Source: Alphaproteobacteria bacterium (GTDB lineage: Bacteria > Pseudomonadota > Alphaproteobacteria > Sphingomonadales > Kordiimonadaceae). From it: a DNA stretch of 64,000 bases. The position numbers were made by a program, and so were the translations under genes. Shown in pieces: positions 1 through 64,000 of the stretch. Within the stretch, counting starts at the first letter, position 1. The number at the start of each line of letters is the position of its first letter. The notes below the pieces were generated by a model. It was given only the letters and a program-made list of their open reading frames with translations. It was not told the origin of the DNA and made no database searches. The stretch covers positions 1 through 64,000 of the forward strand of contig JABXIS010000017.1 in assembly GCA_013372975.1 (NCBI GenBank), read 5' to 3'.

Positions 1-491
<491 letters not shown>

Positions 492-516
492 CCAAGTCCC
501 CAGACATGCCTGCCCC

Positions 517-561
517 TTGACAAATTGAGTATCAGATATTATTTCGGTATTTAGCGAAATA
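517..561 (+). promoter_or_regulatory. Predicted promoter and inverted-repeat operator of the SdpR-type gene
   Basis: TTGACA at 517-522 is followed after 17 bases by TATTTC at 540-545, a plausible -35/-10 pair. An inverted repeat with arms TATTTCG (540-546) and CGAAATA (555-561), separated by 8 bases, overlaps the -10 and ends 17 bases before the ArsR/SdpR start codon. A position over the promoter is what an autorepressor of this family would use. The pairing of this site with the adjacent regulator is inference. Confidence 0.55.
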
Positions 562-578
562 CAGAAATAGGAAGTCAG

Positions 579-854
579 ATGTCTGACGTATTCAGCGCCC
601 TGTCGTCGCCGGTGAGGCGTGAAATCCTGTCCATGTTGAAGGACCGAGATATGACAGCAGGTGACATAGCTGACCATCTGGACGTAGGAAAATCCACGCT
701 GTCCGGGCATTTTAACGTCCTCAAGGCAGCCGATTTGGTGAGCACAAGCCGCAGTGGCACCACCATCACCTACAGCCTGAATACCAGTGTCGTCGAAGAA
801 ATGCTGGCCGCGCTTGTAGGAATGTTTGGCCACGGCGAAGATGAGGGGAACTAA
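579..854 (+). CDS. ArsR/SdpR-type winged-helix autorepressor
   Basis: This small (91 aa) winged-helix regulator begins with SSPVRREILSML, the usual first helix of ArsR-type proteins, and carries a recognition region around KSTLSGHFNVLKAA. It lacks the ELCVC metal-binding motif, so it belongs with the metal-independent SdpR-like members. It is followed after 4 bases by an SdpI-family membrane protein, the same pairing as the Bacillus sdpRI operon. There SdpI senses or resists the SDP toxin and SdpR represses the operon. A palindrome over the promoter supports autoregulation. The signal here is unknown. Confidence 0.85.
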   Translation: MSDVFSALSSPVRREILSMLKDRDMTAGDIADHLDVGKSTLSGHFNVLKAADLVSTSRSGTTITYSLNTSVVEEMLAALVGMFGHGEDEGN

Positions 855-858
855 CATC

Positions 859-1512
859 ATGTTCAAAAAGTTCAAATGGGCTTGGGGCCTCCTGCTTCTA
901 ACTTTGATTACCGGCGTGATGACACTCCTTCAGTTCGGGGCAGACGCGCAAATCCCCACACACTGGAATGCTATGGGCGAGGTAGATGGATGGTCATCTC
1001 CCACTTTTGCCTTTCTCCTTATGCCCGGGGTCCAGTTTTTAATGATCCTGATTTTTGCGCTCCTGCCCAAACTGGAACCTAGACAGGAAAACATCAGCAA
1101 ATCCAGCAAGGCCATCCAGGCAATTGTTGTTGGCACTGTTGGGCTGATGGCCGTCGTTCAGGCCGCCATCATTGCAGGCGCATACGGACACGAACCGATG
1201 GGCCCAAAAACGATTATTGCGGGTGTTGGCATCATGCTGTCAGTGATCGGCAACTATATGACCAAGCTGAGGTCAAACTTCTTTATTGGCATTCGCACAC
1301 CCTGGACGCTTTCCAGCGATACTGTTTGGAAAAAGACCCACAGGCTGGGGGCACGCCTGTTTGTCATCGCCGGAGCAATCATTTTTGCAGGCTCTTTCTT
1401 CGTAGAAACCGCTTATCTCTCCGGTCTGCTATTAGCTGTTATCCTGCCAACCACCGCCTATATCGTATATTACTCTTGGCGAATTTGGCAGGAAGAACAG
1501 GCGGAAACATAA
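859..1512 (+). CDS. SdpI-family integral membrane protein
   Basis: A 217-aa protein with about six hydrophobic segments. The N-terminal part contains the DUF1648 motif IPTHWNAMGEVDGW (about residues 40-53). The C-terminal part has the SdpI signature GIRTPWTLSSDTVWKKTHR. The start at 859 is chosen because it follows the regulator stop by 4 bases and places the first membrane segment at the N terminus. In Bacillus subtilis SdpI gives immunity to the toxic peptide SDP and signals to SdpR. Many Proteobacteria have the pair without any toxin genes, as here, so an envelope-stress or immunity role is possible but unproven. Confidence 0.85.
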   Translation: MFKKFKWAWGLLLLTLITGVMTLLQFGADAQIPTHWNAMGEVDGWSSPTFAFLLMPGVQFLMILIFALLPKLEPRQENISKSSKAIQAIVVGTVGLMAVVQAAIIAGAYGHEPMGPKTIIAGVGIMLSVIGNYMTKLRSNFFIGIRTPWTLSSDTVWKKTHRLGARLFVIAGAIIFAGSFFVETAYLSGLLLAVILPTTAYIVYYSWRIWQEEQAET

Positions 1513-1560
1513 AATCGTCAAAAACGATTACTGTCTAAACATTAATCAATTTTACCTCTT

Positions 1561-1575
1561 TATCGTGATGCGATA
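1561..1575. promoter_or_regulatory. Short inverted repeat upstream of dps
   Basis: Arms TATCG (1561-1565) and CGATA (1571-1575) flank TGATG about 33 bases before the dps start codon. It may be an operator or chance; no known factor is implied. Confidence 0.25.
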
Positions 1576-1607
1576 GAACATATCCATCAAGCAACGGAGG
1601 AAAAACG

Positions 1608-2069
1608 ATGACACAAACGTTCGCAAAAACAGACCAACAGAAGATGGCAGTCGCGCTGAAACCCGTGCTTGCCGAAACCGTGCAGCTCTATGTGCTGACA
1701 CAGAACGTCCACTGGAATGTAACCGGCCCCCTGTTTCAGGCCGTACACACCTTAACCGAGGCGCAATATACCGAGCTTGCCGCCGCCATTGACGAGATTG
1801 CCGAGCGCATCAGGACTTTGGGCGAAAAGGCACCGGGGCGCATGTCTTCTTACATGAAACTTGGCACTATTGCCGAAGGTGATGAAGAGGCATCGGCAGG
1901 AGACATGGTGCAATCACTGGTGGACGCCAACCAGATTGTAGCAACCCGCATTCGTCCGCTTATCGGCGAAGCAGCGGAAGCAGGTGATGAAGTAACCGCC
2001 GGCCTCCTGACAGACAGGCTGACAGTGCATGAGAAAGCAGGCTGGATGCTTCGCGCGATGCTAGGCTAG
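1608..2069 (+). CDS. dps: Dps-family ferritin-like DNA-protection protein
   Basis: This 153-aa protein has the usual Dps length. The ferroxidase residues are visible with E. coli spacing: H35 in HWNVTGPLF, H47, D62 and E66 in DEIAERIRTLG. In the family twelve subunits form a cage that oxidises ferrous iron with peroxide and stores it, protecting DNA. There is no strongly basic N-terminal tail, so DNA binding is uncertain. A strong Shine-Dalgarno (GGAGG) lies 8 bases before the ATG. The gene runs convergently into the FAD oxidoreductase with 3 bases between stops, and its likely terminator lies inside that neighbour. Confidence 0.93.
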   Translation: MTQTFAKTDQQKMAVALKPVLAETVQLYVLTQNVHWNVTGPLFQAVHTLTEAQYTELAAAIDEIAERIRTLGEKAPGRMSSYMKLGTIAEGDEEASAGDMVQSLVDANQIVATRIRPLIGEAAEAGDEVTAGLLTDRLTVHEKAGWMLRAMLG

Positions 2070-2072
2070 AGG

Positions 2073-3362
2073 CTAAAGCCGGTCCTTGATCCAGTAATAC
2101 AGGATAGCAAGCGATACGGCTTGCTGGCCCAACCACCTGCCACAAGAAAAATGCCCGAACGGCACCCGCCGTTTGGGCATTTTATTGAATAGGTCAAAAA
2201 CAGCCCCCTCGCCAATGATCGCCTTGCCAATCATATCCCCCACAATATTGCCCATGTTTACGCCGTGCCCCGTGTAGCCACCGCCATACCAGACATTTTC
2301 ACCCACACGTCCCACAAGCGGGACTTCGCCATACGGCACACCCAAACGGCCGCCCCAGGCATATTCAACCCGCACCCCTTCTAGTTCAGGCCAAACCTTT
2401 AGAAGGCGCGGCAACAATTTGTCTTCAATTGACCTGGGTTTTCGGCCTGAATAGTTGACCCGCCCACCAAACAGCACACGCCCATCGGCTGACATGCGAA
2501 AATAGTCACACACTTTTCGGCTGTCGCAGATGGCCCAGCGGTTGGGGTTCAGGGCTTGCAGCTGTTCTTGCCGGAGCGGCTCGGTAGCAATCAAATAACT
2601 GCCTGCGGCCGAGGCGCTCCCCTGAAGCTTACCTACCTGCAAATGATGGTGCACGTTGGCCGCCATCACTACATGTTGTGCTTCAACGCAGCCATGCTCT
2701 GTCTCAACCCGTACCTTGTGCTGTTCGGGGATAATATCCAGAACCTTACTCTGTTCAAAGACCTTGGCTCCAAGCCCTTCAGCCCCGCGCGCGAGGCCCA
2801 GGCAAAGTTTCAGGGGATGCAAGTGGCCATCGGACATACTGAGGAGCCCGCCCACATAGCGGCTGGTACCAATAGCGGATTCTAACTCATTCGCCCCCAT
2901 AAAGAGCCACCCACGATCAGGGAAGCTTGTCTCCATTTCGTTATAGTGATGATACAAGGCTGCAAGCTGTCGCGGCGTGTGAGCCACTTCAAGCCACCCC
3001 GGGGTAAGATCACAATCGAATCCATACTCGTCGATCCGCCTGCGGATAAGATCATGCCCGGCCCATGTAAGCGCCTTCACCGCTTCGCGGCCATCTATAC
3101 CGGTGTATTTTGCGAATTTCTCCTGCCCAACAAAACCACGGATCAATTGCCCGCCATTGCGCCCCGACGCTCCCCATCCAATTGCCTTGGCTTCCAAAAG
3201 CACCACACTCAGTCCCGCCTCCGCCAACGTACAGGCCGCCGAAAGGCCGGTGAAGCCGCCACCTACGATACAGACATCAGCCACAATATCGCTTCGCAAG
3301 GCGGGCCGCGCCGTCTCTTGCGCAGATGCCTGATACCAGCTGCCGGGATATCCTGAATGCAT
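2073..3362 (-). CDS. FAD-dependent DAO-family oxidoreductase (PuuB-like)
   Basis: This 429-aa protein has an N-terminal Rossmann FAD motif IVGGGFTGLS (G34, G36, G39), then GASGRNGGQL, which is typical of gamma-glutamylputrescine oxidase and glycine oxidase relatives. The C-terminal WGGRLG and GYTGHGVNMG segments complete the DAO fold. The start at 3362 is chosen over an in-frame ATG at 3383 because AAGGGGAG lies 5 bases upstream of it. Likely chemistry is flavin-dependent oxidation of an amine to an aldehyde with hydrogen peroxide release. Dps next door handles peroxide and iron, but a functional link is only suggestive. The last 35 codons contain a terminator-like hairpin. Confidence 0.85.
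   Translation of the reverse strand: MHSGYPGSWYQASAQETARPALRSDIVADVCIVGGGFTGLSAACTLAEAGLSVVLLEAKAIGWGASGRNGGQLIRGFVGQEKFAKYTGIDGREAVKALTWAGHDLIRRRIDEYGFDCDLTPGWLEVAHTPRQLAALYHHYNEMETSFPDRGWLFMGANELESAIGTSRYVGGLLSMSDGHLHPLKLCLGLARGAEGLGAKVFEQSKVLDIIPEQHKVRVETEHGCVEAQHVVMAANVHHHLQVGKLQGSASAAGSYLIATEPLRQEQLQALNPNRWAICDSRKVCDYFRMSADGRVLFGGRVNYSGRKPRSIEDKLLPRLLKVWPELEGVRVEYAWGGRLGVPYGEVPLVGRVGENVWYGGGYTGHGVNMGNIVGDMIGKAIIGEGAVFDLFNKMPKRRVPFGHFSCGRWLGQQAVSLAILYYWIKDRL
2148..2183. terminator. Bidirectional terminator-like hairpin inside the FAD oxidoreductase gene
   Basis: A 16-bp stem (2148-2163 with 2168-2183, one G-T wobble) closes on a 4-base loop. A-runs flank it on one side and T-runs on the other, so it resembles an intrinsic terminator in both directions. 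It lies 79 bases past the dps stop and fits as the dps terminator, yet it is within the coding end of the opposing gene. Confidence 0.6.
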
Positions 3363-3435
3363 ATAACTCCCCTTCCCGAGCACTCTACTGCGTCACTATG
3401 CGCGGCAAAAGCCTTTCCTTCTTTCTTGTTCGGTC

Positions 3436-3482
3436 TTGACTTCCATGCTAATAGCGCACGAATATTAAGAAGCATTCTCAAT
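3436..3482 (+). promoter_or_regulatory. Fur/Irr-like box and promoter of feoAB
   Basis: A 7-3-7 inverted repeat, TTAAGAA (3465-3471), GCA, TTCTCAA (3475-3481), has a single mismatch between arms. Read on the minus strand, TGAGAATGCTTCTTA matches a 7-1-7 Fur-type box in most positions; on the plus strand it resembles the Irr/ICE pattern. A TTGACT at 3436-3441 could be the -35, which puts the repeat over the -10. Iron repression of feoAB through this site is expected from family knowledge. Confidence 0.55.
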
Positions 3483-3504
3483 TTACAGATGGACGCAAGC
3501 CGCC

Positions 3505-3798
3505 ATGAATCACGAAGACAAACAATCTCTGGAAAAGGCCCACCATACTGTTGCTGCTCTCGGCGAGATGAAAGTCGGCACATCGGGCCGCGTATCCGGG
3601 ATTGATGTTACAGGCATCGACGGTGTTTCTGCGGAGATGGCCGATCGCCTGCGTGAGATGGGGTTTGCAGAAAATCTGGAGGTGGAAGTCCTTCACCAAA
3701 GCCCCTTTGGGCGTGATCCGATTGCAGTGCGCGTCGGCAGCATGACAGTTGCCCTACGCCGCCGCGAAGCCAACATTATTAAGGTTCAGCTTGTATGA
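3505..3798 (+). CDS. feoA: FeoA-like SH3-domain protein
   Basis: A 97-aa protein with a FeoA SH3-like core: a glycine-rich turn (GVSAEMADRLREMGF), a hydrophobic strand and the closing region GSMTVALRRREANIIKV. FeoA proteins bind FeoB and support ferrous iron uptake. Its stop overlaps the feoB start by four bases (ATGA), so the two are translationally coupled. The N-terminal ~25 residues are a variable extension. A Fur/Irr-like box lies about 25 bases upstream. Confidence 0.9.
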   Translation: MNHEDKQSLEKAHHTVAALGEMKVGTSGRVSGIDVTGIDGVSAEMADRLREMGFAENLEVEVLHQSPFGRDPIAVRVGSMTVALRRREANIIKVQLV

Positions 3799-5636
3799 CA
3801 TTGTCTCTGGTCGCTGTTGTCGGCAACCCGAATTGCGGGAAGTCTGCTCTTTTCAACGCTCTCACAGGCTTGCGCCAGAAAGTGGCCAACTATCCAGGCG
3901 CTACCGTAGAACGGCGCACGGGCCCCATGCTGGGCAATGCCGATATCGAGCTTGTTGACCTGCCGGGAACCTATAGCCTGACACCGCGCAGCCCGGACGA
4001 GGCTGTTACCTGCGACATCCTCAAAGGCACCTTCGAAAGCGAAAAGAGGCCGGATGCGGTAATCTGTGTGGTGGACGCAACAAACCTGGCCCAACACCTC
4101 CGTTTTGTAATCGAATTGCGTGCGCTCGGCCTGCCGATGGTGATCGCACTGAACATGACTGACCTTGCCGCCCGTGAGCAAATTTCGATCGATGCCATGG
4201 CGCTGTCCAACAAACTGGGTGTGCCTGTTGTTGAAACAGTGGCAGTGCGCAAAAAGGGCCTCGAAGATCTGCAGGCAAAGGCATTGGAAGCCCTGAAGGC
4301 CGGAGCACCAATTGACACGTTTTTTGGCACAAGCGTACGGGATTTCCAGCGTGCCGCGCGAAAAATAGCGGCTGACGCGACACTAAGCGAAGGCATTGGC
4401 CATAAAACCACCCGGCTTCTGGACAAGGTTCTATTGAATCCTGTGGCTGGCCCGATTGTTCTGTTCGGTATTCTCTTTCTGATGTTTCAGGCTGTATTTG
4501 CCTGGGCCGAAGCCCCGATGGGCTGGATCGAGGACGGCATCGCCTTTTCGCAGGCCCTACTCGCGAATTCCATGAGCGAAGGCTGGCTTTTCAGCTTCCT
4601 GTCCGACGGGATCCTGGGCGGCGTTGGCGCAGTCGTTGTGTTCCTGCCACAGATCCTGATCCTGTTCGCCTTTGTGCTTATACTGGAATCGACAGGCTAT
4701 ATGGCGCGCGCGGCGTTCCTGATGGACCGCCTGATGGCCTCTGTCGGCCTGAACGGGCGTGCCTTTATCCCGCTCTTGTCCAGCTTTGCCTGCGCAATTC
4801 CCGGCATTATGGCAGCCCGCACAATTGCAGACCCCAAAGATCGCCTGACGACGATCCTGATCGCACCCCTTATGACATGTTCGGCCCGTTTACCGGTTTA
4901 CACGGTGCTGATCGGTGCCGTGATCCCCGATACCAATGTGATGGGTGGTGCGGTTGGCCTACAGGGCCTCGTGATGTTCTGTCTGTATCTCGCCGGGATC
5001 GTTTCTGCGCTGGTTGTGGCCGCCGTTCTCAAACGCACAGTTGCCAAGGGCGAAGCTCATACATTCATGCTGGAACTGCCGAAGTATCAAACACCGCGTC
5101 TCGCCTATGTGCTAACGGGGCTCTATGAGCGTGCCCGCCTGTTCCTGCGCCGTGCCGGTACCGTGATCATGGCTGTGACCATCGTTCTCTGGTTCTTCGC
5201 AAGCTATCCTGTAGCACCAGAAGGCGCAGCAAACCCTGTATCCTACAGCCTTGTGGGCATCATCGGCGGATGGCTTGAAGTGATCTTCTCACCCATTGGC
5301 TTTAACTGGGAAATCTCAGCCGCGCTGGTGCCCGGCATGGCGGCACGCGAAGTAGCAATTGCCGCCCTTGGAACGGTATACTCCATTGGGGGTAGCGAAG
5401 AGATGATCGAAGCCGGTGTTGGTGCCATGATTGCGGCAAACTGGAGCTTGCCAACAGCCTTCTCCTTCCTGGCATGGTTCGTCTATGCACCGCAGTGCCT
5501 GTCCACGATCGCAGTAACACGCCGGGAAACAAATGGCTGGAAATGGCCTCTGTTCATGCTTGGCTATCTTTTTGGCCTCGCCTATTTGGCGTCATTCCTC
5601 ACGTTCAATATCGCCACCATCATACTGGCGTCATAA
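3795..5636 (+). CDS. feoB: FeoB ferrous iron transporter
   Basis: This 613-aa protein has an N-terminal G domain followed by a membrane domain with gate regions. GTPase motifs are G1 GNPNCGKS (residues 10-17), G3 DLPGTYSL (about 55) and G4 NMTD (about 120). The membrane part includes the conserved segments ESTGYMARAAFLMDR and SSFACAIPGIMAAR, and PQC near the end. It is somewhat shorter than E. coli FeoB (773 aa), which is common. It moves Fe(II) across the inner membrane. No feoC follows; about 100 bases separate it from the next gene. Confidence 0.95.
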   Translation: MTLSLVAVVGNPNCGKSALFNALTGLRQKVANYPGATVERRTGPMLGNADIELVDLPGTYSLTPRSPDEAVTCDILKGTFESEKRPDAVICVVDATNLAQHLRFVIELRALGLPMVIALNMTDLAAREQISIDAMALSNKLGVPVVETVAVRKKGLEDLQAKALEALKAGAPIDTFFGTSVRDFQRAARKIAADATLSEGIGHKTTRLLDKVLLNPVAGPIVLFGILFLMFQAVFAWAEAPMGWIEDGIAFSQALLANSMSEGWLFSFLSDGILGGVGAVVVFLPQILILFAFVLILESTGYMARAAFLMDRLMASVGLNGRAFIPLLSSFACAIPGIMAARTIADPKDRLTTILIAPLMTCSARLPVYTVLIGAVIPDTNVMGGAVGLQGLVMFCLYLAGIVSALVVAAVLKRTVAKGEAHTFMLELPKYQTPRLAYVLTGLYERARLFLRRAGTVIMAVTIVLWFFASYPVAPEGAANPVSYSLVGIIGGWLEVIFSPIGFNWEISAALVPGMAAREVAIAALGTVYSIGGSEEMIEAGVGAMIAANWSLPTAFSFLAWFVYAPQCLSTIAVTRRETNGWKWPLFMLGYLFGLAYLASFLTFNIATIILAS

Positions 5637-5743
5637 CACTGCGGTTCCCCAAAAAGAAACTGGCTGGCGGCCTTGCCGCAGCCACAAATATGGGTTAGCC
5701 ATTTGGGCAATTCATTTTTGAAAATATAAACGGGGAGGAAATC

Positions 5744-6946
5744 ATGAAGGCGCTACTAGCGGCTGTTTCACTTATTGCACTTACGGCTTGTTCTGAAAAC
5801 GAAGACTCCAACAAGGATTTCACGGCAGACGCCAACCGCATTGCACAGGAAACCCTGATTGTTGATACGCATATCGACGTGCCCTACCGCCTTGACGCTG
5901 AATGGGACGATGTTTCCAAAGCGACAAAAACAGGCGATTTTGATTATCCGCGTGCCTTGGCCGGTGGCCTGAACGCACCTTTCATGTCCATCTACACCCC
6001 AGCACAATATGACGGCACTCCACGCGCTAAAGAGCACGCCGAAGAAATGATCGGCATTGTCGAGCGGGTTGTCGCGGCATCGCCCGACAAATTCCGTATC
6101 GCCAAAACGGTGGCAGACGTGGAACAAGCCATGAAAGATGGTGTGATTGCCCTGCCCCTCGGCATGGAAAACGGTTCCCCTGTTTCCGGGGGGCTCGCAG
6201 ATGTAGATTATTTCTTTGAGCGCGGCATCCGCTACATCACCCTGGCCCATTCCAAATCAAACAGCATTTCAGATTCCTCATACGACACAGAGCGCAAATG
6301 GAATGGCCTGTCAGATTATGGCAAACAGGTCGTGAAGCGCATGAATGAACTGGGCATCATGGTTGATATCAGCCATGTGTCAGATGAAGCTTTCTATGAC
6401 GTTCTGGAGACAGCAGGTGTTGCCCCCCTTGCTTCCCACAGCTCGGCGCGCCACTTCACGCCCGGTTTCGAACGCAATATGTCAGACGAAATGATCAAGG
6501 CCCTGGCCGCCAAGGGCGGTGTGATCATGATCAACTATGGCTCCGCTTTTCTGACAGCCGACGCCAACGTCTATAATGCCGGGCGCGACGAGGCGTATCT
6601 TGAATATCTGGCTGACGAAGGCATGGAAGATTCAACTGACCTCAAAGATCAGTTTACCGAGCAATATCGCGCGGAAAACCCATACCCCTATGCCTCGCTG
6701 GACGACGTGCTTGATCATATTGATCATGTTGTTGAGATCGCTGGCGTTGATGCGGTTGGAATCGGCTCAGATTATGACGGTGTGGGCGATAGCCTGCCAA
6801 CCGGCCTGAAAGATGTTGCCTCCTATCCCAACCTTGTTGCCGGGCTTCTGAAGCGCGGTTATTCAGAAGCGGATATCAAGAAAATTCTCTCAGGCAACCT
6901 CTTGCGCGTATGGCGTGCAGTTGAGGCATATGCTGCCAGCCACTAA
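5744..6946 (+). CDS. Lipoprotein membrane dipeptidase (peptidase M19)
   Basis: This 400-aa protein starts with a lipoprotein signal whose lipobox LTAC places the lipidated cysteine at residue 16. It then follows the renal dipeptidase fold. Metal ligands are visible as DTHID (H43, D45), the glutamate in GMENG (about 147), DISHVSD and SHSSARHFTPG, and the later GIGSDYDGV. The family hydrolyses dipeptides, often including D-residues, with a two-zinc centre. The signal suggests it is anchored in the periplasm. A GGGGAGG Shine-Dalgarno supports the start. It is probably monocistronic. Confidence 0.92.
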   Translation: MKALLAAVSLIALTACSENEDSNKDFTADANRIAQETLIVDTHIDVPYRLDAEWDDVSKATKTGDFDYPRALAGGLNAPFMSIYTPAQYDGTPRAKEHAEEMIGIVERVVAASPDKFRIAKTVADVEQAMKDGVIALPLGMENGSPVSGGLADVDYFFERGIRYITLAHSKSNSISDSSYDTERKWNGLSDYGKQVVKRMNELGIMVDISHVSDEAFYDVLETAGVAPLASHSSARHFTPGFERNMSDEMIKALAAKGGVIMINYGSAFLTADANVYNAGRDEAYLEYLADEGMEDSTDLKDQFTEQYRAENPYPYASLDDVLDHIDHVVEIAGVDAVGIGSDYDGVGDSLPTGLKDVASYPNLVAGLLKRGYSEADIKKILSGNLLRVWRAVEAYAASH

Positions 6947-6963
6947 GCCTATAATGAGACTTT

Positions 6964-6987
6964 CAGGCTGCCTGATCAGGCAGCCTG
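6964..6987. terminator. 24-bp perfect palindrome after the dipeptidase gene
   Basis: The arms CAGGCTGCCTGA and TCAGGCAGCCTG form a perfect palindrome 18 bases after the dipeptidase stop. There is no clear T-run, so a terminator role is only tentative; a protein-binding palindrome or RNA-processing hairpin is also possible. Confidence 0.4.
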
Positions 6988-7075
6988 AGCTAATGGCTAT
7001 TTTATACAATCGGGGGCTGGACCTCGCCCGATAAATCGCTAAAGTTCTCCCACAATAATGTGATGGGAGGACATA

Positions 7076-10000
7076 ATGAAAAAATCACTCACGACAGCCT
7101 TGGCTCTGAGCCTGCTTGCAGGCACAAGCCTGACCGCTAATGCAGCCGCCAACAGTGACTGGTTCACTGACGCGGCCATCTCCCCCGACGGGAAAGATAT
7201 TCTTGTCACCCACAAGGGGGATATCTACAAAGTTTCATCCAAGGGCGGCGCTGCTGTGCCCCTGACTGTCAATGCCGCATGGGATGGCCACCCGGTGTGG
7301 TCGCACGACGGCAAAACCATCGCTTTCGCCAGCGATCGCAACGGCAATTTTGATATTTACACCATGCCCGCGGCGGGCGGCGCAGCCAAACGCCTGACCT
7401 TCAACAGCGCGAACGATTATCCGCATGATTTCACGGCGGACGACAAGGGTGTGACCTTTAGCTCTACCCGCGTGGACGACGCCAAAAGCAGCGGCTTCCC
7501 GCGAGGTGCCCTGTCCGAGCTTTATACCGTGCCGGCCTCGGGCGGCACCCCGTCCATGATCCTCACCACACCAGCGTGGGAAGCACAATGGAGCAAGGAC
7601 GGCTCGCGCATGCTCTACCGCGAGGAAAAAGCACTGGAGAGCGACCTCAGAAAGCATGACACCAGCGCTTTTGCCCGCGACATCTGGCTTTATGACGCCA
7701 AATCAGGTGAGCATACCATGCTAACCCAGTTTGCTGGCGGCGATCACAACCCGGTCTGGGGCAAAGGCGATGAGATTTTCTACACGTCGGAGGAAGCGGA
7801 CAGCACCTTCAATGTCTGGAGCCTGGATCTCAAGACCGGTGAGCAGAACCAGATCACCAAATTCAATGATCATGCCGTCCGCGATCTGACACGTGCAGAC
7901 AATGGCACCCTCGCTTTCGTCCATCACGGCACGGTATATACCGCAAGCGAGAAAGGCCGCACCAAGGCCGTTGATATTGATATCCGCACGGATGGCCATG
8001 GCCGCGACGTGGAAACCATCGATGTCTCCGGTGATGTGAGCGAGATTGCCGTGTCACCGAACGGCAAGGAAGTTGCTTTTGTTGCACGGGGTGAAGTGTT
8101 TGTAACCTCCACCGAATTCCGCACAACGAAGCGCATTACAGACACGCCAGCGCAGGAACGCAGCGTTGATTTCCATCCTGATGGCGACCGTATCGTCTAT
8201 GCAGCAGAGCGCGACGGCAAATGGAAGCTTGTGGAAGCCAGCCTTCGGAACAAAGACGAGAAATATTTCTTCGCCAGCACACTGGTGGACGAAAAGGTGC
8301 TCTTTGATGCGGACAACGAGGCGTTCCAGCCCAAATATTCACCTGACGGCAAGAAGGTCGCCTTCCTGTCCGGTCGTGATATCCTGAAGGTACTGGATAT
8401 CGAAAGCGGCGAAGCTGTTCAGATATTGGGACCAGAACATAACTATAGCTACGCCGACGGCGATATCACGTTTGACTGGGCACCTGACAGCAAGTGGCTG
8501 ACGATCGATTTTATCGCCCGCAAACGCATCTTCATCACCAACGTGGCCATTGTGCCTGCCGATGGTTCATCCGGCCCTGTTGATATCAGCCTTTCAGGCT
8601 ATCAGGACGGCGCCCCCAAATGGCACGCCGGTGGCGGCGCTGTATTGTGGTTTTCTTCCCGCTATGGCCAGCGTGATCACGGCAGTTGGGGCCGCGAGTT
8701 TGACGTGATGGCAAGCTTTATCAATCAGGATGCCTTCGACAAATTCCGTCTTTCCAAGGAGGAATACGAGCTGATGAAAGAGCTCGAGGAAGATGAGAAA
8801 AAGAAGAAGGGCGAAGAAGACAAGAAGGCGAAAGAAGGTGACGACAAAGCCGAAGATACCAAAGAGGCTGACAAGACCGAAGATGGCGACAAGGCCGGCA
8901 AGAAAGATGCTGTAGAACCGCTTAACATCGAGTGGGACGGCATGCAGGATCGTACCGTACGCCTGACCGTGCATTCCAGCGATCTTGCAGACGCTGTTCT
9001 CACCAAAGACGCTGACAAGCTCTATTACCTTTCGCGTTTCGAAGGCGGGTACGACCTTTGGATGCAGGACCTTCGCGAAAATGAAACCAAGTTGATCACC
9101 AAGCTGGACGCGCCTTACGCTTCTCTCCAGCTGTCTGCCGATGAAAAGGCTTTGTTCGCCCTTGCTGGCGGCCAGGTGATGAAATTCGAGTTGAACGGTG
9201 GCGGCGCCAAGAAAAAAGGTATCAGTCTTTCTGCCAGCATGGAGCTGAACGGCACAGCCGAGCGTGACTATTTCTTCGAACACATCTGGCGGCAGGTGAA
9301 GGATAAATTCTACACCTCCAGCATGCATGGCGTGGATTGGGCGTCCATGAAGACGGAATATAAGGCTAAACTGCCAAATGTGGGCAACAACCGCGATTTC
9401 GCCCGCATGATGGAAGAAATGCTGGGTGAATTGAACGCGTCCCACACGGGCGCCTACTATCGCCACCGCAGCAGCAACAGCGACGATACTGCAAGCCTGG
9501 GCCTGATCTTTGATTTGGCCGATGCCTCTGGTGCGCTCACCATCACTGAAGTGCTGGAAAAAGGCCCGTTTGACACAGCAAAAAGCGATGTCAAAGCTGG
9601 TATGAAACTGGTGGCTGTTGATGGTACCGCGCTCGAAACCGGTGTAAACTTCTTCGCCCTGATGAACCACAAGGCGGGGGACCGTACGCGCCTGACATTC
9701 GAAAAGGCTGATGGCGCGCGCTTTGATGAGGTGATCAAGCCCATCAGCCGCGGCGAAGAATATCAGCTGACGTATGAGCGCTGGGTCAAGCGTAGCCGTG
9801 CACTGGTTGAAGAGCTGTCAGGTGGCAAAGTCGGTTATGTGCATGTGCGCGGCATGAACGATCGCAGTTACCGCGATGTCTATTCAGACCTGATGGGCCG
9901 CAACTTCGACAAAGACAGCGTTGTTGTGGACACCCGCTGGAACGGTGGCGGCTGGCTACATAACGATCTCGCCAAGCTTCTTTCAGGCAAACAATATCTG

Positions 10001-10378
10001 AAAATGGAAGTGCGCGGTCGCGAATTTGAAGGCGACCCGCTTGACCAGTGGTACAAACCATCCATCGTGGTGATGGGTGAAGGCAACTATTCAGATGCAC
10101 ACGCATTCCCCTACACCTACAAGGCGCTTGAGATTGGTGACACTGTGGGCATGCCTGTACCAGGCACCATGACTGCGGTTTGGTGGGAAAACCTGCATTC
10201 CGGCGATGTGGTGTTTGGCATTCCGCAGGTTGGCCAGCGTGATATGCAAGGCAATTACCTTGAAAACCAGCAGCTTGAACCGGATTACAAGGTGAAGAAC
10301 GATCCAACAAGCACAGCCGAAGGCAAGGACCTTCAGCTTGAAAAAGCAGTGGAAGTGATGTTGGGCAAAGGCCAATAG
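7076..10378 (+). CDS. Exported tricorn-like S41 protease
   Basis: This 1100-aa protein has a signal peptide ending near ANA (about residue 24) and a tricorn-type beta-propeller with repeated SPDGK and WSHDGK units up to about residue 540. A highly charged Lys/Glu/Asp linker follows (about 570-620), then a second propeller segment, a tricorn C1 domain, a PDZ domain and the S41 protease. Catalytic-like residues are SH in ELNASHTGAYY (about 789-790) and the serine in GNYSDAHAFPY. Tricorn proteases break peptides into short pieces; bacterial exported forms are less studied. A GGGAGG site supports the start. It stands alone between two terminator-like hairpins. Confidence 0.9.
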   Translation: MKKSLTTALALSLLAGTSLTANAAANSDWFTDAAISPDGKDILVTHKGDIYKVSSKGGAAVPLTVNAAWDGHPVWSHDGKTIAFASDRNGNFDIYTMPAAGGAAKRLTFNSANDYPHDFTADDKGVTFSSTRVDDAKSSGFPRGALSELYTVPASGGTPSMILTTPAWEAQWSKDGSRMLYREEKALESDLRKHDTSAFARDIWLYDAKSGEHTMLTQFAGGDHNPVWGKGDEIFYTSEEADSTFNVWSLDLKTGEQNQITKFNDHAVRDLTRADNGTLAFVHHGTVYTASEKGRTKAVDIDIRTDGHGRDVETIDVSGDVSEIAVSPNGKEVAFVARGEVFVTSTEFRTTKRITDTPAQERSVDFHPDGDRIVYAAERDGKWKLVEASLRNKDEKYFFASTLVDEKVLFDADNEAFQPKYSPDGKKVAFLSGRDILKVLDIESGEAVQILGPEHNYSYADGDITFDWAPDSKWLTIDFIARKRIFITNVAIVPADGSSGPVDISLSGYQDGAPKWHAGGGAVLWFSSRYGQRDHGSWGREFDVMASFINQDAFDKFRLSKEEYELMKELEEDEKKKKGEEDKKAKEGDDKAEDTKEADKTEDGDKAGKKDAVEPLNIEWDGMQDRTVRLTVHSSDLADAVLTKDADKLYYLSRFEGGYDLWMQDLRENETKLITKLDAPYASLQLSADEKALFALAGGQVMKFELNGGGAKKKGISLSASMELNGTAERDYFFEHIWRQVKDKFYTSSMHGVDWASMKTEYKAKLPNVGNNRDFARMMEEMLGELNASHTGAYYRHRSSNSDDTASLGLIFDLADASGALTITEVLEKGPFDTAKSDVKAGMKLVAVDGTALETGVNFFALMNHKAGDRTRLTFEKADGARFDEVIKPISRGEEYQLTYERWVKRSRALVEELSGGKVGYVHVRGMNDRSYRDVYSDLMGRNFDKDSVVVDTRWNGGGWLHNDLAKLLSGKQYLKMEVRGREFEGDPLDQWYKPSIVVMGEGNYSDAHAFPYTYKALEIGDTVGMPVPGTMTAVWWENLHSGDVVFGIPQVGQRDMQGNYLENQQLEPDYKVKNDPTSTAEGKDLQLEKAVEVMLGKGQ

Positions 10379-10400
10379 CCTGCCACGCATAATCAAAAGA

Positions 10401-10427
10401 AATGGCGCCTCAAGGGGCGCCATTTTT
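10401..10427. terminator. Intrinsic terminator between tricorn-like and chemoreceptor genes
   Basis: Stem arms AATGGCGCC (10401-10409) and GGCGCCATT (10416-10424) are followed by T's. It lies between two convergent genes and can serve both strands. Confidence 0.75.
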
Positions 10428-10448
10428 CGTTTCAGTACTAAGCGTTAG

Positions 10449-11792
10449 CTATTTGGTGAGCTTTTCGCCAATCACAGTCAACAGCCGCATCACTTCTTTC
10501 GATGCCTCGTTGGCCTGATGCACGCTTGCGATCGCCCCTTCAAGATCACCCCGCTCATAGGCGCGGGCAGCGTCAATGCCGTGAGCATGAACCTGCTGGT
10601 GTGGGCGTTGGAGCGCACTCCATTCTGGCAGGCTGGTAAAGAGAGGGTCTTTTTGCGCGTCGTACCATTTACCCAAACGGCAACTGTGATGATCCGCCAG
10701 TTCGTTCGGGTCCAGATCGCTGCGGCCCGCAAGCATTTGCGCCAGTTTGCGCATCCAGATCATATGGTCTGATTTGGCCGCGAAGATGGTCGCGATTTTA
10801 CCGCCTCGTGACACCAGATCATTCACACCGGCAGTGATCGGGCTTTCTGTTTGCTCCAGAACGCCAATGACATGCTCCACTTTGCGAACGTTCTCCGCAC
10901 TCATTTGTGCGATCACGCCCACGCCGCTTGAAACTTCGCGGGAGGCTTCTGATTGCTGCGCAAGAATGCCGTGAATTTCCTGAATACGGCTGTTAACGGT
11001 ATCAACCTGCTGGGAAATGCGCGCCATTTCATCGCTGGAGGACGCAATCACTTCCTGCCCCTTGGATGCCTTTTCCTCGCCCTCCCGCATCGAGCTGACA
11101 ATGCCAGACATCTCGCTGCGCAGGTTCTCGATCCTATTACGAATATTCTCGGTTGATTTGGCGGTTTGGTTTGCAAGACTCTTCACTTCGCTGGCCACGA
11201 CAGCAAAACCGCGACCGGCTTCACCCGCTCGAGCCGCCTCGATGGTGGCGTTCAAGGCAAGCAGGTTTGTTTGCGCGGCAATATCCTCAATTTCCTTCAC
11301 GATCTGGCCGATCTGTTCGGACGCGATAGAAAGCTGGTCCACCTTGCCTGCGGCATCCTTCACCGCAGAACTGATTTCTTCCATTGTGACGCGGGCATTG
11401 TTCGCCGCATCCATGCCCGAGGCCGCGCTTTCGGCCACATGATTGACCTCCTCAGCTGCATGGGACGAACTTTCCGAGATGGTGCCCACAGAAGCCGACA
11501 GTTCCTCGACCGCAGCGGCAATAGACTGCGCCTGTTCGTCAACCTTGCGGATTTCCCGCATCATCTCTGCAACGCCGGTAACACCAGCGTTTGCCGTAAC
11601 AGACATTTCGACGGTACGCTGCAAGTTGCGCTGTATCCTGACGGAATTCAGTTCGGCAAGTTGCTTCAACTTGGTGGTAACCAGGCAGGTTCCTTCCGGT
11701 ACCTGATCAAACTCTCCCGCAAGCAACAGGTCCACGACCTTGTCGATCTCAGCGAGATTATTGTGCTGCTCCTGCATATCCTGGTCACTCAT
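10449..11792 (-). CDS. Soluble methyl-accepting chemotaxis protein with CZB domain
   Basis: This 447-aa receptor has no membrane segment. The signalling hairpin tip is clear: [20 protein letters not shown] followed by [15 protein letters not shown]. After the helical bundle comes a C-terminal chemoreceptor zinc-binding (CZB) domain with [11 protein letters not shown] and a later HQQVHAHG, which supply the His/Cys zinc ligands. CZB domains in other bacteria sense zinc or hypochlorous acid. The start at 11792 is chosen over 11828 because AGGAAGGA lies upstream. No che genes are near. It likely joins a cytoplasmic array. Confidence 0.9.
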
Positions 11793-11997
11793 ACTTGTGT
11801 TCCTTCCTGCCCCAATATGGTCCGGCATTATCTAAAACGAAAAGTTGCTAACAAACAATTACAGGTCCCGTCTTTTTTCTCCTGTCCAGCCGTCCGTAAC
11901 GTCGCCCTTGCCTGCACGCCAAAGCACCCTAGCTCATTCTGTATGCGTACTGGGAAGGCGCAGCTGCCACCAATGTTCAGGCAGCACGGGGAGAGAT

Positions 11998-13269
11998 ATG
12001 GAAAACACCACGCATGAGGCAGCCGCCGCAGGCATGTCGAAGAACGCGCGCTATTATGCGCTTTTCATCCTGACAATCGTCTATGCCTTCAACTTCATTG
12101 ATCGGCAGATTCTGGTGATCCTGCAAGAGGCGATCAAGAAAGACCTCGGCCTTTCCGACACACAGTTGGGCTTACTGTCTGGCTTTTCGTTTGCCATATT
12201 CTATACAGTACTTGGCCTCCCGATTGCTCGTTTGGCGGATCGCCATAACAGGCGCACCATCATCGCTATTGCGCTCACAGTCTGGAGCGGCATGACGGCA
12301 CTTTCCGGCATGGCCCAAAACTATATCCAGCTTCTGCTTGCCCGCATGGGCGTAGGCGTGGGTGAAGCAGGTGGCAGCCCACCCGCCCATTCCATGATTT
12401 CCGATATGTTTGCCGCCAACAGGCGCTCTACCGCACTTGCAGTCTATTCTGCAGGCCTCTATTTGGGCATATTCATTGGCTACGCGTCGGGGGGCTACCT
12501 GCAAGAGGCTTACAATTGGCGTACAACCTTCCTTATGGTGGGCATACCCGGCATCATTCTGGCCGTTATTCTTCAGCTGACAGTAAAAGAACCCCTAAGG
12601 GGCATGCAGGCTGGTGAAAAGCCATATTCGATCATGGACACTCTCCGGTTTCTTATCAAACTGAGATCATTTCCTTTCATTGCATTTGGTTGTGCCATGT
12701 CGGCATTTGTCAGTTATGGCACCAGCAACTTCATGCCCAGCTTCATGGTTCGCTATCACGGTATCAACCCCAGCGAAATTGGCCTGATGTTGGGGGCCAT
12801 CACAGGCATAGGCGGCATGATTGGCACTTTCCTGGGGGGCAGCCTTACGGACAGGTTTGGGGAGAAGGACCCGCGCTGGTATTTGTGGCTGCCGGGCCTT
12901 ACAGCTGTGACAGCAATTCCGCTTGCCTTGGTGGCATATCATGTCCAAGACAAATATGTGATGCTTGGCACCTATTTCATCGTGGTCATCCTCTCAACTC
13001 TTTACCTGGCCCCATCCATTGCCGTTACGCACCGGCTTGTGAACCCCCGCATGCGGGCAATGTCTTCTGCCGTATTGTTTTTTGTCCTAAACCTCATTGG
13101 CCTTGGACTTGGCCCTGTGGTGGTTGGCGCCATTAGTGACTTTGAACTGGCACGCACGGGCGAAGATGGCCTGAGAACGGCCCTTACCATCGGAACCTGC
13201 CTGGCCCTCGTTAAAGGCTATCTATTCTGGCAAGGAGGCAGGCGACTGAAGGATGACTTGCAAAACTAA
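11998..13269 (+). CDS. MFS transporter, spinster-like
   Basis: This 423-aa protein has about 12 membrane segments. The motif after segment 2, PIARLADRHNRR, is the MFS motif A, and FNFIDRQILVILQ in the first segment is typical of the spinster-like (Spns) MFS subgroup common in Alphaproteobacteria. GVGEAGGSPPAHSMISD in the fourth segment is also characteristic. The start at 11998 is taken because GGGGAGAG lies just upstream. The substrate is not known; lipids, sugars or hydrophobic acids are transported by relatives. The gene may be followed by a hairpin at 13295-13326. Confidence 0.88.
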   Translation: MENTTHEAAAAGMSKNARYYALFILTIVYAFNFIDRQILVILQEAIKKDLGLSDTQLGLLSGFSFAIFYTVLGLPIARLADRHNRRTIIAIALTVWSGMTALSGMAQNYIQLLLARMGVGVGEAGGSPPAHSMISDMFAANRRSTALAVYSAGLYLGIFIGYASGGYLQEAYNWRTTFLMVGIPGIILAVILQLTVKEPLRGMQAGEKPYSIMDTLRFLIKLRSFPFIAFGCAMSAFVSYGTSNFMPSFMVRYHGINPSEIGLMLGAITGIGGMIGTFLGGSLTDRFGEKDPRWYLWLPGLTAVTAIPLALVAYHVQDKYVMLGTYFIVVILSTLYLAPSIAVTHRLVNPRMRAMSSAVLFFVLNLIGLGLGPVVVGAISDFELARTGEDGLRTALTIGTCLALVKGYLFWQGGRRLKDDLQN

Positions 13270-13294
13270 TCTGTTGAACCCCCAAGGGTGCAAT

Positions 13295-13326
13295 AGTACA
13301 CAAAATAGGCAGGAATTTTGTGTACT
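13295..13326. promoter_or_regulatory. 12-bp perfect inverted repeat before the sulfatase-like gene
   Basis: Arms AGTACACAAAAT (13295-13306) and ATTTTGTGTACT (13315-13326) are separated by 8 bases. It lies 19 bases before the TTG start at 13345. There is no T-run, so an operator or 5' leader hairpin is more likely than a terminator. Confidence 0.5.
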
Positions 13327-13344
13327 TAGCTTTCGAGGGCAAAT

Positions 13345-14976
13345 TTGAAAAACAAAATCGAAGCCAATGGTTTTGAGACCGCCGTTATCAGTTTTCTGCT
13401 GATATTGGCAATGCTACCTGCCCTTTCCGCCAAAGCTACATTCCCAGTAGCACTTTTCAACGGTGCCGCAATTGTTGGCCTTTACACAATTGCACGGCGG
13501 TATCTTGCTTTGCTCCATCCCGCTATGGGCATAATTTTTTTTGCGTTTGCCGCAGCGGCTATTGCGACAGAAATTGTACTTTTCCATTTTACCAGCCTGC
13601 ACGTAAGCTGGTTTGTATTGTCATTGGCTTTGCAGCCCCAGGCAGCGGTCCAGATCGGCCTTCCCGGCCTCACGTTATCGTGCTTGCTTCTATTCATTGC
13701 CGCTCTGATTATTGGCAGAAGGCAACTTCGTATGCGTTGGAGAATATCGCTGAAGGGCTGCATCACGGCGACTGCGGGCCTGTTTATACTCGCCCAGCTG
13801 AGCTACACATTTCTTCTTTTTGAACGCAATATTGGTTTGCTCGGCAACCGGCAACATTTGGTATTCTTCAAGGGGCCGCATCACTACCATGCCAACATGA
13901 TCTTCGAGCCTATTTTGGGGCCCCAAAAAGCAAATCCCTTTGCACAGCCCTACGAACGCAACAAAGCGCCACTGACAGCCGAAGAAAAATGGGCAATTTC
14001 CCAGCCTAAAAACCTGCTTCTTATTGTTGTCGATAGTTTAAGAGCCAAGGACATAGCCGCAGACCCCGCTCTCGCCCCCAATCTGATGCGCTGGAGTACA
14101 AGAGGGCAACTATCACTGACCCATAGCAGTGTTTCAAACTGTACGCATTTCAGTATGCACACCCTGTTTACCGGTGACTATGCGACGAGCTTCGGCGCCA
14201 TGCGCCACAGCGGCATGTCATGGGGATTGTTTGCAGGATTGGCCCAAAATGGATATCGACTTACGTCGGCAGAAGCCCAAAACCTGGATTGGTACGAGCT
14301 TTCTCGCACCTATCTGTCTGACGTAAGCCGAACGGTGGCATCCGACGGCCCAACTGGCGAGCGGGATACATTTGTCGCTAACGAGACGATTGAGCGCCTT
14401 ATGGCACCATCCCAGCAGCCTGTTGCCCACCTGGCCTACTTCAATGGGCCACACTTCCCCTATGATAAACAGGCACCATCACTGCAAGAGGGATACAAAA
14501 GCAAAATAAGGGAAACAGATAGCCATATTGGCCGAATTCTGGACACTCTATCCGACGCTGGGGCGCTAAGGGATACGTTGGTCATCATTACCGCCGACCA
14601 CGGCGAACAGCTTACAGAAGATGGCGTCATCGGCCATGGCAGCTTGCTAAATCATGAGCAAACAATGGTTCCGCTGCTTATTATTGGCGCCAATAATCGA
14701 ACAGACTGGATAAGAAGCCACCGCGACATTTTGCCAGCGATCAAAGCTGAACTCGATGCCGCGCCCGTTAGAATGACCGAACAACCGTTTCAGTTACTGA
14801 TGGGGTGTGATTATGAGTTTCCCTCAAGATTTGCCTATGTTGACGCCAAGGGAAAAGTTGAATTTCGGTACAACGAAGGCTTGCTGACGCCACTTTTACC
14901 CACAGGAAACACCGACTATGACAAGAAGCGGGTAACCGAAGCTGGCCTTGAAGTTATCAAAGTTTTGCAGCGATAG
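13345..14976 (+). CDS. Membrane-anchored sulfatase-like (alkaline phosphatase superfamily) protein
   Basis: This 543-aa protein has about five N-terminal membrane segments (to about residue 160) and then an exported alkaline-phosphatase-fold domain. Motifs are VVDSLRAKD for the first metal-binding strand, SNCTHFSMHTLFTG for the nucleophile region and ITADHGEQLTEDG with GHGS for the metal site. The arrangement resembles YejM/PbgA and phosphoethanolamine or lipoteichoic acid synthase-like enzymes. Its reaction is not assignable; envelope lipid or glycan modification is likely. The start is a TTG with GAGG about 6 bases upstream. It meets the TetR gene convergently, 12 bases apart. Confidence 0.8.
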   Translation: MKNKIEANGFETAVISFLLILAMLPALSAKATFPVALFNGAAIVGLYTIARRYLALLHPAMGIIFFAFAAAAIATEIVLFHFTSLHVSWFVLSLALQPQAAVQIGLPGLTLSCLLLFIAALIIGRRQLRMRWRISLKGCITATAGLFILAQLSYTFLLFERNIGLLGNRQHLVFFKGPHHYHANMIFEPILGPQKANPFAQPYERNKAPLTAEEKWAISQPKNLLLIVVDSLRAKDIAADPALAPNLMRWSTRGQLSLTHSSVSNCTHFSMHTLFTGDYATSFGAMRHSGMSWGLFAGLAQNGYRLTSAEAQNLDWYELSRTYLSDVSRTVASDGPTGERDTFVANETIERLMAPSQQPVAHLAYFNGPHFPYDKQAPSLQEGYKSKIRETDSHIGRILDTLSDAGALRDTLVIITADHGEQLTEDGVIGHGSLLNHEQTMVPLLIIGANNRTDWIRSHRDILPAIKAELDAAPVRMTEQPFQLLMGCDYEFPSRFAYVDAKGKVEFRYNEGLLTPLLPTGNTDYDKKRVTEAGLEVIKVLQR

Positions 14977-14988
14977 AAGGGAAAGCCC

Positions 14989-15618
14989 TTATAGCCCGAC
15001 TGCTTTGAGAACGATGGAAATGACCGTTTCCTTGGCGTCAGCGAATTGCTGATCAGAAAGCCTTTCGCCTTCGTTCATCACATTGATCTGCGCTTCAAAA
15101 TCCGCGTAGTTCTGGGTTGTCGCCCAGATCATATAAAACAGGTAACGCGCTTTGATCGGGGCTAGTTTGCCTTCCTCGATCCACCGCTGCAGCACTGCCT
15201 CGCGGCTTTCAAGCCAGGGCTTTACCTTGCCAACGAGATATTCCTGCAGAAAAGGCGCACCTGATGCCATCTCAATTGCCCAAAGCCGGGAACCGTGCGG
15301 GCGGTTGCGGGCCAGATCCATCTTGGAAGAGACATAGATACGCAAGGCTTCTGCCGGATCTTCTGTTTCATCGAATGTGTCGGCGGCATGCAGCCAAATA
15401 GAGCATACGCCTTCGATCACACGCCTATACAGGTCTTCCTTGGCACCAAAATAATAATAAACGTTGGGTTTGGGCACACCGGCACGCTCGGCGATCAGGC
15501 CCACGCTTGCGCCCTTGAAACCTTTTTCAGCAAATACCGTCTCTGCGGCCGCCAGAATTTTGGCCACATTCTCCCGGCGAATGCCGGATTTGTGCCCGCG
15601 TTCCTCGTTAGTGCTCAT
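14989..15618 (-). CDS. TetR-family regulator, RutR-like
   Basis: This 209-aa protein has an N-terminal TetR helix-turn-helix (VGLIAERAGVPKPNVYYYFG, about residues 43-62). The ligand domain closely follows E. coli RutR: SRLWAIEMASGAPFL, GKLAPI and FYMIWATTQNYADF have direct counterparts there. RutR senses uracil/thymine and represses pyrimidine and purine genes through TTGACCA-N2-TGGTCAA. In this window several near-identical palindromes precede nucleoside genes, so this protein is the leading candidate for their regulator. It lies next to the TonB receptor gene but behind that gene's terminator. Ligand and targets are inferred. Confidence 0.85.
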   Translation of the reverse strand: MSTNEERGHKSGIRRENVAKILAAAETVFAEKGFKGASVGLIAERAGVPKPNVYYYFGAKEDLYRRVIEGVCSIWLHAADTFDETEDPAEALRIYVSSKMDLARNRPHGSRLWAIEMASGAPFLQEYLVGKVKPWLESREAVLQRWIEEGKLAPIKARYLFYMIWATTQNYADFEAQINVMNEGERLSDQQFADAKETVISIVLKAVGL

Positions 15619-15689
15619 TATTTTGTCCCTCTCGACGCCCCTTTAAACACACGAACAGGAAAAGGTCTATGGTGAAAAAGGTTTAAATA

Positions 15690-15718
15690 GAAACGCCCGG
15701 GGAAATTTCCCCCGGGCG
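15690..15718 (-). terminator. Intrinsic terminator of the Oar-like TonB receptor gene
   Basis: Arms CGCCCGGGG (15694-15702) and CCCCGGGCG (15710-15718) form a GC-rich stem; on the minus strand T-rich sequence follows. It lies 23 bases past the receptor stop at 15741. Confidence 0.75.
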
Positions 15719-15740
15719 CAAGGGTTCAGAAGACTTGCTT

Positions 15741-18700
15741 CTAGAACTTGTAGTTCAGGCCAACACGGATTTCGTATGTGGACGGGTTGGTTACACGACC
15801 CTGGCTCCGCTCGAAATACTCGTTGAACTGATAAACGTTGTTCTCACGGTCGATACGTGCATCAACAACCTGGAACGCACGTGGGAAGCTTGCTTCGTAT
15901 GCAACACCCCAATCACTGTCGATCAGGTTGGTGAGGTTTTCAACAACCAGGAATGCAGACAGCTTGTGACCTTCGATCGGCGTTGGCAGTTCCTGGGAAA
16001 TACGCAGGTCTACCTTACCCCACCAATCGGAGAAGTGGCTGTTACGCGGCGCAATCTCACCAGCGTATTTGTCGAGACCAGAGTCCGCGAGGAATGCGAA
16101 GAAGGCATCAGTGTTGAAGCCATCGCCAAACACTACGCGAGGATCGTCTACGCCAGTTGGAACGTAAAGAAGGCTTGCGCCGTCAACACCATCACCGAAC
16201 TCGGTGAAGTCGCCGTTAAACGCACCACCACCATCAACAAACGTGTAGCTGTATGGACGGCCCTGGTTCAGGACACCAAACAGGGATACGCGAGTTGTGT
16301 TGTCATCCCAGAAATCATGTGCCCAGGAAACGGACGCAGTGAAACGGTGTGGGATCACATAGTTGGAGCGTGAAGCCTGTGGGTTCAAACGATCAGAAGA
16401 AGAGAACTGAGAGAAGTTTGAGAATGCCACAGAGCTTGTCATCGGGTTGGCATCGGTGGAGTCGTTATAGGAATAAGCGAGTGTCCAGTCGAGGCCATTG
16501 TCGTATGACTTGCTCAGTGCTGCGGAGAATACCCACTGACGACCATTGTCTTCAGAGTTGGTCAGCACATAGTCGCTTGAGAACCAACGGTTACAACCGA
16601 ATGGGTTGCCGGTTGGATCAGCAACACAATCTGCGTCGGAACGGTCGATAGATGCATACATTGGACGGCCATCAGGCGCCGTACCGATTTGCTCCAGCGT
16701 AGTGTCCACGATTGTCGCTGCATTACGCAGCTTGGTGTAAAGGATGTCTGTTTGCAGACGATAGCCATCACCGAAGCTACCAAGATCGAAATCGATTGTC
16801 GCGCCCAGCGCAACTTTAAGCTGGCTTGGGATCTTGAAATCAGGATCGATCGCGTTCACACCGGCGTTCACGGTACCGCTTGCAACTGCATCATACAGAC
16901 GCTGAGGAATACCATAGATCGCGCCTTCGCCGCCCACTGTAGGATCAGTGAACAGAGTTGGGCCATCAAGGCTGTCATCATAGTCACGCGCTTGCGCTTC
17001 TACCTGCGTAATACCGTTGTTGGAGTAGTTGTTGGACAGCCAAACGTTCGGGTTACCACCGGAATAGAGGCCAATACCACCGTGTACTTCAACAGTGTCA
17101 GACGCGAGGTAAGAGAAGCCGAAACGTGGCATCAACAGACCACGACCATCAAAGTTTTCCGCGTTGGAGAAACCGTTACGCGCGATGAAGTTGGCGTTTT
17201 CAGTTGGTACGTCATCACTGCTGTACCAGTCGTAACGCAGGCCAGCTGTGATTGTCAGGTCACCACCCATCGCTGTGAACTCGTCCTGAGCGTACAGTGT
17301 GTTGATGGCATACTTGAACTGAGCCGCAGCATCGTTTGGATCGTTGGATGGAGACGCATTTTCGTAGATGAAACGCTCTGGACGGCCCATTTCGAAGAGC
17401 TGAATAGCTGTGAAGCTTTGACCGTCAATTGTACGATCCTGGAAGCGGATTTCGCCTTCAGCTTCCTGGATGAACAGGTTGAATACGTCAAAATCAACGC
17501 GCTCCATACCAAATGTGATCAGGTGATCATCAATCTGGTAGTTGGCAGCAAGCTTGAGGTTCAGGCTCTGGTATTCCAGTTCGTTTGCCTGACGGCTGTC
17601 ATCTGCACCCAGATATACAGTCGCACGCTCACGAATGCCATCACCGTCAGCATCGTTGAAAGTGGTGATCTGAACTTCACCGAAGTCAGTACCGCCGAGG
17701 GACTGAACGCGTGGGTCTACGTCAGCGTAGGAAACGCGCATCTCGGTGGAGAAATTGTCAGACCAGTCAGAGAACAGGGAACCAGCGTATGATTTCAGCG
17801 TAGTGCCGCGCTCATAATAGTGGTTCGACAGCTCAAGCTCGTCATCGTCGCCATCAGACTGGGAGATGATGAAACCGTCAACATAGTTGTAGGTCAAAGC
17901 AAGACGGTGGTTGTCGTTGATGTTCCAGTCGATCTTGGCGAGGATTTTCTCGTCAGTAACCGGCAGGGATGATGGCAATGAACCTGGATCGTAGTTGTAT
18001 ACGTCGTTCGCGATACGGACGATCTCGTTGAACTGCTCCTGGGATACACCAGCAACTTCACGCGCTGCACCGGAACCCGCTGGGCCACGGTCAAACAACT
18101 GTGCACCTTCGAGGCGCTCATATGCTGCGAAGAAGAACAGTTTGTCTTTGATGATCGGACCGCCGAGGGTGCCGCCGAAGCGCTTCTCAGAGAAATCACC
18201 GATATCGAACTCTTCACCTTCCAGCTTGTTGCCCTGAAGGCCATCGTTGGTGTAGTCGAAGAAGGCGCTACCGTGGAATTCGTTGGAACCGGATTTGGTC
18301 ACTGCGTTGATGTTACACGCTGTGAAAGAACCGTATTCAACGTCAAAAGGCGCCAGCTCAACAGCAACCTGCTGAATGCCATCGTATGGGAAAGGCAGAC
18401 GCTCGGTTGGGAAACCGTTACTGTTCAGGCCGAAGTTATCGTTAAGGCCAACACCGTCAACAGTCAGGCTGTTGAAACGTGGGTTTGCGCCAGCACACTG
18501 GATGCCGTCAGCGAACGCTTCGTCGATATAAATACGTGGATCCTGGCGGATAACGTCTTTGATATCACGGTTTACGGAAGGAGCGTTCTCAAGGTCGCTC
18601 AGGTTATATGTAGCAGATGGGCCGATTGCCACAGGAACAGCGCTTGCTGCGCTTGCTGTAACAACGATTTCCTCAATATTGAGGTTCGGATCAACTGCAA

Positions 18701-19037
18701 CCAGTGTTACAGCAGCCGGACGACCGAGGCTGAGGAACAGGTCTTCGATGTTCTCAGCGCGGTATTCAGTACCGTCTGCCAGTTTAACAACGTACGGGCC
18801 GCCAACTTTCAGACCGCGCGCGTAAAAGCTACCGTCATTGTTGGTGGTGAAGGTACGGGTCGTACCGGATGGTACGTGTGTAATTTCTACAGTCACACCT
18901 GCAAGTTCAGAACCAGACTGGCTGATCACTGTACCGCGGATGGATGAGGAGGTTTCTTGCGCCATGGTAGGTGCGGTTGCAGCAAATGCTGCAAGGGCCA
19001 CACCACCAAACAAGGCGGCTTTAAATTGGCGTTTCAT
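15741..19037 (-). CDS. Oar-like TonB-dependent receptor with N-terminal carboxypeptidase-regulatory-like domain
   Basis: This 1098-aa outer-membrane protein has a signal peptide ending TMAQ (about residue 27). A beta-sandwich extension of the CarboxypepD_reg type (about 30-100) comes next, then a plug domain and a long barrel ending in YEIRVGLNYKF with the typical terminal phenylalanine. The layout is that of Oar proteins, which are large receptors linked to uptake or export of big substrates. It lies downstream of the nucleoside catabolic run and has two TTGACC-type palindromes before it (19159 and 19240). Uptake of nucleic-acid fragments is therefore plausible, but no direct evidence fixes the ligand. 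Confidence 0.88.
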   Translation of the reverse strand: MKRQFKAALFGGVALAAFAATAPTMAQETSSSIRGTVISQSGSELAGVTVEITHVPSGTTRTFTTNNDGSFYARGLKVGGPYVVKLADGTEYRAENIEDLFLSLGRPAAVTLVAVDPNLNIEEIVVTASAASAVPVAIGPSATYNLSDLENAPSVNRDIKDVIRQDPRIYIDEAFADGIQCAGANPRFNSLTVDGVGLNDNFGLNSNGFPTERLPFPYDGIQQVAVELAPFDVEYGSFTACNINAVTKSGSNEFHGSAFFDYTNDGLQGNKLEGEEFDIGDFSEKRFGGTLGGPIIKDKLFFFAAYERLEGAQLFDRGPAGSGAAREVAGVSQEQFNEIVRIANDVYNYDPGSLPSSLPVTDEKILAKIDWNINDNHRLALTYNYVDGFIISQSDGDDDELELSNHYYERGTTLKSYAGSLFSDWSDNFSTEMRVSYADVDPRVQSLGGTDFGEVQITTFNDADGDGIRERATVYLGADDSRQANELEYQSLNLKLAANYQIDDHLITFGMERVDFDVFNLFIQEAEGEIRFQDRTIDGQSFTAIQLFEMGRPERFIYENASPSNDPNDAAAQFKYAINTLYAQDEFTAMGGDLTITAGLRYDWYSSDDVPTENANFIARNGFSNAENFDGRGLLMPRFGFSYLASDTVEVHGGIGLYSGGNPNVWLSNNYSNNGITQVEAQARDYDDSLDGPTLFTDPTVGGEGAIYGIPQRLYDAVASGTVNAGVNAIDPDFKIPSQLKVALGATIDFDLGSFGDGYRLQTDILYTKLRNAATIVDTTLEQIGTAPDGRPMYASIDRSDADCVADPTGNPFGCNRWFSSDYVLTNSEDNGRQWVFSAALSKSYDNGLDWTLAYSYNDSTDANPMTSSVAFSNFSQFSSSDRLNPQASRSNYVIPHRFTASVSWAHDFWDDNTTRVSLFGVLNQGRPYSYTFVDGGGAFNGDFTEFGDGVDGASLLYVPTGVDDPRVVFGDGFNTDAFFAFLADSGLDKYAGEIAPRNSHFSDWWGKVDLRISQELPTPIEGHKLSAFLVVENLTNLIDSDWGVAYEASFPRAFQVVDARIDRENNVYQFNEYFERSQGRVTNPSTYEIRVGLNYKF

Positions 19038-19157
19038 TCCCTAAGCTCCATTTAGTATCCGAACTCCCTGCCGGAAGGCCCCTTTGAGCCGGATACAGAA
19101 CAACTAATTCGCTGTTTAAAAGTTCCCACACAAAACTGCGCGACAGACAACCAAATC

Positions 19158-19174
19158 CTGACCAAAAGGTCAAG
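19158..19174. promoter_or_regulatory. RutR-like palindrome, TonB receptor upstream site 2
   Basis: CTGACC, AAAA, GGTCAAG (19158-19174) contains a perfect TGACC/GGTCA inverted repeat. It lies about 120 bases before the TonB receptor start at 19037. On the minus strand it reads CTTGACC and could include a -35 hexamer. Confidence 0.65.
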
Positions 19175-19239
19175 ACCATGCCCAAAGCCGCGCAAACCGT
19201 GCGTCGACGGACCTTTTATGCGATCTTCTTTTCAGTTTT

Positions 19240-19263
19240 TTGACGAAAGTGTCAAGATTCGTC
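19240..19263. promoter_or_regulatory. RutR-like palindrome, TonB receptor upstream site 1
   Basis: TTGAC (19240-19244) and GTCAA (19251-19255) flank 6 bases, followed by GATTCGTC. It deviates from the GGTCAA arm but shares the same flank as the sites at 27983 and 40106. Confidence 0.55.
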
Positions 19264-19387
19264 TCTGAGGATATAGAGCGGTAAAAATTTTATACAATTT
19301 ACCGTGCTCCAAAAGGCACAGGTGCGACGCAAATCTGCAGTTTTTCAGGAAATTCAAACGACAGAAAGCCACTGGAAAAAAGAAAAA

Positions 19388-19417
19388 AGAGAGCGAAAGC
19401 CGCTCTCTCTTTTTTTG
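19388..19417. terminator. Intrinsic terminator of the nucleoside operon
   Basis: Arms AGAGAGCG (19388-19395) and CGCTCTCT (19401-19408) are flanked by A's on one side and T's on the other, so it can work on both strands. It lies 32 bases past the nuclease stop. The rest of 19038-19439 holds only the two palindromes. Confidence 0.75.
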
Positions 19418-19439
19418 TCGATTATGCGATTCGTTTAGC

Positions 19440-20228
19440 CTAGTTTGCCTCGGCAAACAGATTATTCAGGTAGCCTGCCAAACGAACACCGCCTTTGGAC
19501 AACTGCTGTTTGATGGTGGGGGTATATTTATAGACATAATCATAGCTGAGTATACCGCTGCCCACATTATAGATATCAGCCCGCATTGCGATCAGTTCAC
19601 GCACCCAATCGAGCGGCTCGCTATTTTGCCATTCCGCAATATTCTCCGGCTTGATTTTCGGCTCCAGAAACCGCACCCACTCAGTAAAGGAAAGAAGCTT
19701 GTGATCAATCAGGTCTTCATCCCAAACCTTGTGCAGGTTGCTCATTTCTTCAAACCAGACGACGTCGATGCGGTTACCACCCCAATCTTCGGAGCGCCCT
19801 GCATGGAGTGGCTGATGTAGGTCCCCAACGATATGAATGATAAAGCGCAGCGCCTTCTGCCGTTCCGCCAACGGCGCGCTCTTATCCTTCAACGTTGCAG
19901 TGAAGGCTGCCAGCGCCGTCACAGCATCACCTGCAGGGTTCTTGTTGCTTTCCTCGTAGGTCTGGCCATCAGGCAAATTGATATAATGATACGGGGACGC
20001 TGTACGCCGCCAATATTCGTCGGGGTTAGATTTCATTTCATCGGGCCAGTTTGCGGCCTCGGCCATAAACTCGTCACCCAGAAGTTCTTTCACTGCTGCG
20101 GCGGCTTCTGGTGTGAGATGGCGTGATGCAAGCTCCGCGATCACCCGGTGCCCTGTCGGGCCGTATGCCTGGGCAGCCTGCCCCGCCATCATCACCAGCG
20201 CAACAATCGCGCCCAAAACTCGAACCAT
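19440..20228 (-). CDS. Exported S1/P1-type zinc nuclease
   Basis: This 262-aa protein has a signal peptide (cleavage likely after AQA, residue 21) and the trinuclear zinc nuclease fold. The ligand motifs match P1 nuclease: GPTGH at the mature N terminus, NWPDE, SPYHYINLP, IIHIVGDLHQPLH and the GGNRIDV...NLHKVWDEDL segment. These enzymes cut single-stranded DNA and RNA to 5'-nucleotides and remove 3'-phosphates. The predicted mature first residue is tyrosine, where the classic enzymes have tryptophan. It is 23 bases downstream of deoB, so it is probably the last gene of the nucleoside operon and feeds it from outside the cytoplasm. Confidence 0.9.
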   Translation of the reverse strand: MVRVLGAIVALVMMAGQAAQAYGPTGHRVIAELASRHLTPEAAAAVKELLGDEFMAEAANWPDEMKSNPDEYWRRTASPYHYINLPDGQTYEESNKNPAGDAVTALAAFTATLKDKSAPLAERQKALRFIIHIVGDLHQPLHAGRSEDWGGNRIDVVWFEEMSNLHKVWDEDLIDHKLLSFTEWVRFLEPKIKPENIAEWQNSEPLDWVRELIAMRADIYNVGSGILSYDYVYKYTPTIKQQLSKGGVRLAGYLNNLFAEAN

Positions 20229-20251
20229 GACACTCCCCTCAATATGAACAA

Positions 20252-21469
20252 TTAGATCGCGCTGGTGCCTTCACTCAAAGGCGCAATTCCCAAATGTGTG
20301 GCCACTGTCTGGCCGATATCTGCAAAACTTTTCCGCACCCCCGCGCTTCCCGGCTTCAGGCTGGGCCCATATGCCACAAACGGCACATGCTCGCGGGTAT
20401 GGTCACTGCCGGGCCATGTTGGATCACAACCATGGTCTGCCGTCAGGATCACAATATCATCGGCCTGCATGCCATCCAGAAACTCAGGCAACCGGCGGTC
20501 AAAATATTCAAGCGCGTCAGCATAACCCGCCACATTGCGGCGGTGACCAAAGCTCTGGTCGAAATCAACGAAATTTACGAACGTAAGCGACCCGTCAGGC
20601 GCTTCGGCAAGCTTCTGTAGTGATGTGTCAAAAAGTGCATCAAGGCCATTGGCTTTCACTTTTTGCGTAAGCCCCTTATGGGCAAAAATATCAGCGATCT
20701 TACCCACGGAAATCACTTCCCTGCCCGCTTCTTCCAGCTTCTCAAGGACAGTCGGCGCTGGTGGTGGTGTCGCGAGGTCTTTGCGGTTACCTGTTCGCTC
20801 AAATTGACCGTCCTTGCCCAGAAACGGCCGCGCAATCACCCGACCGATGTTATATTCGTCCACCAGTTCACGGGCCACGGCACACACGTCGTAAAGGCGC
20901 TCAAGCCCGAAGGTTTCCTCATGGGCCGCAATCTGGAAAACGCTGTCAGCCGATGTGTAAACAATCGGCTTGCCTGTACGCATATGTTCGTCACCAAGCT
21001 CTTCAAGGATCACTGTGCCTGATGCAGCTTTGTTGCCGATCACCCCCGGCAGATCACAGCGTTTGACCAGTTCATCAATCAGTTTGTCGGGAAAACTTGG
21101 ATATTCCTGGGCAAAATAGCCCCAATCAAACCGCACAGGCACACCAGCCATTTCCCAGTGCCCGGAAGGTGTATCCTTACCGAAGCTCTGCTCGGCGCAG
21201 GCCGCATACATGCCTGTGATCTCACCTGAATATTCCATGCCCTTGGGTTCACGACCAGTCGCAAGCTCTGCTGCTTTGCCAAGGCCAAGTCTGGTCATGT
21301 TCGGAAGCTGAATAGGGCCAGCGTTAGGGCGCTCGGCTCCCACATTGCCGTCAGCACACCATTCTGCAATGTGGCCGAGTGTATCGGCATCCTGTTCGCC
21401 AAAACGATCCGCATCCGGTGCGGCGCCAATACCGAAACTGTCCAACACCAGAATGAAGGCACGAGCCAT
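20252..21469 (-). CDS. deoB: Phosphopentomutase
   Basis: This 405-aa alkaline-phosphatase-fold enzyme converts (deoxy)ribose 1-phosphate to the 5-phosphate. The metal site is visible in [12 protein letters not shown] at the start, [12 protein letters not shown] and TADHGCDP...[10 protein letters not shown]. The phosphorylated threonine region is [12 protein letters not shown]. The start at 21469 is supported by GGAGG about 9 bases upstream and lies 4 bases beyond the deoA stop. It links nucleoside phosphorolysis by DeoA and the purine phosphorylase to the DeoC aldolase encoded 14 kb away. Confidence 0.96.
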
Positions 21470-21473
21470 GGTC

Positions 21474-22811
21474 TTACCCTCCAATAATCTTGTTAACAAT
21501 CGACGACACAGTTAGTGCGTCTTCGCTTAGCATTACAGCCGCCCGCACACTGGCAATAGCAGCGTCAGCCGCCTCTTCACTTCTAGCATACACCATGGCG
21601 AAAGGCTGGTCTGCCGCAAGCCGGTCACCACGCTGACACATCTCTGTGAAGCCAACACTGTGATCCACATCGTGGGCCGGGTTGGTGCGGCCACCGCCAA
21701 GTGCGACAACGGCCATGCCAATCGCCCGTGTGTCCATGTCCGCAACATAACCGGTTTTTTCAAGCACTACAGGTTTCACAACAGGTGCCAAAGGCATGTG
21801 CGTTTCCGGATTTTCCATCAAGTCGGCCGGACCACCTTGGGCAACCACCATCCGCGCAAACACATCGGCGGCCTTGCCACTATCAAGGGCTTCCTTCGCC
21901 TTTGCGCGCGCCGCAGCTACATCGGGTTGCGCTTTCGAAAGGGCAAGCATGTGCGCGGCCAGATCCAGCGTCACATCCATAAGGCGCTGATCGGCACTTG
22001 CAGGATTCTTGAGGAAATCAATTGTCTCGAACACCTCAACTGCATTGCCGGCCGTACGCCCAAGAACTTGATTCATATCGGTCAACAGCGCGGTTGTTGG
22101 CGTGCCAGCGGCATTTGCTACCCGGACAATATTGCGCGCAAGTTCTTCGGCTTTTTCGTCCGAATCCATAAAGGCGCCATTGCCGCACTTCACGTCCATC
22201 ACCAAGGCCCCTAGGCCTGCGGACAGCTTTTTGGACAGAATCGAGGCCGTAATCAGCGGCACACTTTCCACCGTGGCGGTCACATCGCGAATGCCGTAAA
22301 AGCGCTTGTCAGCTGGGGCAAGGTTGCCGGTTTGCCCGATGATGGAACAACCAATATCCCGCACGATGTCAGCAAAACGCTGGTTATCAGGATAGGCGTC
22401 ATAGCCAGGGATACTTTCAAGCTTGTCGAGCGTACCGCCCGTGTGGCCAAGGCCACGACCAGAGATCATCGGGACAAAGCCACCGCACGCTGCAACAATT
22501 GGTGCCAGCATGAGGCTGACCTTGTCGCCCACACCGCCAGTGGAATGCTTGTCCACAATCGGGGCGTCGGCATCAAAACCGAAGTCCTGCCAATTCATCA
22601 CGTCACCACTATCCCGCATAGCCAGCGTCAGGGCAGCGCCCTCGTCCGGGCTCATGCCGTTGAAAAAGATCGCCATGGCAAGCGCAGAGACCTGCGCGTC
22701 AGTGACACTGCCATCAGTGATGCCACTGACAAAACGGACAATATCATCAGACGCAATGGTGCCACCGTCACGCTTGATACGAATAATTTCCTGGGGGATG
22801 AATTGGCTCAT
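21474..22811 (-). CDS. deoA: Thymidine phosphorylase
   Basis: This 445-aa enzyme splits thymidine or deoxyuridine with phosphate into base and deoxyribose 1-phosphate. The family signature is clear: [17 protein letters not shown] (about 85-101) and [18 protein letters not shown] (about 117-134). Its length is that of the E. coli DeoA type rather than the longer AMP phosphorylases. It lies 6 bases after cdd and 4 bases before deoB on the same strand, consistent with one operon. It acts in the cytoplasm. Confidence 0.97.
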
Positions 22812-22817
22812 AACATT

Positions 22818-23237
22818 TTACCCTTGGGCCTCGTCAATATTTTCGGGGCCGAACGCGTGGGGCAAAAGCTCGGCACTGGTTGTTTCGAGAAGGATGTTGC
22901 CGTCCTTGTCGCAAATGGTAACAGGCTTGCCGGCACTACCGGCAAACTCACGGATTTTCTGGCGGCAGCCACCGCAAGGTGTACATGCCACCTCGCCGGG
23001 GCCAACCACCACGATATGTTTGATGGCCTTGCCGCCCGCCAGCACCATCGCGGCGATAGCACCCGCTTCTGCGCACGTGCCCAGCGGATAAGCTGCGTTT
23101 TCCACATTGCAGCCCGCATAGATATTACCATCAGCTGCCAGCACCGCTGCACCAACCGGATGGTTCGAATAGGGGGCGTAGGCAGCATCACGGGCCTTGA
23201 GGGCAGCATCAATCAGCGGTTTAAGATCTGTCGCCAT
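22818..23237 (-). CDS. cdd: Cytidine deaminase
   Basis: This 139-aa protein is the short tetrameric form of cytidine deaminase. The zinc motifs are TCAEAGAI (about 62-69) and PCGGCRQ (about 95-101), with NVENAAYPLG before them. It converts cytidine and deoxycytidine to uridine and deoxyuridine, which DeoA can then split. The start at 23237 is chosen because it sits one base after the upstream permease stop and removes an unrelated 20-residue extension. Translational coupling to the permease is likely. Confidence 0.95.
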   Translation of the reverse strand: MATDLKPLIDAALKARDAAYAPYSNHPVGAAVLAADGNIYAGCNVENAAYPLGTCAEAGAIAAMVLAGGKAIKHIVVVGPGEVACTPCGGCRQKIREFAGSAGKPVTICDKDGNILLETTSAELLPHAFGPENIDEAQG

Positions 23238-23238
23238 A

Positions 23239-24210
23239 TTAATGGTCTTTCTCGTATGGAATGCCACTGGCCTTGGGTGCCTGCATGCGTCCAGCAAACC
23301 CTGCCAGGATCACCACTGTGAGCACATAAGGTAGCATAATGGTAAACTGCACCGGGATTTCACCGATAAGCGGCAGGTCAACACCTTGAAGGCGGCCCTG
23401 AAGCGCATCGACAAAACCGAACAACAGGCAAGCCAAAAGCGTGGGCACTGGCTTCCAGCGCCCAAAGATCATAGCGGCCAGCGCCAGATAGCCTTTACCG
23501 GCAGACATATCGCGAATAAAGCCGCCACCAAGACCTGTTGAGAGCACGGTTCCTGCGAAACCACACAGCACACCAGTGATAATCATCGCCTGATATCTTA
23601 GAAGTGTTACCGAAATTCCAGCGGTATCCACCGCTTCCGGGTTTTCACCAACCGCACGAAGCCGCAAACCGAAACGGGTTTTATAAAGCATCCATGCCAC
23701 AAGCGGGACAATGGCAGCCGTAAGGTACGTGATCAGATTATGGCCCGACAACAGTTCGCTATAGAGCCCGCCAAGCAGAGGCACATCTGCCAGAGCATCG
23801 GCAAACGGCAAGGTGATGGCGCTAAAGCGTGCCTCATCATCCAGAAGCGGTGTTTGGCCCCCTTTGCGGAACCAGAAGTTGGCAAGCGTTGGGGCCAAAC
23901 CGGCCACCGCAATATTGATTGCCATCCCCGATACAATCTGGTTGCCGCGCTGTGCGATCGAAACCCAGCCGTGCAAAAGCGCCAGCGCTACCGATGCGCC
24001 GATGCCTGCGCCTAGTCCTGCCCATGGTGAGCCGGTCACCGCAGCAGCAGCGGCGGCGGCAAAGGCGGCGGCCAGCATCTTGCCTTCAAGGCCAATATCC
24101 ACGATGCCTGAGCGTTCCGCAATAAGCCCTGCAAGGCCTGCAAGCACCAGCGGAGTCGCGGTCCGGAGCGTGCTGTCCAAAAGAAGGATCAGATCGGTGA
24201 AAAATTCCAT
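23239..24210 (-). CDS. BMP-type ABC transporter permease (second)
   Basis: This 323-aa membrane protein belongs to the branched-chain/ribose-type permease family. Segments such as AERSGIVDIGLEGKML and FGLRLRAVGENPEAVDTAGI are typical of nucleoside importer permeases (NupQ/YufQ type). The ATG at 24210 overlaps the stop of the preceding permease (TGATG), so the two are translationally coupled. With its partner it forms the membrane channel of the nucleoside importer. It precedes cdd, which supports nucleosides as substrate. Confidence 0.93.
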   Translation of the reverse strand: MEFFTDLILLLDSTLRTATPLVLAGLAGLIAERSGIVDIGLEGKMLAAAFAAAAAAAVTGSPWAGLGAGIGASVALALLHGWVSIAQRGNQIVSGMAINIAVAGLAPTLANFWFRKGGQTPLLDDEARFSAITLPFADALADVPLLGGLYSELLSGHNLITYLTAAIVPLVAWMLYKTRFGLRLRAVGENPEAVDTAGISVTLLRYQAMIITGVLCGFAGTVLSTGLGGGFIRDMSAGKGYLALAAMIFGRWKPVPTLLACLLFGFVDALQGRLQGVDLPLIGEIPVQFTIMLPYVLTVVILAGFAGRMQAPKASGIPYEKDH

Positions 24211-25316
24211 CACGCGGCCCTCCTCTGCCCAACACGGCGGAACAGGGCTTCAACAGGATCGCGGAACAGATGTTCCATCGCACCCGCGAACAGGATCACA
24301 AGCCCTTGGATCAGAACAATATAATCGCGCTGGATGTTGGGCATTTCAAATGCCAGCTCAGCACCGCCCTGATACAGGGCACCGAAAAGCATCGCTGCCA
24401 GCACAATGCCCACAGGATGGTTGCGCCCCATGAAAGCAACTGCAATGCCAACGAATCCGTAACCAAGGGTAAAATTGCCCAACAACCGATGTTGTTCGCC
24501 GAGCAACTCGTTCAACCCCATCATGCCCGCCAGGGCACCAGAGATCATCATGGCGATCACGGTCATCCGTGTGACGGAGATACCAGCAAAGCGGGCCGCA
24601 TCATGATTTTGGCCAACAACCCGAAGCTCATACCCGAAACGAGACCTCCACAGCATGAACCACACCGCGAAGGCACACAGAAGTGCAATCAGGGCGGAAA
24701 GATTCAGCGGGCCGCTTTCGTAGGAAAAACCGATCACCTCGAACAGGTCCTGCAGATGCATCAGCGACGCGCCATCCGGGAAATCAGCGCTTTCCGGCAT
24801 TTGCCCTCCGGGGCGTTGCAGTGGCCCCACAAGCAGGTAGGCTAACAGGGCCGAAGCAATGAAATTGAACATGATGGTGGTGATCACCACATGGCTGCCC
24901 CGCTTGGCCTGCAAGTAGGCGGGAACAAAGGCCCACGCCGCGCCGAATGTCGCAGCCCCCACAATCGCGAGCAATACAGCGAATACTGGCGAAGCATCCC
25001 CGATCAGGAATACCGCAAGTGTCAGCCCCAGGCCACCGAGCATGGCTTGCCCCTCACCGCCGATATTGAACAACCCCGCATGGTAGGCAACGGATACTGC
25101 CAACCCGGTGAAGACAAAGTTGGTGGCATAATAAAGGCTATAGCCCACGCCTTCCTCGAAACCAAAAGCGCCATCAATCATCAGGGACAGGGCTTCGAAC
25201 GGATCTTCACCTAGGCCCCAGATTACGAGGCCCGATACCAGAAAGGCTGCCAGAAGGTTCAAACCGGGCAACAGAATGGCATCGGCCCAGAAGGGTAATT
25301 TTCTCTGAGACGCCAT
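24210..25316 (-). CDS. BMP-type ABC transporter permease (first)
   Basis: This 368-aa membrane protein is the NupP/YufP-type permease. The segments NIGGEGQAMLGGLGL and FGYELRVVGQNHDAARFAGIS are characteristic of nucleoside or ribose-type importers; the latter is the cytoplasmic loop that contacts the ATPase. Its ATG overlaps the ATPase stop (TGATG), and its own stop overlaps the next permease start, so the three transport genes are tightly coupled. Confidence 0.93.
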   Translation of the reverse strand: MASQRKLPFWADAILLPGLNLLAAFLVSGLVIWGLGEDPFEALSLMIDGAFGFEEGVGYSLYYATNFVFTGLAVSVAYHAGLFNIGGEGQAMLGGLGLTLAVFLIGDASPVFAVLLAIVGAATFGAAWAFVPAYLQAKRGSHVVITTIMFNFIASALLAYLLVGPLQRPGGQMPESADFPDGASLMHLQDLFEVIGFSYESGPLNLSALIALLCAFAVWFMLWRSRFGYELRVVGQNHDAARFAGISVTRMTVIAMMISGALAGMMGLNELLGEQHRLLGNFTLGYGFVGIAVAFMGRNHPVGIVLAAMLFGALYQGGAELAFEMPNIQRDYIVLIQGLVILFAGAMEHLFRDPVEALFRRVGQRRAA

Positions 25317-26848
25317 CAAGCGGCCTCCCCTTTGTTACCCGCCATCATCAAGCCAAGCTTGGTTTCCGTTGCGTCCTCAATATTCAGCGTGCCGACAATC
25401 TCACCTTCACACATCACCGCAATCCGATCAGAAATCGCCAACAGCTCATCGAGGTCAGCAGAGACCACAAGAATGGCTTTCCCGGCATTTCTGAGGGCCG
25501 TGATCTGGTCGTGAATTTTGGTGACTGCGCCAATATCCACGCCACGGGTGGGTTGCCCTATCACCATCAGGCTGGGGTCCTGCGCCAGTTCGCGGGCGAT
25601 CACCAGCTTTTGCTGGTTGCCACCTGAGAAAGACGCAATGGGCAAGTCCGGATTGCGTGGCCGCACGTCCTGGCTTTCAAAATATCCTGCCGCCTTCTCG
25701 GCAATTGCTTTCAAGCGCAACAGACCCTTCCGCGAGAACTCCTGCTCTCGCTGATACCCAAGGATGGCGTTCTCGCGCGCTGACATGCTTTCCACCACAC
25801 CGGTTTTAAGCCTGTCTTCCGCCACATGGGCCATGCCCATTCGCCTCAGGGTAATTGGGTCGGTCATCTCTTGCGGCGACGATATCGTTTCGCCGTCGAA
25901 ACATATCTTCCCGACGTCGACTGGCCGCAGCCCTGTAATGATTTCAAGAAGTTCAGTTTGCCCGTTCCCTGCCACGCCAGCAATTCCGAGCACTTCACCC
26001 TCAAGAACCTGAAGGTTGATGTCTTTCAGCATCAAGCCGTGGTCGCCCGTGGCCTTGACATTCTCGAGCGCAAGACGTGCCGTCGTGGCTTCATTCGCGT
26101 CTCTGGCTGTGGCCCGCACCACCTTGGCACCCACCATCAGTTCGGCAAGTTCCTCAGAGGAGGTCTCTGCGGTTTTGCGCTCTGCCACAGTCTTGCCCGC
26201 TCGGATAACCGTTACATTATCCGTAATAGCCATGATCTCGTGCAGCTTGTGGGTCACGAAAAGCACCGTCTTGCCTTGGTCTCGCAACTGGCTGACCAGT
26301 TCAAAAAGCTGCACACATTCCTGCGGCGTAAGAACCGCAGTTGGCTCATCCAGAATAAGGGTTTCCGCGCCGCGATAGAGCGCTTTCAGGATTTCAGCCC
26401 GCTGCCGCACGCCCACTGAAAGGGTCTCGACAGGCTCATCAAGAGGCAGGTTGAAGCCAAACTGTTCCTCAAGCGCCAGAAGTTTGGCGCGCGCCATACC
26501 CTTGGCGTCATCCAGTTTGGATGACCCCTCCGCCCCCAGAATGATGTTTTCGAGCACTGTGAAGGGTTCCACGAGCATGAAATGCTGGTGCACCATACCG
26601 ATCCCGACCGCCATGGCGTCAGACGGGCTTGTGAAACTTTGGGAAACACCCGAAACCAGCACTTCACCGCTATCTGGGTGATAAAAACCGAACAACATCT
26701 TGAGAAGCGTGGATTTCCCGGCGCCGTTTTCACCCACGATGCCGTGAACCGTTCCCGCAGGCACAGAGAGCGAAATATGATCATTCGCCTTCACGTCGCC
26801 AAAGCTTTTGCACAGGTCGCGCGTTTCGATGGCAATTGTCTGGCTCAT
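25316..26848 (-). CDS. Nucleoside ABC transporter ATP-binding protein with two ABC domains
   Basis: This 510-aa protein has two ABC modules. The first has Walker A GENGAGKST (about 39-47), signature LSVGVRQRAEILKAL and Walker B TLILDEPTAVL. The second has a looser Walker A region (GVAGNGQTELLE) and signature FSGGNQQKLVIARE. This pattern, with one degenerate site, is usual in ribose- and BMP-type importers. It powers uptake with the two permeases and the binding protein in this operon. Confidence 0.95.
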   Translation of the reverse strand: MSQTIAIETRDLCKSFGDVKANDHISLSVPAGTVHGIVGENGAGKSTLLKMLFGFYHPDSGEVLVSGVSQSFTSPSDAMAVGIGMVHQHFMLVEPFTVLENIILGAEGSSKLDDAKGMARAKLLALEEQFGFNLPLDEPVETLSVGVRQRAEILKALYRGAETLILDEPTAVLTPQECVQLFELVSQLRDQGKTVLFVTHKLHEIMAITDNVTVIRAGKTVAERKTAETSSEELAELMVGAKVVRATARDANEATTARLALENVKATGDHGLMLKDINLQVLEGEVLGIAGVAGNGQTELLEIITGLRPVDVGKICFDGETISSPQEMTDPITLRRMGMAHVAEDRLKTGVVESMSARENAILGYQREQEFSRKGLLRLKAIAEKAAGYFESQDVRPRNPDLPIASFSGGNQQKLVIARELAQDPSLMVIGQPTRGVDIGAVTKIHDQITALRNAGKAILVVSADLDELLAISDRIAVMCEGEIVGTLNIEDATETKLGLMMAGNKGEAA

Positions 26849-26878
26849 ATATGCGTCCTGTCCCGCCGAAAACGGGGC

Positions 26879-27880
26879 CTAGTGGCCCACGTTGCTGCCT
26901 TCCACATCACCCACGACGATCTCGCCAGCCACAATCTTGGCGCGGGCGTCATCAAGCTTGGCTTTCATCTCAGCCGTGATCAGGGCCGCATTATGCTCGT
27001 CGAGGGCAAAATCCACGCCGCCTTCCGCGAGCCCCATCACATTATGACCGGCGCTCCAATGCCCGTCCTGCGCTGCTTTCATGGCTTTATAGACCGCCAG
27101 ATCAACCCGCTTCAGCATGCTGGTAAGCACAACCCCGGGGGCAACATGGTTCTGGTTGCTGTCTACGCCGATCGCAAGATTACCGGTATCCTTGGCGGCC
27201 TGGATAGACCCAAGGCCTGATGGGCCAGCCGCCGAAAAGATAATGTCCGCGCCGCGCGCATACTGGGACCGCGCCATCTCGGCCGCCTTGATCGGATCAT
27301 TCCAGGCGCTCGGTGTAGTGCCCACATAGTTTTCGATAAATGTCAGATCACCGCGAACATATTCGGCGCCCTGGCGATAGCCACGCTCAAACCGGCGAAT
27401 CAACGGGATGTCCATACCGCCCAGGAAACCGATGGTTCTTGATTCGGTTTTCATCGCCGCAATCATGCCCACAAGGAACGAGCCTTCGTTTTCCTTGAAG
27501 GTGATAGACTGCACGTTCGGCAAGTCGATGATCGCATCGATCACTGTGAATTTAACGTTGGGAAAATCTGCCGCAACATTGCGCACAGCCACGGAATAAC
27601 CAACCCCAACTGCGACGATCAAGTCTGCTTTCCTGCGCGCAAAACGTTTCAGCGCCTGCTCATACTGCGTTTCGCTATTAGGCTCGAAATCCTTGAAACC
27701 ATTGCCGGTTTCTTCTTCAAAACGATGCGCGCCCACATAGGCAGCTTCGTTGAAGGATTTATCAAATTTGCCGCCAATATCATAGAGGAGCACAGGCTTG
27801 AAATCCGCAGCACCAACGGCGGCGAAACCGGCAAAAGCCAGACCTACAATCGCACCAAAACGCCCAAACAGTTTTTTCAT
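26879..27880 (-). CDS. BMP-family nucleoside-binding protein
   Basis: This 333-aa periplasmic protein has an N-terminal Sec signal peptide (MKKLFGRFGAIVGLAFAG) with cleavage near VGA (about residue 23); there is no lipobox cysteine. Family hallmarks are GGKFDKSFNEAAYVG near the start, VGVGYSVAVRNVAADFP and GVDSNQNHVAPGVVLTSMLKR. BMP proteins such as PnrA and NupN bind purine or pyrimidine nucleosides. It is the first gene of the minus-strand operon ABC importer-cdd-deoA-deoB-nuclease and is divergent from upp, with a RutR-like palindrome between them. Confidence 0.93.
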   Translation of the reverse strand: MKKLFGRFGAIVGLAFAGFAAVGAADFKPVLLYDIGGKFDKSFNEAAYVGAHRFEEETGNGFKDFEPNSETQYEQALKRFARRKADLIVAVGVGYSVAVRNVAADFPNVKFTVIDAIIDLPNVQSITFKENEGSFLVGMIAAMKTESRTIGFLGGMDIPLIRRFERGYRQGAEYVRGDLTFIENYVGTTPSAWNDPIKAAEMARSQYARGADIIFSAAGPSGLGSIQAAKDTGNLAIGVDSNQNHVAPGVVLTSMLKRVDLAVYKAMKAAQDGHWSAGHNVMGLAEGGVDFALDEHNAALITAEMKAKLDDARAKIVAGEIVVGDVEGSNVGH

Positions 27881-27970
27881 GCCTTTTCACTCCCCGGCAA
27901 CAAAAAGTTCGTTATTCTTATATGCCTTGATTATGCACGGCGGCGCAAGGGAACCAGAGCGAAACGGCCG

Positions 27971-28006
27971 GGTCAACCATTTTTGATCATTTGGTCAAGA
28001 TTCGTT
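27971..28006. promoter_or_regulatory. RutR-like palindrome between the nucleoside operon and upp
   Basis: TTGATCATTTGGTCAA (27983-27998) differs from the published RutR consensus TTGACCA-N2-TGGTCAA at one base. A further half-site GGTCAA at 27971-27976 lies 22 bases away, two helical turns. The site is in the divergent 187-base region and could control both operons. Confidence 0.7.
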
Positions 28007-28067
28007 CGACATTTGTCCCGAGACCACTTATGAAAAGGTCAATTCCAAGACAGATACGGAGTCAAAA

Positions 28068-28706
28068 ATGACCCAGAATGTAACGGTTGTCGATCACCCG
28101 CTAGTTCAGCACAAGATGACCCTGATGCGCCGTAAAGAGGCTAGCACAGCCGAATTCAGAAAACTGCTTCGCGAAATCGGCCTTTTTCTCGGCTATGAAG
28201 CGCTGCGTGACCTGCCGCTCGGCAAAATCGATATTGAAACACCGATTTGCCCGATGGAAGCCCCCGTGCTTGCAGGCAAGAAACTGACATTCATCTCTGT
28301 GCTTCGGGCTGGCGACGGCCTTTTGGGCCCCATGCTGGATCTGGTGCCTTCGGCCCGCGTTGGGCAGATTGGCCTCGCACGGGATGAAGAAACGCTTCAA
28401 CCGACAAAATATTTCTTTAAAGTACCTGTTGATACAGCGGACCGCCTGAATGTGGTGCTGGACCCAATGCTGGCAACAGGCCATTCTGCGGTGCGCGCTG
28501 TTCAGGAAATCAAGGATATCGGCGCAACCGATCTCCGTTTTGTGTGTCTGTTGGCCGCGCCGGAAGGCATCAAAACTTTCACCGATGCACACCCTGATGT
28601 GCCAGTGGTTGTGGGTGCCATCGACGAACGGTTGAACGAAAAAGCATATATTGTTCCAGGGCTTGGGGATGCCGGGGACAGACTGTTTGGAACCAAAGGG
28701 GCTTGA
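28068..28706 (+). CDS. upp: Uracil phosphoribosyltransferase
   Basis: This 212-aa enzyme makes UMP from uracil and PRPP. The PRPP-binding loop is [13 protein letters not shown] (about 128-140) and the uracil-binding end is the C-terminal [17 protein letters not shown]. Length and motifs match the bacterial family. CGGAG lies 6 bases before the ATG. It starts the upp-hpt-purine phosphorylase operon and is divergent from the nucleoside importer, so uracil released by salvage is recaptured. Confidence 0.97.
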
Positions 28707-28711
28707 ACACG

Positions 28712-29266
28712 ATGAGTGTTACGAAAAAATATGTGACCGCACAGGAACTTCTGGACGATTCGTTCGACCTGGGTGTCAAAATCCTGAAAAGCGGCTTTCG
28801 CCCGAAATTTATCGTTGGCGTTTGGCGCGGCGGCACACCTACTGGTATCGCCGTTCAGGAGATTATGGATTACTACGGCGTTCACACCGATCATATCGCG
28901 ATCCGCACGTCATCCTACATCGGAATGGAACAGCAAAAAGAAGTGAAGGTGCACGGCCTTGAATATATCGTGGCCAACATCAACGCCGAAGACAGCCTGC
29001 TGATCGTAGACGATGTATTCGACAGCGGCCGTTCTATCGACGCCATTATCAATACACTCAAGGAAAAGTGCCGCCGCAACACGCCGGAGGTGATCAAGAT
29101 CGCGACTGTCTTCTATAAGCCGGCCCGCAATGTCACCAGCCTTGAGCCTGATTTCTATTGCCGTGAAACAGACGACTGGCTTGTGTTCCCACACGAGCTG
29201 TCTGACATGACCAAGGCAGAGATCAAGGAACACAAGGGCCTGGAACTGCCCGAAATCGAAATCTGA
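28712..29266 (+). CDS. hpt: Purine (hypoxanthine/guanine-type) phosphoribosyltransferase
   Basis: This 184-aa type I phosphoribosyltransferase carries the PRPP motif LLIVDDVFDSGRSI (about 97-110). VGVWRGGTPTGIAVQE at about residues 36-51 also fits. It probably converts hypoxanthine or guanine to the nucleotide, but xanthine-type specificity cannot be excluded. The start at 28712 lies 5 bases after the upp stop, with AAGGGGC upstream. Its place before a purine phosphorylase suits capture of bases released there. Confidence 0.85.
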   Translation: MSVTKKYVTAQELLDDSFDLGVKILKSGFRPKFIVGVWRGGTPTGIAVQEIMDYYGVHTDHIAIRTSSYIGMEQQKEVKVHGLEYIVANINAEDSLLIVDDVFDSGRSIDAIINTLKEKCRRNTPEVIKIATVFYKPARNVTSLEPDFYCRETDDWLVFPHELSDMTKAEIKEHKGLELPEIEI

Positions 29267-29292
29267 TTCTAACAAGAAAACAAGAGGTCTCC

Positions 29293-30111
29293 ATGACATA
29301 CGAAGCCGTACAGGAATGCGCGTCCTTCATCCGTGAAAAACACACGGGTGACATGCCAAAGGTCGCTATGGTGCTCGGCAGCGGGCTCAATAGCCTCGCG
29401 GACGCGCTTGAGAATGCCACAGTGCTTTCGTATGCCGACCTGCCCGGCTTCCCAAAGCCAACGGTCGAAGGCCATGCAGGTCGGATGCTGATTGGTGAAC
29501 TGGGTGGCAAACCTGTTATTTGCATGCAGGGCCGCGCCCACGCCTATGAAGGGCATCCTGCAGAAAAACTCGCATACTCCACGCGTGTATTGTGGGCGCT
29601 GGGCGTGGAAGTTCTTGTTCTGACCAATGCGGCAGGCAGCCTGCGGGAAGAAGCGGGCCCGGGCTCGTTGATGGCGATCACAGACCACATCAACTTCTCA
29701 GGCGTTAATCCGCTCGTGGGCGTGAATGATGACCGCTTTGGCCCCCGTTTTCCTGATGTAAGTGAGGCGTGGGACAAAAAATTGACCAAAAAACTGCAGG
29801 CCTGTGCGGAAGAGTTGGGCATTACGCTGCACACAGGAACCTACCTGATGGCAAAAGGCCCCAACTTTGAAACACCGGCTGAGATCAAAGCCTTCCGGGT
29901 TTGGGGCGCGGATGCCGTTGGTATGTCAACGGTGCCAGAATGCCTGGTAGCGCGCCACTGCGGCATGAAAGTGGCTGGCGTAAGTTCCATCACCAATCTG
30001 GCCGCCGGCATGCAAGGTGAGCTGACGCACGATGAAACCATGGAATTTGGTGCCATTGCTGCGGTTAACCTTGAAAAACTGCTTAAGGCATTCCTCGCCA
30101 AAATCGCTTGA
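29293..30111 (+). CDS. punA: Purine nucleoside phosphorylase, trimeric class
   Basis: This 272-aa protein is a class II (trimeric) purine nucleoside phosphorylase of the PunA/XapA type. Motifs include the phosphate-binding GSGLNSLAD (about residues 29-37), GRAHAYEGH (77-85), LTNAAGSL and GPNFETPAEI (about 185-194). MSTVPECLVARHCGMKV is also typical. It splits inosine, guanosine and their deoxy forms into base and sugar 1-phosphate. The base goes to Hpt and the sugar phosphate to DeoB and DeoC. AAGAGGT lies 5 bases upstream of the start. Confidence 0.94.
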   Translation: MTYEAVQECASFIREKHTGDMPKVAMVLGSGLNSLADALENATVLSYADLPGFPKPTVEGHAGRMLIGELGGKPVICMQGRAHAYEGHPAEKLAYSTRVLWALGVEVLVLTNAAGSLREEAGPGSLMAITDHINFSGVNPLVGVNDDRFGPRFPDVSEAWDKKLTKKLQACAEELGITLHTGTYLMAKGPNFETPAEIKAFRVWGADAVGMSTVPECLVARHCGMKVAGVSSITNLAAGMQGELTHDETMEFGAIAAVNLEKLLKAFLAKIA

Positions 30112-30137
30112 TACACTGACTTTCCAGGCCATCCAAA

Positions 30138-30167
30138 AAAAAGGGCACCCCGATTGGGTGCCTTTTT
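30138..30167. terminator. Intrinsic terminator of upp-hpt-purine phosphorylase operon
   Basis: Arms GGCACCC (30144-30150) and GGGTGCC (30156-30162) are followed by five T's and preceded by A's. It lies between convergent genes. Confidence 0.8.
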
Positions 30168-30187
30168 CATTTTCGCCAGCATCTCAT

Positions 30188-30532
30188 TCAATAGTCGGCT
30201 GAACCGATAGATTGTATCATACGCAGGAAATCGCCCTGCACTGATGAAGGCATTTGTTCAAAAGCGGCAACAAGGCGCTGCATGTCTTCTGCCCCCTCAC
30301 AGGCGACATCTCCACCATCAACCCCTTCAAAAAACAGCCCAACAGGAACCTTGAGGGCTTCTGCCAGAAGTGCCAGCTTGCTTGCGGAAATACGATTGGT
30401 TCCCCGCTCATATTTCTGGACTTGCTGAAAGGTCAAGCCAAGCACAGTGCCTAGTTCTGTTTGCGTCATACCCCGCTGACGCCTGAGGGCCCTCACCTGC
30501 GCCCCCACGCTGGCATCAATTGGATGAACCAT
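30188..30532 (-). CDS. XRE-family HTH regulator (PraR-like)
   Basis: This 114-aa protein has an N-terminal XRE helix-turn-helix with MTQTELGTVLGLTFQQVQKY, followed by ERGTNRISASKLALLAEAL. The C-terminal tail is short and helical, without metal or ligand motifs. The sequence pattern is that of alphaproteobacterial XRE regulators such as PraR, which controls quorum-sensing genes in rhizobia. It lies 102 bases downstream of the luxI-type gene on the same strand, and a 17-bp palindrome precedes it. Control of the neighbouring quorum-sensing genes is an inference. Confidence 0.8.
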   Translation of the reverse strand: MVHPIDASVGAQVRALRRQRGMTQTELGTVLGLTFQQVQKYERGTNRISASKLALLAEALKVPVGLFFEGVDGGDVACEGAEDMQRLVAAFEQMPSSVQGDFLRMIQSIGSADY

Positions 30533-30573
30533 TGTATCCTCCCCACACTAACTACCTAGGTTTAGCGCAATCG

Positions 30574-30590
30574 TGGTTGTGACACAACCA
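30574..30590. promoter_or_regulatory. 17-bp perfect palindrome upstream of the XRE gene
   Basis: TGGTTGTGACACAACCA is an 8-1-8 perfect palindrome 41 bases before the XRE start. It is the best candidate for an XRE autoregulatory operator. It does not match the lux-box pattern closely. Confidence 0.55.
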
Positions 30591-30634
30591 GACAGTTTCA
30601 AAGGGCAGCTAGCAGGCACTTGATGTCGACAAGC

Positions 30635-31519
30635 CTACTGGAGAGTAAGTGAATAGTTGTGTCCCGCCAATTTGGCCGAATTGGCACCACCGAATCCCAG
30701 CATAGCTTCCTGCGCCGCCATATTGTCGAAGAATACGGAAAATGTCTTCCTATCTTCCCCATTTGCATCAACCCATAGCTTTGATGCAGCGATCAAGGCA
30801 TCAGTGTGGTCTGGATGCTCTTCCATAAAATCGAGATATTGGAAGCAAAGCTCGGGGCCGAATGCGACTGGACGCGCGGGCGCAGCTTCACCCAAAGGAA
30901 TTGCAAAATAGGGCTTTTTAATTCCCTTCAACCGTTTGGTTAGGCGAAGCATTCTCTTGTCCACGCTAACCTGAACAGCGGCGCCCCTACCCTTAGGCTC
31001 CCCATGTGTCCCGCCGTAGGTAATCATGTTTCCCAGATATTCCACCTTCCATGGCAGCGCATTCAACCGTGGCAGTGTGATTGCTTCCAAAAACCCGGAA
31101 AGTGACCGAATTCCTCTGTAAACTGCAAACTCGAGAATGGCAAAAAACAGCTCGTAATGAACTGGGTAACCGGCCGGGCTACGGTATTTCTTGTCAGCAA
31201 TAAAATAGCGAGACCATTCATATGCATCTTGAGCTTGTGGCGCAGGCTTGAAATCGCACCAACCCTTGAAAATTGTGCTTAGCTGAGTATCACACAAGGT
31301 TGGCACAAGTCGCATTCCCCCCAATATTTTTTGGTTTTCATCCAGCTTGAGGAAGTAGATGGTTTCGTCAGTATCAAACTGATCACGCTCCAAGCCATTG
31401 TCATTTGCTAGCTTTATCCAACCTCTGTCTTCTACAAAAATTTGGTGGCGTACTCGGAACATGTCAGCCAGGACACTGAGATACAGGTGTCGGTTATGTT
31501 TGTTGATGATGTGTATCAT
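30635..31519 (-). CDS. LuxI-family acyl-homoserine lactone synthase with long C-terminal extension
   Basis: This 294-aa protein carries all conserved LuxI residues with correct spacing: R24, F28, W34, E44, D46, D49, R70 and the E101-x2-R104 pair. The family joins S-adenosylmethionine with an acyl group to make an acyl-homoserine lactone signal. The core ends at about residue 205; about 85 further residues follow, where typical members have 190-230 in total. The start at 31519 is chosen because AGGAGGC lies 8 bases upstream. It is just downstream of a luxR-type gene on the same strand. The acyl chain cannot be predicted. Confidence 0.87.
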   Translation of the reverse strand: MIHIINKHNRHLYLSVLADMFRVRHQIFVEDRGWIKLANDNGLERDQFDTDETIYFLKLDENQKILGGMRLVPTLCDTQLSTIFKGWCDFKPAPQAQDAYEWSRYFIADKKYRSPAGYPVHYELFFAILEFAVYRGIRSLSGFLEAITLPRLNALPWKVEYLGNMITYGGTHGEPKGRGAAVQVSVDKRMLRLTKRLKGIKKPYFAIPLGEAAPARPVAFGPELCFQYLDFMEEHPDHTDALIAASKLWVDANGEDRKTFSVFFDNMAAQEAMLGFGGANSAKLAGHNYSLTLQ

Positions 31520-31617
31520 GGCTGTAGCCTCCTGATGAATCTGTTGATCCATCTCAGGCTATTGGCTTCTGCCAACGCAGTCTTTCCTCACAAAGAGGGA
31601 TTGATGCAATTAATGGT

Positions 31618-32415
31618 TTAAATAAACACCTTGTGGCGGTGTAAAGCAGTCACCATCTCGGTCGTACTGCCAAACTGGTAGCGCCGCTTGATATTCCTGA
31701 GGTGAGTTATGACTGTCGTTCTTTTGATACCAAGTATATCTGCCACTTCATTGGGCTGTTTACCTTCAACAATCCAAGCAAGAATTTCCCGCTCACGGGC
31801 TGTTAACCTCGAAAAGTCAAGATTGGGCCCAATCTTGACTCCGTCAGAGGCCAATCCCCCTTTGGCTTTACGCAGATAAATGCGTCGGGCGGTTCTATGA
31901 GCCGCAAGCGTAAGTAGATGGAGTGTGTTTTCCAATTCGTCAGAACGGGTAATTTCCCCCCCCATGCTGGCATAAGCATATTCGATAACTTGATCGGTAT
32001 CGTCATCCACACGCACTGGAATGGGTATGACCAGCCCTTCTTTCAGGCCAAACTTGAAAGCCTCTTCAAATATCTTGCGTTGATTCTTGGTAAGGTCCTC
32101 TGCCGCCACAAAATCGGACCACCAAAATGGCTCGCCCCAATCCTTGAGCTTAAGTGCATGATTTGGAAGTGCATCATCAATGTAATAATGGTGCCCGGCG
32201 TAATGCTTGATCCATTCACTGTGGATGAAACCAAACATCAATTTTCTGTCCTGCAAAACAGGCATTCCAAATGCCGAAATACACAGCAAATGCCTTATAC
32301 CCAGCAGGCGCAAAGGCTCAGCCAGCCGATCGCTAAGCGCTTTAATGCTATCCAGTTTGTCTACGTCGCCCATAAAAGCTGCCACTGCTTTATAGGCGTC
32401 TGGTGAAAAAGACAT
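31618..32415 (-). CDS. LuxR-family autoinducer-binding regulator
   Basis: This 265-aa protein has an N-terminal autoinducer-binding domain and a C-terminal LuxR helix-turn-helix. In the first, SEWIKHYAGHHYYIDDA and EPFWWSDF hold the conserved Trp, Tyr and Asp residues; the usual DP is DA here. The DNA-binding part reads LTAREREILAWIVEGK, then EVADILGIKRTTVITHLRNI. It likely responds to the signal made by the adjacent LuxI protein. A GTG at 32427 is an alternative start; ATG 32415 was preferred. No clear lux box was seen upstream. Confidence 0.87.
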   Translation of the reverse strand: MSFSPDAYKAVAAFMGDVDKLDSIKALSDRLAEPLRLLGIRHLLCISAFGMPVLQDRKLMFGFIHSEWIKHYAGHHYYIDDALPNHALKLKDWGEPFWWSDFVAAEDLTKNQRKIFEEAFKFGLKEGLVIPIPVRVDDDTDQVIEYAYASMGGEITRSDELENTLHLLTLAAHRTARRIYLRKAKGGLASDGVKIGPNLDFSRLTAREREILAWIVEGKQPNEVADILGIKRTTVITHLRNIKRRYQFGSTTEMVTALHRHKVFI

Positions 32416-32540
32416 CGACGACCCCACTCATCATCGGCCTTCTACTAAAGGCTTTATCTCCTAAGTAGCACCGCACAACTCATAATCAACAATAATCGGG
32501 CTTTGATGGTTTTTCACAAGGCCAGCCAGCATATCCAACA

Positions 32541-32566
32541 AAAAGGCGCCTCGGAGGGCGCCTTTT
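32541..32566 (-). terminator. Intrinsic terminator of deoC-ALDH operon
   Basis: Arms AAAAGGCGCC (32541-32550) and GGCGCCTTTT (32557-32566) enclose 6 bases. On the minus strand T's follow the stem, 28 bases past the dehydrogenase stop. Confidence 0.8.
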
Positions 32567-32593
32567 CACAAACCTTCAACGTACGGTGGGCCC

Positions 32594-35002
32594 TCAATAG
32601 GATTTGCCGCCTTCGTTGGCATCGCCATATGGCACCCAGATGTTCTTCACTTCGGAAGCCTTTTCCATCAGGCCACGGGCGCTCATCTGCTCGCCATTGG
32701 TCCAATCATAGGCTTTACCGTAATTAAGCCAGGTGCGCTTCATGTTGTCAGCGGCGGCTTTCTCGATGTCGGCACAGCCTTCTCGGCTGCCGAAATACCA
32801 AATACCATCCACACCATAGTGTTTGGCCATTGGCATCGCCATGGCATCACGCGCGCCGGTGACAATATTCACCACGCCGCCCGGCATATCTGATGTTTCC
32901 AGAATCTGGTAAAAATCAGTGGCCAAAAGCGGATAACGCTGGCTTGGGATAATCACTGCAGTATTACCCGCTGCAACGGAAAACGCCATCACGGTAACAA
33001 ACGCCAGAAGTGGCTGCTCGTCCGGGCAAACGATCCCAAGTGTGCCCACAGGTTCGTTCATAGCCAAAGCAACCCCACGGATTGGTGGGGTATGAACAGC
33101 ACCGTCATGTTTGTCGGCAATAGCAGCCGCAGTGAACAACCGCCGGATAGAGGTGGCCACCTCAGTTTCTGCCGCTTTCGCCGTTGCGCCTGTCAGGCTT
33201 TGAAGCCTTGCCGCGAATTCGTCCGCACGAGCAGACAGGTTTTCCGCCACATAATAAAGGATCTGCGCCCGCAGGTGCGGCGTGGACTTGGCCCAGCCGG
33301 ATGCCTTCGAAGCCGCTTCAACCGCGTTCCGGATATCCTTATAATTACCTTCGCCGACAACGCCCGCAAATGCGCCCTTTTTGTCAGCCACAGCTACGCT
33401 GTCACCGCCATCAGGGCGTGCCTGTTTGCCGCCAATATACATTTTGGCGGTCCGGTCTATGTCCGCGAGCCCTGAGCCTGCCTTTGGCATGGCGATATCG
33501 GCCGGGGCATCAATCGGCGCCCAATCCTTCAGCGCCGCCTCGTACCGGGGCCGCATATAGGCAAGCATGCCTTCACGCCCGCCTTCACGGCCAAAACCGC
33601 TTTCACGGCGGCCACCGAACCCAGCGGCCGCGTCAAACATGTTGGTGCCATTGATCCAGACCACACCCGCAGTCAACGCAGGGGCAACTTCAAGCGCGCG
33701 CGAAAGGCTTTCCGACCAGACAGTCGCCGCAAGGCCATACCGTGTGTTATTGGCAAGCGCTACAGCTTCCTGTTGTGTGCGGAAGGTGATCGCTGTCAGC
33801 ACTGGTCCGAAAATCTCTTCCCGGTACAATGTGTTATCTGTGCCCACACCTGTTACCAGTGTTGGTGGGAAGAACACACCCTCTTCCGGCATGTCGCACG
33901 GTGCTTTCCAGACAACAGCGCCTTCGCTTTCGCCCTGGGCGATCAGCTTTTCGATAGTGTCTTTCTGGCTCTGGTCCACGACGGCACCAATATCAATGCA
34001 TTTGTCGAGGCTCGGACCAACACGCAGCGTGCTCATGCGTGCCTTGAGCTTGTCAAGAAAACGGTCGGCAATGCCTTCCTGCACCAGAAGGCGTGAGCCG
34101 GCGCAACAAACCTGGCCCTGATTAAACCAAATGGCATCCACAAGGCCTTCGATCGCACCATCAATGTCGGCGTCTTCGAACACAATATATGGGGATTTGC
34201 CGCCAAGCTCGAGCGTCAGGCGTTTGCCTGTGCCCGCAATAGCGCGGCGAATGATCTTGCCCACTTCCGTAGAGCCGGTGAAAGCCACCTTGTCCACATC
34301 CGCGTTTACAACGGCCGCGCCGGTTTCACCCTCACCTGTGATGATATTCACCACGCCCTTCGGCAAGCCCGCTTCCACACACAGTTCCGCAAACTTGAGC
34401 GCTGTCAGCGAAGTGAATTCAGCAGGCTTCAGCACCACGGTGTTACCCGCAGCAAGCGCAGGCGCTACCTTCCACGCCAACATCAGAAGAGGGAAATTCC
34501 AGGGGATCACCTGCCCTGCCACACCCAGCGGCTCGTGGTCAGGGAACTCCTCATCCATCAACTGTGCCCACCCGGCATGATGATAGAAATGGCGTGCCAC
34601 CAGCGGGATATCGATGTCCCGGCTTTCACGGATCGGTTTGCCGTTATCCAGGCTCTCGAGCACTGCCAGGATGCGACTGTGTTTCTGAACAAGGCGTGCC
34701 AGTGCATACAGATACTGGGCTCGCCCATGCCCACCGATAAGCGTCCATTTGCCTTGCGCCTTACGGGCGGCGGCAACAGCGGTATCAACCTCATCCTGCC
34801 CGGCGACTGTGATATCAGCCAACTTCTCGCCCGTTGATGGTGCATAGCTTGGAATGGTCTTCGCCCCTTTGGGCTTTACCCATTCACCATCGATGAACAG
34901 GCCAAAGCTGCGCCCATTGGCTTCCAGCCATTTATCAGCATTGGCGCGGCTTTCCGCAGCAGGGCTATAATCCATGCTTTCAAACTTTTCTTTAACAGAC
35001 AT
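32594..35002 (-). CDS. Two-module aldehyde dehydrogenase (ALDH16-like)
   Basis: This 802-aa protein has a full ALDH domain (about residues 25-490) and a second, partial ALDH-like module (about 520-790). The first has the catalytic motifs LELGGKSPYIVFED and NQGQVCCAGSRLL and the NAD-binding region PWNFPLLMLAWKVAPALAAG. The second retains PVGTLGIVCPDEQPLLAF and AVIIPSQRYP but has no catalytic cysteine motif. This layout is that of the ALDH16 family, where the second module is inactive and structural. It is 10 bases downstream of deoC, so oxidation of the acetaldehyde made by DeoC to acetate is its likely role. The SD is AGGGGGA. Confidence 0.88.
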   Translation of the reverse strand: MSVKEKFESMDYSPAAESRANADKWLEANGRSFGLFIDGEWVKPKGAKTIPSYAPSTGEKLADITVAGQDEVDTAVAAARKAQGKWTLIGGHGRAQYLYALARLVQKHSRILAVLESLDNGKPIRESRDIDIPLVARHFYHHAGWAQLMDEEFPDHEPLGVAGQVIPWNFPLLMLAWKVAPALAAGNTVVLKPAEFTSLTALKFAELCVEAGLPKGVVNIITGEGETGAAVVNADVDKVAFTGSTEVGKIIRRAIAGTGKRLTLELGGKSPYIVFEDADIDGAIEGLVDAIWFNQGQVCCAGSRLLVQEGIADRFLDKLKARMSTLRVGPSLDKCIDIGAVVDQSQKDTIEKLIAQGESEGAVVWKAPCDMPEEGVFFPPTLVTGVGTDNTLYREEIFGPVLTAITFRTQQEAVALANNTRYGLAATVWSESLSRALEVAPALTAGVVWINGTNMFDAAAGFGGRRESGFGREGGREGMLAYMRPRYEAALKDWAPIDAPADIAMPKAGSGLADIDRTAKMYIGGKQARPDGGDSVAVADKKGAFAGVVGEGNYKDIRNAVEAASKASGWAKSTPHLRAQILYYVAENLSARADEFAARLQSLTGATAKAAETEVATSIRRLFTAAAIADKHDGAVHTPPIRGVALAMNEPVGTLGIVCPDEQPLLAFVTVMAFSVAAGNTAVIIPSQRYPLLATDFYQILETSDMPGGVVNIVTGARDAMAMPMAKHYGVDGIWYFGSREGCADIEKAAADNMKRTWLNYGKAYDWTNGEQMSARGLMEKASEVKNIWVPYGDANEGGKSY

Positions 35003-35012
35003 GATAATCCCC

Positions 35013-35969
35013 CTAGCCCATTGCGTGACGATAAGACGTCGAATAGCCACCAAAGGCATGATATTCGAGCTGACGTTCCAAGTCACCCAGCAGGCTTGAT
35101 GCGCCAAACCGGAACAACTCTGGTGACAACCAATCGCGGCCCAGCTCTTCCTTGATCAGTGTCAGGTACGCCACTGCATCCTTGGCGGTTTTGATGCCGC
35201 CTGCAGGCTTGTAGCCCACCTTGATGCCCGTACGGGCATGGAAGTCACGGATTTCGCGGATCATCACAAGGCTTACAGGCAGTGTGGCATTCACGCCTTC
35301 CATGCCCGTGGATGTTTTGATGAAATCTGATCCTGCCATCATGGCTGTCATCGAGGCCTTGGCCACCTGTGTCAGGTTGCCGTGCTCGCCCGTGGCCAGA
35401 ATGGTCTTCATAAGGGCACTACCACATGCGCCCTTGAATGCCCTTACCTCGTCGTAAAGCGCCTGCCAGTTGCCCGTCAGAACATGCGCGCGCGTCACAA
35501 CGATATCGATTTCATTGGCGCCGGCTTCGACAGAACGGCGGATTTCCTCAAGTCTGGTCTCCATGGGGGCAAGGCCCGCGGGGAACCCGGTCGACACCGC
35601 CGCAATGGGTACGGCGCCCTGAAGGGCACTATCGGCCTCGGGCACCATGGAATGATAAACACATACGGCGCCTGTGGTGAGGCCCATATCTTCCATGCCG
35701 AACGCCGAGAGGATATCCCGGCGCACGGGGTTCTTTGCTTTCTGACAAAGCCTCTGCACACGCCCCGGGGTGTCGTCACCCGCCAATGTTGTCAGGTCAA
35801 TGCAGCTTATGGCTTTCAGCATAAAAGCGATCTGGCTGTCTTTTTTTACAGCCCGGCGTCCGCCTATAGAGGCGGTACGGCGCTCTACCGCACTTTTGTT
35901 GACACGGATACCATCCAGCCAGTCGGCGTGGAAGCTCGTGCCCTGATTAACAAGTGGCTCAGGTGTCAT
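35013..35969 (-). CDS. deoC: Deoxyribose-phosphate aldolase
   Basis: This 318-aa enzyme splits 2-deoxyribose 5-phosphate into acetaldehyde and glyceraldehyde 3-phosphate. The Schiff-base lysine is in SDFIKTSTGM and the second conserved lysine in VGYKPAGGIK. EIDIVVTRAHVLTGNW supplies another conserved segment. It is longer than E. coli DeoC (259 aa) by an N-terminal extension of about 50 residues, as in many eukaryotic-like forms. It is the first gene of the deoC-ALDH pair, with a RutR-like palindrome about 45 bases upstream. Confidence 0.95.
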   Translation of the reverse strand: MTPEPLVNQGTSFHADWLDGIRVNKSAVERRTASIGGRRAVKKDSQIAFMLKAISCIDLTTLAGDDTPGRVQRLCQKAKNPVRRDILSAFGMEDMGLTTGAVCVYHSMVPEADSALQGAVPIAAVSTGFPAGLAPMETRLEEIRRSVEAGANEIDIVVTRAHVLTGNWQALYDEVRAFKGACGSALMKTILATGEHGNLTQVAKASMTAMMAGSDFIKTSTGMEGVNATLPVSLVMIREIRDFHARTGIKVGYKPAGGIKTAKDAVAYLTLIKEELGRDWLSPELFRFGASSLLGDLERQLEYHAFGGYSTSYRHAMG

Positions 35970-36013
35970 GATACGTCCCGATTTATTTTAAACCGTGCCC
36001 TTAAAGCCAAATC

Positions 36014-36036
36014 CTGACCCTGCGGTCAAGATTTGT
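36014..36036. promoter_or_regulatory. RutR-like palindrome upstream of deoC
   Basis: CTGACC (36014-36019), CTGC, GGTCAAG (36024-36030) contains a perfect TGACC/GGTCA repeat. On the minus strand it reads CTTGACC-N4-GGTCAGGATTTGG, the same 13-base tail as the 19158 site. It lies between the NCS2 permease stop and the deoC start. Confidence 0.7.
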
Positions 36037-36039
36037 TTT

Positions 36040-37641
36040 CTATTCAGCCGGTTTATTTCTGATAAAGCCGGCGAAATATAACATAATTGCCGCAATCAGG
36101 TAACCTGTTGCCAGCCGATGCGGCAAAGTCTCAAGCCCACCCATTTCCGGAATCGCCCACGGCAAATACATAGCCGACGATGCCAGGACAGAGTGGATCA
36201 CACCAAACTCGGTGAAGATGGCGGCAGCAAACGCCGCAAGGGCCGCGCGGGTCATTTTTCGATCAATGATCCATACGATCAGCGCACCCCAGATCAGGCT
36301 TGTCAGAATATAACCCCGCGCCATGGCACCCAGCAGCAAATAGCCCTGTGTCCAATCGTTTGAGATAGCATTGCCCGCCACCTCGCTAACACGGAAATAC
36401 AGATCGGATACCTTTGTGTGTGCATAGTTCAGAATAGCCGGAACCGTTGCGAACAACAGCGCTGGTGCGTGGCGTACATCGCCACCCGAGAAAGCCAGCC
36501 GCAAAATATCGCACGCCACCACAACCAGGATTGGCTTCAACACCGCTTCAGGGATCATCTGGGATGCCAGCGCGATCACGCCTAGGAAACCGCCGACGGT
36601 GATAACAGCGGCCGCCCCCAGGGCATAGCCGGTACGTGCGCCCATGCGTTTGTAGGTGGCGTGACCAAAGTAAGGCGTGGTTTGTACGACACCGCCAAAC
36701 AAGGCGCTGATGGCTGTCGCAGCCGCATCCAGGCGCACTACTTTACCGGCGTCAAACTCATCCCCGGTGATGCGCGCACCCGCTGTTACATTCACAGCAC
36801 TTGCCGCAATCAGAAGGGCGAATGGCAGTATAATACCCAGATAGTTTTTCGCTTCGTCAAACATGGCCAGCGGGCCAGCCAGTGTGGGCGTTGGCAAGGC
36901 AGGCGCCAATGCCGGCATCCCCTTGACAATATAACCATCCCCCGCACCCGCAAACGCGAGAACATAATAAAGGAAGGTGCCCGCAACAATCGCTAGGATC
37001 GCACCGGGCATATTGAATGGCAGGCGGTGCCCGGCAATCAGGGCAAAGCCCATAATAACAAGGGAGACGATGCCAACCTCCGGCAGGACAAACACGCCAT
37101 AAATGGCTTCCGCACCCAGCCATACGGTAGCAATACCGGCCATCGCCCCAACAAGCGCCATTTGTGGCAATTGATGCTGCATGGCGCGACCAAAGAAAGA
37201 AAGCCCGAACTTGATCACAGCCATCCACATTGTGCAGGCCATACCCATGATCCAGGCTTTGTCTGCGGCACCATCAACTCCCAAAGCCTCAACGTTGCTT
37301 GCGTAGGTAGGGCCAATAATGAAGAAACACATGCCGAATACCGTCGGCAAATCCATACCCAGCGGTATGCTTGTGAGTGCCTCGTTTCCTGTTTCCTCTC
37401 GGGTTTTCTTGGTCAGCCAGAAGAAGGCCAGGTTGCCAATAAGGATGCCTGCAATAGCGCCCGGAATAATCTTGCCAAACATATGCTCTGCCGGAAATCC
37501 AAACGCTCCCATCAGCACACTGGCCAGCACAAACATATTGACCACAACATCAAGGAAAAATGCCACACCGGCATTTGTATCCGCCGCAAGCTGTGACGAC
37601 GGCGCAGCCACCCCCGCCAGCATTTTGTTTGTTTCAGCCAT
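36040..37641 (-). CDS. NCS2-family nucleobase permease (AzgA-like)
   Basis: This 533-aa protein has about 12-14 membrane segments. Features of the NCS2/solute carrier 23 group include GNEALTSIPLGMDLPTVFG near the start, the AASAVNVTAGARITGDEF segment and FGGVVQTTPYFGHATYK. The latter resembles the AzgA/purine permease motif. It probably imports a purine or related base by proton symport. It is 64 bases downstream of the adenosine deaminase gene, on the same strand, which suggests uptake of hypoxanthine or other bases made outside. Exact substrate is uncertain. Confidence 0.8.
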   Translation of the reverse strand: MAETNKMLAGVAAPSSQLAADTNAGVAFFLDVVVNMFVLASVLMGAFGFPAEHMFGKIIPGAIAGILIGNLAFFWLTKKTREETGNEALTSIPLGMDLPTVFGMCFFIIGPTYASNVEALGVDGAADKAWIMGMACTMWMAVIKFGLSFFGRAMQHQLPQMALVGAMAGIATVWLGAEAIYGVFVLPEVGIVSLVIMGFALIAGHRLPFNMPGAILAIVAGTFLYYVLAFAGAGDGYIVKGMPALAPALPTPTLAGPLAMFDEAKNYLGIILPFALLIAASAVNVTAGARITGDEFDAGKVVRLDAAATAISALFGGVVQTTPYFGHATYKRMGARTGYALGAAAVITVGGFLGVIALASQMIPEAVLKPILVVVACDILRLAFSGGDVRHAPALLFATVPAILNYAHTKVSDLYFRVSEVAGNAISNDWTQGYLLLGAMARGYILTSLIWGALIVWIIDRKMTRAALAAFAAAIFTEFGVIHSVLASSAMYLPWAIPEMGGLETLPHRLATGYLIAAIMLYFAGFIRNKPAE

Positions 37642-37705
37642 AAGCCCCCTACTTCCCTTCCAAACTATACAATTGGGCCATCTGGCCCGCCCTCTTTACC
37701 GAGGC

Positions 37706-39289
37706 TTAATGAAATGATGTGCGTTTCCGTTCCGGGATTCGCTGTTCGTCTTCAAAGACCCTGAACCGTTCCTCCAGCTCCCACTGCAGCCGGGCCTTCT
37801 CACTTGTTTTCAAAAATGCAGCGCATTCTGCCCCGGCATCTGTACCCTGTTCCACATCTTTTTTGCATGCCGCATTTTCCCACAGGCTTGCGCCGTCAAG
37901 GAAACTATAGGTTAGCGCATTGCGCGAACTGTAACGCAGCTCGAAATAGGGTGCACGATGCTCTTCATAGAAACGCATATATTCGTGGGTCAGATCGATG
38001 CGGGACACACCTTCATCGTCTGTCGACAAGGCAAAGGGCACCTCAACGTCGCGGTAAACGCCAACAGGATGCTTCCTGCCCTTGATGCCCAATATGGTGT
38101 CGTTGCTGGTGAGATTGATCTCGACCATAATCTTGTCACGGGCCATCCGCGTCAACAGCTCTTCGGCGCCATCTTCATACATGATGGCAACGCCATGTCC
38201 GATACGCTTGGCGTGCCCAAGATCGATCGCTTCGCGGATATGAAACGTTAGGAATTCTGGTGGCACCAGTCCAATCGCAAGCTCGCCCGCATGCAGCGCC
38301 ACGTTTCTTGGTCCTTCGTTGCGATAAAGGTGATCAATCATCCGCATATGAAGCGTATAGTCCCTCAGCGAAACATGCCTGTCTTCGGGCGCCACCAAAT
38401 TGGTGCCCACCATCAGCGGCTCCTGTTCCATCAGGGCCCATCCAAGGATGAACTGGCCATACACCATGGCGGGCTCCATCTCGCGGATCACCTGATGGAG
38501 AAAACGAATGGTCACCCCACATCCAGCATCGGCCTCGGGCGTGCCGCACTTCAGAATTTCGTCCTTGCGAGCCATACCGGCCTTGAGCTGGCTTCGCGCA
38601 GAAGCCAAAAGCGTCGGCATCGCCGCGCCAAAATCACCAGACATCAGCATCTGATAGTCCGCCGCCAAATCACCCGACAATTTCACATCCCCTAGAAGAG
38701 GGAAAAGTTCCGGGAAAATGAGCGTGATCATAGGCTCCAGATACAGGATATTCTGATGCCCTGCCCGAGACGCAATTTCCGCAAATTGATCCCCCCAGCG
38801 CCTGGGGGAATTGGATATTCTGGCAAAGGTCGCGAAAAAATCATTGTGCCCAGACCAGTCCAGCGTTGGCACATAGGATCGGTTCGACAGGGCATCAATC
38901 AGTTGACGCCTGTGATCACTATTGGCCTGCGCCTCAGCAGCCGTCACCCAACCTGATGCAGCACAGCTTTCCTTCACCTTGTGCCGAAGGCCTGGCACTG
39001 ACATGTCTGCGCACAGGCCATCCTCTGCCGCCCACTTGAGCCAGCTTTCCGCATAAACAGCGCCCCGCAGATGAGTATGAATATCGCCGCCCTTGGGAAA
39101 AGCCTGCATATAGGGGCGCAGGCGACCATTCTCGGCCGACCAGGCCAGCGCAGAATCCGCAAGCCGGGCTTTCATTGCACGCTGATCATCAGCTTGTGCA
39201 CTTATGCCCCCTCCTGCCGAGAGCATCGCGGCCAGCCCCAGAATACAGGCAGCCTTCGGCATCCTGACGCCTTGCCAAAGCTTTTTCAT
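37706..39289 (-). CDS. Exported adenosine deaminase
   Basis: This 527-aa amidohydrolase has the full adenosine deaminase set: GDIHTHLRG with the HxH metal pair (about 65-67), VALHAGEL with the catalytic glutamate, AKRIGHGVAI and FALSTDDEGVS with the metal aspartates. A signal peptide is clear (GLAAMLSAGGGISAQA, cleavage near residue 33), so it acts outside the cytoplasm; typical bacterial Add is cytoplasmic and about 330 aa. The length and signal recall the secreted ADGF group. It would turn adenosine into inosine before import. GGAGGAAA lies 4 bases before the start. It is divergent from tdk. Confidence 0.9.
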   Translation of the reverse strand: MKKLWQGVRMPKAACILGLAAMLSAGGGISAQADDQRAMKARLADSALAWSAENGRLRPYMQAFPKGGDIHTHLRGAVYAESWLKWAAEDGLCADMSVPGLRHKVKESCAASGWVTAAEAQANSDHRRQLIDALSNRSYVPTLDWSGHNDFFATFARISNSPRRWGDQFAEIASRAGHQNILYLEPMITLIFPELFPLLGDVKLSGDLAADYQMLMSGDFGAAMPTLLASARSQLKAGMARKDEILKCGTPEADAGCGVTIRFLHQVIREMEPAMVYGQFILGWALMEQEPLMVGTNLVAPEDRHVSLRDYTLHMRMIDHLYRNEGPRNVALHAGELAIGLVPPEFLTFHIREAIDLGHAKRIGHGVAIMYEDGAEELLTRMARDKIMVEINLTSNDTILGIKGRKHPVGVYRDVEVPFALSTDDEGVSRIDLTHEYMRFYEEHRAPYFELRYSSRNALTYSFLDGASLWENAACKKDVEQGTDAGAECAAFLKTSEKARLQWELEERFRVFEDEQRIPERKRTSFH

Positions 39290-39387
39290 AATTTTCCTCC
39301 CAGGGGCTTGCCCTCGCCTGATCAACTGCCTAGGCTCCGGACAAAACATTAGCCCAATAAGGGCAAAGAACATAGGGCATACCGGCA

Positions 39388-39987
39388 ATGGCCAAGCTGT
39401 ATTTTTACTATTCCGCCATGAATGCGGGCAAAAGCACCACTCTCCTGCAATCAAGCTTCAACTACCGTGAGCGAGGCATGAACACCATGCTCTTCACGGC
39501 TGCAATTGATGATCGTTTTGGGGAAGCGGTGATAGCGTCCCGCATCGGCCTGAAGGCAGATGCTTGCATATTCGATGCAAATCTTGACCTTTTTGTCAAG
39601 ATCACGAATGAACTGAACCAGCGCCCCCTGCATTGCATATTGGTCGATGAAGCCCAGTTCCTGACCAAAGACCAGGTATTTCAACTGGCCGCAGTCGCTG
39701 ACAGACTGCGCATTCCGGTATTGTGTTACGGTATCCGCACAGACTTTCAGGCGAATCTGTTCGAAGGCAGCCAGTGGTTGCTGGCAATTGCCGATGAACT
39801 GCACGAACTCAAAACCATCTGCAAATGTGGATCAAAAGCCACCATGAATATGCGCGTGGATGAAAAGGGAAATCCGGTCAAGGAAGGGGCATCGATCGAA
39901 ATCGGCGGCAACGACCGATATATCGCGCTTTGCCGCAAACACTTCCATGAAAAACTGCGCGGACCGTCAATGGATACTGACCAATAG
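39388..39987 (+). CDS. tdk: Thymidine kinase
   Basis: This 199-aa type II thymidine kinase has the P-loop [12 protein letters not shown] (about 8-19), the Walker B-like ILVDEAQFL (about 85-93) and the lid zinc ligands in [11 protein letters not shown] and ALCRKHFHE. It phosphorylates thymidine and deoxyuridine for DNA synthesis. The Shine-Dalgarno is weak. It is divergent from the adenosine deaminase gene, with 98 bases between them. A perfect 8-6-8 inverted repeat resembling the RutR-like sites lies inside the gene at 39581-39602. Confidence 0.95.
39581..39602. promoter_or_regulatory. RutR-like palindrome inside tdk
   Basis: Arms ATCTTGAC (39581-39588) and GTCAAGAT (39595-39602) enclose six bases. 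The core TTGACCTTTTTGTCAA differs from TTGACC-N4-GGTCAA at one base. It falls within tdk codons; RutR in E. coli is known to bind inside genes. Confidence 0.45.
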
Positions 39988-40105
39988 TTGCATTTATATG
40001 ATCAATAATGGCCACCATCTGGTTTCACTTGCAACAAAATCAAGGCACCAAGCCAGCTTCCATTGATAGAATATTAGAACAATTAGCAACAAAGAAGCAG
40101 AAAAC

Positions 40106-40128
40106 TTGACTAAACAGACAAGATTCGT
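40106..40128. promoter_or_regulatory. Weak RutR-like site upstream of TonB receptor
   Basis: TTGACTAAACAGACAA (40106-40121) has three mismatches to the core but is followed by GATTCGT, the same flank as the sites at 19240 and 27983. It lies 236 bases before the receptor start. The rest of the 39988-40356 gap shows only the receptor leader and a Shine-Dalgarno (GGGAGATGAGG). Confidence 0.4.
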
Positions 40129-40356
40129 GCGCTCTTTTTGCCACACCTCTGTAACATAGTTAACAGAAATTAAGCCTGATCCCTGCTTTTCTGTACCGGC
40201 CACCGCTACCTTGGGTTTTACTGGTGGCGCGCAGGCTAACATAAAGAAAACACCTGCGCGCTGGGGAGGGCACCATCAATCATCCGGGCAACACTGTTGC
40301 TCCGGTCATTGCCGTCCCTGGCCTTACGAGAGGATTTAAAATAGGGAGATGAGGCA

Positions 40357-43242
40357 ATGAAAAAGTCTCTAACTACACCCCGGAAGCTTCAGTTGCTCAC
40401 AAGCGCTGCAGTTGCCGCGGTATCTTTCGCAACCCCAACAATGGCACAGGATTCTTCCGCGATGGAAATCGAGGAAGTGGTCGTTACGGGTTCCCGTATT
40501 CGCCAAAACCCGCTTGAGGCACAAAATCCGGTACAGATCTTGTCGGCTGCCGACATGGATGCGTCCGGTCAAGTCTCTGTTGCAGACTTCCTGCAGCGCC
40601 TGCCAATTGCAGGTTCGGCCATTAACCGCACCAACAACTCTTCCGGTAACCTTGGCTTCCCGCCAGATGGTTCCGGTATCGGTGCAGGCGCCAGCCAGAT
40701 CGACCTGCGTTATCTGACGTCCACGCGCGTACTTGTGCTGGTGGATGGCAAACGCTGGATTCGCGGCTCCTCCGCATCTGGTGTGTCCGGCGCAGTTGAC
40801 CTGAACACCATTCCATCAGGCATCATCAAATCCATCGAAGTTCTGCAAGACGGCGCATCCACCATTTATGGTTCCGATGCAATTGCAGGCGTTGTGAACA
40901 TCAAAACGCGCGACGACTATGAAGGCTTCAATGCAAGCGCTTACTATGGCCAGTTCGACGAAGGTGATGGCGAGACACAAGAATATGACGTTTCATGGGG
41001 TGCCAGCACCGACCGGACCCGTGTTATCCTTGATGTAAGCTATACCAAGCAAGGTTCTGTTGAAGCTGCTGACCGCGAACTGACAGCTTATGCGCTGCCG
41101 TTCGAGAACCTGGGTGCATCTTCTGGTACACCACAGGGCCGCTTCGTGTTCAACAATGATTTCGGCAGCATCACGCCAAACAATGGCGCCCCTGCTATCC
41201 CGAATTTTGATCCAGCTGACCCAACCGGGCCAAACTCGGATTACCACGCATTTACCCTGCAGGACCGCTTCAACTATTCGCCTTACAACAAGGTGATGAC
41301 GCCAAACGAGCGGGTGAATATCTTTGCCAAGGCAGAATTTGATGTAACAGAGTCTATCAAATTCCGTACCACTGCGGCCTTCAACAACCGCAGCAGCGTA
41401 AGCCAAGCAGCACCAGAGCCATTGTTCTTTGGTACTGACGCGGGCGCAGGCATCTGGATGGACAATATCGTTGTTCCTGAAGATCACCCATACAACCCGT
41501 TTGGTATCGAGCTGAACCCGACCACGTTTGCGTTCGGCGGCCGCCGTCCGATTGAGGCTGGCCCTCGTATCTTCACTCAGAATGTTGACACCTGGTATGT
41601 GTCCGGCACGCTTGAAGGTGACTTCGAGATGGGTGACCGCAACTGGTACTGGGATATCAACGGTACTTGGTCACAAAGCCAGGCCAACCAGATCAAAAAC
41701 GGTGCCTTCAACGCACGCAAGATCAGCGAAGCCCTTGGCGACCCTGATGCATGTGCGGCAATTCCGGGCTGCGTTCCTTTGAACATCTTTGGTGGTCAGG
41801 GCCCAGACGGTAATGGCACAATCACTCAGGCCATGCTCGACTATATCACCTTCACACAGAAGGATGAGAGCCGTCAGAAACTGTTTGATATCTCTGCCAA
41901 CCTTGCCGGTGAGATCATCGACCTGCCAGCTGGCCCGCTGGGCGTAGCCATGGGTTGGGAATATCGCGAGGAAGAAGGTCGCTTTACACCTGATCCTGTA
42001 GTAGCAGCTGAAGAAACTGCTGGTATTGTTGCCCGCCCAACAGCAGGCCGCATCCATGTGAAAGAGTTCTACGGCGAGGTCAATGCACCATTGCTGGCGG
42101 ATCAGGACTTTGCGAAGCACCTGGGCCTCAGCGCAGCTGTTCGCTATTCTGACTATAGCACATCCGGCAGCAACACTGTCTTCAAGATCGGTGCCGCGTG
42201 GCAGGTTAATGACGACCTGACATTCCGCGCCAACTGGTCTGAAGGTTTCCGGGCACCTCACATTGGTGAACTGTTCAACTCTGGCTCGTTCTTCGACAGC
42301 ACGATCAGTGATCCATGTAACTCCGGTGGCGGCAACACACCTCATGCAAACTGTTCTGCGCTTGGCGTGCCAGCTGATCTGGTACAGATCAACCCGCAGA
42401 TCCGTGTTGCGACAGGTGGTAACCGCAACCTCAAACCAGAGACCGCAGAAACCTGGACGGCTGGTTTCACTTTCAGCCCGTCTGCCATGGCTGACTCCAT
42501 GGGCCTCGACACCCTCACTTTTGAAATGAACTATTACAACATTTCAATGCAGGACGTGATCAAGGCACCAAACGCGTCGGAGCTTCTGAACGGCTGTGTA
42601 AGCACGCTTGATGACATCTTCTGTGATGCCATTACCCGTTCTGCCAACGGTCAGGTTACCCTGATCTCTGGTCTCCTAACCAATATCGCGGCGATCGAAA
42701 CCGATGGCCTCGACTGGTCGATCAGTGCACAGACTGCGGCTGCCGACTGGGGCCAACTGCGCTTCAAATGGGTAAACAGCCACCTGTTCAGCTTCGATGA
42801 AGGTACACTCAACACAGAGGGTACAATCGACTTCGTGGAGCGTGCCGGTACTGAACTCGGCTCGCCAGAGCGTGCCTACGTCAAGTTCAAGTCTTCCTTC
42901 TTTGTAGACTGGATGCTGGACGAATGGACCGTTGGTGCCACCTTCCGTTACATCGGCAGCGTGGATGAAGCCTGTGGCGGCGTGATTGGTGACTTTGGCT
43001 TCACTCAGTATTGTACCAATGGAGCCGACGGCAACACCCTTGGCAGCACCTTCTACACCGACATGCAGTTCACATATCGTCCTTCCTATCTGGACGACAA
43101 TGTGTCCTTCACGCTCGGCGTGCAGAACCTGTTTAAGGAAGATCCACCACTTTGCACCACCTGTGACCTCAACAACTTTGACGGCACAGTGCATGCAACA
43201 CCTGGTCGCTTCATCTACGGTAAAGTTACCTTCAAGATGTAA
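40357..43242 (+). CDS. TonB-dependent receptor
   Basis: This 961-aa outer-membrane receptor has a signal peptide ending TMAQ (about residue 31). The plug domain begins [10 protein letters not shown] and contains [10 protein letters not shown] and [13 protein letters not shown] 22-strand barrel follows and ends in GKVTFKM. The N-terminal half of the barrel and [18 protein letters not shown] are typical of large alphaproteobacterial receptors. The weak RutR-like site upstream and the neighbouring tdk and adenosine deaminase suggest nucleoside or nucleotide uptake, but receptors of this type also take sugars and peptides. It is followed by a strong hairpin. Confidence 0.88.
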
Positions 43243-43266
43243 GCTGATCGCTTAGACAAAATATAC

Positions 43267-43296
43267 AGGCGCCATCCCAAGGGGTGGCGCCTTTCT
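43267..43296. terminator. Intrinsic terminator between TonB receptor and binding-protein genes
   Basis: Arms AGGCGCCATCCC (43267-43278) and GGGGTGGCGCCT (43281-43292) pair with one wobble; TTTCTT follows. It lies between convergent genes. Confidence 0.7.
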
Positions 43297-43316
43297 TCTG
43301 CAAACACATTAGCTGG

Positions 43317-44120
43317 TTATTTACCGATATCAGCAGGCACATCCACACCAACGACACGGGTATGTTTTCCCATGATGGCCTTGAGGCGCCCGTCGTCGCG
43401 CATGGCAAGGATACTCCGGTCAATATCCTTCATAAGCGCTTCGGTTTTACGATCACGACGGCACAATAAATGGCCGGTTGATCCGAAGATCGGCTGGTCA
43501 ATCGCCAAACTGGGTTCCTCATAGCCCAGCTTTTCGAAAAGGATATAAGCGTCGGGAACCCAACTCCAGATCGCATCCACCCGGCCAGACATCAACAAAC
43601 GAATACCGCTCTCTTCCGATTCTACGCGGAGTACATCAGCCTCAGGGTTTGGCATGAACAGCTCGAACGGAACCCCAACCCACACAGCCAGCCGTTTGCC
43701 TTTCAGGCCGTTCACCCCCGCAATCGCAGGTGTGCCGGGCCGCGTTACAATATGTGCGGTTATGTAATCAATCGGCACGCTCTCTACCACATCAGCCTGT
43801 TCGATATGCGGAAAGTTCATTTTTACAACAGGAAAGGAGACCGGCACCATACATTGAACATAGCCGTCATCAAATTGCTTCAACATGCGCTTAACCGGCA
43901 TTGTCACAAGCTGCGTGGGAACCTCGGTTTCCAACAACAACGCGCGCACCAGATCGGCATAGTGGCCCGTTGCATCTTTCTCGAAACGGCCTTCTTTCAG
44001 GAAGCCTGCAACCTTCACATATCCACGTTCCTCCGCCATCGCCGAGCCAGCACCAGGCCACAGAAACATTCCTACTACAGCCAGAAGGCTGCATTTTATA
44101 CGATGGGTAGATCCAAGCAC
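43317..44120 (-). CDS. Orphan periplasmic solute-binding protein (paralogue 1)
   Basis: This 267-aa exported protein belongs to the family 3 (amino-acid type) solute-binding fold. A signal peptide ends at about GSAMA (residue 29). MSGRVDAIWSWVPDAYIL and HLLCRRD are shared with the next gene. Two cysteines (C90 and C210) are 120 residues apart, as in its three paralogues. No permease or ATPase lies nearby. The start is probably GTG 44120 (AGGA 7 bases upstream); TTG 44123 is possible. It is the last gene of the binding-protein/TonB cluster, 61 bases after paralogue 2. Ligand unknown. Confidence 0.75.
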   Translation of the reverse strand: MLGSTHRIKCSLLAVVGMFLWPGAGSAMAEERGYVKVAGFLKEGRFEKDATGHYADLVRALLLETEVPTQLVTMPVKRMLKQFDDGYVQCMVPVSFPVVKMNFPHIEQADVVESVPIDYITAHIVTRPGTPAIAGVNGLKGKRLAVWVGVPFELFMPNPEADVLRVESEESGIRLLMSGRVDAIWSWVPDAYILFEKLGYEEPSLAIDQPIFGSTGHLLCRRDRKTEALMKDIDRSILAMRDDGRLKAIMGKHTRVVGVDVPADIGK

Positions 44121-44181
44121 CAATTGGTCCTGTTTGTGAAAACCGCGAAAGTCCTGACCATAAACCCCAATGGTTTACAGG

Positions 44182-44970
44182 CTATTGATTTTCCACGACG
44201 CTGAGGGGAATGTCGACACCTACCACACGCGTATGCCTGCCTAGAATTTTCTTGAGCCTACCGTCTGCGCGCATGGATCGGATTATTGGATCGACTTGCT
44301 TCATCAGCGCTTCTGTAGTTGGTGTGCGACGGCACAGGAAATGCGCCGCAGACCCATAAATCGGCTGATTGTCGTCAATATTGGGCACACCATATCCCAG
44401 CCGTTCATAAAGGATGTAGGCGTCCGGCACCCAGGTCCAGATGGCATCAACACGCCCTGACATCAAAAGTTTGATGCTACTTTCCTCGGATTCAGCCCTG
44501 ATTACCTCGACATCAATATCGGTCAGGTGAGTGTCCACCGGCAGCGCAACCCAAACGGCCATCCGCATCCCGTTTAATTCCTCAAGTCTGGTAATAACAG
44601 GCATACCTGCGCGGGTCGCGATGTGAGCGGAGATATAATCGATGGGTTCGCTTTCGATGATATCTTCGCGATTCAAGTTCGGAAACTTGACCTTCCAGCG
44701 CTCAAAAGCGGCGGGCACCATACAGATAGAATCGCCCTCTGCAAAGCTTCGTACTGTCCTGAGAACCGGCATGATAACGAACCTTGCGCCCACCGTCGCC
44801 TCTGCAAGCACAGCATGCACCATGTCGGCATAATGGCCGGTCCCATCCTGCTCAAGCCGACCCTCTTTGGTGAATCCTGCGATGACCACAGGCTCATGCT
44901 CAAGCGTGTCGGCGTATGACGCGACAGAGAGGCATTGAAACATAAACAACAAACTCAGAAACTTGTTCAA
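44182..44970 (-). CDS. Orphan periplasmic solute-binding protein (paralogue 2)
   Basis: This 262-aa protein is the closest relative of paralogue 1, sharing EGR...GTGHYADMV, SEPIDYISAHIATR and MSGRVDAIWTWVPDAYILYERLGY. Its signal peptide runs to about YADT (residue 22). The conserved cysteines are C83 and C203. The start codon is a TTG at 44970, with GGAGG 4 bases upstream; the gene begins 11 bases after the TonB receptor stop, so the two are likely co-transcribed. The ligand is unknown; the fold suggests a small amino-acid-like or organic solute. Confidence 0.78.
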   Translation of the reverse strand: MNKFLSLLFMFQCLSVASYADTLEHEPVVIAGFTKEGRLEQDGTGHYADMVHAVLAEATVGARFVIMPVLRTVRSFAEGDSICMVPAAFERWKVKFPNLNREDIIESEPIDYISAHIATRAGMPVITRLEELNGMRMAVWVALPVDTHLTDIDVEVIRAESEESSIKLLMSGRVDAIWTWVPDAYILYERLGYGVPNIDDNQPIYGSAAHFLCRRTPTTEALMKQVDPIIRSMRADGRLKKILGRHTRVVGVDIPLSVVENQ

Positions 44971-44981
44971 GAGGCCTCCGC

Positions 44982-47180
44982 TCAGAAAGTCCGCCCGACG
45001 GCAATATACCAGGTACGAGGTTCACCATAGAAGCCTGTTTGCGCATTGCCAAGTGTGCGGAATTCAAAGGCATCGACCTGATAGATCGCATCAAACAGGT
45101 TCTTTACCCCGGCTCGGGCATACCATGTTTCATCCGCATCCACCCAGCGTGCATGGGCACCCACGAGCGCATAGCCGTCCTCATACAGGAATTCCGAATT
45201 GTCGACGCTTGTGTAGTACGCCCCCACATAACGAACATCAGCCGATAAACCGACAATACCATTGGCATCCAAGTCTACCTCATACAATATGCCGCCACTC
45301 AAGGTCACATCCGGCGCCCGGATCGGCTCTTGGTCAGTTCTGTCTCTCTGATCGTCGAGAAACTCCTTATAACTGGCGCTCAAAAGGCCAACGTTTGCCC
45401 AGAGGGTCAAGGCATCCATTTCTGCTTTCACCTCAAATTCTGCACCATATATTTCGAGCTTGGCGGCATTGATCGTTGGAAAGTTGAAACCGGCCGCCTG
45501 ATCATCCCGGTCAATCGCCACGGCAACACGGGCCTGATAGTTGGTATAATCGTTAAAGAAGCCGGTAATCCCGTATGTGACACGGCCATCCATCACCCGA
45601 CCCTTCAGCCCAGCCTCATATGACCAGACATATTCAGGTTCAAACGGCTCGGCGTCTGCCGCGGAAAACATGCGCCCATTGAAGCCGCCAGACCGGAACC
45701 CTCGGGCAATCCGGGCATAGATGTGGCTGGTCTCGCTCAGGCGAAAATCCAGCGTGCCGCTGGGGGTAAAGGCAGACCATTTACCACTGCCTTCAAATTC
45801 GAACACGCCCGTAATCACTCCACCTGTCGTGGTTTCACTGACCCTCTCGAAATCCTTGTCATCCTGCGACCAGCGCGCGCCCAGTGACAAGGTTGTTCGT
45901 TCACCCAGTTCAATATTCGCATGGCCAAACAAGGCAATATTCTTCACTTTCTGAGTGTCGTGTCCCGGTTGGGTGAAACCGACCTGTTCACCTGCTGCCA
46001 GAATATACCCATTGAGGAAGGATTCCTGAACCGCCACGCTTTTTTCGGTCATGAAAAACGCACCAAAAATAGCGTCCCAATGAGCACCTTCAGTTGACAA
46101 CTGCAGTTCCTCGCTCATCTGTTCATGAACCCACGTGGCCCAAACATCGCCAATCTCGAATTCACTGCCATCGGCATCAAGCCACTGAACCGGGTTCATA
46201 TGTCGGTAGGATGTGATGGATGTCAGCTTGGAATTCTCCGAAAGGTCCCACTCTGCAGTGAAAGACAATCCCCAATGAGTGTTGCTCTGGCCATTGTCCG
46301 GATCGATTGAGCTTGCCATGGTTTTCCCGTCGAACGGCCCCGGCGCATCCCGCACAACAGTGGGGCCATTAACAAGATCAACCACAAACAGATGGCTTTC
46401 TGCCCGCCCCAAATATTGCCCCACATCAATGTCCATCAGGTCTGCCGCAAACGTGAGGGTGAGGGAATCGCTGGGCCTCGTGGCCAGCTTTATCCGGCCT
46501 GAGAAAACATTGTCGTCGTGATATTCGGTGCCATTGAAGGCATCGGTATAATAGCCGTCCCGGTTGACATAACGAGCGGCAAGGCTGATGGCCGAGGCAT
46601 CCCCAACAGGGAAAGCGCCATAGAACGACCCGCTTTTCAGGTCGTAGGCGCCATATTCGATCTCGGCCCTGCCACCGGCCTCGAACGGGTCACGCGTGAC
46701 AATATTAACCGCACCACCAATGGTATTCTTACCATATAGCGTGCCCTGTGGCCCGCGCAGCACCTCAATGCGTTCCACATCAAACAGCCGCATCATGGAC
46801 CCTTGCATACGGGAATAATAAACCCCGTCCACATACATGCCCACGCCCTGCTCGAAGGTCTGCAAGCTGTCGCGCTGGCCAATACCGCGTATGAAAATGG
46901 AGGCGGCGTTTGATTGGGCGCTGCCGGCCACAATAGTCAAATTGGGGGCAAAACCACTGATATCCGAAAGCCCGCTTGCGCCTAAATCTTCCAGCGCTTC
47001 TTGGCTTAAGGCCGTGATAGCAGCAGGAATATCTGTCAGGCTTTCCTCGCGCTTACGCGCTGTGACGATGATTTCTTCGGGCGTGTTAGCGGCTTCTTCG
47101 GCCAATGCCGCAATACTGCCACCCGCAGGCACCCCCATTAAAACTGCACTCCCGAGCAAAAGATTGCAGCTTCTTTTCAT
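44982..47180 (-). CDS. TonB-dependent receptor within the binding-protein cluster
   Basis: This 732-aa receptor has a signal peptide ending near ALAEE (about 27). The plug starts EEIIVTARKREESLTDIPA and contains GVGMYVDGVYYSR and VEVLRGPQGTLYGKNTIGG (with an I in the first position). The barrel ends YIAVGRTF with a terminal Phe. The TARKREESLTDIP form is common to receptors of unknown small-molecule ligands in Alphaproteobacteria, often siderophore-like or aromatic. It is 8 bases after paralogue 3 and 11 bases before paralogue 2, so it is inside one transcription unit with periplasmic binding proteins. Confidence 0.9.
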   Translation of the reverse strand: MKRSCNLLLGSAVLMGVPAGGSIAALAEEAANTPEEIIVTARKREESLTDIPAAITALSQEALEDLGASGLSDISGFAPNLTIVAGSAQSNAASIFIRGIGQRDSLQTFEQGVGMYVDGVYYSRMQGSMMRLFDVERIEVLRGPQGTLYGKNTIGGAVNIVTRDPFEAGGRAEIEYGAYDLKSGSFYGAFPVGDASAISLAARYVNRDGYYTDAFNGTEYHDDNVFSGRIKLATRPSDSLTLTFAADLMDIDVGQYLGRAESHLFVVDLVNGPTVVRDAPGPFDGKTMASSIDPDNGQSNTHWGLSFTAEWDLSENSKLTSITSYRHMNPVQWLDADGSEFEIGDVWATWVHEQMSEELQLSTEGAHWDAIFGAFFMTEKSVAVQESFLNGYILAAGEQVGFTQPGHDTQKVKNIALFGHANIELGERTTLSLGARWSQDDKDFERVSETTTGGVITGVFEFEGSGKWSAFTPSGTLDFRLSETSHIYARIARGFRSGGFNGRMFSAADAEPFEPEYVWSYEAGLKGRVMDGRVTYGITGFFNDYTNYQARVAVAIDRDDQAAGFNFPTINAAKLEIYGAEFEVKAEMDALTLWANVGLLSASYKEFLDDQRDRTDQEPIRAPDVTLSGGILYEVDLDANGIVGLSADVRYVGAYYTSVDNSEFLYEDGYALVGAHARWVDADETWYARAGVKNLFDAIYQVDAFEFRTLGNAQTGFYGEPRTWYIAVGRTF

Positions 47181-47188
47181 AAAATCCC

Positions 47189-47971
47189 CTATTCCTTTTC
47201 AAGCCTTGCAAAGGGCCCCAACATTTCCTTGAGCTGGCCTGTTCGGCGCGCAATGGCGATCCTGCCATTGATCAGGTTCAGCAATCGCTCGGCACCGATG
47301 CCCTTTTTGCACACAAAATGTGTGGTCGTCTGGAACAGTATGAAATCAGGGTTAAAATCCGGTAACTCGATACCATATTTTGTGGCAATGATCAGCGCAT
47401 CAGGATTCCAGCCATACATGCCATCTATTCTACCGGCCTGAAGCATCTTCAGAGCCGTTTGATCATCAGGAGTTCGGATGATGTCAAATCGGTCGTAATC
47501 ATCCTTCAGGACAACCATTTCAACGCCGCGCTGGATCGCGATGGTACGTCCATAAATGTCAGTCTTGTCAGCAATGAACGGCCCACCTGGTTTGACCATC
47601 ACGTGGGAGCTTACGAAATCGACAAAACTGCTTTCGACCAGGTCTTCGGCAGGAATGCCAATCAAATTTTGAGCCGCCCGTGCTGACGCCGGGAACAGGC
47701 AGCTGCGCTTGGTATCCTCAAATTGCCTGAGCGCCCGCACCAGAGGGTATCGTTGGAATACCGCCACACTCTGATCAATAGGCAGCAGATATTTGACTAA
47801 TCTATTATACCCACTTGCCGGATCATTATCCAAACGCCCCTCGAGGTGGGCTCCGATAATAGCAATGGGCGCCTGCCCTGCTTCATCGTCTGCCAAAACG
47901 GCAGGCAGCCATCCAGCCAGCGCCCAGGCGGTCCCTACTAAAAGGGATATATATATACCACGAAGCGTCAT
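47189..47971 (-). CDS. Orphan periplasmic solute-binding protein (paralogue 3)
   Basis: This 260-aa protein resembles paralogue 4 most: EGRLDNDPASGYNRLVKYLLP and RALRQFEDTKRSCLFP match it closely. A signal peptide ends at about AVLAD (residue 28). The cysteines are C91 and C211. It directly precedes the TonB receptor gene with 8 bases between. TTGACA at 48024-48019 (minus strand) could be a -35 for a promoter in the 128-base gap upstream. Substrate unknown. Confidence 0.77.
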   Translation of the reverse strand: MTLRGIYISLLVGTAWALAGWLPAVLADDEAGQAPIAIIGAHLEGRLDNDPASGYNRLVKYLLPIDQSVAVFQRYPLVRALRQFEDTKRSCLFPASARAAQNLIGIPAEDLVESSFVDFVSSHVMVKPGGPFIADKTDIYGRTIAIQRGVEMVVLKDDYDRFDIIRTPDDQTALKMLQAGRIDGMYGWNPDALIIATKYGIELPDFNPDFILFQTTTHFVCKKGIGAERLLNLINGRIAIARRTGQLKEMLGPFARLEKE

Positions 47972-48099
47972 TCCATCCGCATCTCAGGAAACGTGAGATG
48001 GCTTCTCCATCAGGGCTTTGTCAAATACACGTACACTAAAGTCCATGGCCCAGAGTGACGGCTTTCATGAAGGAAGGCAAGATATGTGCAATAATTCAG

Positions 48100-48879
48100 T
48101 TAACGTCGGTGAGGGACAATTCGAGAAAATTCACCCAGCATAGCCTTCAAGGCACCTGTCTGCTTGAGGTTGTTGGTGCGGGAATTAAACACTTGCATCA
48201 AATATTCAACGCCGGGTTCGTTTCTGCAAACCAGATGTGTGTCAGAGCTGTAGAGCGAGAAATTCTCGTCAAAGCGCGGCAGGGGCATGCCTTCCGCTTT
48301 CGCCAGGATAAGGCTGTCGGGAAACCAGCCATAGCCAGCATCAACCCGCCCCGCCATCACCATACGAAGCGCTGTTACCTCGTCGGGTGTTCGAACAATT
48401 TCGTAACCCCAATCGGGCGAAACAAACTGCGAAATCAGAACACTGGTCTGGACCGCAAGCTTCATACCCCGGAGTTGCTCAAACGAAGAAACCTTTGGCA
48501 CACCTTCGCGGGTGATAATATGGGATCCAACTGTATCCACAGGCACGCTGGAAACCATGTCATCTGCAGACATATCAACGATCACGCGAAGGATATCTTC
48601 CGATGTCGGGAAAAGGCAGGACCTTGGCGTTCGCTCGAACATGCGCAATGCGCGCCTCAGAGGTAACCGCTGGAAAACAACCCTATCTTCATTATTGGGC
48701 AAAGCAGCCGCCAATAGCTGCCTGTATCCGCTATTGGGGTCCTCATTCAGTCGGGCCTCCAGATTGGCGCCAATCACCAAAAACGGATCGGACGGTTTTT
48801 CAAACCCTCCCGCCCATGCCGCCTGCACTGCCACAAAAGATAAACAGGCCGCAGAAGCAGCCTGTTTCAGGGACGTCAT
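48100..48879 (-). CDS. Orphan periplasmic solute-binding protein (paralogue 4)
   Basis: This 259-aa protein starts with a signal peptide (MTSLKQAASAACLSFVAVQA, cleavage near AWA) if the ATG at 48879 is used; longer in-frame starts would put hydrophilic residues in front and spoil the signal. The paralogue motifs are RALRMFERTPRSCLFP, SSVPVDTVGSHIITR, MAGRVDAGYGWFPDSLIL and THLVCRN. The cysteines are C88 and C208. It lies 82 bases after the aldehyde dehydrogenase stop and 128 bases before paralogue 3. No transporter genes are adjacent, so it may deliver ligand to a distant permease or to a sensor. Confidence 0.75.
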   Translation of the reverse strand: MTSLKQAASAACLSFVAVQAAWAGGFEKPSDPFLVIGANLEARLNEDPNSGYRQLLAAALPNNEDRVVFQRLPLRRALRMFERTPRSCLFPTSEDILRVIVDMSADDMVSSVPVDTVGSHIITREGVPKVSSFEQLRGMKLAVQTSVLISQFVSPDWGYEIVRTPDEVTALRMVMAGRVDAGYGWFPDSLILAKAEGMPLPRFDENFSLYSSDTHLVCRNEPGVEYLMQVFNSRTNNLKQTGALKAMLGEFSRIVPHRR

Positions 48880-48961
48880 CACATATTTCAAATTACAAGG
48901 CACCTGCGCAGTCTTAGCCATGCCGCCAATGCTGTGCAACTCTAAAATATTGAGGCCCGCG

Positions 48962-50389
48962 CTAGTTATTGTGCCCAAGGATAGATTTCACTTCGAGGAA
49001 ATCAGCAAAGGCATGGTCGCCCCACTCGCGGCCATTGCCTGATTGTTTGTACCCGCCGAAGGGCGCGGAAAGATCACCTGATGCGCCGTTTATATAAACC
49101 ATACCGGTCCGAAGCCGGGACGCCACACGGCGGGCACGATCCGTGTCAGCAGACTGCACGGCACCAGAAAGGCCATAGGGGCTATCGTTCGCAATGCGAA
49201 TTGCCTCTTCCTCATCTTCATATCCGATGATCGACAGCACAGGGCCAAACACTTCTTCCTTTGCGATCATCATATCTGGTTTTACGTCGGCAAATACAGT
49301 CGGTTTCACGAAGAACCCTTCCTCGCAGCCATCAGGTGCTCCCGGCCCGCCAATCACCAGGCGGGCACCTTCGTCGATGGCTTCCTGCATCATAACCTGC
49401 ACCTTGCCATATTGATCCTGATGGGCGATTGGCCCCATTGTAGTCTCTTCCTTCTGCGGATCACCGGTTACCACGCTGGACGCAGCCTGAAGCGCGATTG
49501 CTGCGGCCTCATCCATCCGGCCATGCGGCACCAGCATGCGGCTGAGAAGCGTGCAGGTTTGCCCGGTATTCCGCATGGCAGAGAGCGTCTCCCGTGCGAC
49601 CACTGCTTCCAGATCTGCGTCGTCCAAAATAATATTCGCCGACTTGCCACCTAGCTCCTGGGTCACCCGCTTGATGGTTGGGGCGGATGCTGCCTGTACC
49701 GCAGCACCCATGCGGGTAGAGCCGGTCACGGACATCATATCAATGCCCGGATGCGCGGACATTGCTTCGCCAACAGTAGGGCCTTCACCGTATACCATGT
49801 TGTATATGCCCCCAGGCACACCCGCAGCCTCCATGATTTCAGTGAACAGCTGTGCGCTATATGGCGCTACCTCACTGGGTTTCAGTACCATGGTACATCC
49901 TGTCGCAATGGCAGGTGCCACCTTGCAGGCAATCTGGTTGATCGGCCAGTTCCAGGGCGTGATCATACCAACAACACCGATAGGTTCTTTTGCAATGCGG
50001 GTTGGACCACGGTCTTCAAAAAACTTGTAGTTCTTCAGCGCTTCTGTGGCAGAAGCCAGGTGCCCAAGCCCAGATGGCGCGTGCGCCCGTTCTGCCAGCG
50101 TTTTCGGTGCACCCATTTCCAGCGTGATCACCTCGGCCATCTCGGCCATACGCTTCTGATACTCGGCAATGATGGACTGGAGCAGCTCAAGCCGCTCTTC
50201 CCTTGTGGAGAAAGCAAACGTTTCAAAGGCCTTGCGCGCGGATGCCACCGCCTTGTCGACGTCTGCGCCCGTGCCAAGCACCATCTCGCCAGACTTTTTT
50301 CCCGTCGCCGGGTTCAGCAAATCACGCGTTTGAAACTCGGAAGGGTCAACCCATTTGCCATCAATATAGTGCTTATAAAGCTGCCGCAT
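48962..50389 (-). CDS. Aldehyde dehydrogenase (NAD(P)-dependent)
   Basis: This 475-aa protein has the standard ALDH fold. The NAD region is TPWNWPINQIACKVAPAIA, the catalytic glutamate is in ELGGKSANIIL and the catalytic cysteine in NTGQTCTLLSRML. The final FGGYKQSGNGREWG is typical. It oxidises an aldehyde to the acid. It is the last gene of a minus-strand operon after the alpha/beta hydrolase and SDR genes, which suggests it finishes the breakdown of an ester-derived alcohol. The start at 50389 is chosen for a GGAG 7 bases upstream. Confidence 0.9.
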   Translation of the reverse strand: MRQLYKHYIDGKWVDPSEFQTRDLLNPATGKKSGEMVLGTGADVDKAVASARKAFETFAFSTREERLELLQSIIAEYQKRMAEMAEVITLEMGAPKTLAERAHAPSGLGHLASATEALKNYKFFEDRGPTRIAKEPIGVVGMITPWNWPINQIACKVAPAIATGCTMVLKPSEVAPYSAQLFTEIMEAAGVPGGIYNMVYGEGPTVGEAMSAHPGIDMMSVTGSTRMGAAVQAASAPTIKRVTQELGGKSANIILDDADLEAVVARETLSAMRNTGQTCTLLSRMLVPHGRMDEAAAIALQAASSVVTGDPQKEETTMGPIAHQDQYGKVQVMMQEAIDEGARLVIGGPGAPDGCEEGFFVKPTVFADVKPDMMIAKEEVFGPVLSIIGYEDEEEAIRIANDSPYGLSGAVQSADTDRARRVASRLRTGMVYINGASGDLSAPFGGYKQSGNGREWGDHAFADFLEVKSILGHNN

Positions 50390-50468
50390 CCTGCGTCTCC
50401 TGAAATAACCGAAATGATGAGTTTGAGTTGATAGATGGGATGTCGGTGCAGGCATGCAACCCCTGCTA

Positions 50469-51299
50469 TCAGAAAATGCCCTGCCGCTCCCAAGAGCCGA
50501 GTTTTTTCAGGAACATTTTGCGCCATATATTTGGAACCCACCTTTGCAATCTGTCCGCAGATCTGGCGTCAGGCCCAACCAATATCCTGTATGATCCCTT
50601 TTCTACGCCCGCTAAGATAATCTCCGCTGCTGCCGTAGGTGAAGTAACAGCCATTGTGTGAAAATTCTTCTGAACCTCGTCAGAATTCAGGGAGCCCTGC
50701 GTGTTATGCAAATGTTTGCCCGAGCGTACGATATTTGTATCTACCCCGCCTGGGTGCACCGAATGTATTTGCACGCCCGTGCCATCCAGTTCGTAAAAAA
50801 GGCTTTCGTTAAATCCCTTTACCGCATGTTTGGCCGCACAATAGGCCGACTGGCTGGGCACACCGACAAGGCCAAACAGGCTGGAGATATTTACAATATG
50901 CCCCTGCCCCCGCTCAAGCATGCCCGGCAGTACGGCTTTGGTGCCATAAACAACGCCGTAGAAATTGATATTCATGACCCACTCAAGATCGTCATAGGTC
51001 ATTTTCTCGACAGTGTCCGACAATGAAACACCAGCGTTGTTGAACATGGCATCAATGCCACCCAGTTTCGCTTCGGCATCTCTGACCGCTGCCTCAACGG
51101 CCGCGCGATCCGATACGTCCGCTACAGCGGAATGCACATTCACCTGCGCTGCTCTCAGTTCATCAACCGCGCCCTGCAATGCGTCAGCATTCACATCTGT
51201 CAGGTAGAGCCCACACCCTTTTGCCGCCAGCGCTTTCGCAAGCGCGTTACCGATACCGGAAGCCGCGCCGGTAATAAAGGCGGTTTCAAGTTTGGTCAT
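50469..51299 (-). CDS. Short-chain dehydrogenase/reductase
   Basis: This 276-aa SDR carries the cofactor motif TGAASGIG (residues 10-17), NNAG, the catalytic serine in NISSLFGLVG and YCAAK. It oxidises or reduces a hydroxyl/carbonyl group with NAD(P). Its ATG overlaps the stop of the upstream hydrolase (ATGA), and 79 bases separate it from the aldehyde dehydrogenase gene. A role between ester hydrolysis and aldehyde oxidation is plausible. Substrate unknown. Confidence 0.88.
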   Translation of the reverse strand: MTKLETAFITGAASGIGNALAKALAAKGCGLYLTDVNADALQGAVDELRAAQVNVHSAVADVSDRAAVEAAVRDAEAKLGGIDAMFNNAGVSLSDTVEKMTYDDLEWVMNINFYGVVYGTKAVLPGMLERGQGHIVNISSLFGLVGVPSQSAYCAAKHAVKGFNESLFYELDGTGVQIHSVHPGGVDTNIVRSGKHLHNTQGSLNSDEVQKNFHTMAVTSPTAAAEIILAGVEKGSYRILVGPDARSADRLQRWVPNIWRKMFLKKLGSWERQGIF

Positions 51300-52213
51300 T
51301 TTCCATTCCCCCAATGCTGTTCAAAAAAGGCAGCCATCTGCTCGATTGCCTTCTTGCCTTCAGGCACGATCCCTGCGCTCATATGCCAGACATGATGCAT
51401 CTTTGGCCAAACGTCGAGCTGTATCTCGCCGCCAGCTGCCCGTACCTTTTCTGCCAAACGGACACTGTCAGAAAGCAATATTTCCTCAGATCCAACCTGC
51501 GCCAAAATGGGTGGCATACCATCATGGTCACCAAACAATGGTGAACAACGCGGATCGTCGGCAGGCATATCGCCCCGATATAGCTTTCCCGCAACGGCAA
51601 TACCATCCGCTTCAAGCATGACTTCCTTATGTTTGTTTGTCTCGATACTGGCGCCAGAACCAGATACATCCAGCCACGGAGAAATCAGCCCAACAGCCAC
51701 AGGCTGCACCTGTTCTGCTTCCTTCAGAAGCAATGTTGAAGCCAGCGCCAGGCCACCGCCCGCACTATCTCCGCACAAACCAATTTTTGCCTGAGGATAC
51801 GCATTCCTTATAAAGGCGTATGCCGCCAACGCATCGTCGACCGCCGCAGGGCACTTGTGTTTTGGCGCCAACCGGTAATCCAGCAAAAAAACCCGCGCCT
51901 TCAGGGCCCGCGAAAGTCTAGCCCCTAAATCATGATAATTTTTTGGACTACCCCAAACATACCCGCCACCATGGCTATAAAGCAGAATCCGATCATCGCG
52001 AGCACCTGGAACAAAAATCCAGTCCCCGCGCACGCCATTGTCGTTCACAGTTTCTACCGTTGCGTCTGCAGGCGCGCCAGGCAATCGGTCTTCCATGGCC
52101 GTCAGGGTTCTATCGAAGTGGCGAAGGCGGTCTTCTTCCGATCCCGATCGTGATTGCTTCGGCCGAAAAGCGGCCCTTATCTTTCGGCGAACTAGCCATG
52201 CCTGTACAGACAT
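51296..52213 (-). CDS. Alpha/beta hydrolase of the hormone-sensitive lipase family
   Basis: This 305-aa protein has HGGGYVWG for the oxyanion hole (about 80-87), the nucleophile motif GDSAGGGLALA (about 148-158), the acid residue region and the catalytic histidine in MHHVWHMSAG. This is the bacterial family IV (HSL) esterase arrangement, acting on short or medium chain esters. The start at 52213 is chosen for AAGGGGGAT just upstream; a longer frame would add 25 unrelated residues. It is the first gene of the operon and is divergent from the TetR regulator. Confidence 0.9.
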   Translation of the reverse strand: MSVQAWLVRRKIRAAFRPKQSRSGSEEDRLRHFDRTLTAMEDRLPGAPADATVETVNDNGVRGDWIFVPGARDDRILLYSHGGGYVWGSPKNYHDLGARLSRALKARVFLLDYRLAPKHKCPAAVDDALAAYAFIRNAYPQAKIGLCGDSAGGGLALASTLLLKEAEQVQPVAVGLISPWLDVSGSGASIETNKHKEVMLEADGIAVAGKLYRGDMPADDPRCSPLFGDHDGMPPILAQVGSEEILLSDSVRLAEKVRAAGGEIQLDVWPKMHHVWHMSAGIVPEGKKAIEQMAAFFEQHWGNGK

Positions 52214-52357
52214 ATATCCCCCTTTTCTGGTTTGCCAACAGTCAGGCCTCCCAGACCAACTGCCGATCAGGGCTAATATTAATGCCATTCATTACATAGT
52301 CAATGCGACACATGCGGCTCCAATTTCCAACAAACGTTCAATTAATTCACTTGCGCC

Positions 52358-52378
52358 GATTAATGATCTTCATTAATC
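52358..52378. promoter_or_regulatory. 9-3-9 palindrome, likely TetR operator
   Basis: GATTAATGA (52358-52366), TCT, TCATTAATC (52370-52378) is a perfect inverted repeat 36 bases before the TetR start and in the divergent gap to the hydrolase operon. Position and size fit a TetR operator. Confidence 0.6.
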
Positions 52379-52414
52379 AATGTTGTAGGTAGCGACTTTT
52401 GCAGGAGTTCAGGG

Positions 52415-53053
52415 GTGAACAGCCAGATTGAAAAAGGCCAGCCAGATGGCAAGGCTAAACGCGCTGACGCGACACGTGCGGCGCTCATAAAGGCTGCTGA
52501 GCGGCTAATCGCGGAGAAGGGACTGGCCGCCGTCTCCACCAGAGAAATACTGCAAGAGGCAAACCAACGCAACCAATCTGCGCTGCAGTATCATTTTGGA
52601 TCAAAAGACGGCCTGATGCGCGCCACGATCAGCGAACGCACCAAACAAATCGACGAGCGCAGGCTGGAGTTAATGAAGGACTGGACGGAAACGTCCAACA
52701 TGGACGAAGTACTGAAGGTATTGGTATTGCCGCTTGCCGAACTTGCTGAGCAGGAAATTGGTGGCAGGCATTATATTCTTTTCCTCTGCCAAGCCATCAC
52801 CCAACCGGATTGGGACCTGAGGCAGGCGATCAAGGATTTCGAACTAACCGGCCTTGGTCGCGCTTACGAAATCTACGATGAACTGTTGGCTGATTTGCCG
52901 GAAGAGGCCCGTGTGGTGCGGCAGGAAATCGCCTATGACGTAGCCATTCTGGCTCTCAAACGCTGGTGTATCCGCGAAATGGATCTTACACCAAAACAGA
53001 TCACAAAGCTGATCATTCATGCTGCAAAAGCAATTCTGGAGCCGCCGAAATAA
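52415..53053 (+). CDS. TetR/AcrR-family regulator
   Basis: This 212-aa protein has an N-terminal TetR helix-turn-helix: AALIKAAERLIAEKGLAAVS, then REILQEANQRNQSALQYHFGSKDGL with the usual Y-F/H-F-GSK pattern. The start is a GTG at 52415, with AGGAG 7 bases upstream. It is divergent from the hydrolase-SDR-ALDH operon, and the 52358 palindrome lies between, so it probably represses that operon and itself. It meets the EAL gene convergently 5 bases apart. Ligand unknown. Confidence 0.88.
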   Translation: MNSQIEKGQPDGKAKRADATRAALIKAAERLIAEKGLAAVSTREILQEANQRNQSALQYHFGSKDGLMRATISERTKQIDERRLELMKDWTETSNMDEVLKVLVLPLAELAEQEIGGRHYILFLCQAITQPDWDLRQAIKDFELTGLGRAYEIYDELLADLPEEARVVRQEIAYDVAILALKRWCIREMDLTPKQITKLIIHAAKAILEPPK

Positions 53054-53058
53054 AGCAA

Positions 53059-54639
53059 TCAGCTTGCTTTGGCCGGTTCCACGAGGAAATTGTCGCTGGG
53101 TTTTCCGAAGAAATATCCCTGGCCGTAGTCAACGCCCATTTCGGTTAGAAGTTTTGCATGCTCCTGGGTTTCAACCCATTCGCCAACCGTGGTGATGCCA
53201 AGGTCCCGGCACAGGCCAACCATGGACCGCAGATACGCTCGGTCTTCTTTGTTTGTTATGGCATCACGAATATAATCACCATCGATCTTCAGGGCGTCGA
53301 CCTTGAGCTTTTTCAAATACTGGAAGCCTGCGGCCCCTGCGCCAAAATCATCCAAATAAACTTTGAAACCAATCTCCCGAATTTCTCCAAGGGCCTGCGC
53401 AAGTGCATCAAGGTCGTGGATTTTGGAAGATTCGGTGATCTCCAGCGACAGATATTGTTTCAAATCCTTGTTGCCGCGCAGAAGCGAAATCAGCTCCAGC
53501 ATGAATTCAGGGCTGGACAGCGACCGACCAGAAAGGTTCACCGCGATACCGGGCGCACCACCTTTCTTCAGCAGCTCCCGGATTTTCCGGATTGCCCGGG
53601 TCGTAACTGCATAGTCGAAATCATCAATCAGTCCGACATCTTCGGCAAAACGAATCATCTCCCATTGGGTCTTGATCATCGGGGGAAGCTCGAAGCGGGT
53701 TAGTGCCTCAAAATGATGAACTGTGCCCTTCTTCAGATGCACAATAGGCTGGAACACAAGCGAGAAGGCACCCTCTTCCAATACCTGACGAAAAGCCTTC
53801 ACCCGTTCTGTTGTCTCGCCAATCAGTGTCGCACAATTCTTCTGAATGCTCTCGATATCCATCCCGCCATCGCCCCCGGAGGCAAAGCTTTGCAAGCTGA
53901 ACACCAGCGCTTTTAAGCTATCTTCTTCACTCAGGTTTGCCTCGGCGGCGTCGATCGTTGCGGAGGTAAGGCTAACCCCTGTTGCCTTTTTGAGCTGGGC
54001 TGCAAAGTCGGTCTTTTGCGCACGCTCATCCGTCTTGTCATGGACCACTGCAAACTTGTCATCCGCCAGCATGGTCGCATGTGCACCACCAACTGAGAAA
54101 GACTTCAGATAATCTTCAATAACCTTCTGTTTCTCGGGGCTGATCTCCTGGTTTCCACCTGCCTCGAGAACTGTAACCAGCATATTTTCTGCAGCGTCAG
54201 GGTTGCCTTCAAACAAGCCTTCCAAGCGTTCAAAAAACTGCTTCTTCTTGTCTTCTACTTTGGATGGCGCGTTTTTATCTTTGGTCACACCCAAGCGATA
54301 TGGCTTTGATAAAACTGCATAAATTCTGTCATGCGCGGTAGGGAGTTTGGCCAGAAAAACCGCAAACTCTTCTTTCTGCCGCCCATCATTTCCCACAGAA
54401 ACAGTGAAAGGGCCCAGCCTGTTTGCGCCGGTCAACATCTTTGCGGCACTCTCGATAATGCCCTTGCCGCGATCACTTAACAGTGAAAGAAAATCTGTGC
54501 TGCCGTCGGCCTTAACCGCGCCCAGTGTGGTTTTGATAGCACCGTCGGCGCTCCGGATTTTGAAATCCAGATCCAGCTCCAACAACAGGTCACCCACACA
54601 GAAGGCATACCCTAAAAAACGTCCCGGTACTTTCGTCAT
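53059..54639 (-). CDS. EAL-domain cyclic-di-GMP phosphodiesterase
   Basis: This 526-aa protein has a long N-terminal part of unrecognised fold (1 to about 270) with a lysine- and glutamate-rich stretch at about 125-150, then an EAL domain. Catalytic residues appear intact: the EALTR motif (about 300), VNLSGRS, EITES, DDFGAG, LKIDG, EWVETQE and GYFFGKP. It likely hydrolyses cyclic di-GMP, a signal linked to motility and biofilm. There is no GGDEF domain and no membrane segment. It is convergent with the TetR gene. The input signal is unknown. Confidence 0.85.
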   Translation of the reverse strand: MTKVPGRFLGYAFCVGDLLLELDLDFKIRSADGAIKTTLGAVKADGSTDFLSLLSDRGKGIIESAAKMLTGANRLGPFTVSVGNDGRQKEEFAVFLAKLPTAHDRIYAVLSKPYRLGVTKDKNAPSKVEDKKKQFFERLEGLFEGNPDAAENMLVTVLEAGGNQEISPEKQKVIEDYLKSFSVGGAHATMLADDKFAVVHDKTDERAQKTDFAAQLKKATGVSLTSATIDAAEANLSEEDSLKALVFSLQSFASGGDGGMDIESIQKNCATLIGETTERVKAFRQVLEEGAFSLVFQPIVHLKKGTVHHFEALTRFELPPMIKTQWEMIRFAEDVGLIDDFDYAVTTRAIRKIRELLKKGGAPGIAVNLSGRSLSSPEFMLELISLLRGNKDLKQYLSLEITESSKIHDLDALAQALGEIREIGFKVYLDDFGAGAAGFQYLKKLKVDALKIDGDYIRDAITNKEDRAYLRSMVGLCRDLGITTVGEWVETQEHAKLLTEMGVDYGQGYFFGKPSDNFLVEPAKAS

Positions 54640-54879
54640 AAAAATTTATCTAACCTGCCAAAAGGCACGTCAGCCGCTCATTCCAAAAAATGCTTGGCCC
54701 CCATGCTCTGTCTTGCACAGTAACTGTTATCAAAACGTAAAATATTTCAAACTTAATTTCATCCATTAATATTGGAGCAGGCATATGCCTGCCCACAGTT
54801 TCAATTGTCAAACCACTGCCACAATTGTAATGCTCTACATTAAGAAATGAAAAACGGGAAATTCAGGGAAGGACTATCC

Positions 54880-56730
54880 ATGTCAGTTTTCGGGAACGCT
54901 GCGCTGAACAGACGCCAGATATTGGCTGGCATAGGGGCAGGCGCCAGCGCTGCACTGGTGACCGGGCGTGCCGGTTTTGCACAAAATCAGAGCGGTTTTA
55001 CCCACGGCATTGCAAGTGGCGATCCATTGGCAGATCGTGTCATTCTCTGGACCAGATACATGCCTTCAGGCACGAGCAACGCATCGGTCAATTATCAGGT
55101 CGCTACCGACTCTGGCTTTTTACATATTGTGAGCCAGGGCCAAACCCGAACGAGTCTCAAGAAAGACTATACTGTCAAGGTTGATGCGCGCGGCCTTGCC
55201 CCAGACACGCGCTATTACTACCGCTTTGAAGCGGATGGCCAATATAGCCCTGTCGGCCAGACTAAGACATTGCCGAATACCGGCGCCGATAAGGCCAGCA
55301 TGGCCGTTATCTCCTGTTCCAACTACCCACAAGGCTTCTTCCATGTATATCGCGAACTGGCCGATCGCGACGTGGATATGGTCCTGCACCTGGGTGACTA
55401 TATCTATGAATATGCCGACGGCATTTATTCAAATGACGAGATCACGGCGGGCGGCCGCACTGTTCAGCCAAAACATGAGATCGTGGTGCTGGACGATTAC
55501 CGCAGGCGCTATGCGCTTTATCGCTCTGACCCCGATCTGCAAGCCGCACACGCGCGCCATCCATTCATCTGTGTTTGGGACGATCACGAGATCGCCAACA
55601 ACACCTGGAAGGCGGGCGCGCAAAATCACAATGAAGTTGAAGGTGATTTCGAGGATCGCAAAAAGGCTGCGGTTCAGGCCTATCACGAGTGGCTGCCAAT
55701 TCGCGATAATCCTGCCGGGAAGGACAAGATCAATCGCACCTTCAACATCGGCGGCCTCGCCAGCCTGATCATGCTGGACACACGCCTGTGCGGACGGGAT
55801 GAGCAGCTTGACTATGAAAAAGACCTGCCTTTACGCACCCTGCCCTTCGACTTTTCCGACAAGGACGATCCGAAGGCCATTCTGAGCGCTGACGCTATGA
55901 AGGCAGCACCTAAAGGCGCGATCAAGCATATCCCGGTACCCTTTGACATGCGCGGCGAGAAACCGGCGCCGATGACAGACTATACCGAGATCAGCAAACT
56001 TGACCCTAAGGCACTGCCGCAGGGCTTCAGCTATCTGCCAGACGGAGACAAATTCAAGAAAGACGTACTGGGCGCGGAAAGCCGCACCATTATGGGGATG
56101 GAGCAGGAAAAATGGCTCGATAACGAACTGCAGGCATCAGCTGCCCATAACATTCCATGGCAAATTCTGGGGCAACAGCTGCTGATCGGACGCGTGGGCA
56201 TCCCTATGTTGAAGGACGAGGATATCGATTGGGAAAAATCCAAATACGTCAGCAAGGAACGCTTTCAAGCCGTTCGCATGCTCGGCAGCATGGGTATGCC
56301 GCTCAATCTCGATTTCTGGGATGGTTATCCTGCCTGCCGGGACCGGGTCTATATGTCAATCAAGGCCAAAGCCAACAACGCGGTCTTTTTGTCTGGAGAC
56401 ACCCACAATGCCTGGTGTTTTGAACTAACTGACAGCGAAGGCGATAATGTTGCCGTCGAGTTTGCCACCCCGAGCGTCAGCTCCCCCGGCATGGAAGCCT
56501 ATATTCCGGCGCCCCCCGAAAGGGTTGTTGCCGAAGTGATGAAGGCAAGCAACGAGCTATCCTATTTCAACAGCCACAATCGCGGATGGATGGAACTGAA
56601 CATCACTGAGGACGAGATCGCCTCAAGCTGGTTTTTTGTCTCCACAGTACATGCGCCGGACTATACCGTTTCTGAAGGGCCCACCATCAGAACCAAGGCA
56701 GGAAGCCATAAGGTCACCAAATCGGTTTAA
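54880..56730 (+). CDS. phoD: PhoD-type alkaline phosphatase/phosphodiesterase
   Basis: This 616-aa protein has a twin-arginine signal (RRQILAGIG, R11-R12) and then the PhoD-like fold. Metal ligands are in SCSNYPQGFFHVYREL, HLGDYIYEYADG, VWDDHEIANNTWK and LSGDTHNAWCFEL. PhoD enzymes release phosphate from phosphodiesters and monoesters outside the cytoplasm, using iron and calcium. The start at 54880 is chosen because GGAAGGA lies 8 bases upstream; an ATG at 54847 is an alternative. It could use nucleic-acid or lipid phosphates. A terminator follows. Confidence 0.93.
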   Translation: MSVFGNAALNRRQILAGIGAGASAALVTGRAGFAQNQSGFTHGIASGDPLADRVILWTRYMPSGTSNASVNYQVATDSGFLHIVSQGQTRTSLKKDYTVKVDARGLAPDTRYYYRFEADGQYSPVGQTKTLPNTGADKASMAVISCSNYPQGFFHVYRELADRDVDMVLHLGDYIYEYADGIYSNDEITAGGRTVQPKHEIVVLDDYRRRYALYRSDPDLQAAHARHPFICVWDDHEIANNTWKAGAQNHNEVEGDFEDRKKAAVQAYHEWLPIRDNPAGKDKINRTFNIGGLASLIMLDTRLCGRDEQLDYEKDLPLRTLPFDFSDKDDPKAILSADAMKAAPKGAIKHIPVPFDMRGEKPAPMTDYTEISKLDPKALPQGFSYLPDGDKFKKDVLGAESRTIMGMEQEKWLDNELQASAAHNIPWQILGQQLLIGRVGIPMLKDEDIDWEKSKYVSKERFQAVRMLGSMGMPLNLDFWDGYPACRDRVYMSIKAKANNAVFLSGDTHNAWCFELTDSEGDNVAVEFATPSVSSPGMEAYIPAPPERVVAEVMKASNELSYFNSHNRGWMELNITEDEIASSWFFVSTVHAPDYTVSEGPTIRTKAGSHKVTKSV

Positions 56731-56732
56731 CG

Positions 56733-56761
56733 AAAAAAGGCGGGGCCATCCCCGCCTTTTT
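56733..56761. terminator. Intrinsic terminator between phoD and the DUF3224 gene
   Basis: Arms GGCGGGG (56739-56745) and CCCCGCC (56750-56756) are flanked by A's and T's. It serves convergent genes. Confidence 0.8.
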
Positions 56762-56779
56762 CTTTGGCCTCAAACCGCT

Positions 56780-57172
56780 CTACTCAGGCAGCGTGTAATC
56801 GATATCGTAATAGTGTTGCCCTTCCTCTATTCGGATATTCATGGTGCCACGAATACCGGCAAGCGCTTCCGTGCCACTATCGGGCACAATCACCAGACTC
56901 AGAGATTGGGCACCCTTGTCCATCGTGCCCAAATGCTGACAGTTGAACCCGCCCTCACGGCCATCCAGCGTGCCGGTGATGGTCTCAAGGGCCACGTAAC
57001 CCGCAGACCCCTGAACCTCTGTCATCGCTGTCAACATAATCCCCTTACTTGTGGCTGTAAGCGGGCCTGAAAAGCTCTTATCAAAGGTCATGGCACCAAA
57101 GGACAAGCCTTCCGGCATTGCGTCTTCCAAGGGGGTTAGTTTCACCTCAAATGTGCCGCTTGCTTTTGTCAT
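56780..57172 (-). CDS. DUF3224-family small protein
   Basis: This 130-aa protein matches the DUF3224 pattern: a beta-barrel-like sequence with GTFEVKLTP at the start, YVALETITGTLDGREGGF in the middle and ALAGIRGTMNIRI near the end. Its biochemical role is unknown; the fold is reported as avidin/AOC-like. The start at 57172 is preferred because an AGGGAG lies 8 bases upstream. It lies 14 bases downstream of the symporter gene on the same strand and may be co-transcribed with it. Confidence 0.75.
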   Translation of the reverse strand: MTKASGTFEVKLTPLEDAMPEGLSFGAMTFDKSFSGPLTATSKGIMLTAMTEVQGSAGYVALETITGTLDGREGGFNCQHLGTMDKGAQSLSLVIVPDSGTEALAGIRGTMNIRIEEGQHYYDIDYTLPE

Positions 57173-57186
57173 CACCAACTCCCTAC

Positions 57187-58962
57187 TTAATGATCTTGTG
57201 CTGCTGAAGCGCCGGATGGCACACGGATATCCTCGACCAGATGCTGAATGCTATCAGGCGGCGCCGGTGTGAAACGGTCCACCAAGAAGGCCACAACGAA
57301 GTTGAGCACCATACCCACCATGCCAATACCTTCGGGCGAAATGCCAAACAGCCAATGGTCCGCAATGTTCAGTTCTGGCGAGATGAATTTGAAATAGACG
57401 ATATAGGCGCCAGTAAACAACAAGCCCGTCAGCATGCCTGCGATAGCGCCTTCCTTGTTCATCTTTTTCGAGAAAATACCCATCAGGATGGCCGGGAACA
57501 GGCTGGAAGCCGCCAGACCAAAGGCAAAGGCCACCACCTGTGCCACAAAGGCAGGTGGATTGATGCCCAGATAGCCCGCAATCAGGATCGCTACCGCTGC
57601 CGCAATTCGCGCGGCGCGAAGTTCCTGCATATCGGAGATATCCTTCATCACGGTTTTTTTCAAAAGGTCATGGCTCACGGCCGTGGAGATCACCAGCAAG
57701 AGCCCCGCAGCGGTGGAAAGTGCCGCCGCAAGCCCGCCGGCTGCCACCAGCGCGATCACCCAGCCGGGCAGTTTGGCGATCTCCGGGTTCGCCAGTACCA
57801 TGATATCGCGGTCCACATACACCTCGTTGGCGCTATCCGTTGTGGGATTCACCAGCATACGTTCACCGTGCTTGCCGCGCTGGTCACCATCAAATGAAGG
57901 CTTGCCCTCAAATGGTGCGCCCGGACGGTACTGCACTGCGCCGTCACCGTTTTTGTCCTGCCAGGCGATCAGGCCAAGGTCTTCCCAGTTTTTGAACCAT
58001 TGGGGTGTTTCGGCATACTCGGTCTCGTTAACCTCCGAGATGAAATTCAGCCGAGCAAATGCCCCAACGGCCGGTGCGGTGGTATAGAGAATAGCAATGA
58101 ACACAAGCGCCCAACCCGCAGAAATCCTGGCATCAGACGCCTTCGGCACGGTGAAGAAACGCACCAGCACGTGGGGCAACCCCGCCGTACCTACCATAAG
58201 CGCTGCGGTGATCGCGAACACATCGATGGTGGATTTTGTACCATTCGTATAAGCGGTAAAACCAAGATCAATCAGGGCACTGTCCAGCTTTTCCAGCACC
58301 GTCAGGCCGGAGCCATCCGCCACCTCTGCCCCAAGGCCAAGCTGCGGCACAGGGTTGCCTGTGATCAGCATTGAAATGAAGATGGCAGGCACCGTATAGG
58401 CGAAGATCATCACACAATATTGCGCCACCTGCGTGTAGGTAATGCCCTTCATGCCGCCCAGCACCGCATACATGAAGACGATGGCCATGCCGATGATCAC
58501 CCCCAGATCCACCTCAACTTCCAGAAAGCGTGAAAACACAATGCCGACGCCGCGCATCTGGCCTGCAACATAGGTGAAGCTGATAAAAATGAGGCACAGC
58601 ACAGCCACCAACCGCGCGGCATCGGAATAATAGCGATCCCCGATAAACTCGGGCACCGTGAACTTGCCATACTTCCGAAGGTAAGGCGCCAAAAGGAGGG
58701 CAAGCAGCACATAGCCGCCGGTCCAGCCCATCAGATATACAGAACCGTCATATCCAAGGAAGGCAATCAACCCGGCCATGGAGATAAACGAAGCGGCGCT
58801 CATCCAGTCCGCCGCCGTGGCCATGCCATTCAACACAGGGTGCACCCCGGCCCCGGCAACATAAAATTCGCTGGTGTTCGCAACGCGCGACCAGATCGCG
58901 ATGCCGATATACAGCGCGAACGAGAGGCCTACAAAAAGATAGGTCAGTGTTTGTGCGTCCAT
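57187..58962 (-). CDS. Sodium:solute symporter (large subunit, ActP-like)
   Basis: This 591-aa membrane protein of the sodium/solute symporter family has about 13 membrane segments. Motifs include MATAADWMSAASFISMAG, GGMKGITYTQVAQYCV and TAALMVGTAGLPHVLVRFFT. A long extracytoplasmic loop (about residues 300-385) contains WQDKNGDGAVQY. With the DUF4212 protein encoded 9 bases upstream, it forms the two-subunit type of symporter known for acetate or other monocarboxylates. Substrate not proven. Confidence 0.9.
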   Translation of the reverse strand: MDAQTLTYLFVGLSFALYIGIAIWSRVANTSEFYVAGAGVHPVLNGMATAADWMSAASFISMAGLIAFLGYDGSVYLMGWTGGYVLLALLLAPYLRKYGKFTVPEFIGDRYYSDAARLVAVLCLIFISFTYVAGQMRGVGIVFSRFLEVEVDLGVIIGMAIVFMYAVLGGMKGITYTQVAQYCVMIFAYTVPAIFISMLITGNPVPQLGLGAEVADGSGLTVLEKLDSALIDLGFTAYTNGTKSTIDVFAITAALMVGTAGLPHVLVRFFTVPKASDARISAGWALVFIAILYTTAPAVGAFARLNFISEVNETEYAETPQWFKNWEDLGLIAWQDKNGDGAVQYRPGAPFEGKPSFDGDQRGKHGERMLVNPTTDSANEVYVDRDIMVLANPEIAKLPGWVIALVAAGGLAAALSTAAGLLLVISTAVSHDLLKKTVMKDISDMQELRAARIAAAVAILIAGYLGINPPAFVAQVVAFAFGLAASSLFPAILMGIFSKKMNKEGAIAGMLTGLLFTGAYIVYFKFISPELNIADHWLFGISPEGIGMVGMVLNFVVAFLVDRFTPAPPDSIQHLVEDIRVPSGASAAQDH

Positions 58963-58971
58963 GATAGCCCC

Positions 58972-59250
58972 CTAATCGCCCACGCCGTATTCGCGGTCGA
59001 TTGCCCGCATCCGGATCGCATAAATGAAAATAAGCGCCACGAAAGTGAAGATGGAGCCTTGCTGGGCAAACCAGAAACCAAGCTTGAAGCCAAACAGGCT
59101 GAACTGATTGAGCCAGTCTTCCAGCAAAATGCCAAACCCAAAGGAAACCGTGAACCATACGGCCAAAAGCACCGCAAGCAGCTTCAGGTTGGCGCGCCAA
59201 TAGGCCTGGCGGTTGGCCGCTTCCCCGGCCTTGTCTTCAGCAACAGTCAT
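58972..59250 (-). CDS. DUF4212 small subunit of sodium symporter
   Basis: This 92-aa protein has two membrane segments and the family signature AYWRANLKLLAVLLAVWFTVSF, then GFKLGFWFAQQGSIF and FIYAIRMRAID. DUF4212 genes almost always precede a sodium:solute symporter gene, as here, 9 bases away. It probably stabilises or regulates the large subunit. The start at 59250 is supported by a GGGGAGGG site. The 214 bases to the next gene hold only weak promoter-like sequence. Confidence 0.88.
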   Translation of the reverse strand: MTVAEDKAGEAANRQAYWRANLKLLAVLLAVWFTVSFGFGILLEDWLNQFSLFGFKLGFWFAQQGSIFTFVALIFIYAIRMRAIDREYGVGD

Positions 59251-59464
59251 ATATCCCTCCCCTGACCTTGCGCCCCTAGAGTGAGAGATAACCCCGCTGT
59301 CGTCAATTTCTTGTTGGAGAAAATTGAGCAACCGAAAGCCCCTAGATTTCGCCACGTCCCATAAATTGGTACCGAGTTGTTTTGGCCCATTCATGAACCT
59401 TTTACCGGCCCACAACGTCTCCTCTTACACAAACCCAATGAAACACGCGACAGAGAGAAGACAA

Positions 59465-60271
59465 ATGACAATGACAAATCACGACAGCACTCCAGAAGCG
59501 TTCTGGCTCCCTTGGGGCTGGAACGGCTTCTGGAACAACTTGTGGAACAACGTCTGGAATAATGTCTGGAACAACGTTTGGAACGACTTATCCAGCCATG
59601 GCGTGGATAACGCCGGTCCGTCGTCATCTGGCGGCTTTTATTTTGGCGGCGGTAACTTTCCGACCATCGAAAATGGCACCAATGGGCCGGATGTCCTTAC
59701 AGGAAGCAACTTCGGCGACATTCTCGATGGTGGCTCGGGGAATGACACGCTTAAAGGCTACGGCGGCGGCGATGTCCTCAAGGGCGGCTCTGGCAATGAC
59801 ATTCTCCACGGCGGCGCTGGAAACGACGCCCTCTACGCAAACTGGGGTCATGACAAGCTGTTTGGCGGCAGCGGAAATGACGCCCTGTTTGCCGGCGCAG
59901 GCAATGACCATGTCTACGGTGGCACAGGTGCAGATGCCCTTTTCGGGCAGGACCACAACGACAAACTGTTTGGTGGTGCAGGCGCTGATGTCCTCTTTGG
60001 CGGCTTGGGGGAAGATACTCTCACAGGCGGCACAGGCCCCGATACATTCGGCTTTAGCGAAAACCACGGCAATGACGTGATCACAGATTTTGACATCACA
60101 GAAGATGTGCTCGATTTCGCGCTGCAACCATCATTAAATTCGTTTGAGGATGTGCAAGCAAGCGCCACACAAACACAGGATGGATTGATAATCGACACCG
60201 GCGAAGGAACCGTCTTGCTTGTGGGTATAGACTTGGCCGATCTGGCCTATGTTCAAATGGATTTTGACTAA
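59465..60271 (+). CDS. RTX-repeat protein with tryptophan-rich N terminus
   Basis: This 268-aa protein has an unusual start: residues 13-42 have eight tryptophans, six of them every fourth residue (19, 23, 27, 31, 35, 39), in W-N-N-V repeats. The rest is a run of calcium-binding RTX nonapeptides such as GGSGNDTLKGYG, GGAGNDAL and GGTGADALFG (about residues 75-205), then a DFDITEDVLDF end segment. RTX proteins are usually exported by type I secretion; no secretion genes are near, and no signal peptide is seen. Function unknown. ATG 59471 is an alternative start. Confidence 0.8.
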   Translation: MTMTNHDSTPEAFWLPWGWNGFWNNLWNNVWNNVWNNVWNDLSSHGVDNAGPSSSGGFYFGGGNFPTIENGTNGPDVLTGSNFGDILDGGSGNDTLKGYGGGDVLKGGSGNDILHGGAGNDALYANWGHDKLFGGSGNDALFAGAGNDHVYGGTGADALFGQDHNDKLFGGAGADVLFGGLGEDTLTGGTGPDTFGFSENHGNDVITDFDITEDVLDFALQPSLNSFEDVQASATQTQDGLIIDTGEGTVLLVGIDLADLAYVQMDFD

Positions 60272-60381
60272 CCGCCACGCCTCCGGGTGCCGGACCCTCT
60301 GTTCGGCACCAAATTCCCTTCCCGGTTACGCATGTGACTTGCGTATGTCACCCTCGCACCCCATGGTTAGAGGAAACCTAA

Positions 60382-60849
60382 ATGGCGAGGCAAACAATGA
60401 TGGCAGACAAGGAGGCTCTTGAAGCCTATCTATATAAAAACATTCCACTTTCTATGGCGATGGGGGTGCGCGTGTTGGATGCAGACAAAAAAGAGGTGGT
60501 CCTTTCGGCACCCCTTTCAGCCAATATCAACCACAAGCGAACCGCCTTTGGTGGCAGCCTGCAGGCCATTGCCACCCTGAGCTGCTGGACCCTGATGCAC
60601 CTGAACCTGAAAGATACCGTCAAGGCCTCAGAAATTGTTATCACTGCCAGCACGATCGACTATATCCGCCCCGTTACCAGCGACTTTTCCGCGCACGCAA
60701 CAAGGCCCGACAAAAAACGTTGGGAACAATTTTTGAAAACCTTTGATCGGCACGGAAAAGCACGCATTCAGCTTACTGCCCATATCATGCAAGGCGAAGA
60801 TTTGGCAATTGATTACACTGGATCGTTTGCGGCACTGAGGGCCAACTAG
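60382..60849 (+). CDS. YiiD C-terminal-like thioesterase-fold protein
   Basis: This 155-aa protein fits the YiiD_C family: a hot-dog-type fold with NHKRTAFGGSLQAIATLSCWTLMHLNL (region about 50-75) and DYIRPVTSDFSA in the middle. Related proteins are putative thioesterases. AGAGGAAA lies 6 bases before the ATG. It stands alone. The 373 bases after it hold an imperfect GC-rich hairpin (60866-60893) and the RutR-like site at 61104; no other gene was seen. Confidence 0.72.
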   Translation: MARQTMMADKEALEAYLYKNIPLSMAMGVRVLDADKKEVVLSAPLSANINHKRTAFGGSLQAIATLSCWTLMHLNLKDTVKASEIVITASTIDYIRPVTSDFSAHATRPDKKRWEQFLKTFDRHGKARIQLTAHIMQGEDLAIDYTGSFAALRAN

Positions 60850-61103
60850 GCCCATAAAAAGTGAGGGCGGCAGCCGCATCCGCGACTACCGCCATCCATT
60901 GAAACACGAAAGATGGGTTGGAAGGGTGGCTCGTGAGCCCCACACGCCACTGAATGCCTGAAGCACTCGCTATTCCGGCCACCTTCGGAGGCGCCCACCA
61001 CTGAACTGGCAGCCAGACTAGCCCTTCACTTTCGTGAATCTTGATGCCCCACCTCACAAATTGAAGCGTGAGCATCAACGCAACGCCCGCAAACTATTCA
61101 ATC

Positions 61104-61119
61104 TTGACCTTTTGGTCAA
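61104..61119. promoter_or_regulatory. Perfect RutR-like palindrome upstream of the GH114-RTX gene
   Basis: TTGACCTTTTGGTCAA (61104-61119) has perfect 6-base arms. It lies 103 bases before the GH114-RTX start and its plus strand reads AATCTTGACC toward that gene, as at the other sites. Confidence 0.65.
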
Positions 61120-61222
61120 TATCCTAAATCAAATTTTTTAATGAGCCTCATTCTTGCCCCTACACACAAACTATGCTGCACTATCCAGACTTTAGTTTTC
61201 GGGCATCGCATTGGGGAATTAG

Positions 61223-63100
61223 ATGAGCACCAATCCGCTTTCAGATGTTGACAGCTGGCTCTATCATCTGGGCGATCTGGACGACGATGAGATTGCTGAA
61301 ATCGCAGCACACGACGCCGACTTGCTGGTCATCGACCACGCAAACTATGCTGGTGAGGAAACTCCCTATACGTCTGAACAGATCAATATCATGAGGGGCG
61401 AAGGGGACAAGATCATCGTCTCCTACCTAAGCATCGGCGAAGCTGAAGATTATCGCTTCTATTGGGACGACCCCGACTTTGTCGCCATCCGCGACCAAAT
61501 CATCGACAATGAAAACAGCGAATGGGAAGGAAACTTCAAAGTCAAATACTGGCTGGACGAATGGCAGCAGGTAATCTTTCAGTATGTTGACAGGATAATC
61601 GACGCCGATTTCAACGGCGTCTATCTGGATATCATCGACGCCTTCGAATATTGGGAAGAGGAAGCACCCAACAGTGGCATCGACTACCGGCAGGAAATGG
61701 CGGATTTCGTCGCTGCAATCCGGACGTATGCCGAAACACGACTAGCCGACGATGGCAATGATGCTGCATTCATTATTATCGGCCAAAATGGCGAAGACCT
61801 GATAGAGAACCTCACCTACCTTCAAGCGATCGACGGCATAGGCAAAGAAGACCTGCAATTTTATTACCAGAACGACAACGAAAGCAGCTTCCGCGAACAG
61901 GATTCGGATGCTGTGGACTGGAGCCTCGGCTATTTATTGGCCGCCGAGGCCGCAGGTGTCGAGGTATTTGTGATCGAGTATCTGACCGCGGTCCGTGTCA
62001 GCCAATTTGAAGATACTTTGGTCAGCCACGCCTCTGCGCTCGAAGAAGCAGGCATCCCACTCTACATTGCCCAAAACCGAAATCTGGACGAGATTTTTTC
62101 CCAGCCATCAGCGGCGATTATCACCGACGCTCACGAAGGCTCCGCAGGCAACGATATTTTGCGGGGCGATTTTGGCCGGGATATCATCATGGGTGCCGCG
62201 GGACATGATCAAATTTGGGCAGGCGCCGATGACGCCGGCGATGACCTGTTTGTCGGCGGCGCGGGCAATGACAAGATAGGTGGTGGCCGCGGCGATGATT
62301 TCATCATTGGGGGCGGCGCAACTGAGGGCGCCACTGAGGATTGGTTGCCCTTCAATGAAAACACCTCACTGGCCGGTGCAGATACCCTTTTTGGCGGAAG
62401 CGGCAATGACACTTTGCTTGGGGGCGGCTGGAACGATGCATTAATAGCTGACAATGGCCAATATGATGATGGTGAAGCAGACACGACCGCATCAGGAGAG
62501 AACAAAATTTGGGCTGGGGCTGGCGATGATATTGCCATTGGTGCGGCGGACAATGACGCAATAGGTGGCGGCGTAGGTTCTGACACCCTCTCCGGGCATG
62601 GCGGCAACGACTCAATTTATGGATCAACTGACGGGGACAAGATTACAGGCGGCGATGGCAACGACAAACTGTTTGGCGGCACCGGCGAGCATAGCGATAG
62701 CATATGGGGGAACGAGGGTGATGATACACTCTTCGGCGGCGCCGGCGACGACTTGATTGACGGCGGCCAGGGAAACAATCTGGTTTATGGCGGCAGCGGT
62801 GATGACCAGATATCTTCTTCGGGGAATGACACCCTTTACGGGGGCGCAGGAAGCGATAGCTTTTCTTTCTCTGGTGAAGATTCAAACGCAATCATCATGG
62901 ACTTTGACCTTGATGCCGACTTTCTATCGCTGGCGGATATACAGAATCCTTTTACGGGCCTAGCAGAACTAGTCAATGCTTCGACAAATGCTGTGCAGAA
63001 TGGCCAGCAGGGCGTATTGGTTGACCTGGGAGAAAATGGCGTCCTGTTCCTGGTGGGACTAACAACAGATGACCTGCAAGAAATTGCTATCACGCTATAA
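61223..63100 (+). CDS. GH114-like glycosidase fused to RTX repeats
   Basis: This 625-aa protein joins two parts. Residues 1 to about 295 match the GH114 (endo-alpha-1,4-polygalactosaminidase, TM1410-type) barrel: LLVIDHANYAG near the start, IIVSYLSIGEAEDYRFYW, FNGVYLDIIDAFEYW and FIIIGQNGEDL. After about residue 300 come many RTX calcium-binding repeats (SAGNDILRGD, GGSGNDTLLGG, GGDGNDKLFGG) and a final DFDLDADFLSLADI segment. There is no Sec signal, as expected for type I secretion. The likely target is a galactosamine-rich polysaccharide. It meets the next gene stop-to-stop. Confidence 0.85.
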   Translation: MSTNPLSDVDSWLYHLGDLDDDEIAEIAAHDADLLVIDHANYAGEETPYTSEQINIMRGEGDKIIVSYLSIGEAEDYRFYWDDPDFVAIRDQIIDNENSEWEGNFKVKYWLDEWQQVIFQYVDRIIDADFNGVYLDIIDAFEYWEEEAPNSGIDYRQEMADFVAAIRTYAETRLADDGNDAAFIIIGQNGEDLIENLTYLQAIDGIGKEDLQFYYQNDNESSFREQDSDAVDWSLGYLLAAEAAGVEVFVIEYLTAVRVSQFEDTLVSHASALEEAGIPLYIAQNRNLDEIFSQPSAAIITDAHEGSAGNDILRGDFGRDIIMGAAGHDQIWAGADDAGDDLFVGGAGNDKIGGGRGDDFIIGGGATEGATEDWLPFNENTSLAGADTLFGGSGNDTLLGGGWNDALIADNGQYDDGEADTTASGENKIWAGAGDDIAIGAADNDAIGGGVGSDTLSGHGGNDSIYGSTDGDKITGGDGNDKLFGGTGEHSDSIWGNEGDDTLFGGAGDDLIDGGQGNNLVYGGSGDDQISSSGNDTLYGGAGSDSFSFSGEDSNAIIMDFDLDADFLSLADIQNPFTGLAELVNASTNAVQNGQQGVLVDLGENGVLFLVGLTTDDLQEIAITL

Positions 63101-64000
63101 CTAAAACTGGAATCCGGCACGCACATACCAGAGCCCGCCGTTAAAACCAAATGGCGCGGCCCTGCGCGAGAAGGTAAATACACCGTCAGATTGGATGATG
63201 CCCGGTAAAACGCCAGCACCCGCCTGCCCAATCAGATTCCTGTCAGGGTAGGTATCAAACAGATTGTTGACACCAACTGTCAGTTCGACACCCAAAGCCC
63301 CAACCAGATAACTTGCCTGAAGATCAACCAGCCATTTGGGTGAGAAAGTTTGCACATTCTGCCCTTCACCCACGGGCCGGTCACAGGCCCCTTCACACAC
63401 AGTATATTCGCCATATCTGTTGGCTCGTGCAATTAACGAAAATCCACCGCGCCGATAGATCGCACCGAAACTGGCACGGCTCTTTGGCTGCCAGTCCTCA
63501 AGGATTGATATATCCTGCCGGGAAAAAAGCGGTCCAATGTCTCGCCCTCTGATCGATGATGTGATGCTTTCCTTTACCACCCGTGTAGATGTCCATGTGG
63601 CGGCTGCCGTTACCTCCAGCGTGCTCTTCTCCCCGACTTGCCAGTCATAGGAGGCCACAACATCCAGTCCCTTTGTATGAGTATCTGCCGCATTCATGAA
63701 AAACTGTGCATTGGTGATACCGGTTCGGTCCCGGACATCAGGAAACAGCTTAGCGATATCGATGGCGCTAGAGATTGCGATACGGTCCTTAATATTGATC
63801 CTGTAAACGTCAGCGCTCAGGGTGAAATGAGGACGTGCAAAAACTACACCTGCACTCAGATTATAAGATGTTTCCTCATTCAGTTCAGGTACGCCAAGTA
63901 GGCCGGCGATTTCACTATCGTTTCGATAGGTTCCGCGCTCCTGAGCCACAGAGGCACCGTCAATCTCAACAAACTGCGTGGAAATGCTGTTAAAATATTT
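63101..64000 (-). CDS. TonB-dependent receptor, C-terminal part (start outside window)
   Basis: This frame is open to the window edge; about 300 residues are present. It is the barrel end of a TonB-dependent receptor, with LSADVYRINIKDRIAIS, QPKSRASFGAIYRRGG, VGVNNLFDTYPD and the final WYVRAGFQF. VNNLFD is the conserved segment near the last strands. The internal GTG at 63949 is not a real start, since the frame continues upstream. Its ligand cannot be judged without the plug domain. The stop abuts that of the GH114-RTX gene. Confidence 0.85.
   Translation of the reverse strand, partial: KYFNSISTQFVEIDGASVAQERGTYRNDSEIAGLLGVPELNEETSYNLSAGVVFARPHFTLSADVYRINIKDRIAISSAIDIAKLFPDVRDRTGITNAQFFMNAADTHTKGLDVVASYDWQVGEKSTLEVTAAATWTSTRVVKESITSSIRGRDIGPLFSRQDISILEDWQPKSRASFGAIYRRGGFSLIARANRYGEYTVCEGACDRPVGEGQNVQTFSPKWLVDLQASYLVGALGVELTVGVNNLFDTYPDRNLIGQAGAGVLPGIIQSDGVFTFSRRAAPFGFNGGLWYVRAGFQF

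Follow-up and report, generated by a model that had tools for sequence, protein, structure and literature searches.

Sequence analysis of a 64,000-nt stretch of DNA (henceforth the window, within which all positions are given) from a Kordiimonas-type alphaproteobacterium points to what is likely to be a locus for nucleic-acid utilisation, regulated by a repressor of the RutR type. The predicted repressor gene (14989..15618, minus strand) lies beside that for an Oar-like TonB-dependent receptor (15741..19037, minus strand; Pfam CarboxypepD_reg, Plug and OMP barrel). Next to these is a minus-strand importer operon, which codes for a BMP/PnrA nucleoside-binding protein (Bmp, 26879..27880), the ATPase (ABC_tran, 25316..26848) and the two permeases (both BPD_transp_2; permease 1, 24210..25319; permease 2, 23239..24213) of a nucleoside ABC importer, cytidine deaminase (cdd, 22818..23237), pyrimidine nucleoside phosphorylase (deoA, 21474..22811), phosphopentomutase (deoB, 20252..21469; PF01676) and, last in the operon, an S1/P1 nuclease (19440..20228). 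The plus strand encodes uracil phosphoribosyltransferase (upp, 28068..28706; UPRTase), an hpt-like phosphoribosyltransferase (28703..29266; Pribosyltran, with a weak HGPRT match below cut-off) and a purine nucleoside phosphorylase (PNP) of the inosine/guanosine type (29293..30111; NF006054, 1.6e-109; TIGR01700 over cut-off). Beyond a variable insert outside the conserved core (30188..32415, minus strand) are minus-strand genes for ALDH16, a two-module aldehyde dehydrogenase with two Aldedh stretches (32594..35002), deoxyribose-phosphate aldolase (deoC, 35013..35822; Pfam DeoC), a possible nucleobase permease (36040..37641) and an adenosine-deaminase-like enzyme (ADA, 37706..39289, start revised; PF00962, 1.6e-19). 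These are followed on the plus strand by thymidine kinase (tdk, 39388..39987; Pfam TK) and a second TonB-dependent receptor (TBDR2, 40357..43242; Pfam).

A Pfam search of the locus proteins found the listed families at these positions, bearing out the gene list of a first-pass annotation with the exception of its NCS2 permease. That annotation had overlooked the repressor gene and the insert, and the latter breaks the contiguous run of genes that it had described.

A RutR-like regulator and candidate operators across the locus

The product of the repressor gene matches Pfam TetR_C_3 (7.1e-46), and its best match in the PDB is E. coli RutR (6.2e-41), with identity at 74 of 188 aligned columns. 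All five uracil contacts of the E. coli protein (W77, Y97, W167, Q171 and Q179) are kept in it. We accordingly label it RutR-like, with scores under the NCBIfam RutR cut-offs (184 of 368 bits for TIGR03613; 161.7 of 230 for NF011584), and predict that it senses uracil.

Upstream of most transcription units of the locus is a palindrome, TTGACN6GTCAA, which we take to be a RutR-type box from the letters of the E. coli consensus. Palindrome scans placed a proximal (19158..19173) and a distal (19240..19255) box at the Oar promoter, one between the BMP gene and upp (27983..27998) and one at the deoC promoter (36014..36029). Across genomes the box was found at 29/32 promoters of the Oar receptor, 21/23 of the BMP importer, 22/28 of upp and 17/21 of deoC, compared with means of 0.22-0.37 and a maximum of 7 for 59 permuted half-sites; these promoters come from related genus genomes and are hence not independent. 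The counts leave out L064 (taken as a duplicate of a G006 contig of equal length), L066 (Alistipes), the second G021 stretch, matches of <75% coverage and promoters truncated at the edge of a contig, and one genome (G413) was counted as rutR-positive with no search for the gene. Genomes judged rutR-negative at 1e-15 provided seven comparable promoters, none of which had a box (0/2 Oar, 0/3 upp, 0/2 deoC). Certain rutR-positive genomes are devoid of expected boxes, namely G037 and G047 at BMP/upp, G040 and G045 at deoA, and G094 at Oar. In most genus relatives the Oar promoter boxes form a pair about 80 bp apart.

Boxes are scarce at other genes, such as rutR itself (3/32 promoters), tdk (0/20), PNP (1/23) and hpt (0/23); hpt and PNP are probably downstream of upp on one transcript. 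A box lies within 350 bp of ADA in 5/15 cases, and at TBDR2, preceded in the window by an imperfect box (40106..40121), in 1/3 promoters. A box-like palindrome within tdk (39584..39599) may be an ADA operator or may instead be coding sequence, as its letters also encode DLFVKI, although the third positions of the GAC, TTT, GTC and AAG codons are unvarying in the 7 sequences with DLFVKI.

The box is also found upstream of preT in all ten genus genomes having this gene, out of 19 searched (permuted mean 0.15, maximum 4), and in G008 PreA adjoins preT (657 bits), which ties the box to pyrimidine breakdown. A search of the genome from which the window comes turned up no preT at 1e-100, and the guanine deaminase of that genome had no box. 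The box scan of preT and guanine deaminase genes took 400 bp upstream of the open frame and covered 18 of 19 loci, with L210, a guanine deaminase fragment lacking its start, left out. Two marks of a RutR regulon are thus present: a palindromic 16-bp operator at the target promoters and an operator at a pyrimidine-degradation gene. Together, the boxes at four sets of promoters, their absence at the few comparable promoters of genomes lacking rutR, the preT boxes and the conserved uracil contacts suggest that the locus is probably one uracil-responsive regulon, and the common operator predicts its co-regulation. A sigma-70 promoter scan of 19000-38900 was uninformative (11 sites vs 13.1 expected), and the terminator-like hairpin 3' of the nuclease gene (19383..19413) is weak by itself, with 27 hairpins across the stretch against 23.4 expected.

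Conservation of the locus in relatives

Within the reach of their contigs, all 18 other genus genomes preserve the core gene order, which indicates that the grouping is more than chance. A cultured relative, Kordiimonas gwangyangensis DSM 19435, has the locus together with its boxes. In every one of the 18 the Oar receptor adjoins rutR, and in 17 the nuclease sits between deoB and the Oar receptor. Within family f8, genes for the Oar receptor, nuclease and deoA share one region in a different order (G046, G075, G104 and G080), with rutR between upp and deoA in the first three. Both the conserved order and the co-occurrence of receptor and nuclease with deo genes, as proposed in the first-pass annotation, are therefore borne out in relatives.

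These observations also bear on the alternative that the salvage genes are neighbours by chance or by ancestry, with receptor and nuclease as bystanders, the former serving, for example, in Oar-type peptide uptake. Oar-like receptors are linked to other roles, and the receptor is 36-42% identical in most relatives, as would suit a bystander; however, the boxes at 29 of its 32 promoters and the renewed association of receptor, nuclease and deoA in another order in family f8 make this explanation highly improbable.

The S1/P1 nuclease and proposed polymer breakdown

The nuclease matches the S1/P1 family profile (PF02265, 5.5e-61), and its conserved His/Asp motifs, presumably metal ligands, align with those of 8qjl, with a Tyr in place of the first Trp. 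A reading of N-terminal sequences reveals export-like stretches in both the nuclease and the ADA-like enzyme, which are hence predicted to be exported. The nuclease can also occur apart from the locus: its distance from deoA is 219 kb in G021 and 0.7 Mb in G052, and in G078 the two are carried by separate contigs. A nuclease search of genome contigs gave 3 loci, one of them on an Alistipes contig at 39% identity.

An alternative to the use of polymers is the use of nucleosides only, in which receptor and importer would take free nucleosides and the S1/P1 protein would act mainly as a periplasmic 3'-nucleotidase or in RNA turnover. In keeping with this alternative, four genomes (G003, G019, G020 and G073) retain receptor, repressor and deo genes with no nuclease found at 1e-20, and neither a nucleotidase nor a second nuclease is present among the Pfam-scanned locus proteins. 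We nonetheless consider restriction to nucleosides unlikely: the nuclease ends the importer operon in 17 of the 18 other genus genomes, and in G047 and G037, from two genera of a different family, rutR has a box 207-212 bp upstream and the gene after it encodes a distant S1/P1 nuclease. The preferred reading, nucleic-acid utilisation, does require a revision of the full pathway claimed earlier, since Pfam found no 5'-nucleotidase in the locus and two PF02872 proteins are encoded elsewhere in the genome. A possible candidate for the missing phosphatase is a 'sulfatase' (13345-14976), which adjoins rutR in most genus relatives but is divergent and does not clearly class as a nucleotidase.

The variable insert, the permease and the second receptor

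The insert encodes an XRE regulator, LuxI (PF00765, 8e-18) and LuxR (PF03472, 8.5e-13). The presence of luxI and luxR inside the locus, with a different lux pair occupying that position in G006, raises the possibility of quorum control, by which nucleic-acid scavenging would be a group trait. G006 is, however, the only one of 15 genus relatives covering the slot with a match there to the window's luxI, the other 14 giving none (a distant luxI might be missed), and other genes fill the slot in G016, G017 and G002, where the open frames were scanned in part. Quorum control is therefore extremely improbable, and as a general trait it was ruled out, the pair being in a variable slot.

The product of 36040-37641 has no sequence match in Pfam, NCBIfam or the PDB. 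Its AlphaFold2 model, of low confidence (mean pLDDT 59.7), matches the SLC26/SLC23 fold, including UraA and SVCT1, in Foldseek (E about 5e-7 to 2e-5). The NCS2 label given earlier thus finds no sequence-family match and depends on the fold of this low-confidence model.

The two TonB receptors of the first-pass annotation fared differently: the Oar receptor is conserved, whereas TBDR2 is at the locus in just 2 of the 12 genus relatives with contigs covering the place (G010 and G011), which ruled it out as a core gene and marks it as lineage-specific.

Linkage of ALDH16 to deoC

The assignment of the two-module dehydrogenase to ALDH16 comes from its two modules and its full-length similarity to 6mvr, which we take to be LsALDH16 of Loktanella (957 bits, vs 384 to the next distinct ALDH kind). 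The catalytic residues of the first module, which is of the bacterial type (N169, K192, E265 and C300), are invariant in 30/30 sequences. deoC is directly upstream of ALDH16 in all 28 alphaproteobacterial genomes having the latter, and the pairing recurs in 30/30 loci of a phylum sample, made up of the best-scoring 30 of 45 matches; five of the genomes in it, that of the window among them, are shared with the alphaproteobacterial sample. This persistent adjacency suggests acetaldehyde as the substrate, with ALDH16 oxidising that made by DeoC. A human member of the ALDH16 family is linked to gout. Human ALDH16A1 is described as a pseudoenzyme of unknown substrate (PMC10650815). The window's enzyme shares the two-module architecture, full-length match and catalytic Cys of Loktanella ALDH16 (6mvr; review, PMC8160307) and adds a genomic context hinting at the substrate. 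The pairing with deoC would thereby put forward a candidate substrate for enzymes whose structure is solved but whose role is unassigned.

A proposed pathway for nucleic-acid use

Based on family knowledge and gene linkage, we propose that the S1/P1 nuclease would cut DNA and RNA to nucleotides outside the cytoplasm, with nucleotidases encoded elsewhere then stripping the phosphate. The Oar-like receptor, in view of its linkage and common operator, could move breakdown products over the outer membrane; the ADA-like enzyme might convert adenosine to inosine, and the BMP ABC importer would take up nucleosides. Within the cell, Cdd, DeoA and PNP would yield free bases and sugar-1-phosphates, DeoB would isomerise the sugar phosphates and DeoC would cleave deoxyribose-5-phosphate to glyceraldehyde-3-phosphate and acetaldehyde, the latter, to judge from gene adjacency, being oxidised by ALDH16. 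Bases and thymidine would be salvaged by Upp, Hpt and Tdk. We predict that uracil set free from pyrimidine nucleosides acts as the inducer and would lift the repressor off the boxes at the receptor, importer/upp and deoC operons.

We offer tentatively, as somewhat short of probable, a further reading in which nucleic-acid feeding has come under the control of a RutR-type uracil sensor, recruited as its master repressor, and bacterial ALDH16 is a dedicated acetaldehyde dehydrogenase of deoxynucleoside catabolism. The programme under the sensor would comprise outer-membrane receptor, nuclease, nucleoside importer and sugar breakdown, and uracil from the cell's own pyrimidine phosphorylase would serve as the signal for outside nucleic acid. 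ALDH16 might perhaps act in complex with DeoC, and, if this reading is true, the ALDH16 family would gain an ancestral role in nucleoside metabolism.

Relationship to known systems

E. coli deoCABD is the deo nucleoside catabolic operon, and deo operons resemble the locus in having deoA, deoB, deoC and PNP; unlike the E. coli operon, the locus additionally has the importer, nuclease, receptor, ADA and ALDH16, and a different regulator. It is similar in logic to polysaccharide utilisation loci (PULs) in combining TonB transport over the outer membrane, a depolymerase outside the cytoplasm, catabolism and a dedicated regulator. In contrast to PULs, there is no glycan substrate, and the Pfam scan of 30 proteins (13345 to 50455) found neither SusD nor any regulator of the hybrid two-component, ECF or AraC type. 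The match of TBDR2 to SusC/RagA is far below cut-off, so that the SusC/SusD hallmark is missing and we do not claim membership of the PULs.

The RutR regulon of E. coli and other Proteobacteria, as described in the available parts of PMC10891134 and PMC5343134, has a TetR-family regulator, a palindrome of roughly 16 bp, uracil contacts and a link to pyrimidine catabolism, all with counterparts here; in the window, as distinct from that regulon, boxes are found at a TonB receptor, an importer/nuclease operon and deoC-ALDH16.

The earlier remark that such a locus has no established name stands only in part, given that a close analogue is on record: Wasmund et al. 2021 (PMC8289736), in the portion of the paper available, liken the 'DNA-degradation loci' of Ca. 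Izemoplasmatales to PULs. By the same portion, these loci share with the window extracellular nucleases, an ABC importer and breakdown genes in adjacency, and differ in having several nucleases, phosphohydrolases and phosphate transporters (PMC8289736); in the locus studied here, one nuclease and no nucleotidase were found, beside an importer. That text has zero occurrences of 'tonb' and 'operon', and its available portion names no operator. Unlike the loci of Izemoplasmatales, the present one combines a TonB receptor with a RutR-type regulator and its boxes, and with deoC-ALDH16. In the sea, according to the abstract of the same paper (PMC8289736), much carbon, nitrogen and phosphorus is available as extracellular nucleic acid, and the literature searched offers little precedent for a regulated Gram-negative locus that leads from a TonB receptor through to acetyl units. 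What is new here is the occurrence of RutR-type boxes across the locus and the ALDH16-deoC pairing. The common operator lends the idea of such a locus to direct test by induction, and it might also be used to recognise nucleic-acid feeding from genome sequence.

Box-like sites elsewhere in the genomes

The exact extended box gave 58 strand matches vs 4 for a reversed control over 19 genus genomes, 18 of which had a match, and all 4 exact strand matches in the window's genome fall inside the window. When up to 2 mismatches are allowed, the extended pattern gives 167 matches vs 90 for the control in that genome, and weak matches therefore mean little. One-mismatch boxes occur there at 7 places outside contig C29; the most palindromic, which are weak, lie on C22, between genes for a LacI-type regulator and glucokinase, and on C88, upstream of a TonB receptor gene (labels assigned by eye from the translations). 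In relatives, exact boxes are seen near genes for a chemoreceptor, TauE, PhyH/histidine kinase and an uncharacterised protein.

Gene content and organization of the locus

The genes extending from a RutR-like TetR-family repressor gene (rutR, 14989-15618) to tdk probably constitute a regulated nucleic-acid utilisation locus under a RutR-type repressor. They lie in a 3.63 Mb genome, of which the window represents bases 1-64000 of contig C29. Pfam searches bear out the gene families listed for this region in the first-pass annotation, except for the NCS2 label of the permease, for which there is no sequence-family match, although a low-confidence structure model does display a UraA/SLC26 fold. 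That list lacked rutR and an insert with XRE, luxI and luxR genes (30188-32415). On the minus strand, genes for the nucleoside-binding protein of the ABC importer (BMP), its ATPase, two permeases, cdd, deoA, deoB and the S1/P1 nuclease follow each other with overlaps or gaps of at most 30 bp. Given that this tight run ends in a terminator-like hairpin (19383-19413; from a scan whose number of sites barely exceeds expectation), the nuclease is probably the final gene of the importer operon. The Oar-like TonB-dependent receptor (Oar, 15741-19037) has a separate upstream region of 402 bp, while upp, hpt and PNP are divergent to the importer operon; the other units are deoC-ALDH16, permease-ADA, tdk and a second TonB-dependent receptor (TBDR2, 40357-43242).

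The interval between PNP and ALDH16 is variable in the genus (10 open frames scanned). In the window this slot holds the luxI/luxR pair (30635-32415) with the XRE regulator, and in relative G006 a different lux pair in the opposite orientation; in G017 it holds a PF01663 phosphodiesterase, and in G016 a chemoreceptor and an MFS transporter.

Conservation of gene order

Gene order across related genomes, proposed in the first-pass annotation as a check, is indeed kept in the genus as far as contigs reach: rutR, Oar, nuclease, deoB, deoA, cdd and importer, then upp-hpt-PNP, then deoC-ALDH16, permease, ADA and tdk. The BMP gene is present in all 18 other genus genomes and the nuclease in 17, always between deoB and Oar, the only exception being G003, where it was not found. 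The nuclease matches include a Kordiimonas gwangyangensis type-strain contig and an alphaproteobacterial MAG. Of the 12 genus relatives with the TBDR2 position covered, 2 have this receptor there.

Across 196 genomes sampled from the order, the nuclease is matched at 1e-20 in 107, many of these matches being distant, and deoA at 1e-60 in 49. A nuclease scoring above 200 bits occurs together with deoA in 17 genomes from outside the genus. Five of these (G031, G046, G075, G080, G104) have the two genes within 10 kb of each other on the same contig and ten have them on separate contigs; in the other two (G021, G052) a single contig carries both genes at a large distance. Gene order differs in another family (f8), where upp and deoA flank rutR in G046, G075 and G104 and the receptor and nuclease genes lie in that region too, and the contig of G080 ends in deoA.

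The repressor and its predicted operator

The nearest solved relative of the repressor is E. coli RutR, with 74 of 188 columns identical and conservation of all five uracil-contact residues named in a RutR study (PMC10891134). NCBIfam RutR models match it below their cut-off, and hence RutR-like is the safe name. The E. coli RutR box is TTGACCA-nn-TGGTCAA; no RutR paper stating this sequence came up in a search of open-licence literature. A comparative study lists RutR as a regulator of pyrimidine catabolism in 68 genomes and notes that its motif changes between taxa (PMC5343134).

Palindromes resembling TTGACN6GTCAA occur in intergenic regions of the window at 19158, 19240, 27983 and 36014, with an imperfect one at 40106. 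A whole-genome search of both strands for the extended pattern TTGACN6GTCAAGAT recovered four exact strand matches, all in the window: 19240, 39584 (both strands) and 61104. Looser matches mean little, since allowing up to two mismatches gives 167 against 90 for a reversed control. The palindrome within tdk (39584-39599) has the third positions of four codons unvarying in seven sequences encoding the same peptide. The perfect palindrome at 61104-61119 lies 119 bp ahead of a gene for a GH114-like protein with RTX repeats (61223-63100); the exact box that G011 has some 24 kb past tdk instead precedes an unknown protein.

Scanning 350 bp upstream of genes in relatives, with at most one mismatch in the ten fixed bases, revealed the box in promoters of Oar (29/32), BMP (21/23), upp (22/28) and deoC (17/21), whereas 59 permuted half-sites average 0.22-0.37 and reach 7 at most; these counts are not independent because the species are related and a single intergenic box is mostly common to BMP and upp. 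Most Oar promoters in the genus contain two boxes 79-83 bp apart. Genes inside presumed operons are at about the control level (deoA 0/33, ALDH16 0/21, permease 1/17), and the boxes ahead of ADA (5/15) all derive, as far as seen, from the palindrome inside tdk. In the six of 40 genomes searched that lack rutR at 1e-15 (G021, G022, G023, G034, G052, G078), comparable promoters have no box (Oar 0/2, upp 0/3, deoC 0/2). The expected box is also missing in certain rutR-positive genomes, namely G037 and G047 at BMP/upp, G040 and G045 at deoA, and G094 at Oar; these weigh against the reading as a regulated nucleic-acid utilisation locus under a RutR-type repressor, and our confidence in it is set a shade lower.

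Beyond the locus, all ten genus genomes that have preT (19 searched) carry a box 58-62 bp ahead of the gene's aligned start, which furnishes independent support for the RutR reading of the predicted operator; in G008 PreA adjoins preT (657 bits). For guanine deaminase, a box lies ahead of the gene at 7 of 18 loci (0.31 on average and at most 3 for permuted motifs), with none upstream in the window's own genome. Exact boxes accompany it at L172 (G014) and L177 (G013), the latter beside urease and ureidoglycolate lyase genes. Further, G015 has an exact box ahead of a second receptor of the Oar type, and G047 and G037 each have a box before a rutR gene that has the gene of a distant S1/P1 nuclease after it.

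Association of ALDH16 with deoC

The two-module ALDH matches 6mvr, which we take to be LsALDH16, over nearly its whole length with 957 bits, against at most 384 for single-module ALDHs. LsALDH16 is described in a review (PMC8160307). Among 289 genomes of the class, ALDH16 is found at 1e-200 in 28, including the window's, and this deoC at 1e-40 in 29. In all 28, deoC adjoins ALDH16 on its upstream side and on the same strand, no more than 312 bp separating the two matches, and in G413, with the 29th deoC, ALDH16 comes next and is truncated where the contig stops. At the level of the phylum, 44 of 398 sampled genomes have ALDH16 at 1e-150 (45 matches), and in all 30 loci examined, four from outside the class, deoC is upstream on the same strand, mostly with a gap below 50 bp, in some of a few hundred bases and at most about 820. 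The catalytic N, K, E and C of ALDH16 are invariant in all 30. Given that the DeoC family produces acetaldehyde, the neighbouring ALDH16 would most simply be the acetaldehyde dehydrogenase acting on DeoC's product.

A search of open-licence literature for ALDH16 with deoC returned, among the matches listed, work on anaphylaxis only. The human family member, ALDH16A1, is a pseudoenzyme with an association to gout and a hypothesised link to HPRT1 (PMC10650815); the presence of hpt in the same locus as ALDH16 is a suggestive coincidence, no more.

Relation to known systems and the nucleotide-to-nucleoside step

"DNA-degradation loci" of Ca. Izemoplasmatales have been named and likened to polysaccharide utilisation loci (PULs) by Wasmund et al. 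2021 (PMC8289736), and nucleic-acid genes of a cultured wall-less bacterium are up-regulated on DNA and RNA (PMC10470597). The present locus is similar in its working, but the defining parts of those loci and of PULs are absent, and the most fitting label for it is a RutR-type, TonB-linked nucleic-acid utilisation locus. There is little precedent for a comparable locus among the matches listed from open-licence literature, outside which most subscription journals fall. The value of the present locus lies mostly in the regulon prediction and the ALDH16-deoC pairing.

The initial view of the region as a nucleic-acid scavenging pathway is right in its core and improved by the regulator and operator, but it goes too far in claiming that one locus holds the complete pathway. 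S1/P1 enzymes release mononucleotides and the importer is of the nucleoside type; therefore a nucleotidase is needed. Two PF02872 proteins are encoded elsewhere in the genome, outside the locus. A PhoD-like phosphatase (54847-56730), with no box beside its gene in the window, lies outside the conserved core and is also near the locus in G015 and, with partial coverage, in G010. A PF01663 nucleotide pyrophosphatase/phosphodiesterase that G017 encodes after ALDH16 (L032:13487-14755) is a possible candidate for a missing nucleotide-processing step. Finally, a fast-evolving alkaline-phosphatase-superfamily (sulfatase/phosphodiesterase-like) protein is encoded at 13345-14976 and adjoins rutR in most genus relatives.

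Follow-up and report, generated by a model that had tools for sequence, protein, structure and literature searches.

Binding proteins of family 3 have a textbook role that is tied to an ABC permease. The locus described here raises the question of what such proteins do where four of them are encoded around a single TonB-dependent receptor, and where no matching transporter was found. The original prediction for this locus proposed that they carry the receptor's ligand through the periplasm, serve a distant transporter or present the ligand to a sensor.

Gene organization and neighbouring genes

In the window, i.e. the whole stretch of 64,000 nucleotides that was analysed, the genes for four exported solute-binding proteins (SBPs) with a family 3 fold and one TonB-dependent receptor lie together on the minus strand. 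In the order of transcription these are SBP4 (48100-48879, 259 aa), SBP3 (47189-47971, 260 aa), the receptor (44982-47180, 732 aa), SBP2 (44182-44970, 262 aa) and SBP1 (43317-44123, 268 aa), separated by gaps of 128, 8, 11 and 58 bases, with one pair of binding proteins on each side of the receptor. For SBP4 the ATG was taken as the start; the list of open reading frames opens the same frame at a TTG, at 48978. These coordinates bear out the predicted single-strand arrangement with spacings of mostly 8-130 bases. The predicted pairing is equally clear, SBP1 and its sister SBP2 sharing 52% identity and SBP3 and SBP4 41-43%, compared with about 27-31% between the pairs. As had also been stated, there is no permease or ATPase gene within the cluster, and none directly adjoins it.

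All four binding proteins carry Sec-type export signals, with cleavage sites read by eye as AMA/EER, SYA/DTL, VLA/DDE and AWA/GGF, and inspection of the sequences revealed no lipobox in any of them. The receptor domains scored far above the cut-off (Plug, PF07715, 73.8 bits; barrel, PF00593, 137.8 bits), and the protein contains a TonB-box-like motif, EEIIVTA. The domain search detected only the plug and the barrel, and the receptor thus differs from FecA-type TonB-dependent transducers, which have an N-terminal STN signalling domain. The gene for another TonB receptor, which belongs to a different subgroup, lies on the plus strand (40357-43242) and converges on SBP1, with 74 bases between the two ends. 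The intervening sequence includes a terminator-like hairpin (43267-43292), identified by consensus match only. Another hairpin, of 11 pairs and with a T-rich tail, is found inside the start of the SBP4 coding region (48842-48867, minus strand), and may be due to chance, since hairpins were found less frequently than in shuffled sequences.

Upstream of SBP4, after a gap of 82 bases, three genes run in the same direction, encoding an aldehyde dehydrogenase (48962-50455, minus strand), a short-chain dehydrogenase/reductase (SDR; 50469-51314, minus strand) and a hormone-sensitive-lipase-type esterase (Abhydrolase_3; 51296-52288, minus strand), the last being the probable first gene of the operon. 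A TetR-family regulator is encoded divergently (52415-53053, plus strand). Between the regulator and the esterase lies a perfect 9-3-9 palindrome, GATTAATGA-AGA-TCATTAATC (52358-52378). No second site with fewer than three mismatches occurs in the genome, the expectation for the window being 0.04, and the palindrome is the probable TetR operator. Judged from this arrangement, the genes from 52288 to 43317 likely form one TetR-controlled operon. Because the receptor and its binding proteins are probably co-transcribed with the esterase, SDR and aldehyde dehydrogenase genes, the ligand in the window genome may be of the ester or alcohol type. An Abhydrolase_3 gene also adjoins receptor relatives in three further genomes (G011, G024 and G037; 34% identity), and another alpha/beta hydrolase accompanies a receptor relative (40%) in G027, which hints at ester-like substrates. 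Esterases and aldehyde dehydrogenases are common genes, however, and their proximity to the receptors may therefore be fortuitous. The receptor relative of G027 (L118, 5725-13995) is surrounded by genes for an ornithine-cyclodeaminase-like protein, the alpha/beta hydrolase, an FAD oxidoreductase and a chemoreceptor, with no binding protein.

Further features of the window were recorded. The ABC importer encoded within it (23239-27880) is a system of its own, of the Bmp/PnrA type, and forms part of a nucleoside uptake and salvage region (20252-39987) with DeoC, adenosine deaminase and a thymidine-kinase-like gene, in which some genes were named by eye from the sequence. Genes for a LuxI-type autoinducer synthase (30635-31552) and a LuxR-type regulator (31618-32427), both on the minus strand, represent a probable quorum-sensing pair. 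The plus strand encodes a tricorn-type protease (7076-10378) that combines a PD40 propeller with an S41 peptidase domain, as well as a protein in which a GH114-like domain is joined to RTX calcium-binding repeats (61223-63100).

Fold and ligand site of the binding proteins

The family 3 label given to the four proteins by the original prediction is correct at the level of the fold, and did not hold at the Pfam gathering cut-off. SBP1 was weakly recognized by the SBP_bac_3 model (PF00497; 21.4 bits, cut-off 26.4), and the Pfam search gave no match to this model for SBP2, SBP3 and SBP4. Structure models were built from the four sequences, and the AlphaFold2 model of SBP2 (mean pLDDT 72.8) matched family 3 proteins with a Foldseek E of 2e-11, its best fold match being SBD1 of GlnPQ (VIA Z 16.6 over 207 residues). 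The model of SBP4 was of low confidence (pLDDT 63.6). The assignment at the fold level is based on the SBP2 model and on a profile of the four proteins, which matched amino-acid-binding proteins in the PDB. In a tree of 76 binding proteins from the window genome and its relatives, the four formed one clade (100/96) consisting of the two pairs. Local duplication is the most likely origin of the set, rather than assembly from the many other binding proteins of the genome.

In family 3 proteins, an Asp and an Arg residue hold the alpha-amino acid, as seen in the HisJ/LAO structures. The receptor-linked proteins do not conserve this combination: in the alignment, Trp180 takes the place of the Asp of AncQR, an ancestral arginine binder, and all four proteins of the window have Trp at this position. 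Across a seven-member clade that includes three proteins of a second genus (see below), the position is occupied by Trp in six members and Phe in one, and the usual Arg position is variable. From this sequence comparison, an ordinary alpha-amino acid seems an improbable ligand.

The loss of the canonical residues would also be consistent with a function outside transport, in which the proteins act as periplasmic enzymes, chaperones or envelope proteins built on the family 3 fold. Cyclohexadienyl dehydratase is a precedent for such a function, and AncCDT-1, a precursor of this enzyme, was among the fold matches to the SBP2 model. A pair of cysteines, C83 and C213 in SBP2, which might be linked by a disulphide bond in lobe 1, points in the same direction. 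Both are present in 60 of 72 other orphan binding proteins and in all seven members of the clade, and are absent from the transporter SBP of a genome of the same family (G020), the one transporter SBP compared. Nevertheless, no catalytic motif came to light, function does not follow from a fold match, and the tight link to the TonB receptor would be left unexplained. We therefore regard a non-transport function as quite unlikely.

Search for a permease and recurrence of the module

If the binding proteins were components of classical amino-acid importers, corresponding permeases should be detectable elsewhere in the genome. The window genome (3.63 Mb in 96 contigs, rated 100% complete) gave 29 matches to SBP_bac_3 and 18 to the profile of the four proteins, which together represent about 45 distinct family-3-type loci. 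There was no match to TIGR01726, the HEQRo or amino-acid-type ABC permease model, and the four matches to BPD_transp_1 were typed as PstC, PstA, ModB and TauC/SsuC-like. TIGR01726 was likewise without a match in each of the 20 genomes of the genus (the window genome and 19 others), which contain 2-29 SBP_bac_3 matches each (2-24 in the 19 others). Orphan binding proteins are thus the rule in this genus, and are not peculiar to the cluster in the window. The search itself is effective, as it recovered a strong SBP_bac_3 match directly before permeases in G020; of 14 control genomes, 11 to 14 yielded permeases with the same models. The idea that the proteins serve a distant transporter was consequently not substantiated, since the permeases that were found serve other solutes.

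A divergent ABC importer, or an importer of another kind, could nonetheless be encoded elsewhere in the genome. The assembly is divided over 96 contigs, and a permease of strongly divergent sequence might escape detection by TIGR01726 or BPD_transp_1. The Bug proteins of Bordetella may likewise share distant membrane partners (PMC11452294). Weighed against the consistent lack of TIGR01726 matches in the genus, the other solutes served by the permeases, the similar situation in the second genus and the performance of the models in the control genomes, we consider such a hidden importer very unlikely.

This second genus, of the same family, is represented by genome G433, complete on one contig, in which three binding-protein genes and then a TonB receptor gene are lined up in the same direction (L138, from 12196 to 7289, with intervals of 111, 16 and 86 bases). 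No closer relative of the window receptor was found than that of G433 (42.5% identity), and the two are sisters in the receptor tree (SH-aLRT 99), which holds one outlier row, namely the N-terminus of the tricorn-type protease at 7076-10378. The three binding proteins of G433 and the four of the window form one clade (SH-aLRT 98.6), with about 21-28% identity between the genomes. The search for the same cluster in other genomes, which had been suggested as a check, thus yielded one such locus, and a permease beside the orthologues, which would have spoken against the prediction, was looked for and not found at the G433 locus. In this genome, BPD_transp_1 gave four matches, of which two fall within a single Phn/Fbp-like protein and the others correspond to PstC and the protein encoded next to it; no amino-acid-type ABC permease was found. 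The esterase, SDR, aldehyde dehydrogenase and TetR genes are absent from the G433 locus, which is flanked by lolA and acnB. The conserved core thus consists of the receptor and the binding proteins; the catabolic operon was rejected as a part of it, and as far as seen its genes belong to the window lineage only. The idea of an ester ligand therefore rests on one genome and on loose receptor relatives.

Within the clade, the copies of each genome group together. The copies thus expanded independently in the two lineages, unless they were homogenised by gene conversion. The original prediction had taken the four copies to suggest several related ligands; a dosage effect fits the pattern as well as such specialisation does.

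With about 45 binding-protein loci and many receptors in the genome, an occasional neighbouring pair without shared function is to be expected, and loose pairs do occur (L069, L071, L086 and L106; in L071, a large open reading frame some 2 kb from the binding protein is a TonB receptor). This does not easily account for spacings of 8 and 11 bases between co-directional genes, nor for binding proteins on both sides of the receptor. Moreover, the linkage exceeds chance because the same orthologous partners are found together in a second genus, despite divergence to 42% (receptor) and 21-28% (binding proteins). A coincidental neighbourhood is accordingly highly improbable. Among 83 binding proteins scanned with their flanks, in which TonB receptors were detected with a home-made profile, only the seven of this clade are contiguous and co-directional with a receptor. 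Class-wide (385 genomes) and order-wide (398 genomes) samples contained no further module beyond G433 at the thresholds used; these searches are samples, and the module is known from two genomes. A genome scan with SBP2 returned no relatives, and a scan with the receptor returned only gammaproteobacterial relatives of 26-28% identity, with no binding proteins nearby.

The other arrays of binding proteins in related genomes have different neighbours. Large open reading frames beside these arrays were considered as candidate receptors and, with the exception of that in L071, rejected: their products are histidine kinases, a helicase, a chemoreceptor, ValS, aconitase and an M16 peptidase. In two members of the genus, the arrays lie beside an M16 peptidase of 963-966 aa (L083, 5809-11466; L087, 5301-11000), and a link to peptides is possible.

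Some of these neighbours are relevant to the third proposal, in which binding proteins loaded with the ligand imported by the receptor would deliver it to a chemoreceptor or histidine kinase whose gene lies at another locus. In relatives, a CHASE histidine kinase is encoded close to one array (L088) and a Cache chemoreceptor close to another (L093), and the window genome itself encodes, at one of its about 45 loci, a protein in which, according to its translation, a family 3 binding domain is fused to a hybrid histidine kinase with a receiver (G000:C47, L001, 148-2397, minus strand). Sensor kinases that depend on binding proteins are known, and chemoreceptor genes are often located apart from the gene of the binding protein (PMC11113362). 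However, no sensor gene was found adjoining the module in either the window or G433, and the associations with kinases and chemoreceptors may be due to chance, since the neighbours of the other arrays vary (ValS, M16 peptidase, aconitase). A sensing role is, in our view, unlikely.

Proposed role and comparison with known systems

The conservation of the same receptor with three binding proteins in another genus suggests a real, ABC-free uptake module. Linkage and co-inheritance also lend indirect support to the original proposal that the binding proteins carry the receptor's ligand through the periplasm. The most probable reading, to which we give an even chance, is a mechanism in which the receptor imports a ligand that the binding proteins capture, hold in the periplasm and pass on by a non-ABC route. 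The receptor would draw the ligand into the periplasm at the expense of TonB energy, and the binding proteins, with their family 3 fold devoid of the usual residues for alpha-amino acids, would capture and hold it, so that uptake becomes effectively one-way. The next recipient of the ligand would be a sensor, a periplasmic enzyme or a secondary carrier. The multiplication of copies in each lineage may have served to raise their abundance or to accommodate ligands that differ slightly. For the window genome, the ligand could be an ester or alcohol-type carbon source, which would be oxidised via the alcohol and the aldehyde to the acid.

More tentatively, we propose a class of ABC-free uptake or capture modules, in which a TonB receptor works with its own family 3 binding proteins, these having a new class of ligands and a new hand-over partner, within a genus that has dozens of family 3 copies and no cognate ABC permease. 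The combination of many family 3 binding proteins without such a permease and a receptor link in two genera offers a testable case of a role without the pump. It is also a warning against annotating every family 3 binding protein as a component of an amino-acid ABC transporter.

A search of the open-access literature for orphan family 3 binding proteins that accompany a TonB receptor returned nothing relevant. With the polar amino-acid ABC importers, composed of a HisJ/GlnH-type binding protein, a HEQRo permease and an ATPase, the module has the fold and the export signal in common. It differs from them in that no HEQRo-type permease was found in the window genome, in that the site residues are not conserved, and in having the pair of cysteines, which the single transporter SBP in the comparison lacks. 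The Bug (TctC) orphans of Bordetella likewise represent a large expansion of binding proteins without nearby membrane partners, but belong to another family, of the tripartite tricarboxylate transporter type, and the accessible part of that source does not describe a TonB link (PMC11452294). Sensor kinases and chemoreceptors activated by binding proteins illustrate the use of such proteins beyond transport (PMC11113362), and differ from the module, which has no sensor gene beside it in the window or G433. By analogy, the best precedent is the MbnT/MbnE system of methanobactin users, in which a TonB-dependent outer-membrane transporter is likewise paired with a periplasmic binding protein, and in which the route across the inner membrane is unknown (PMC7558416). 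No methanobactin genes were seen among the neighbours that were annotated. MbnE is a relative of OppA/AppA with copper-methanobactin as its ligand, whereas the module described here employs the family 3 fold, in three to four copies.
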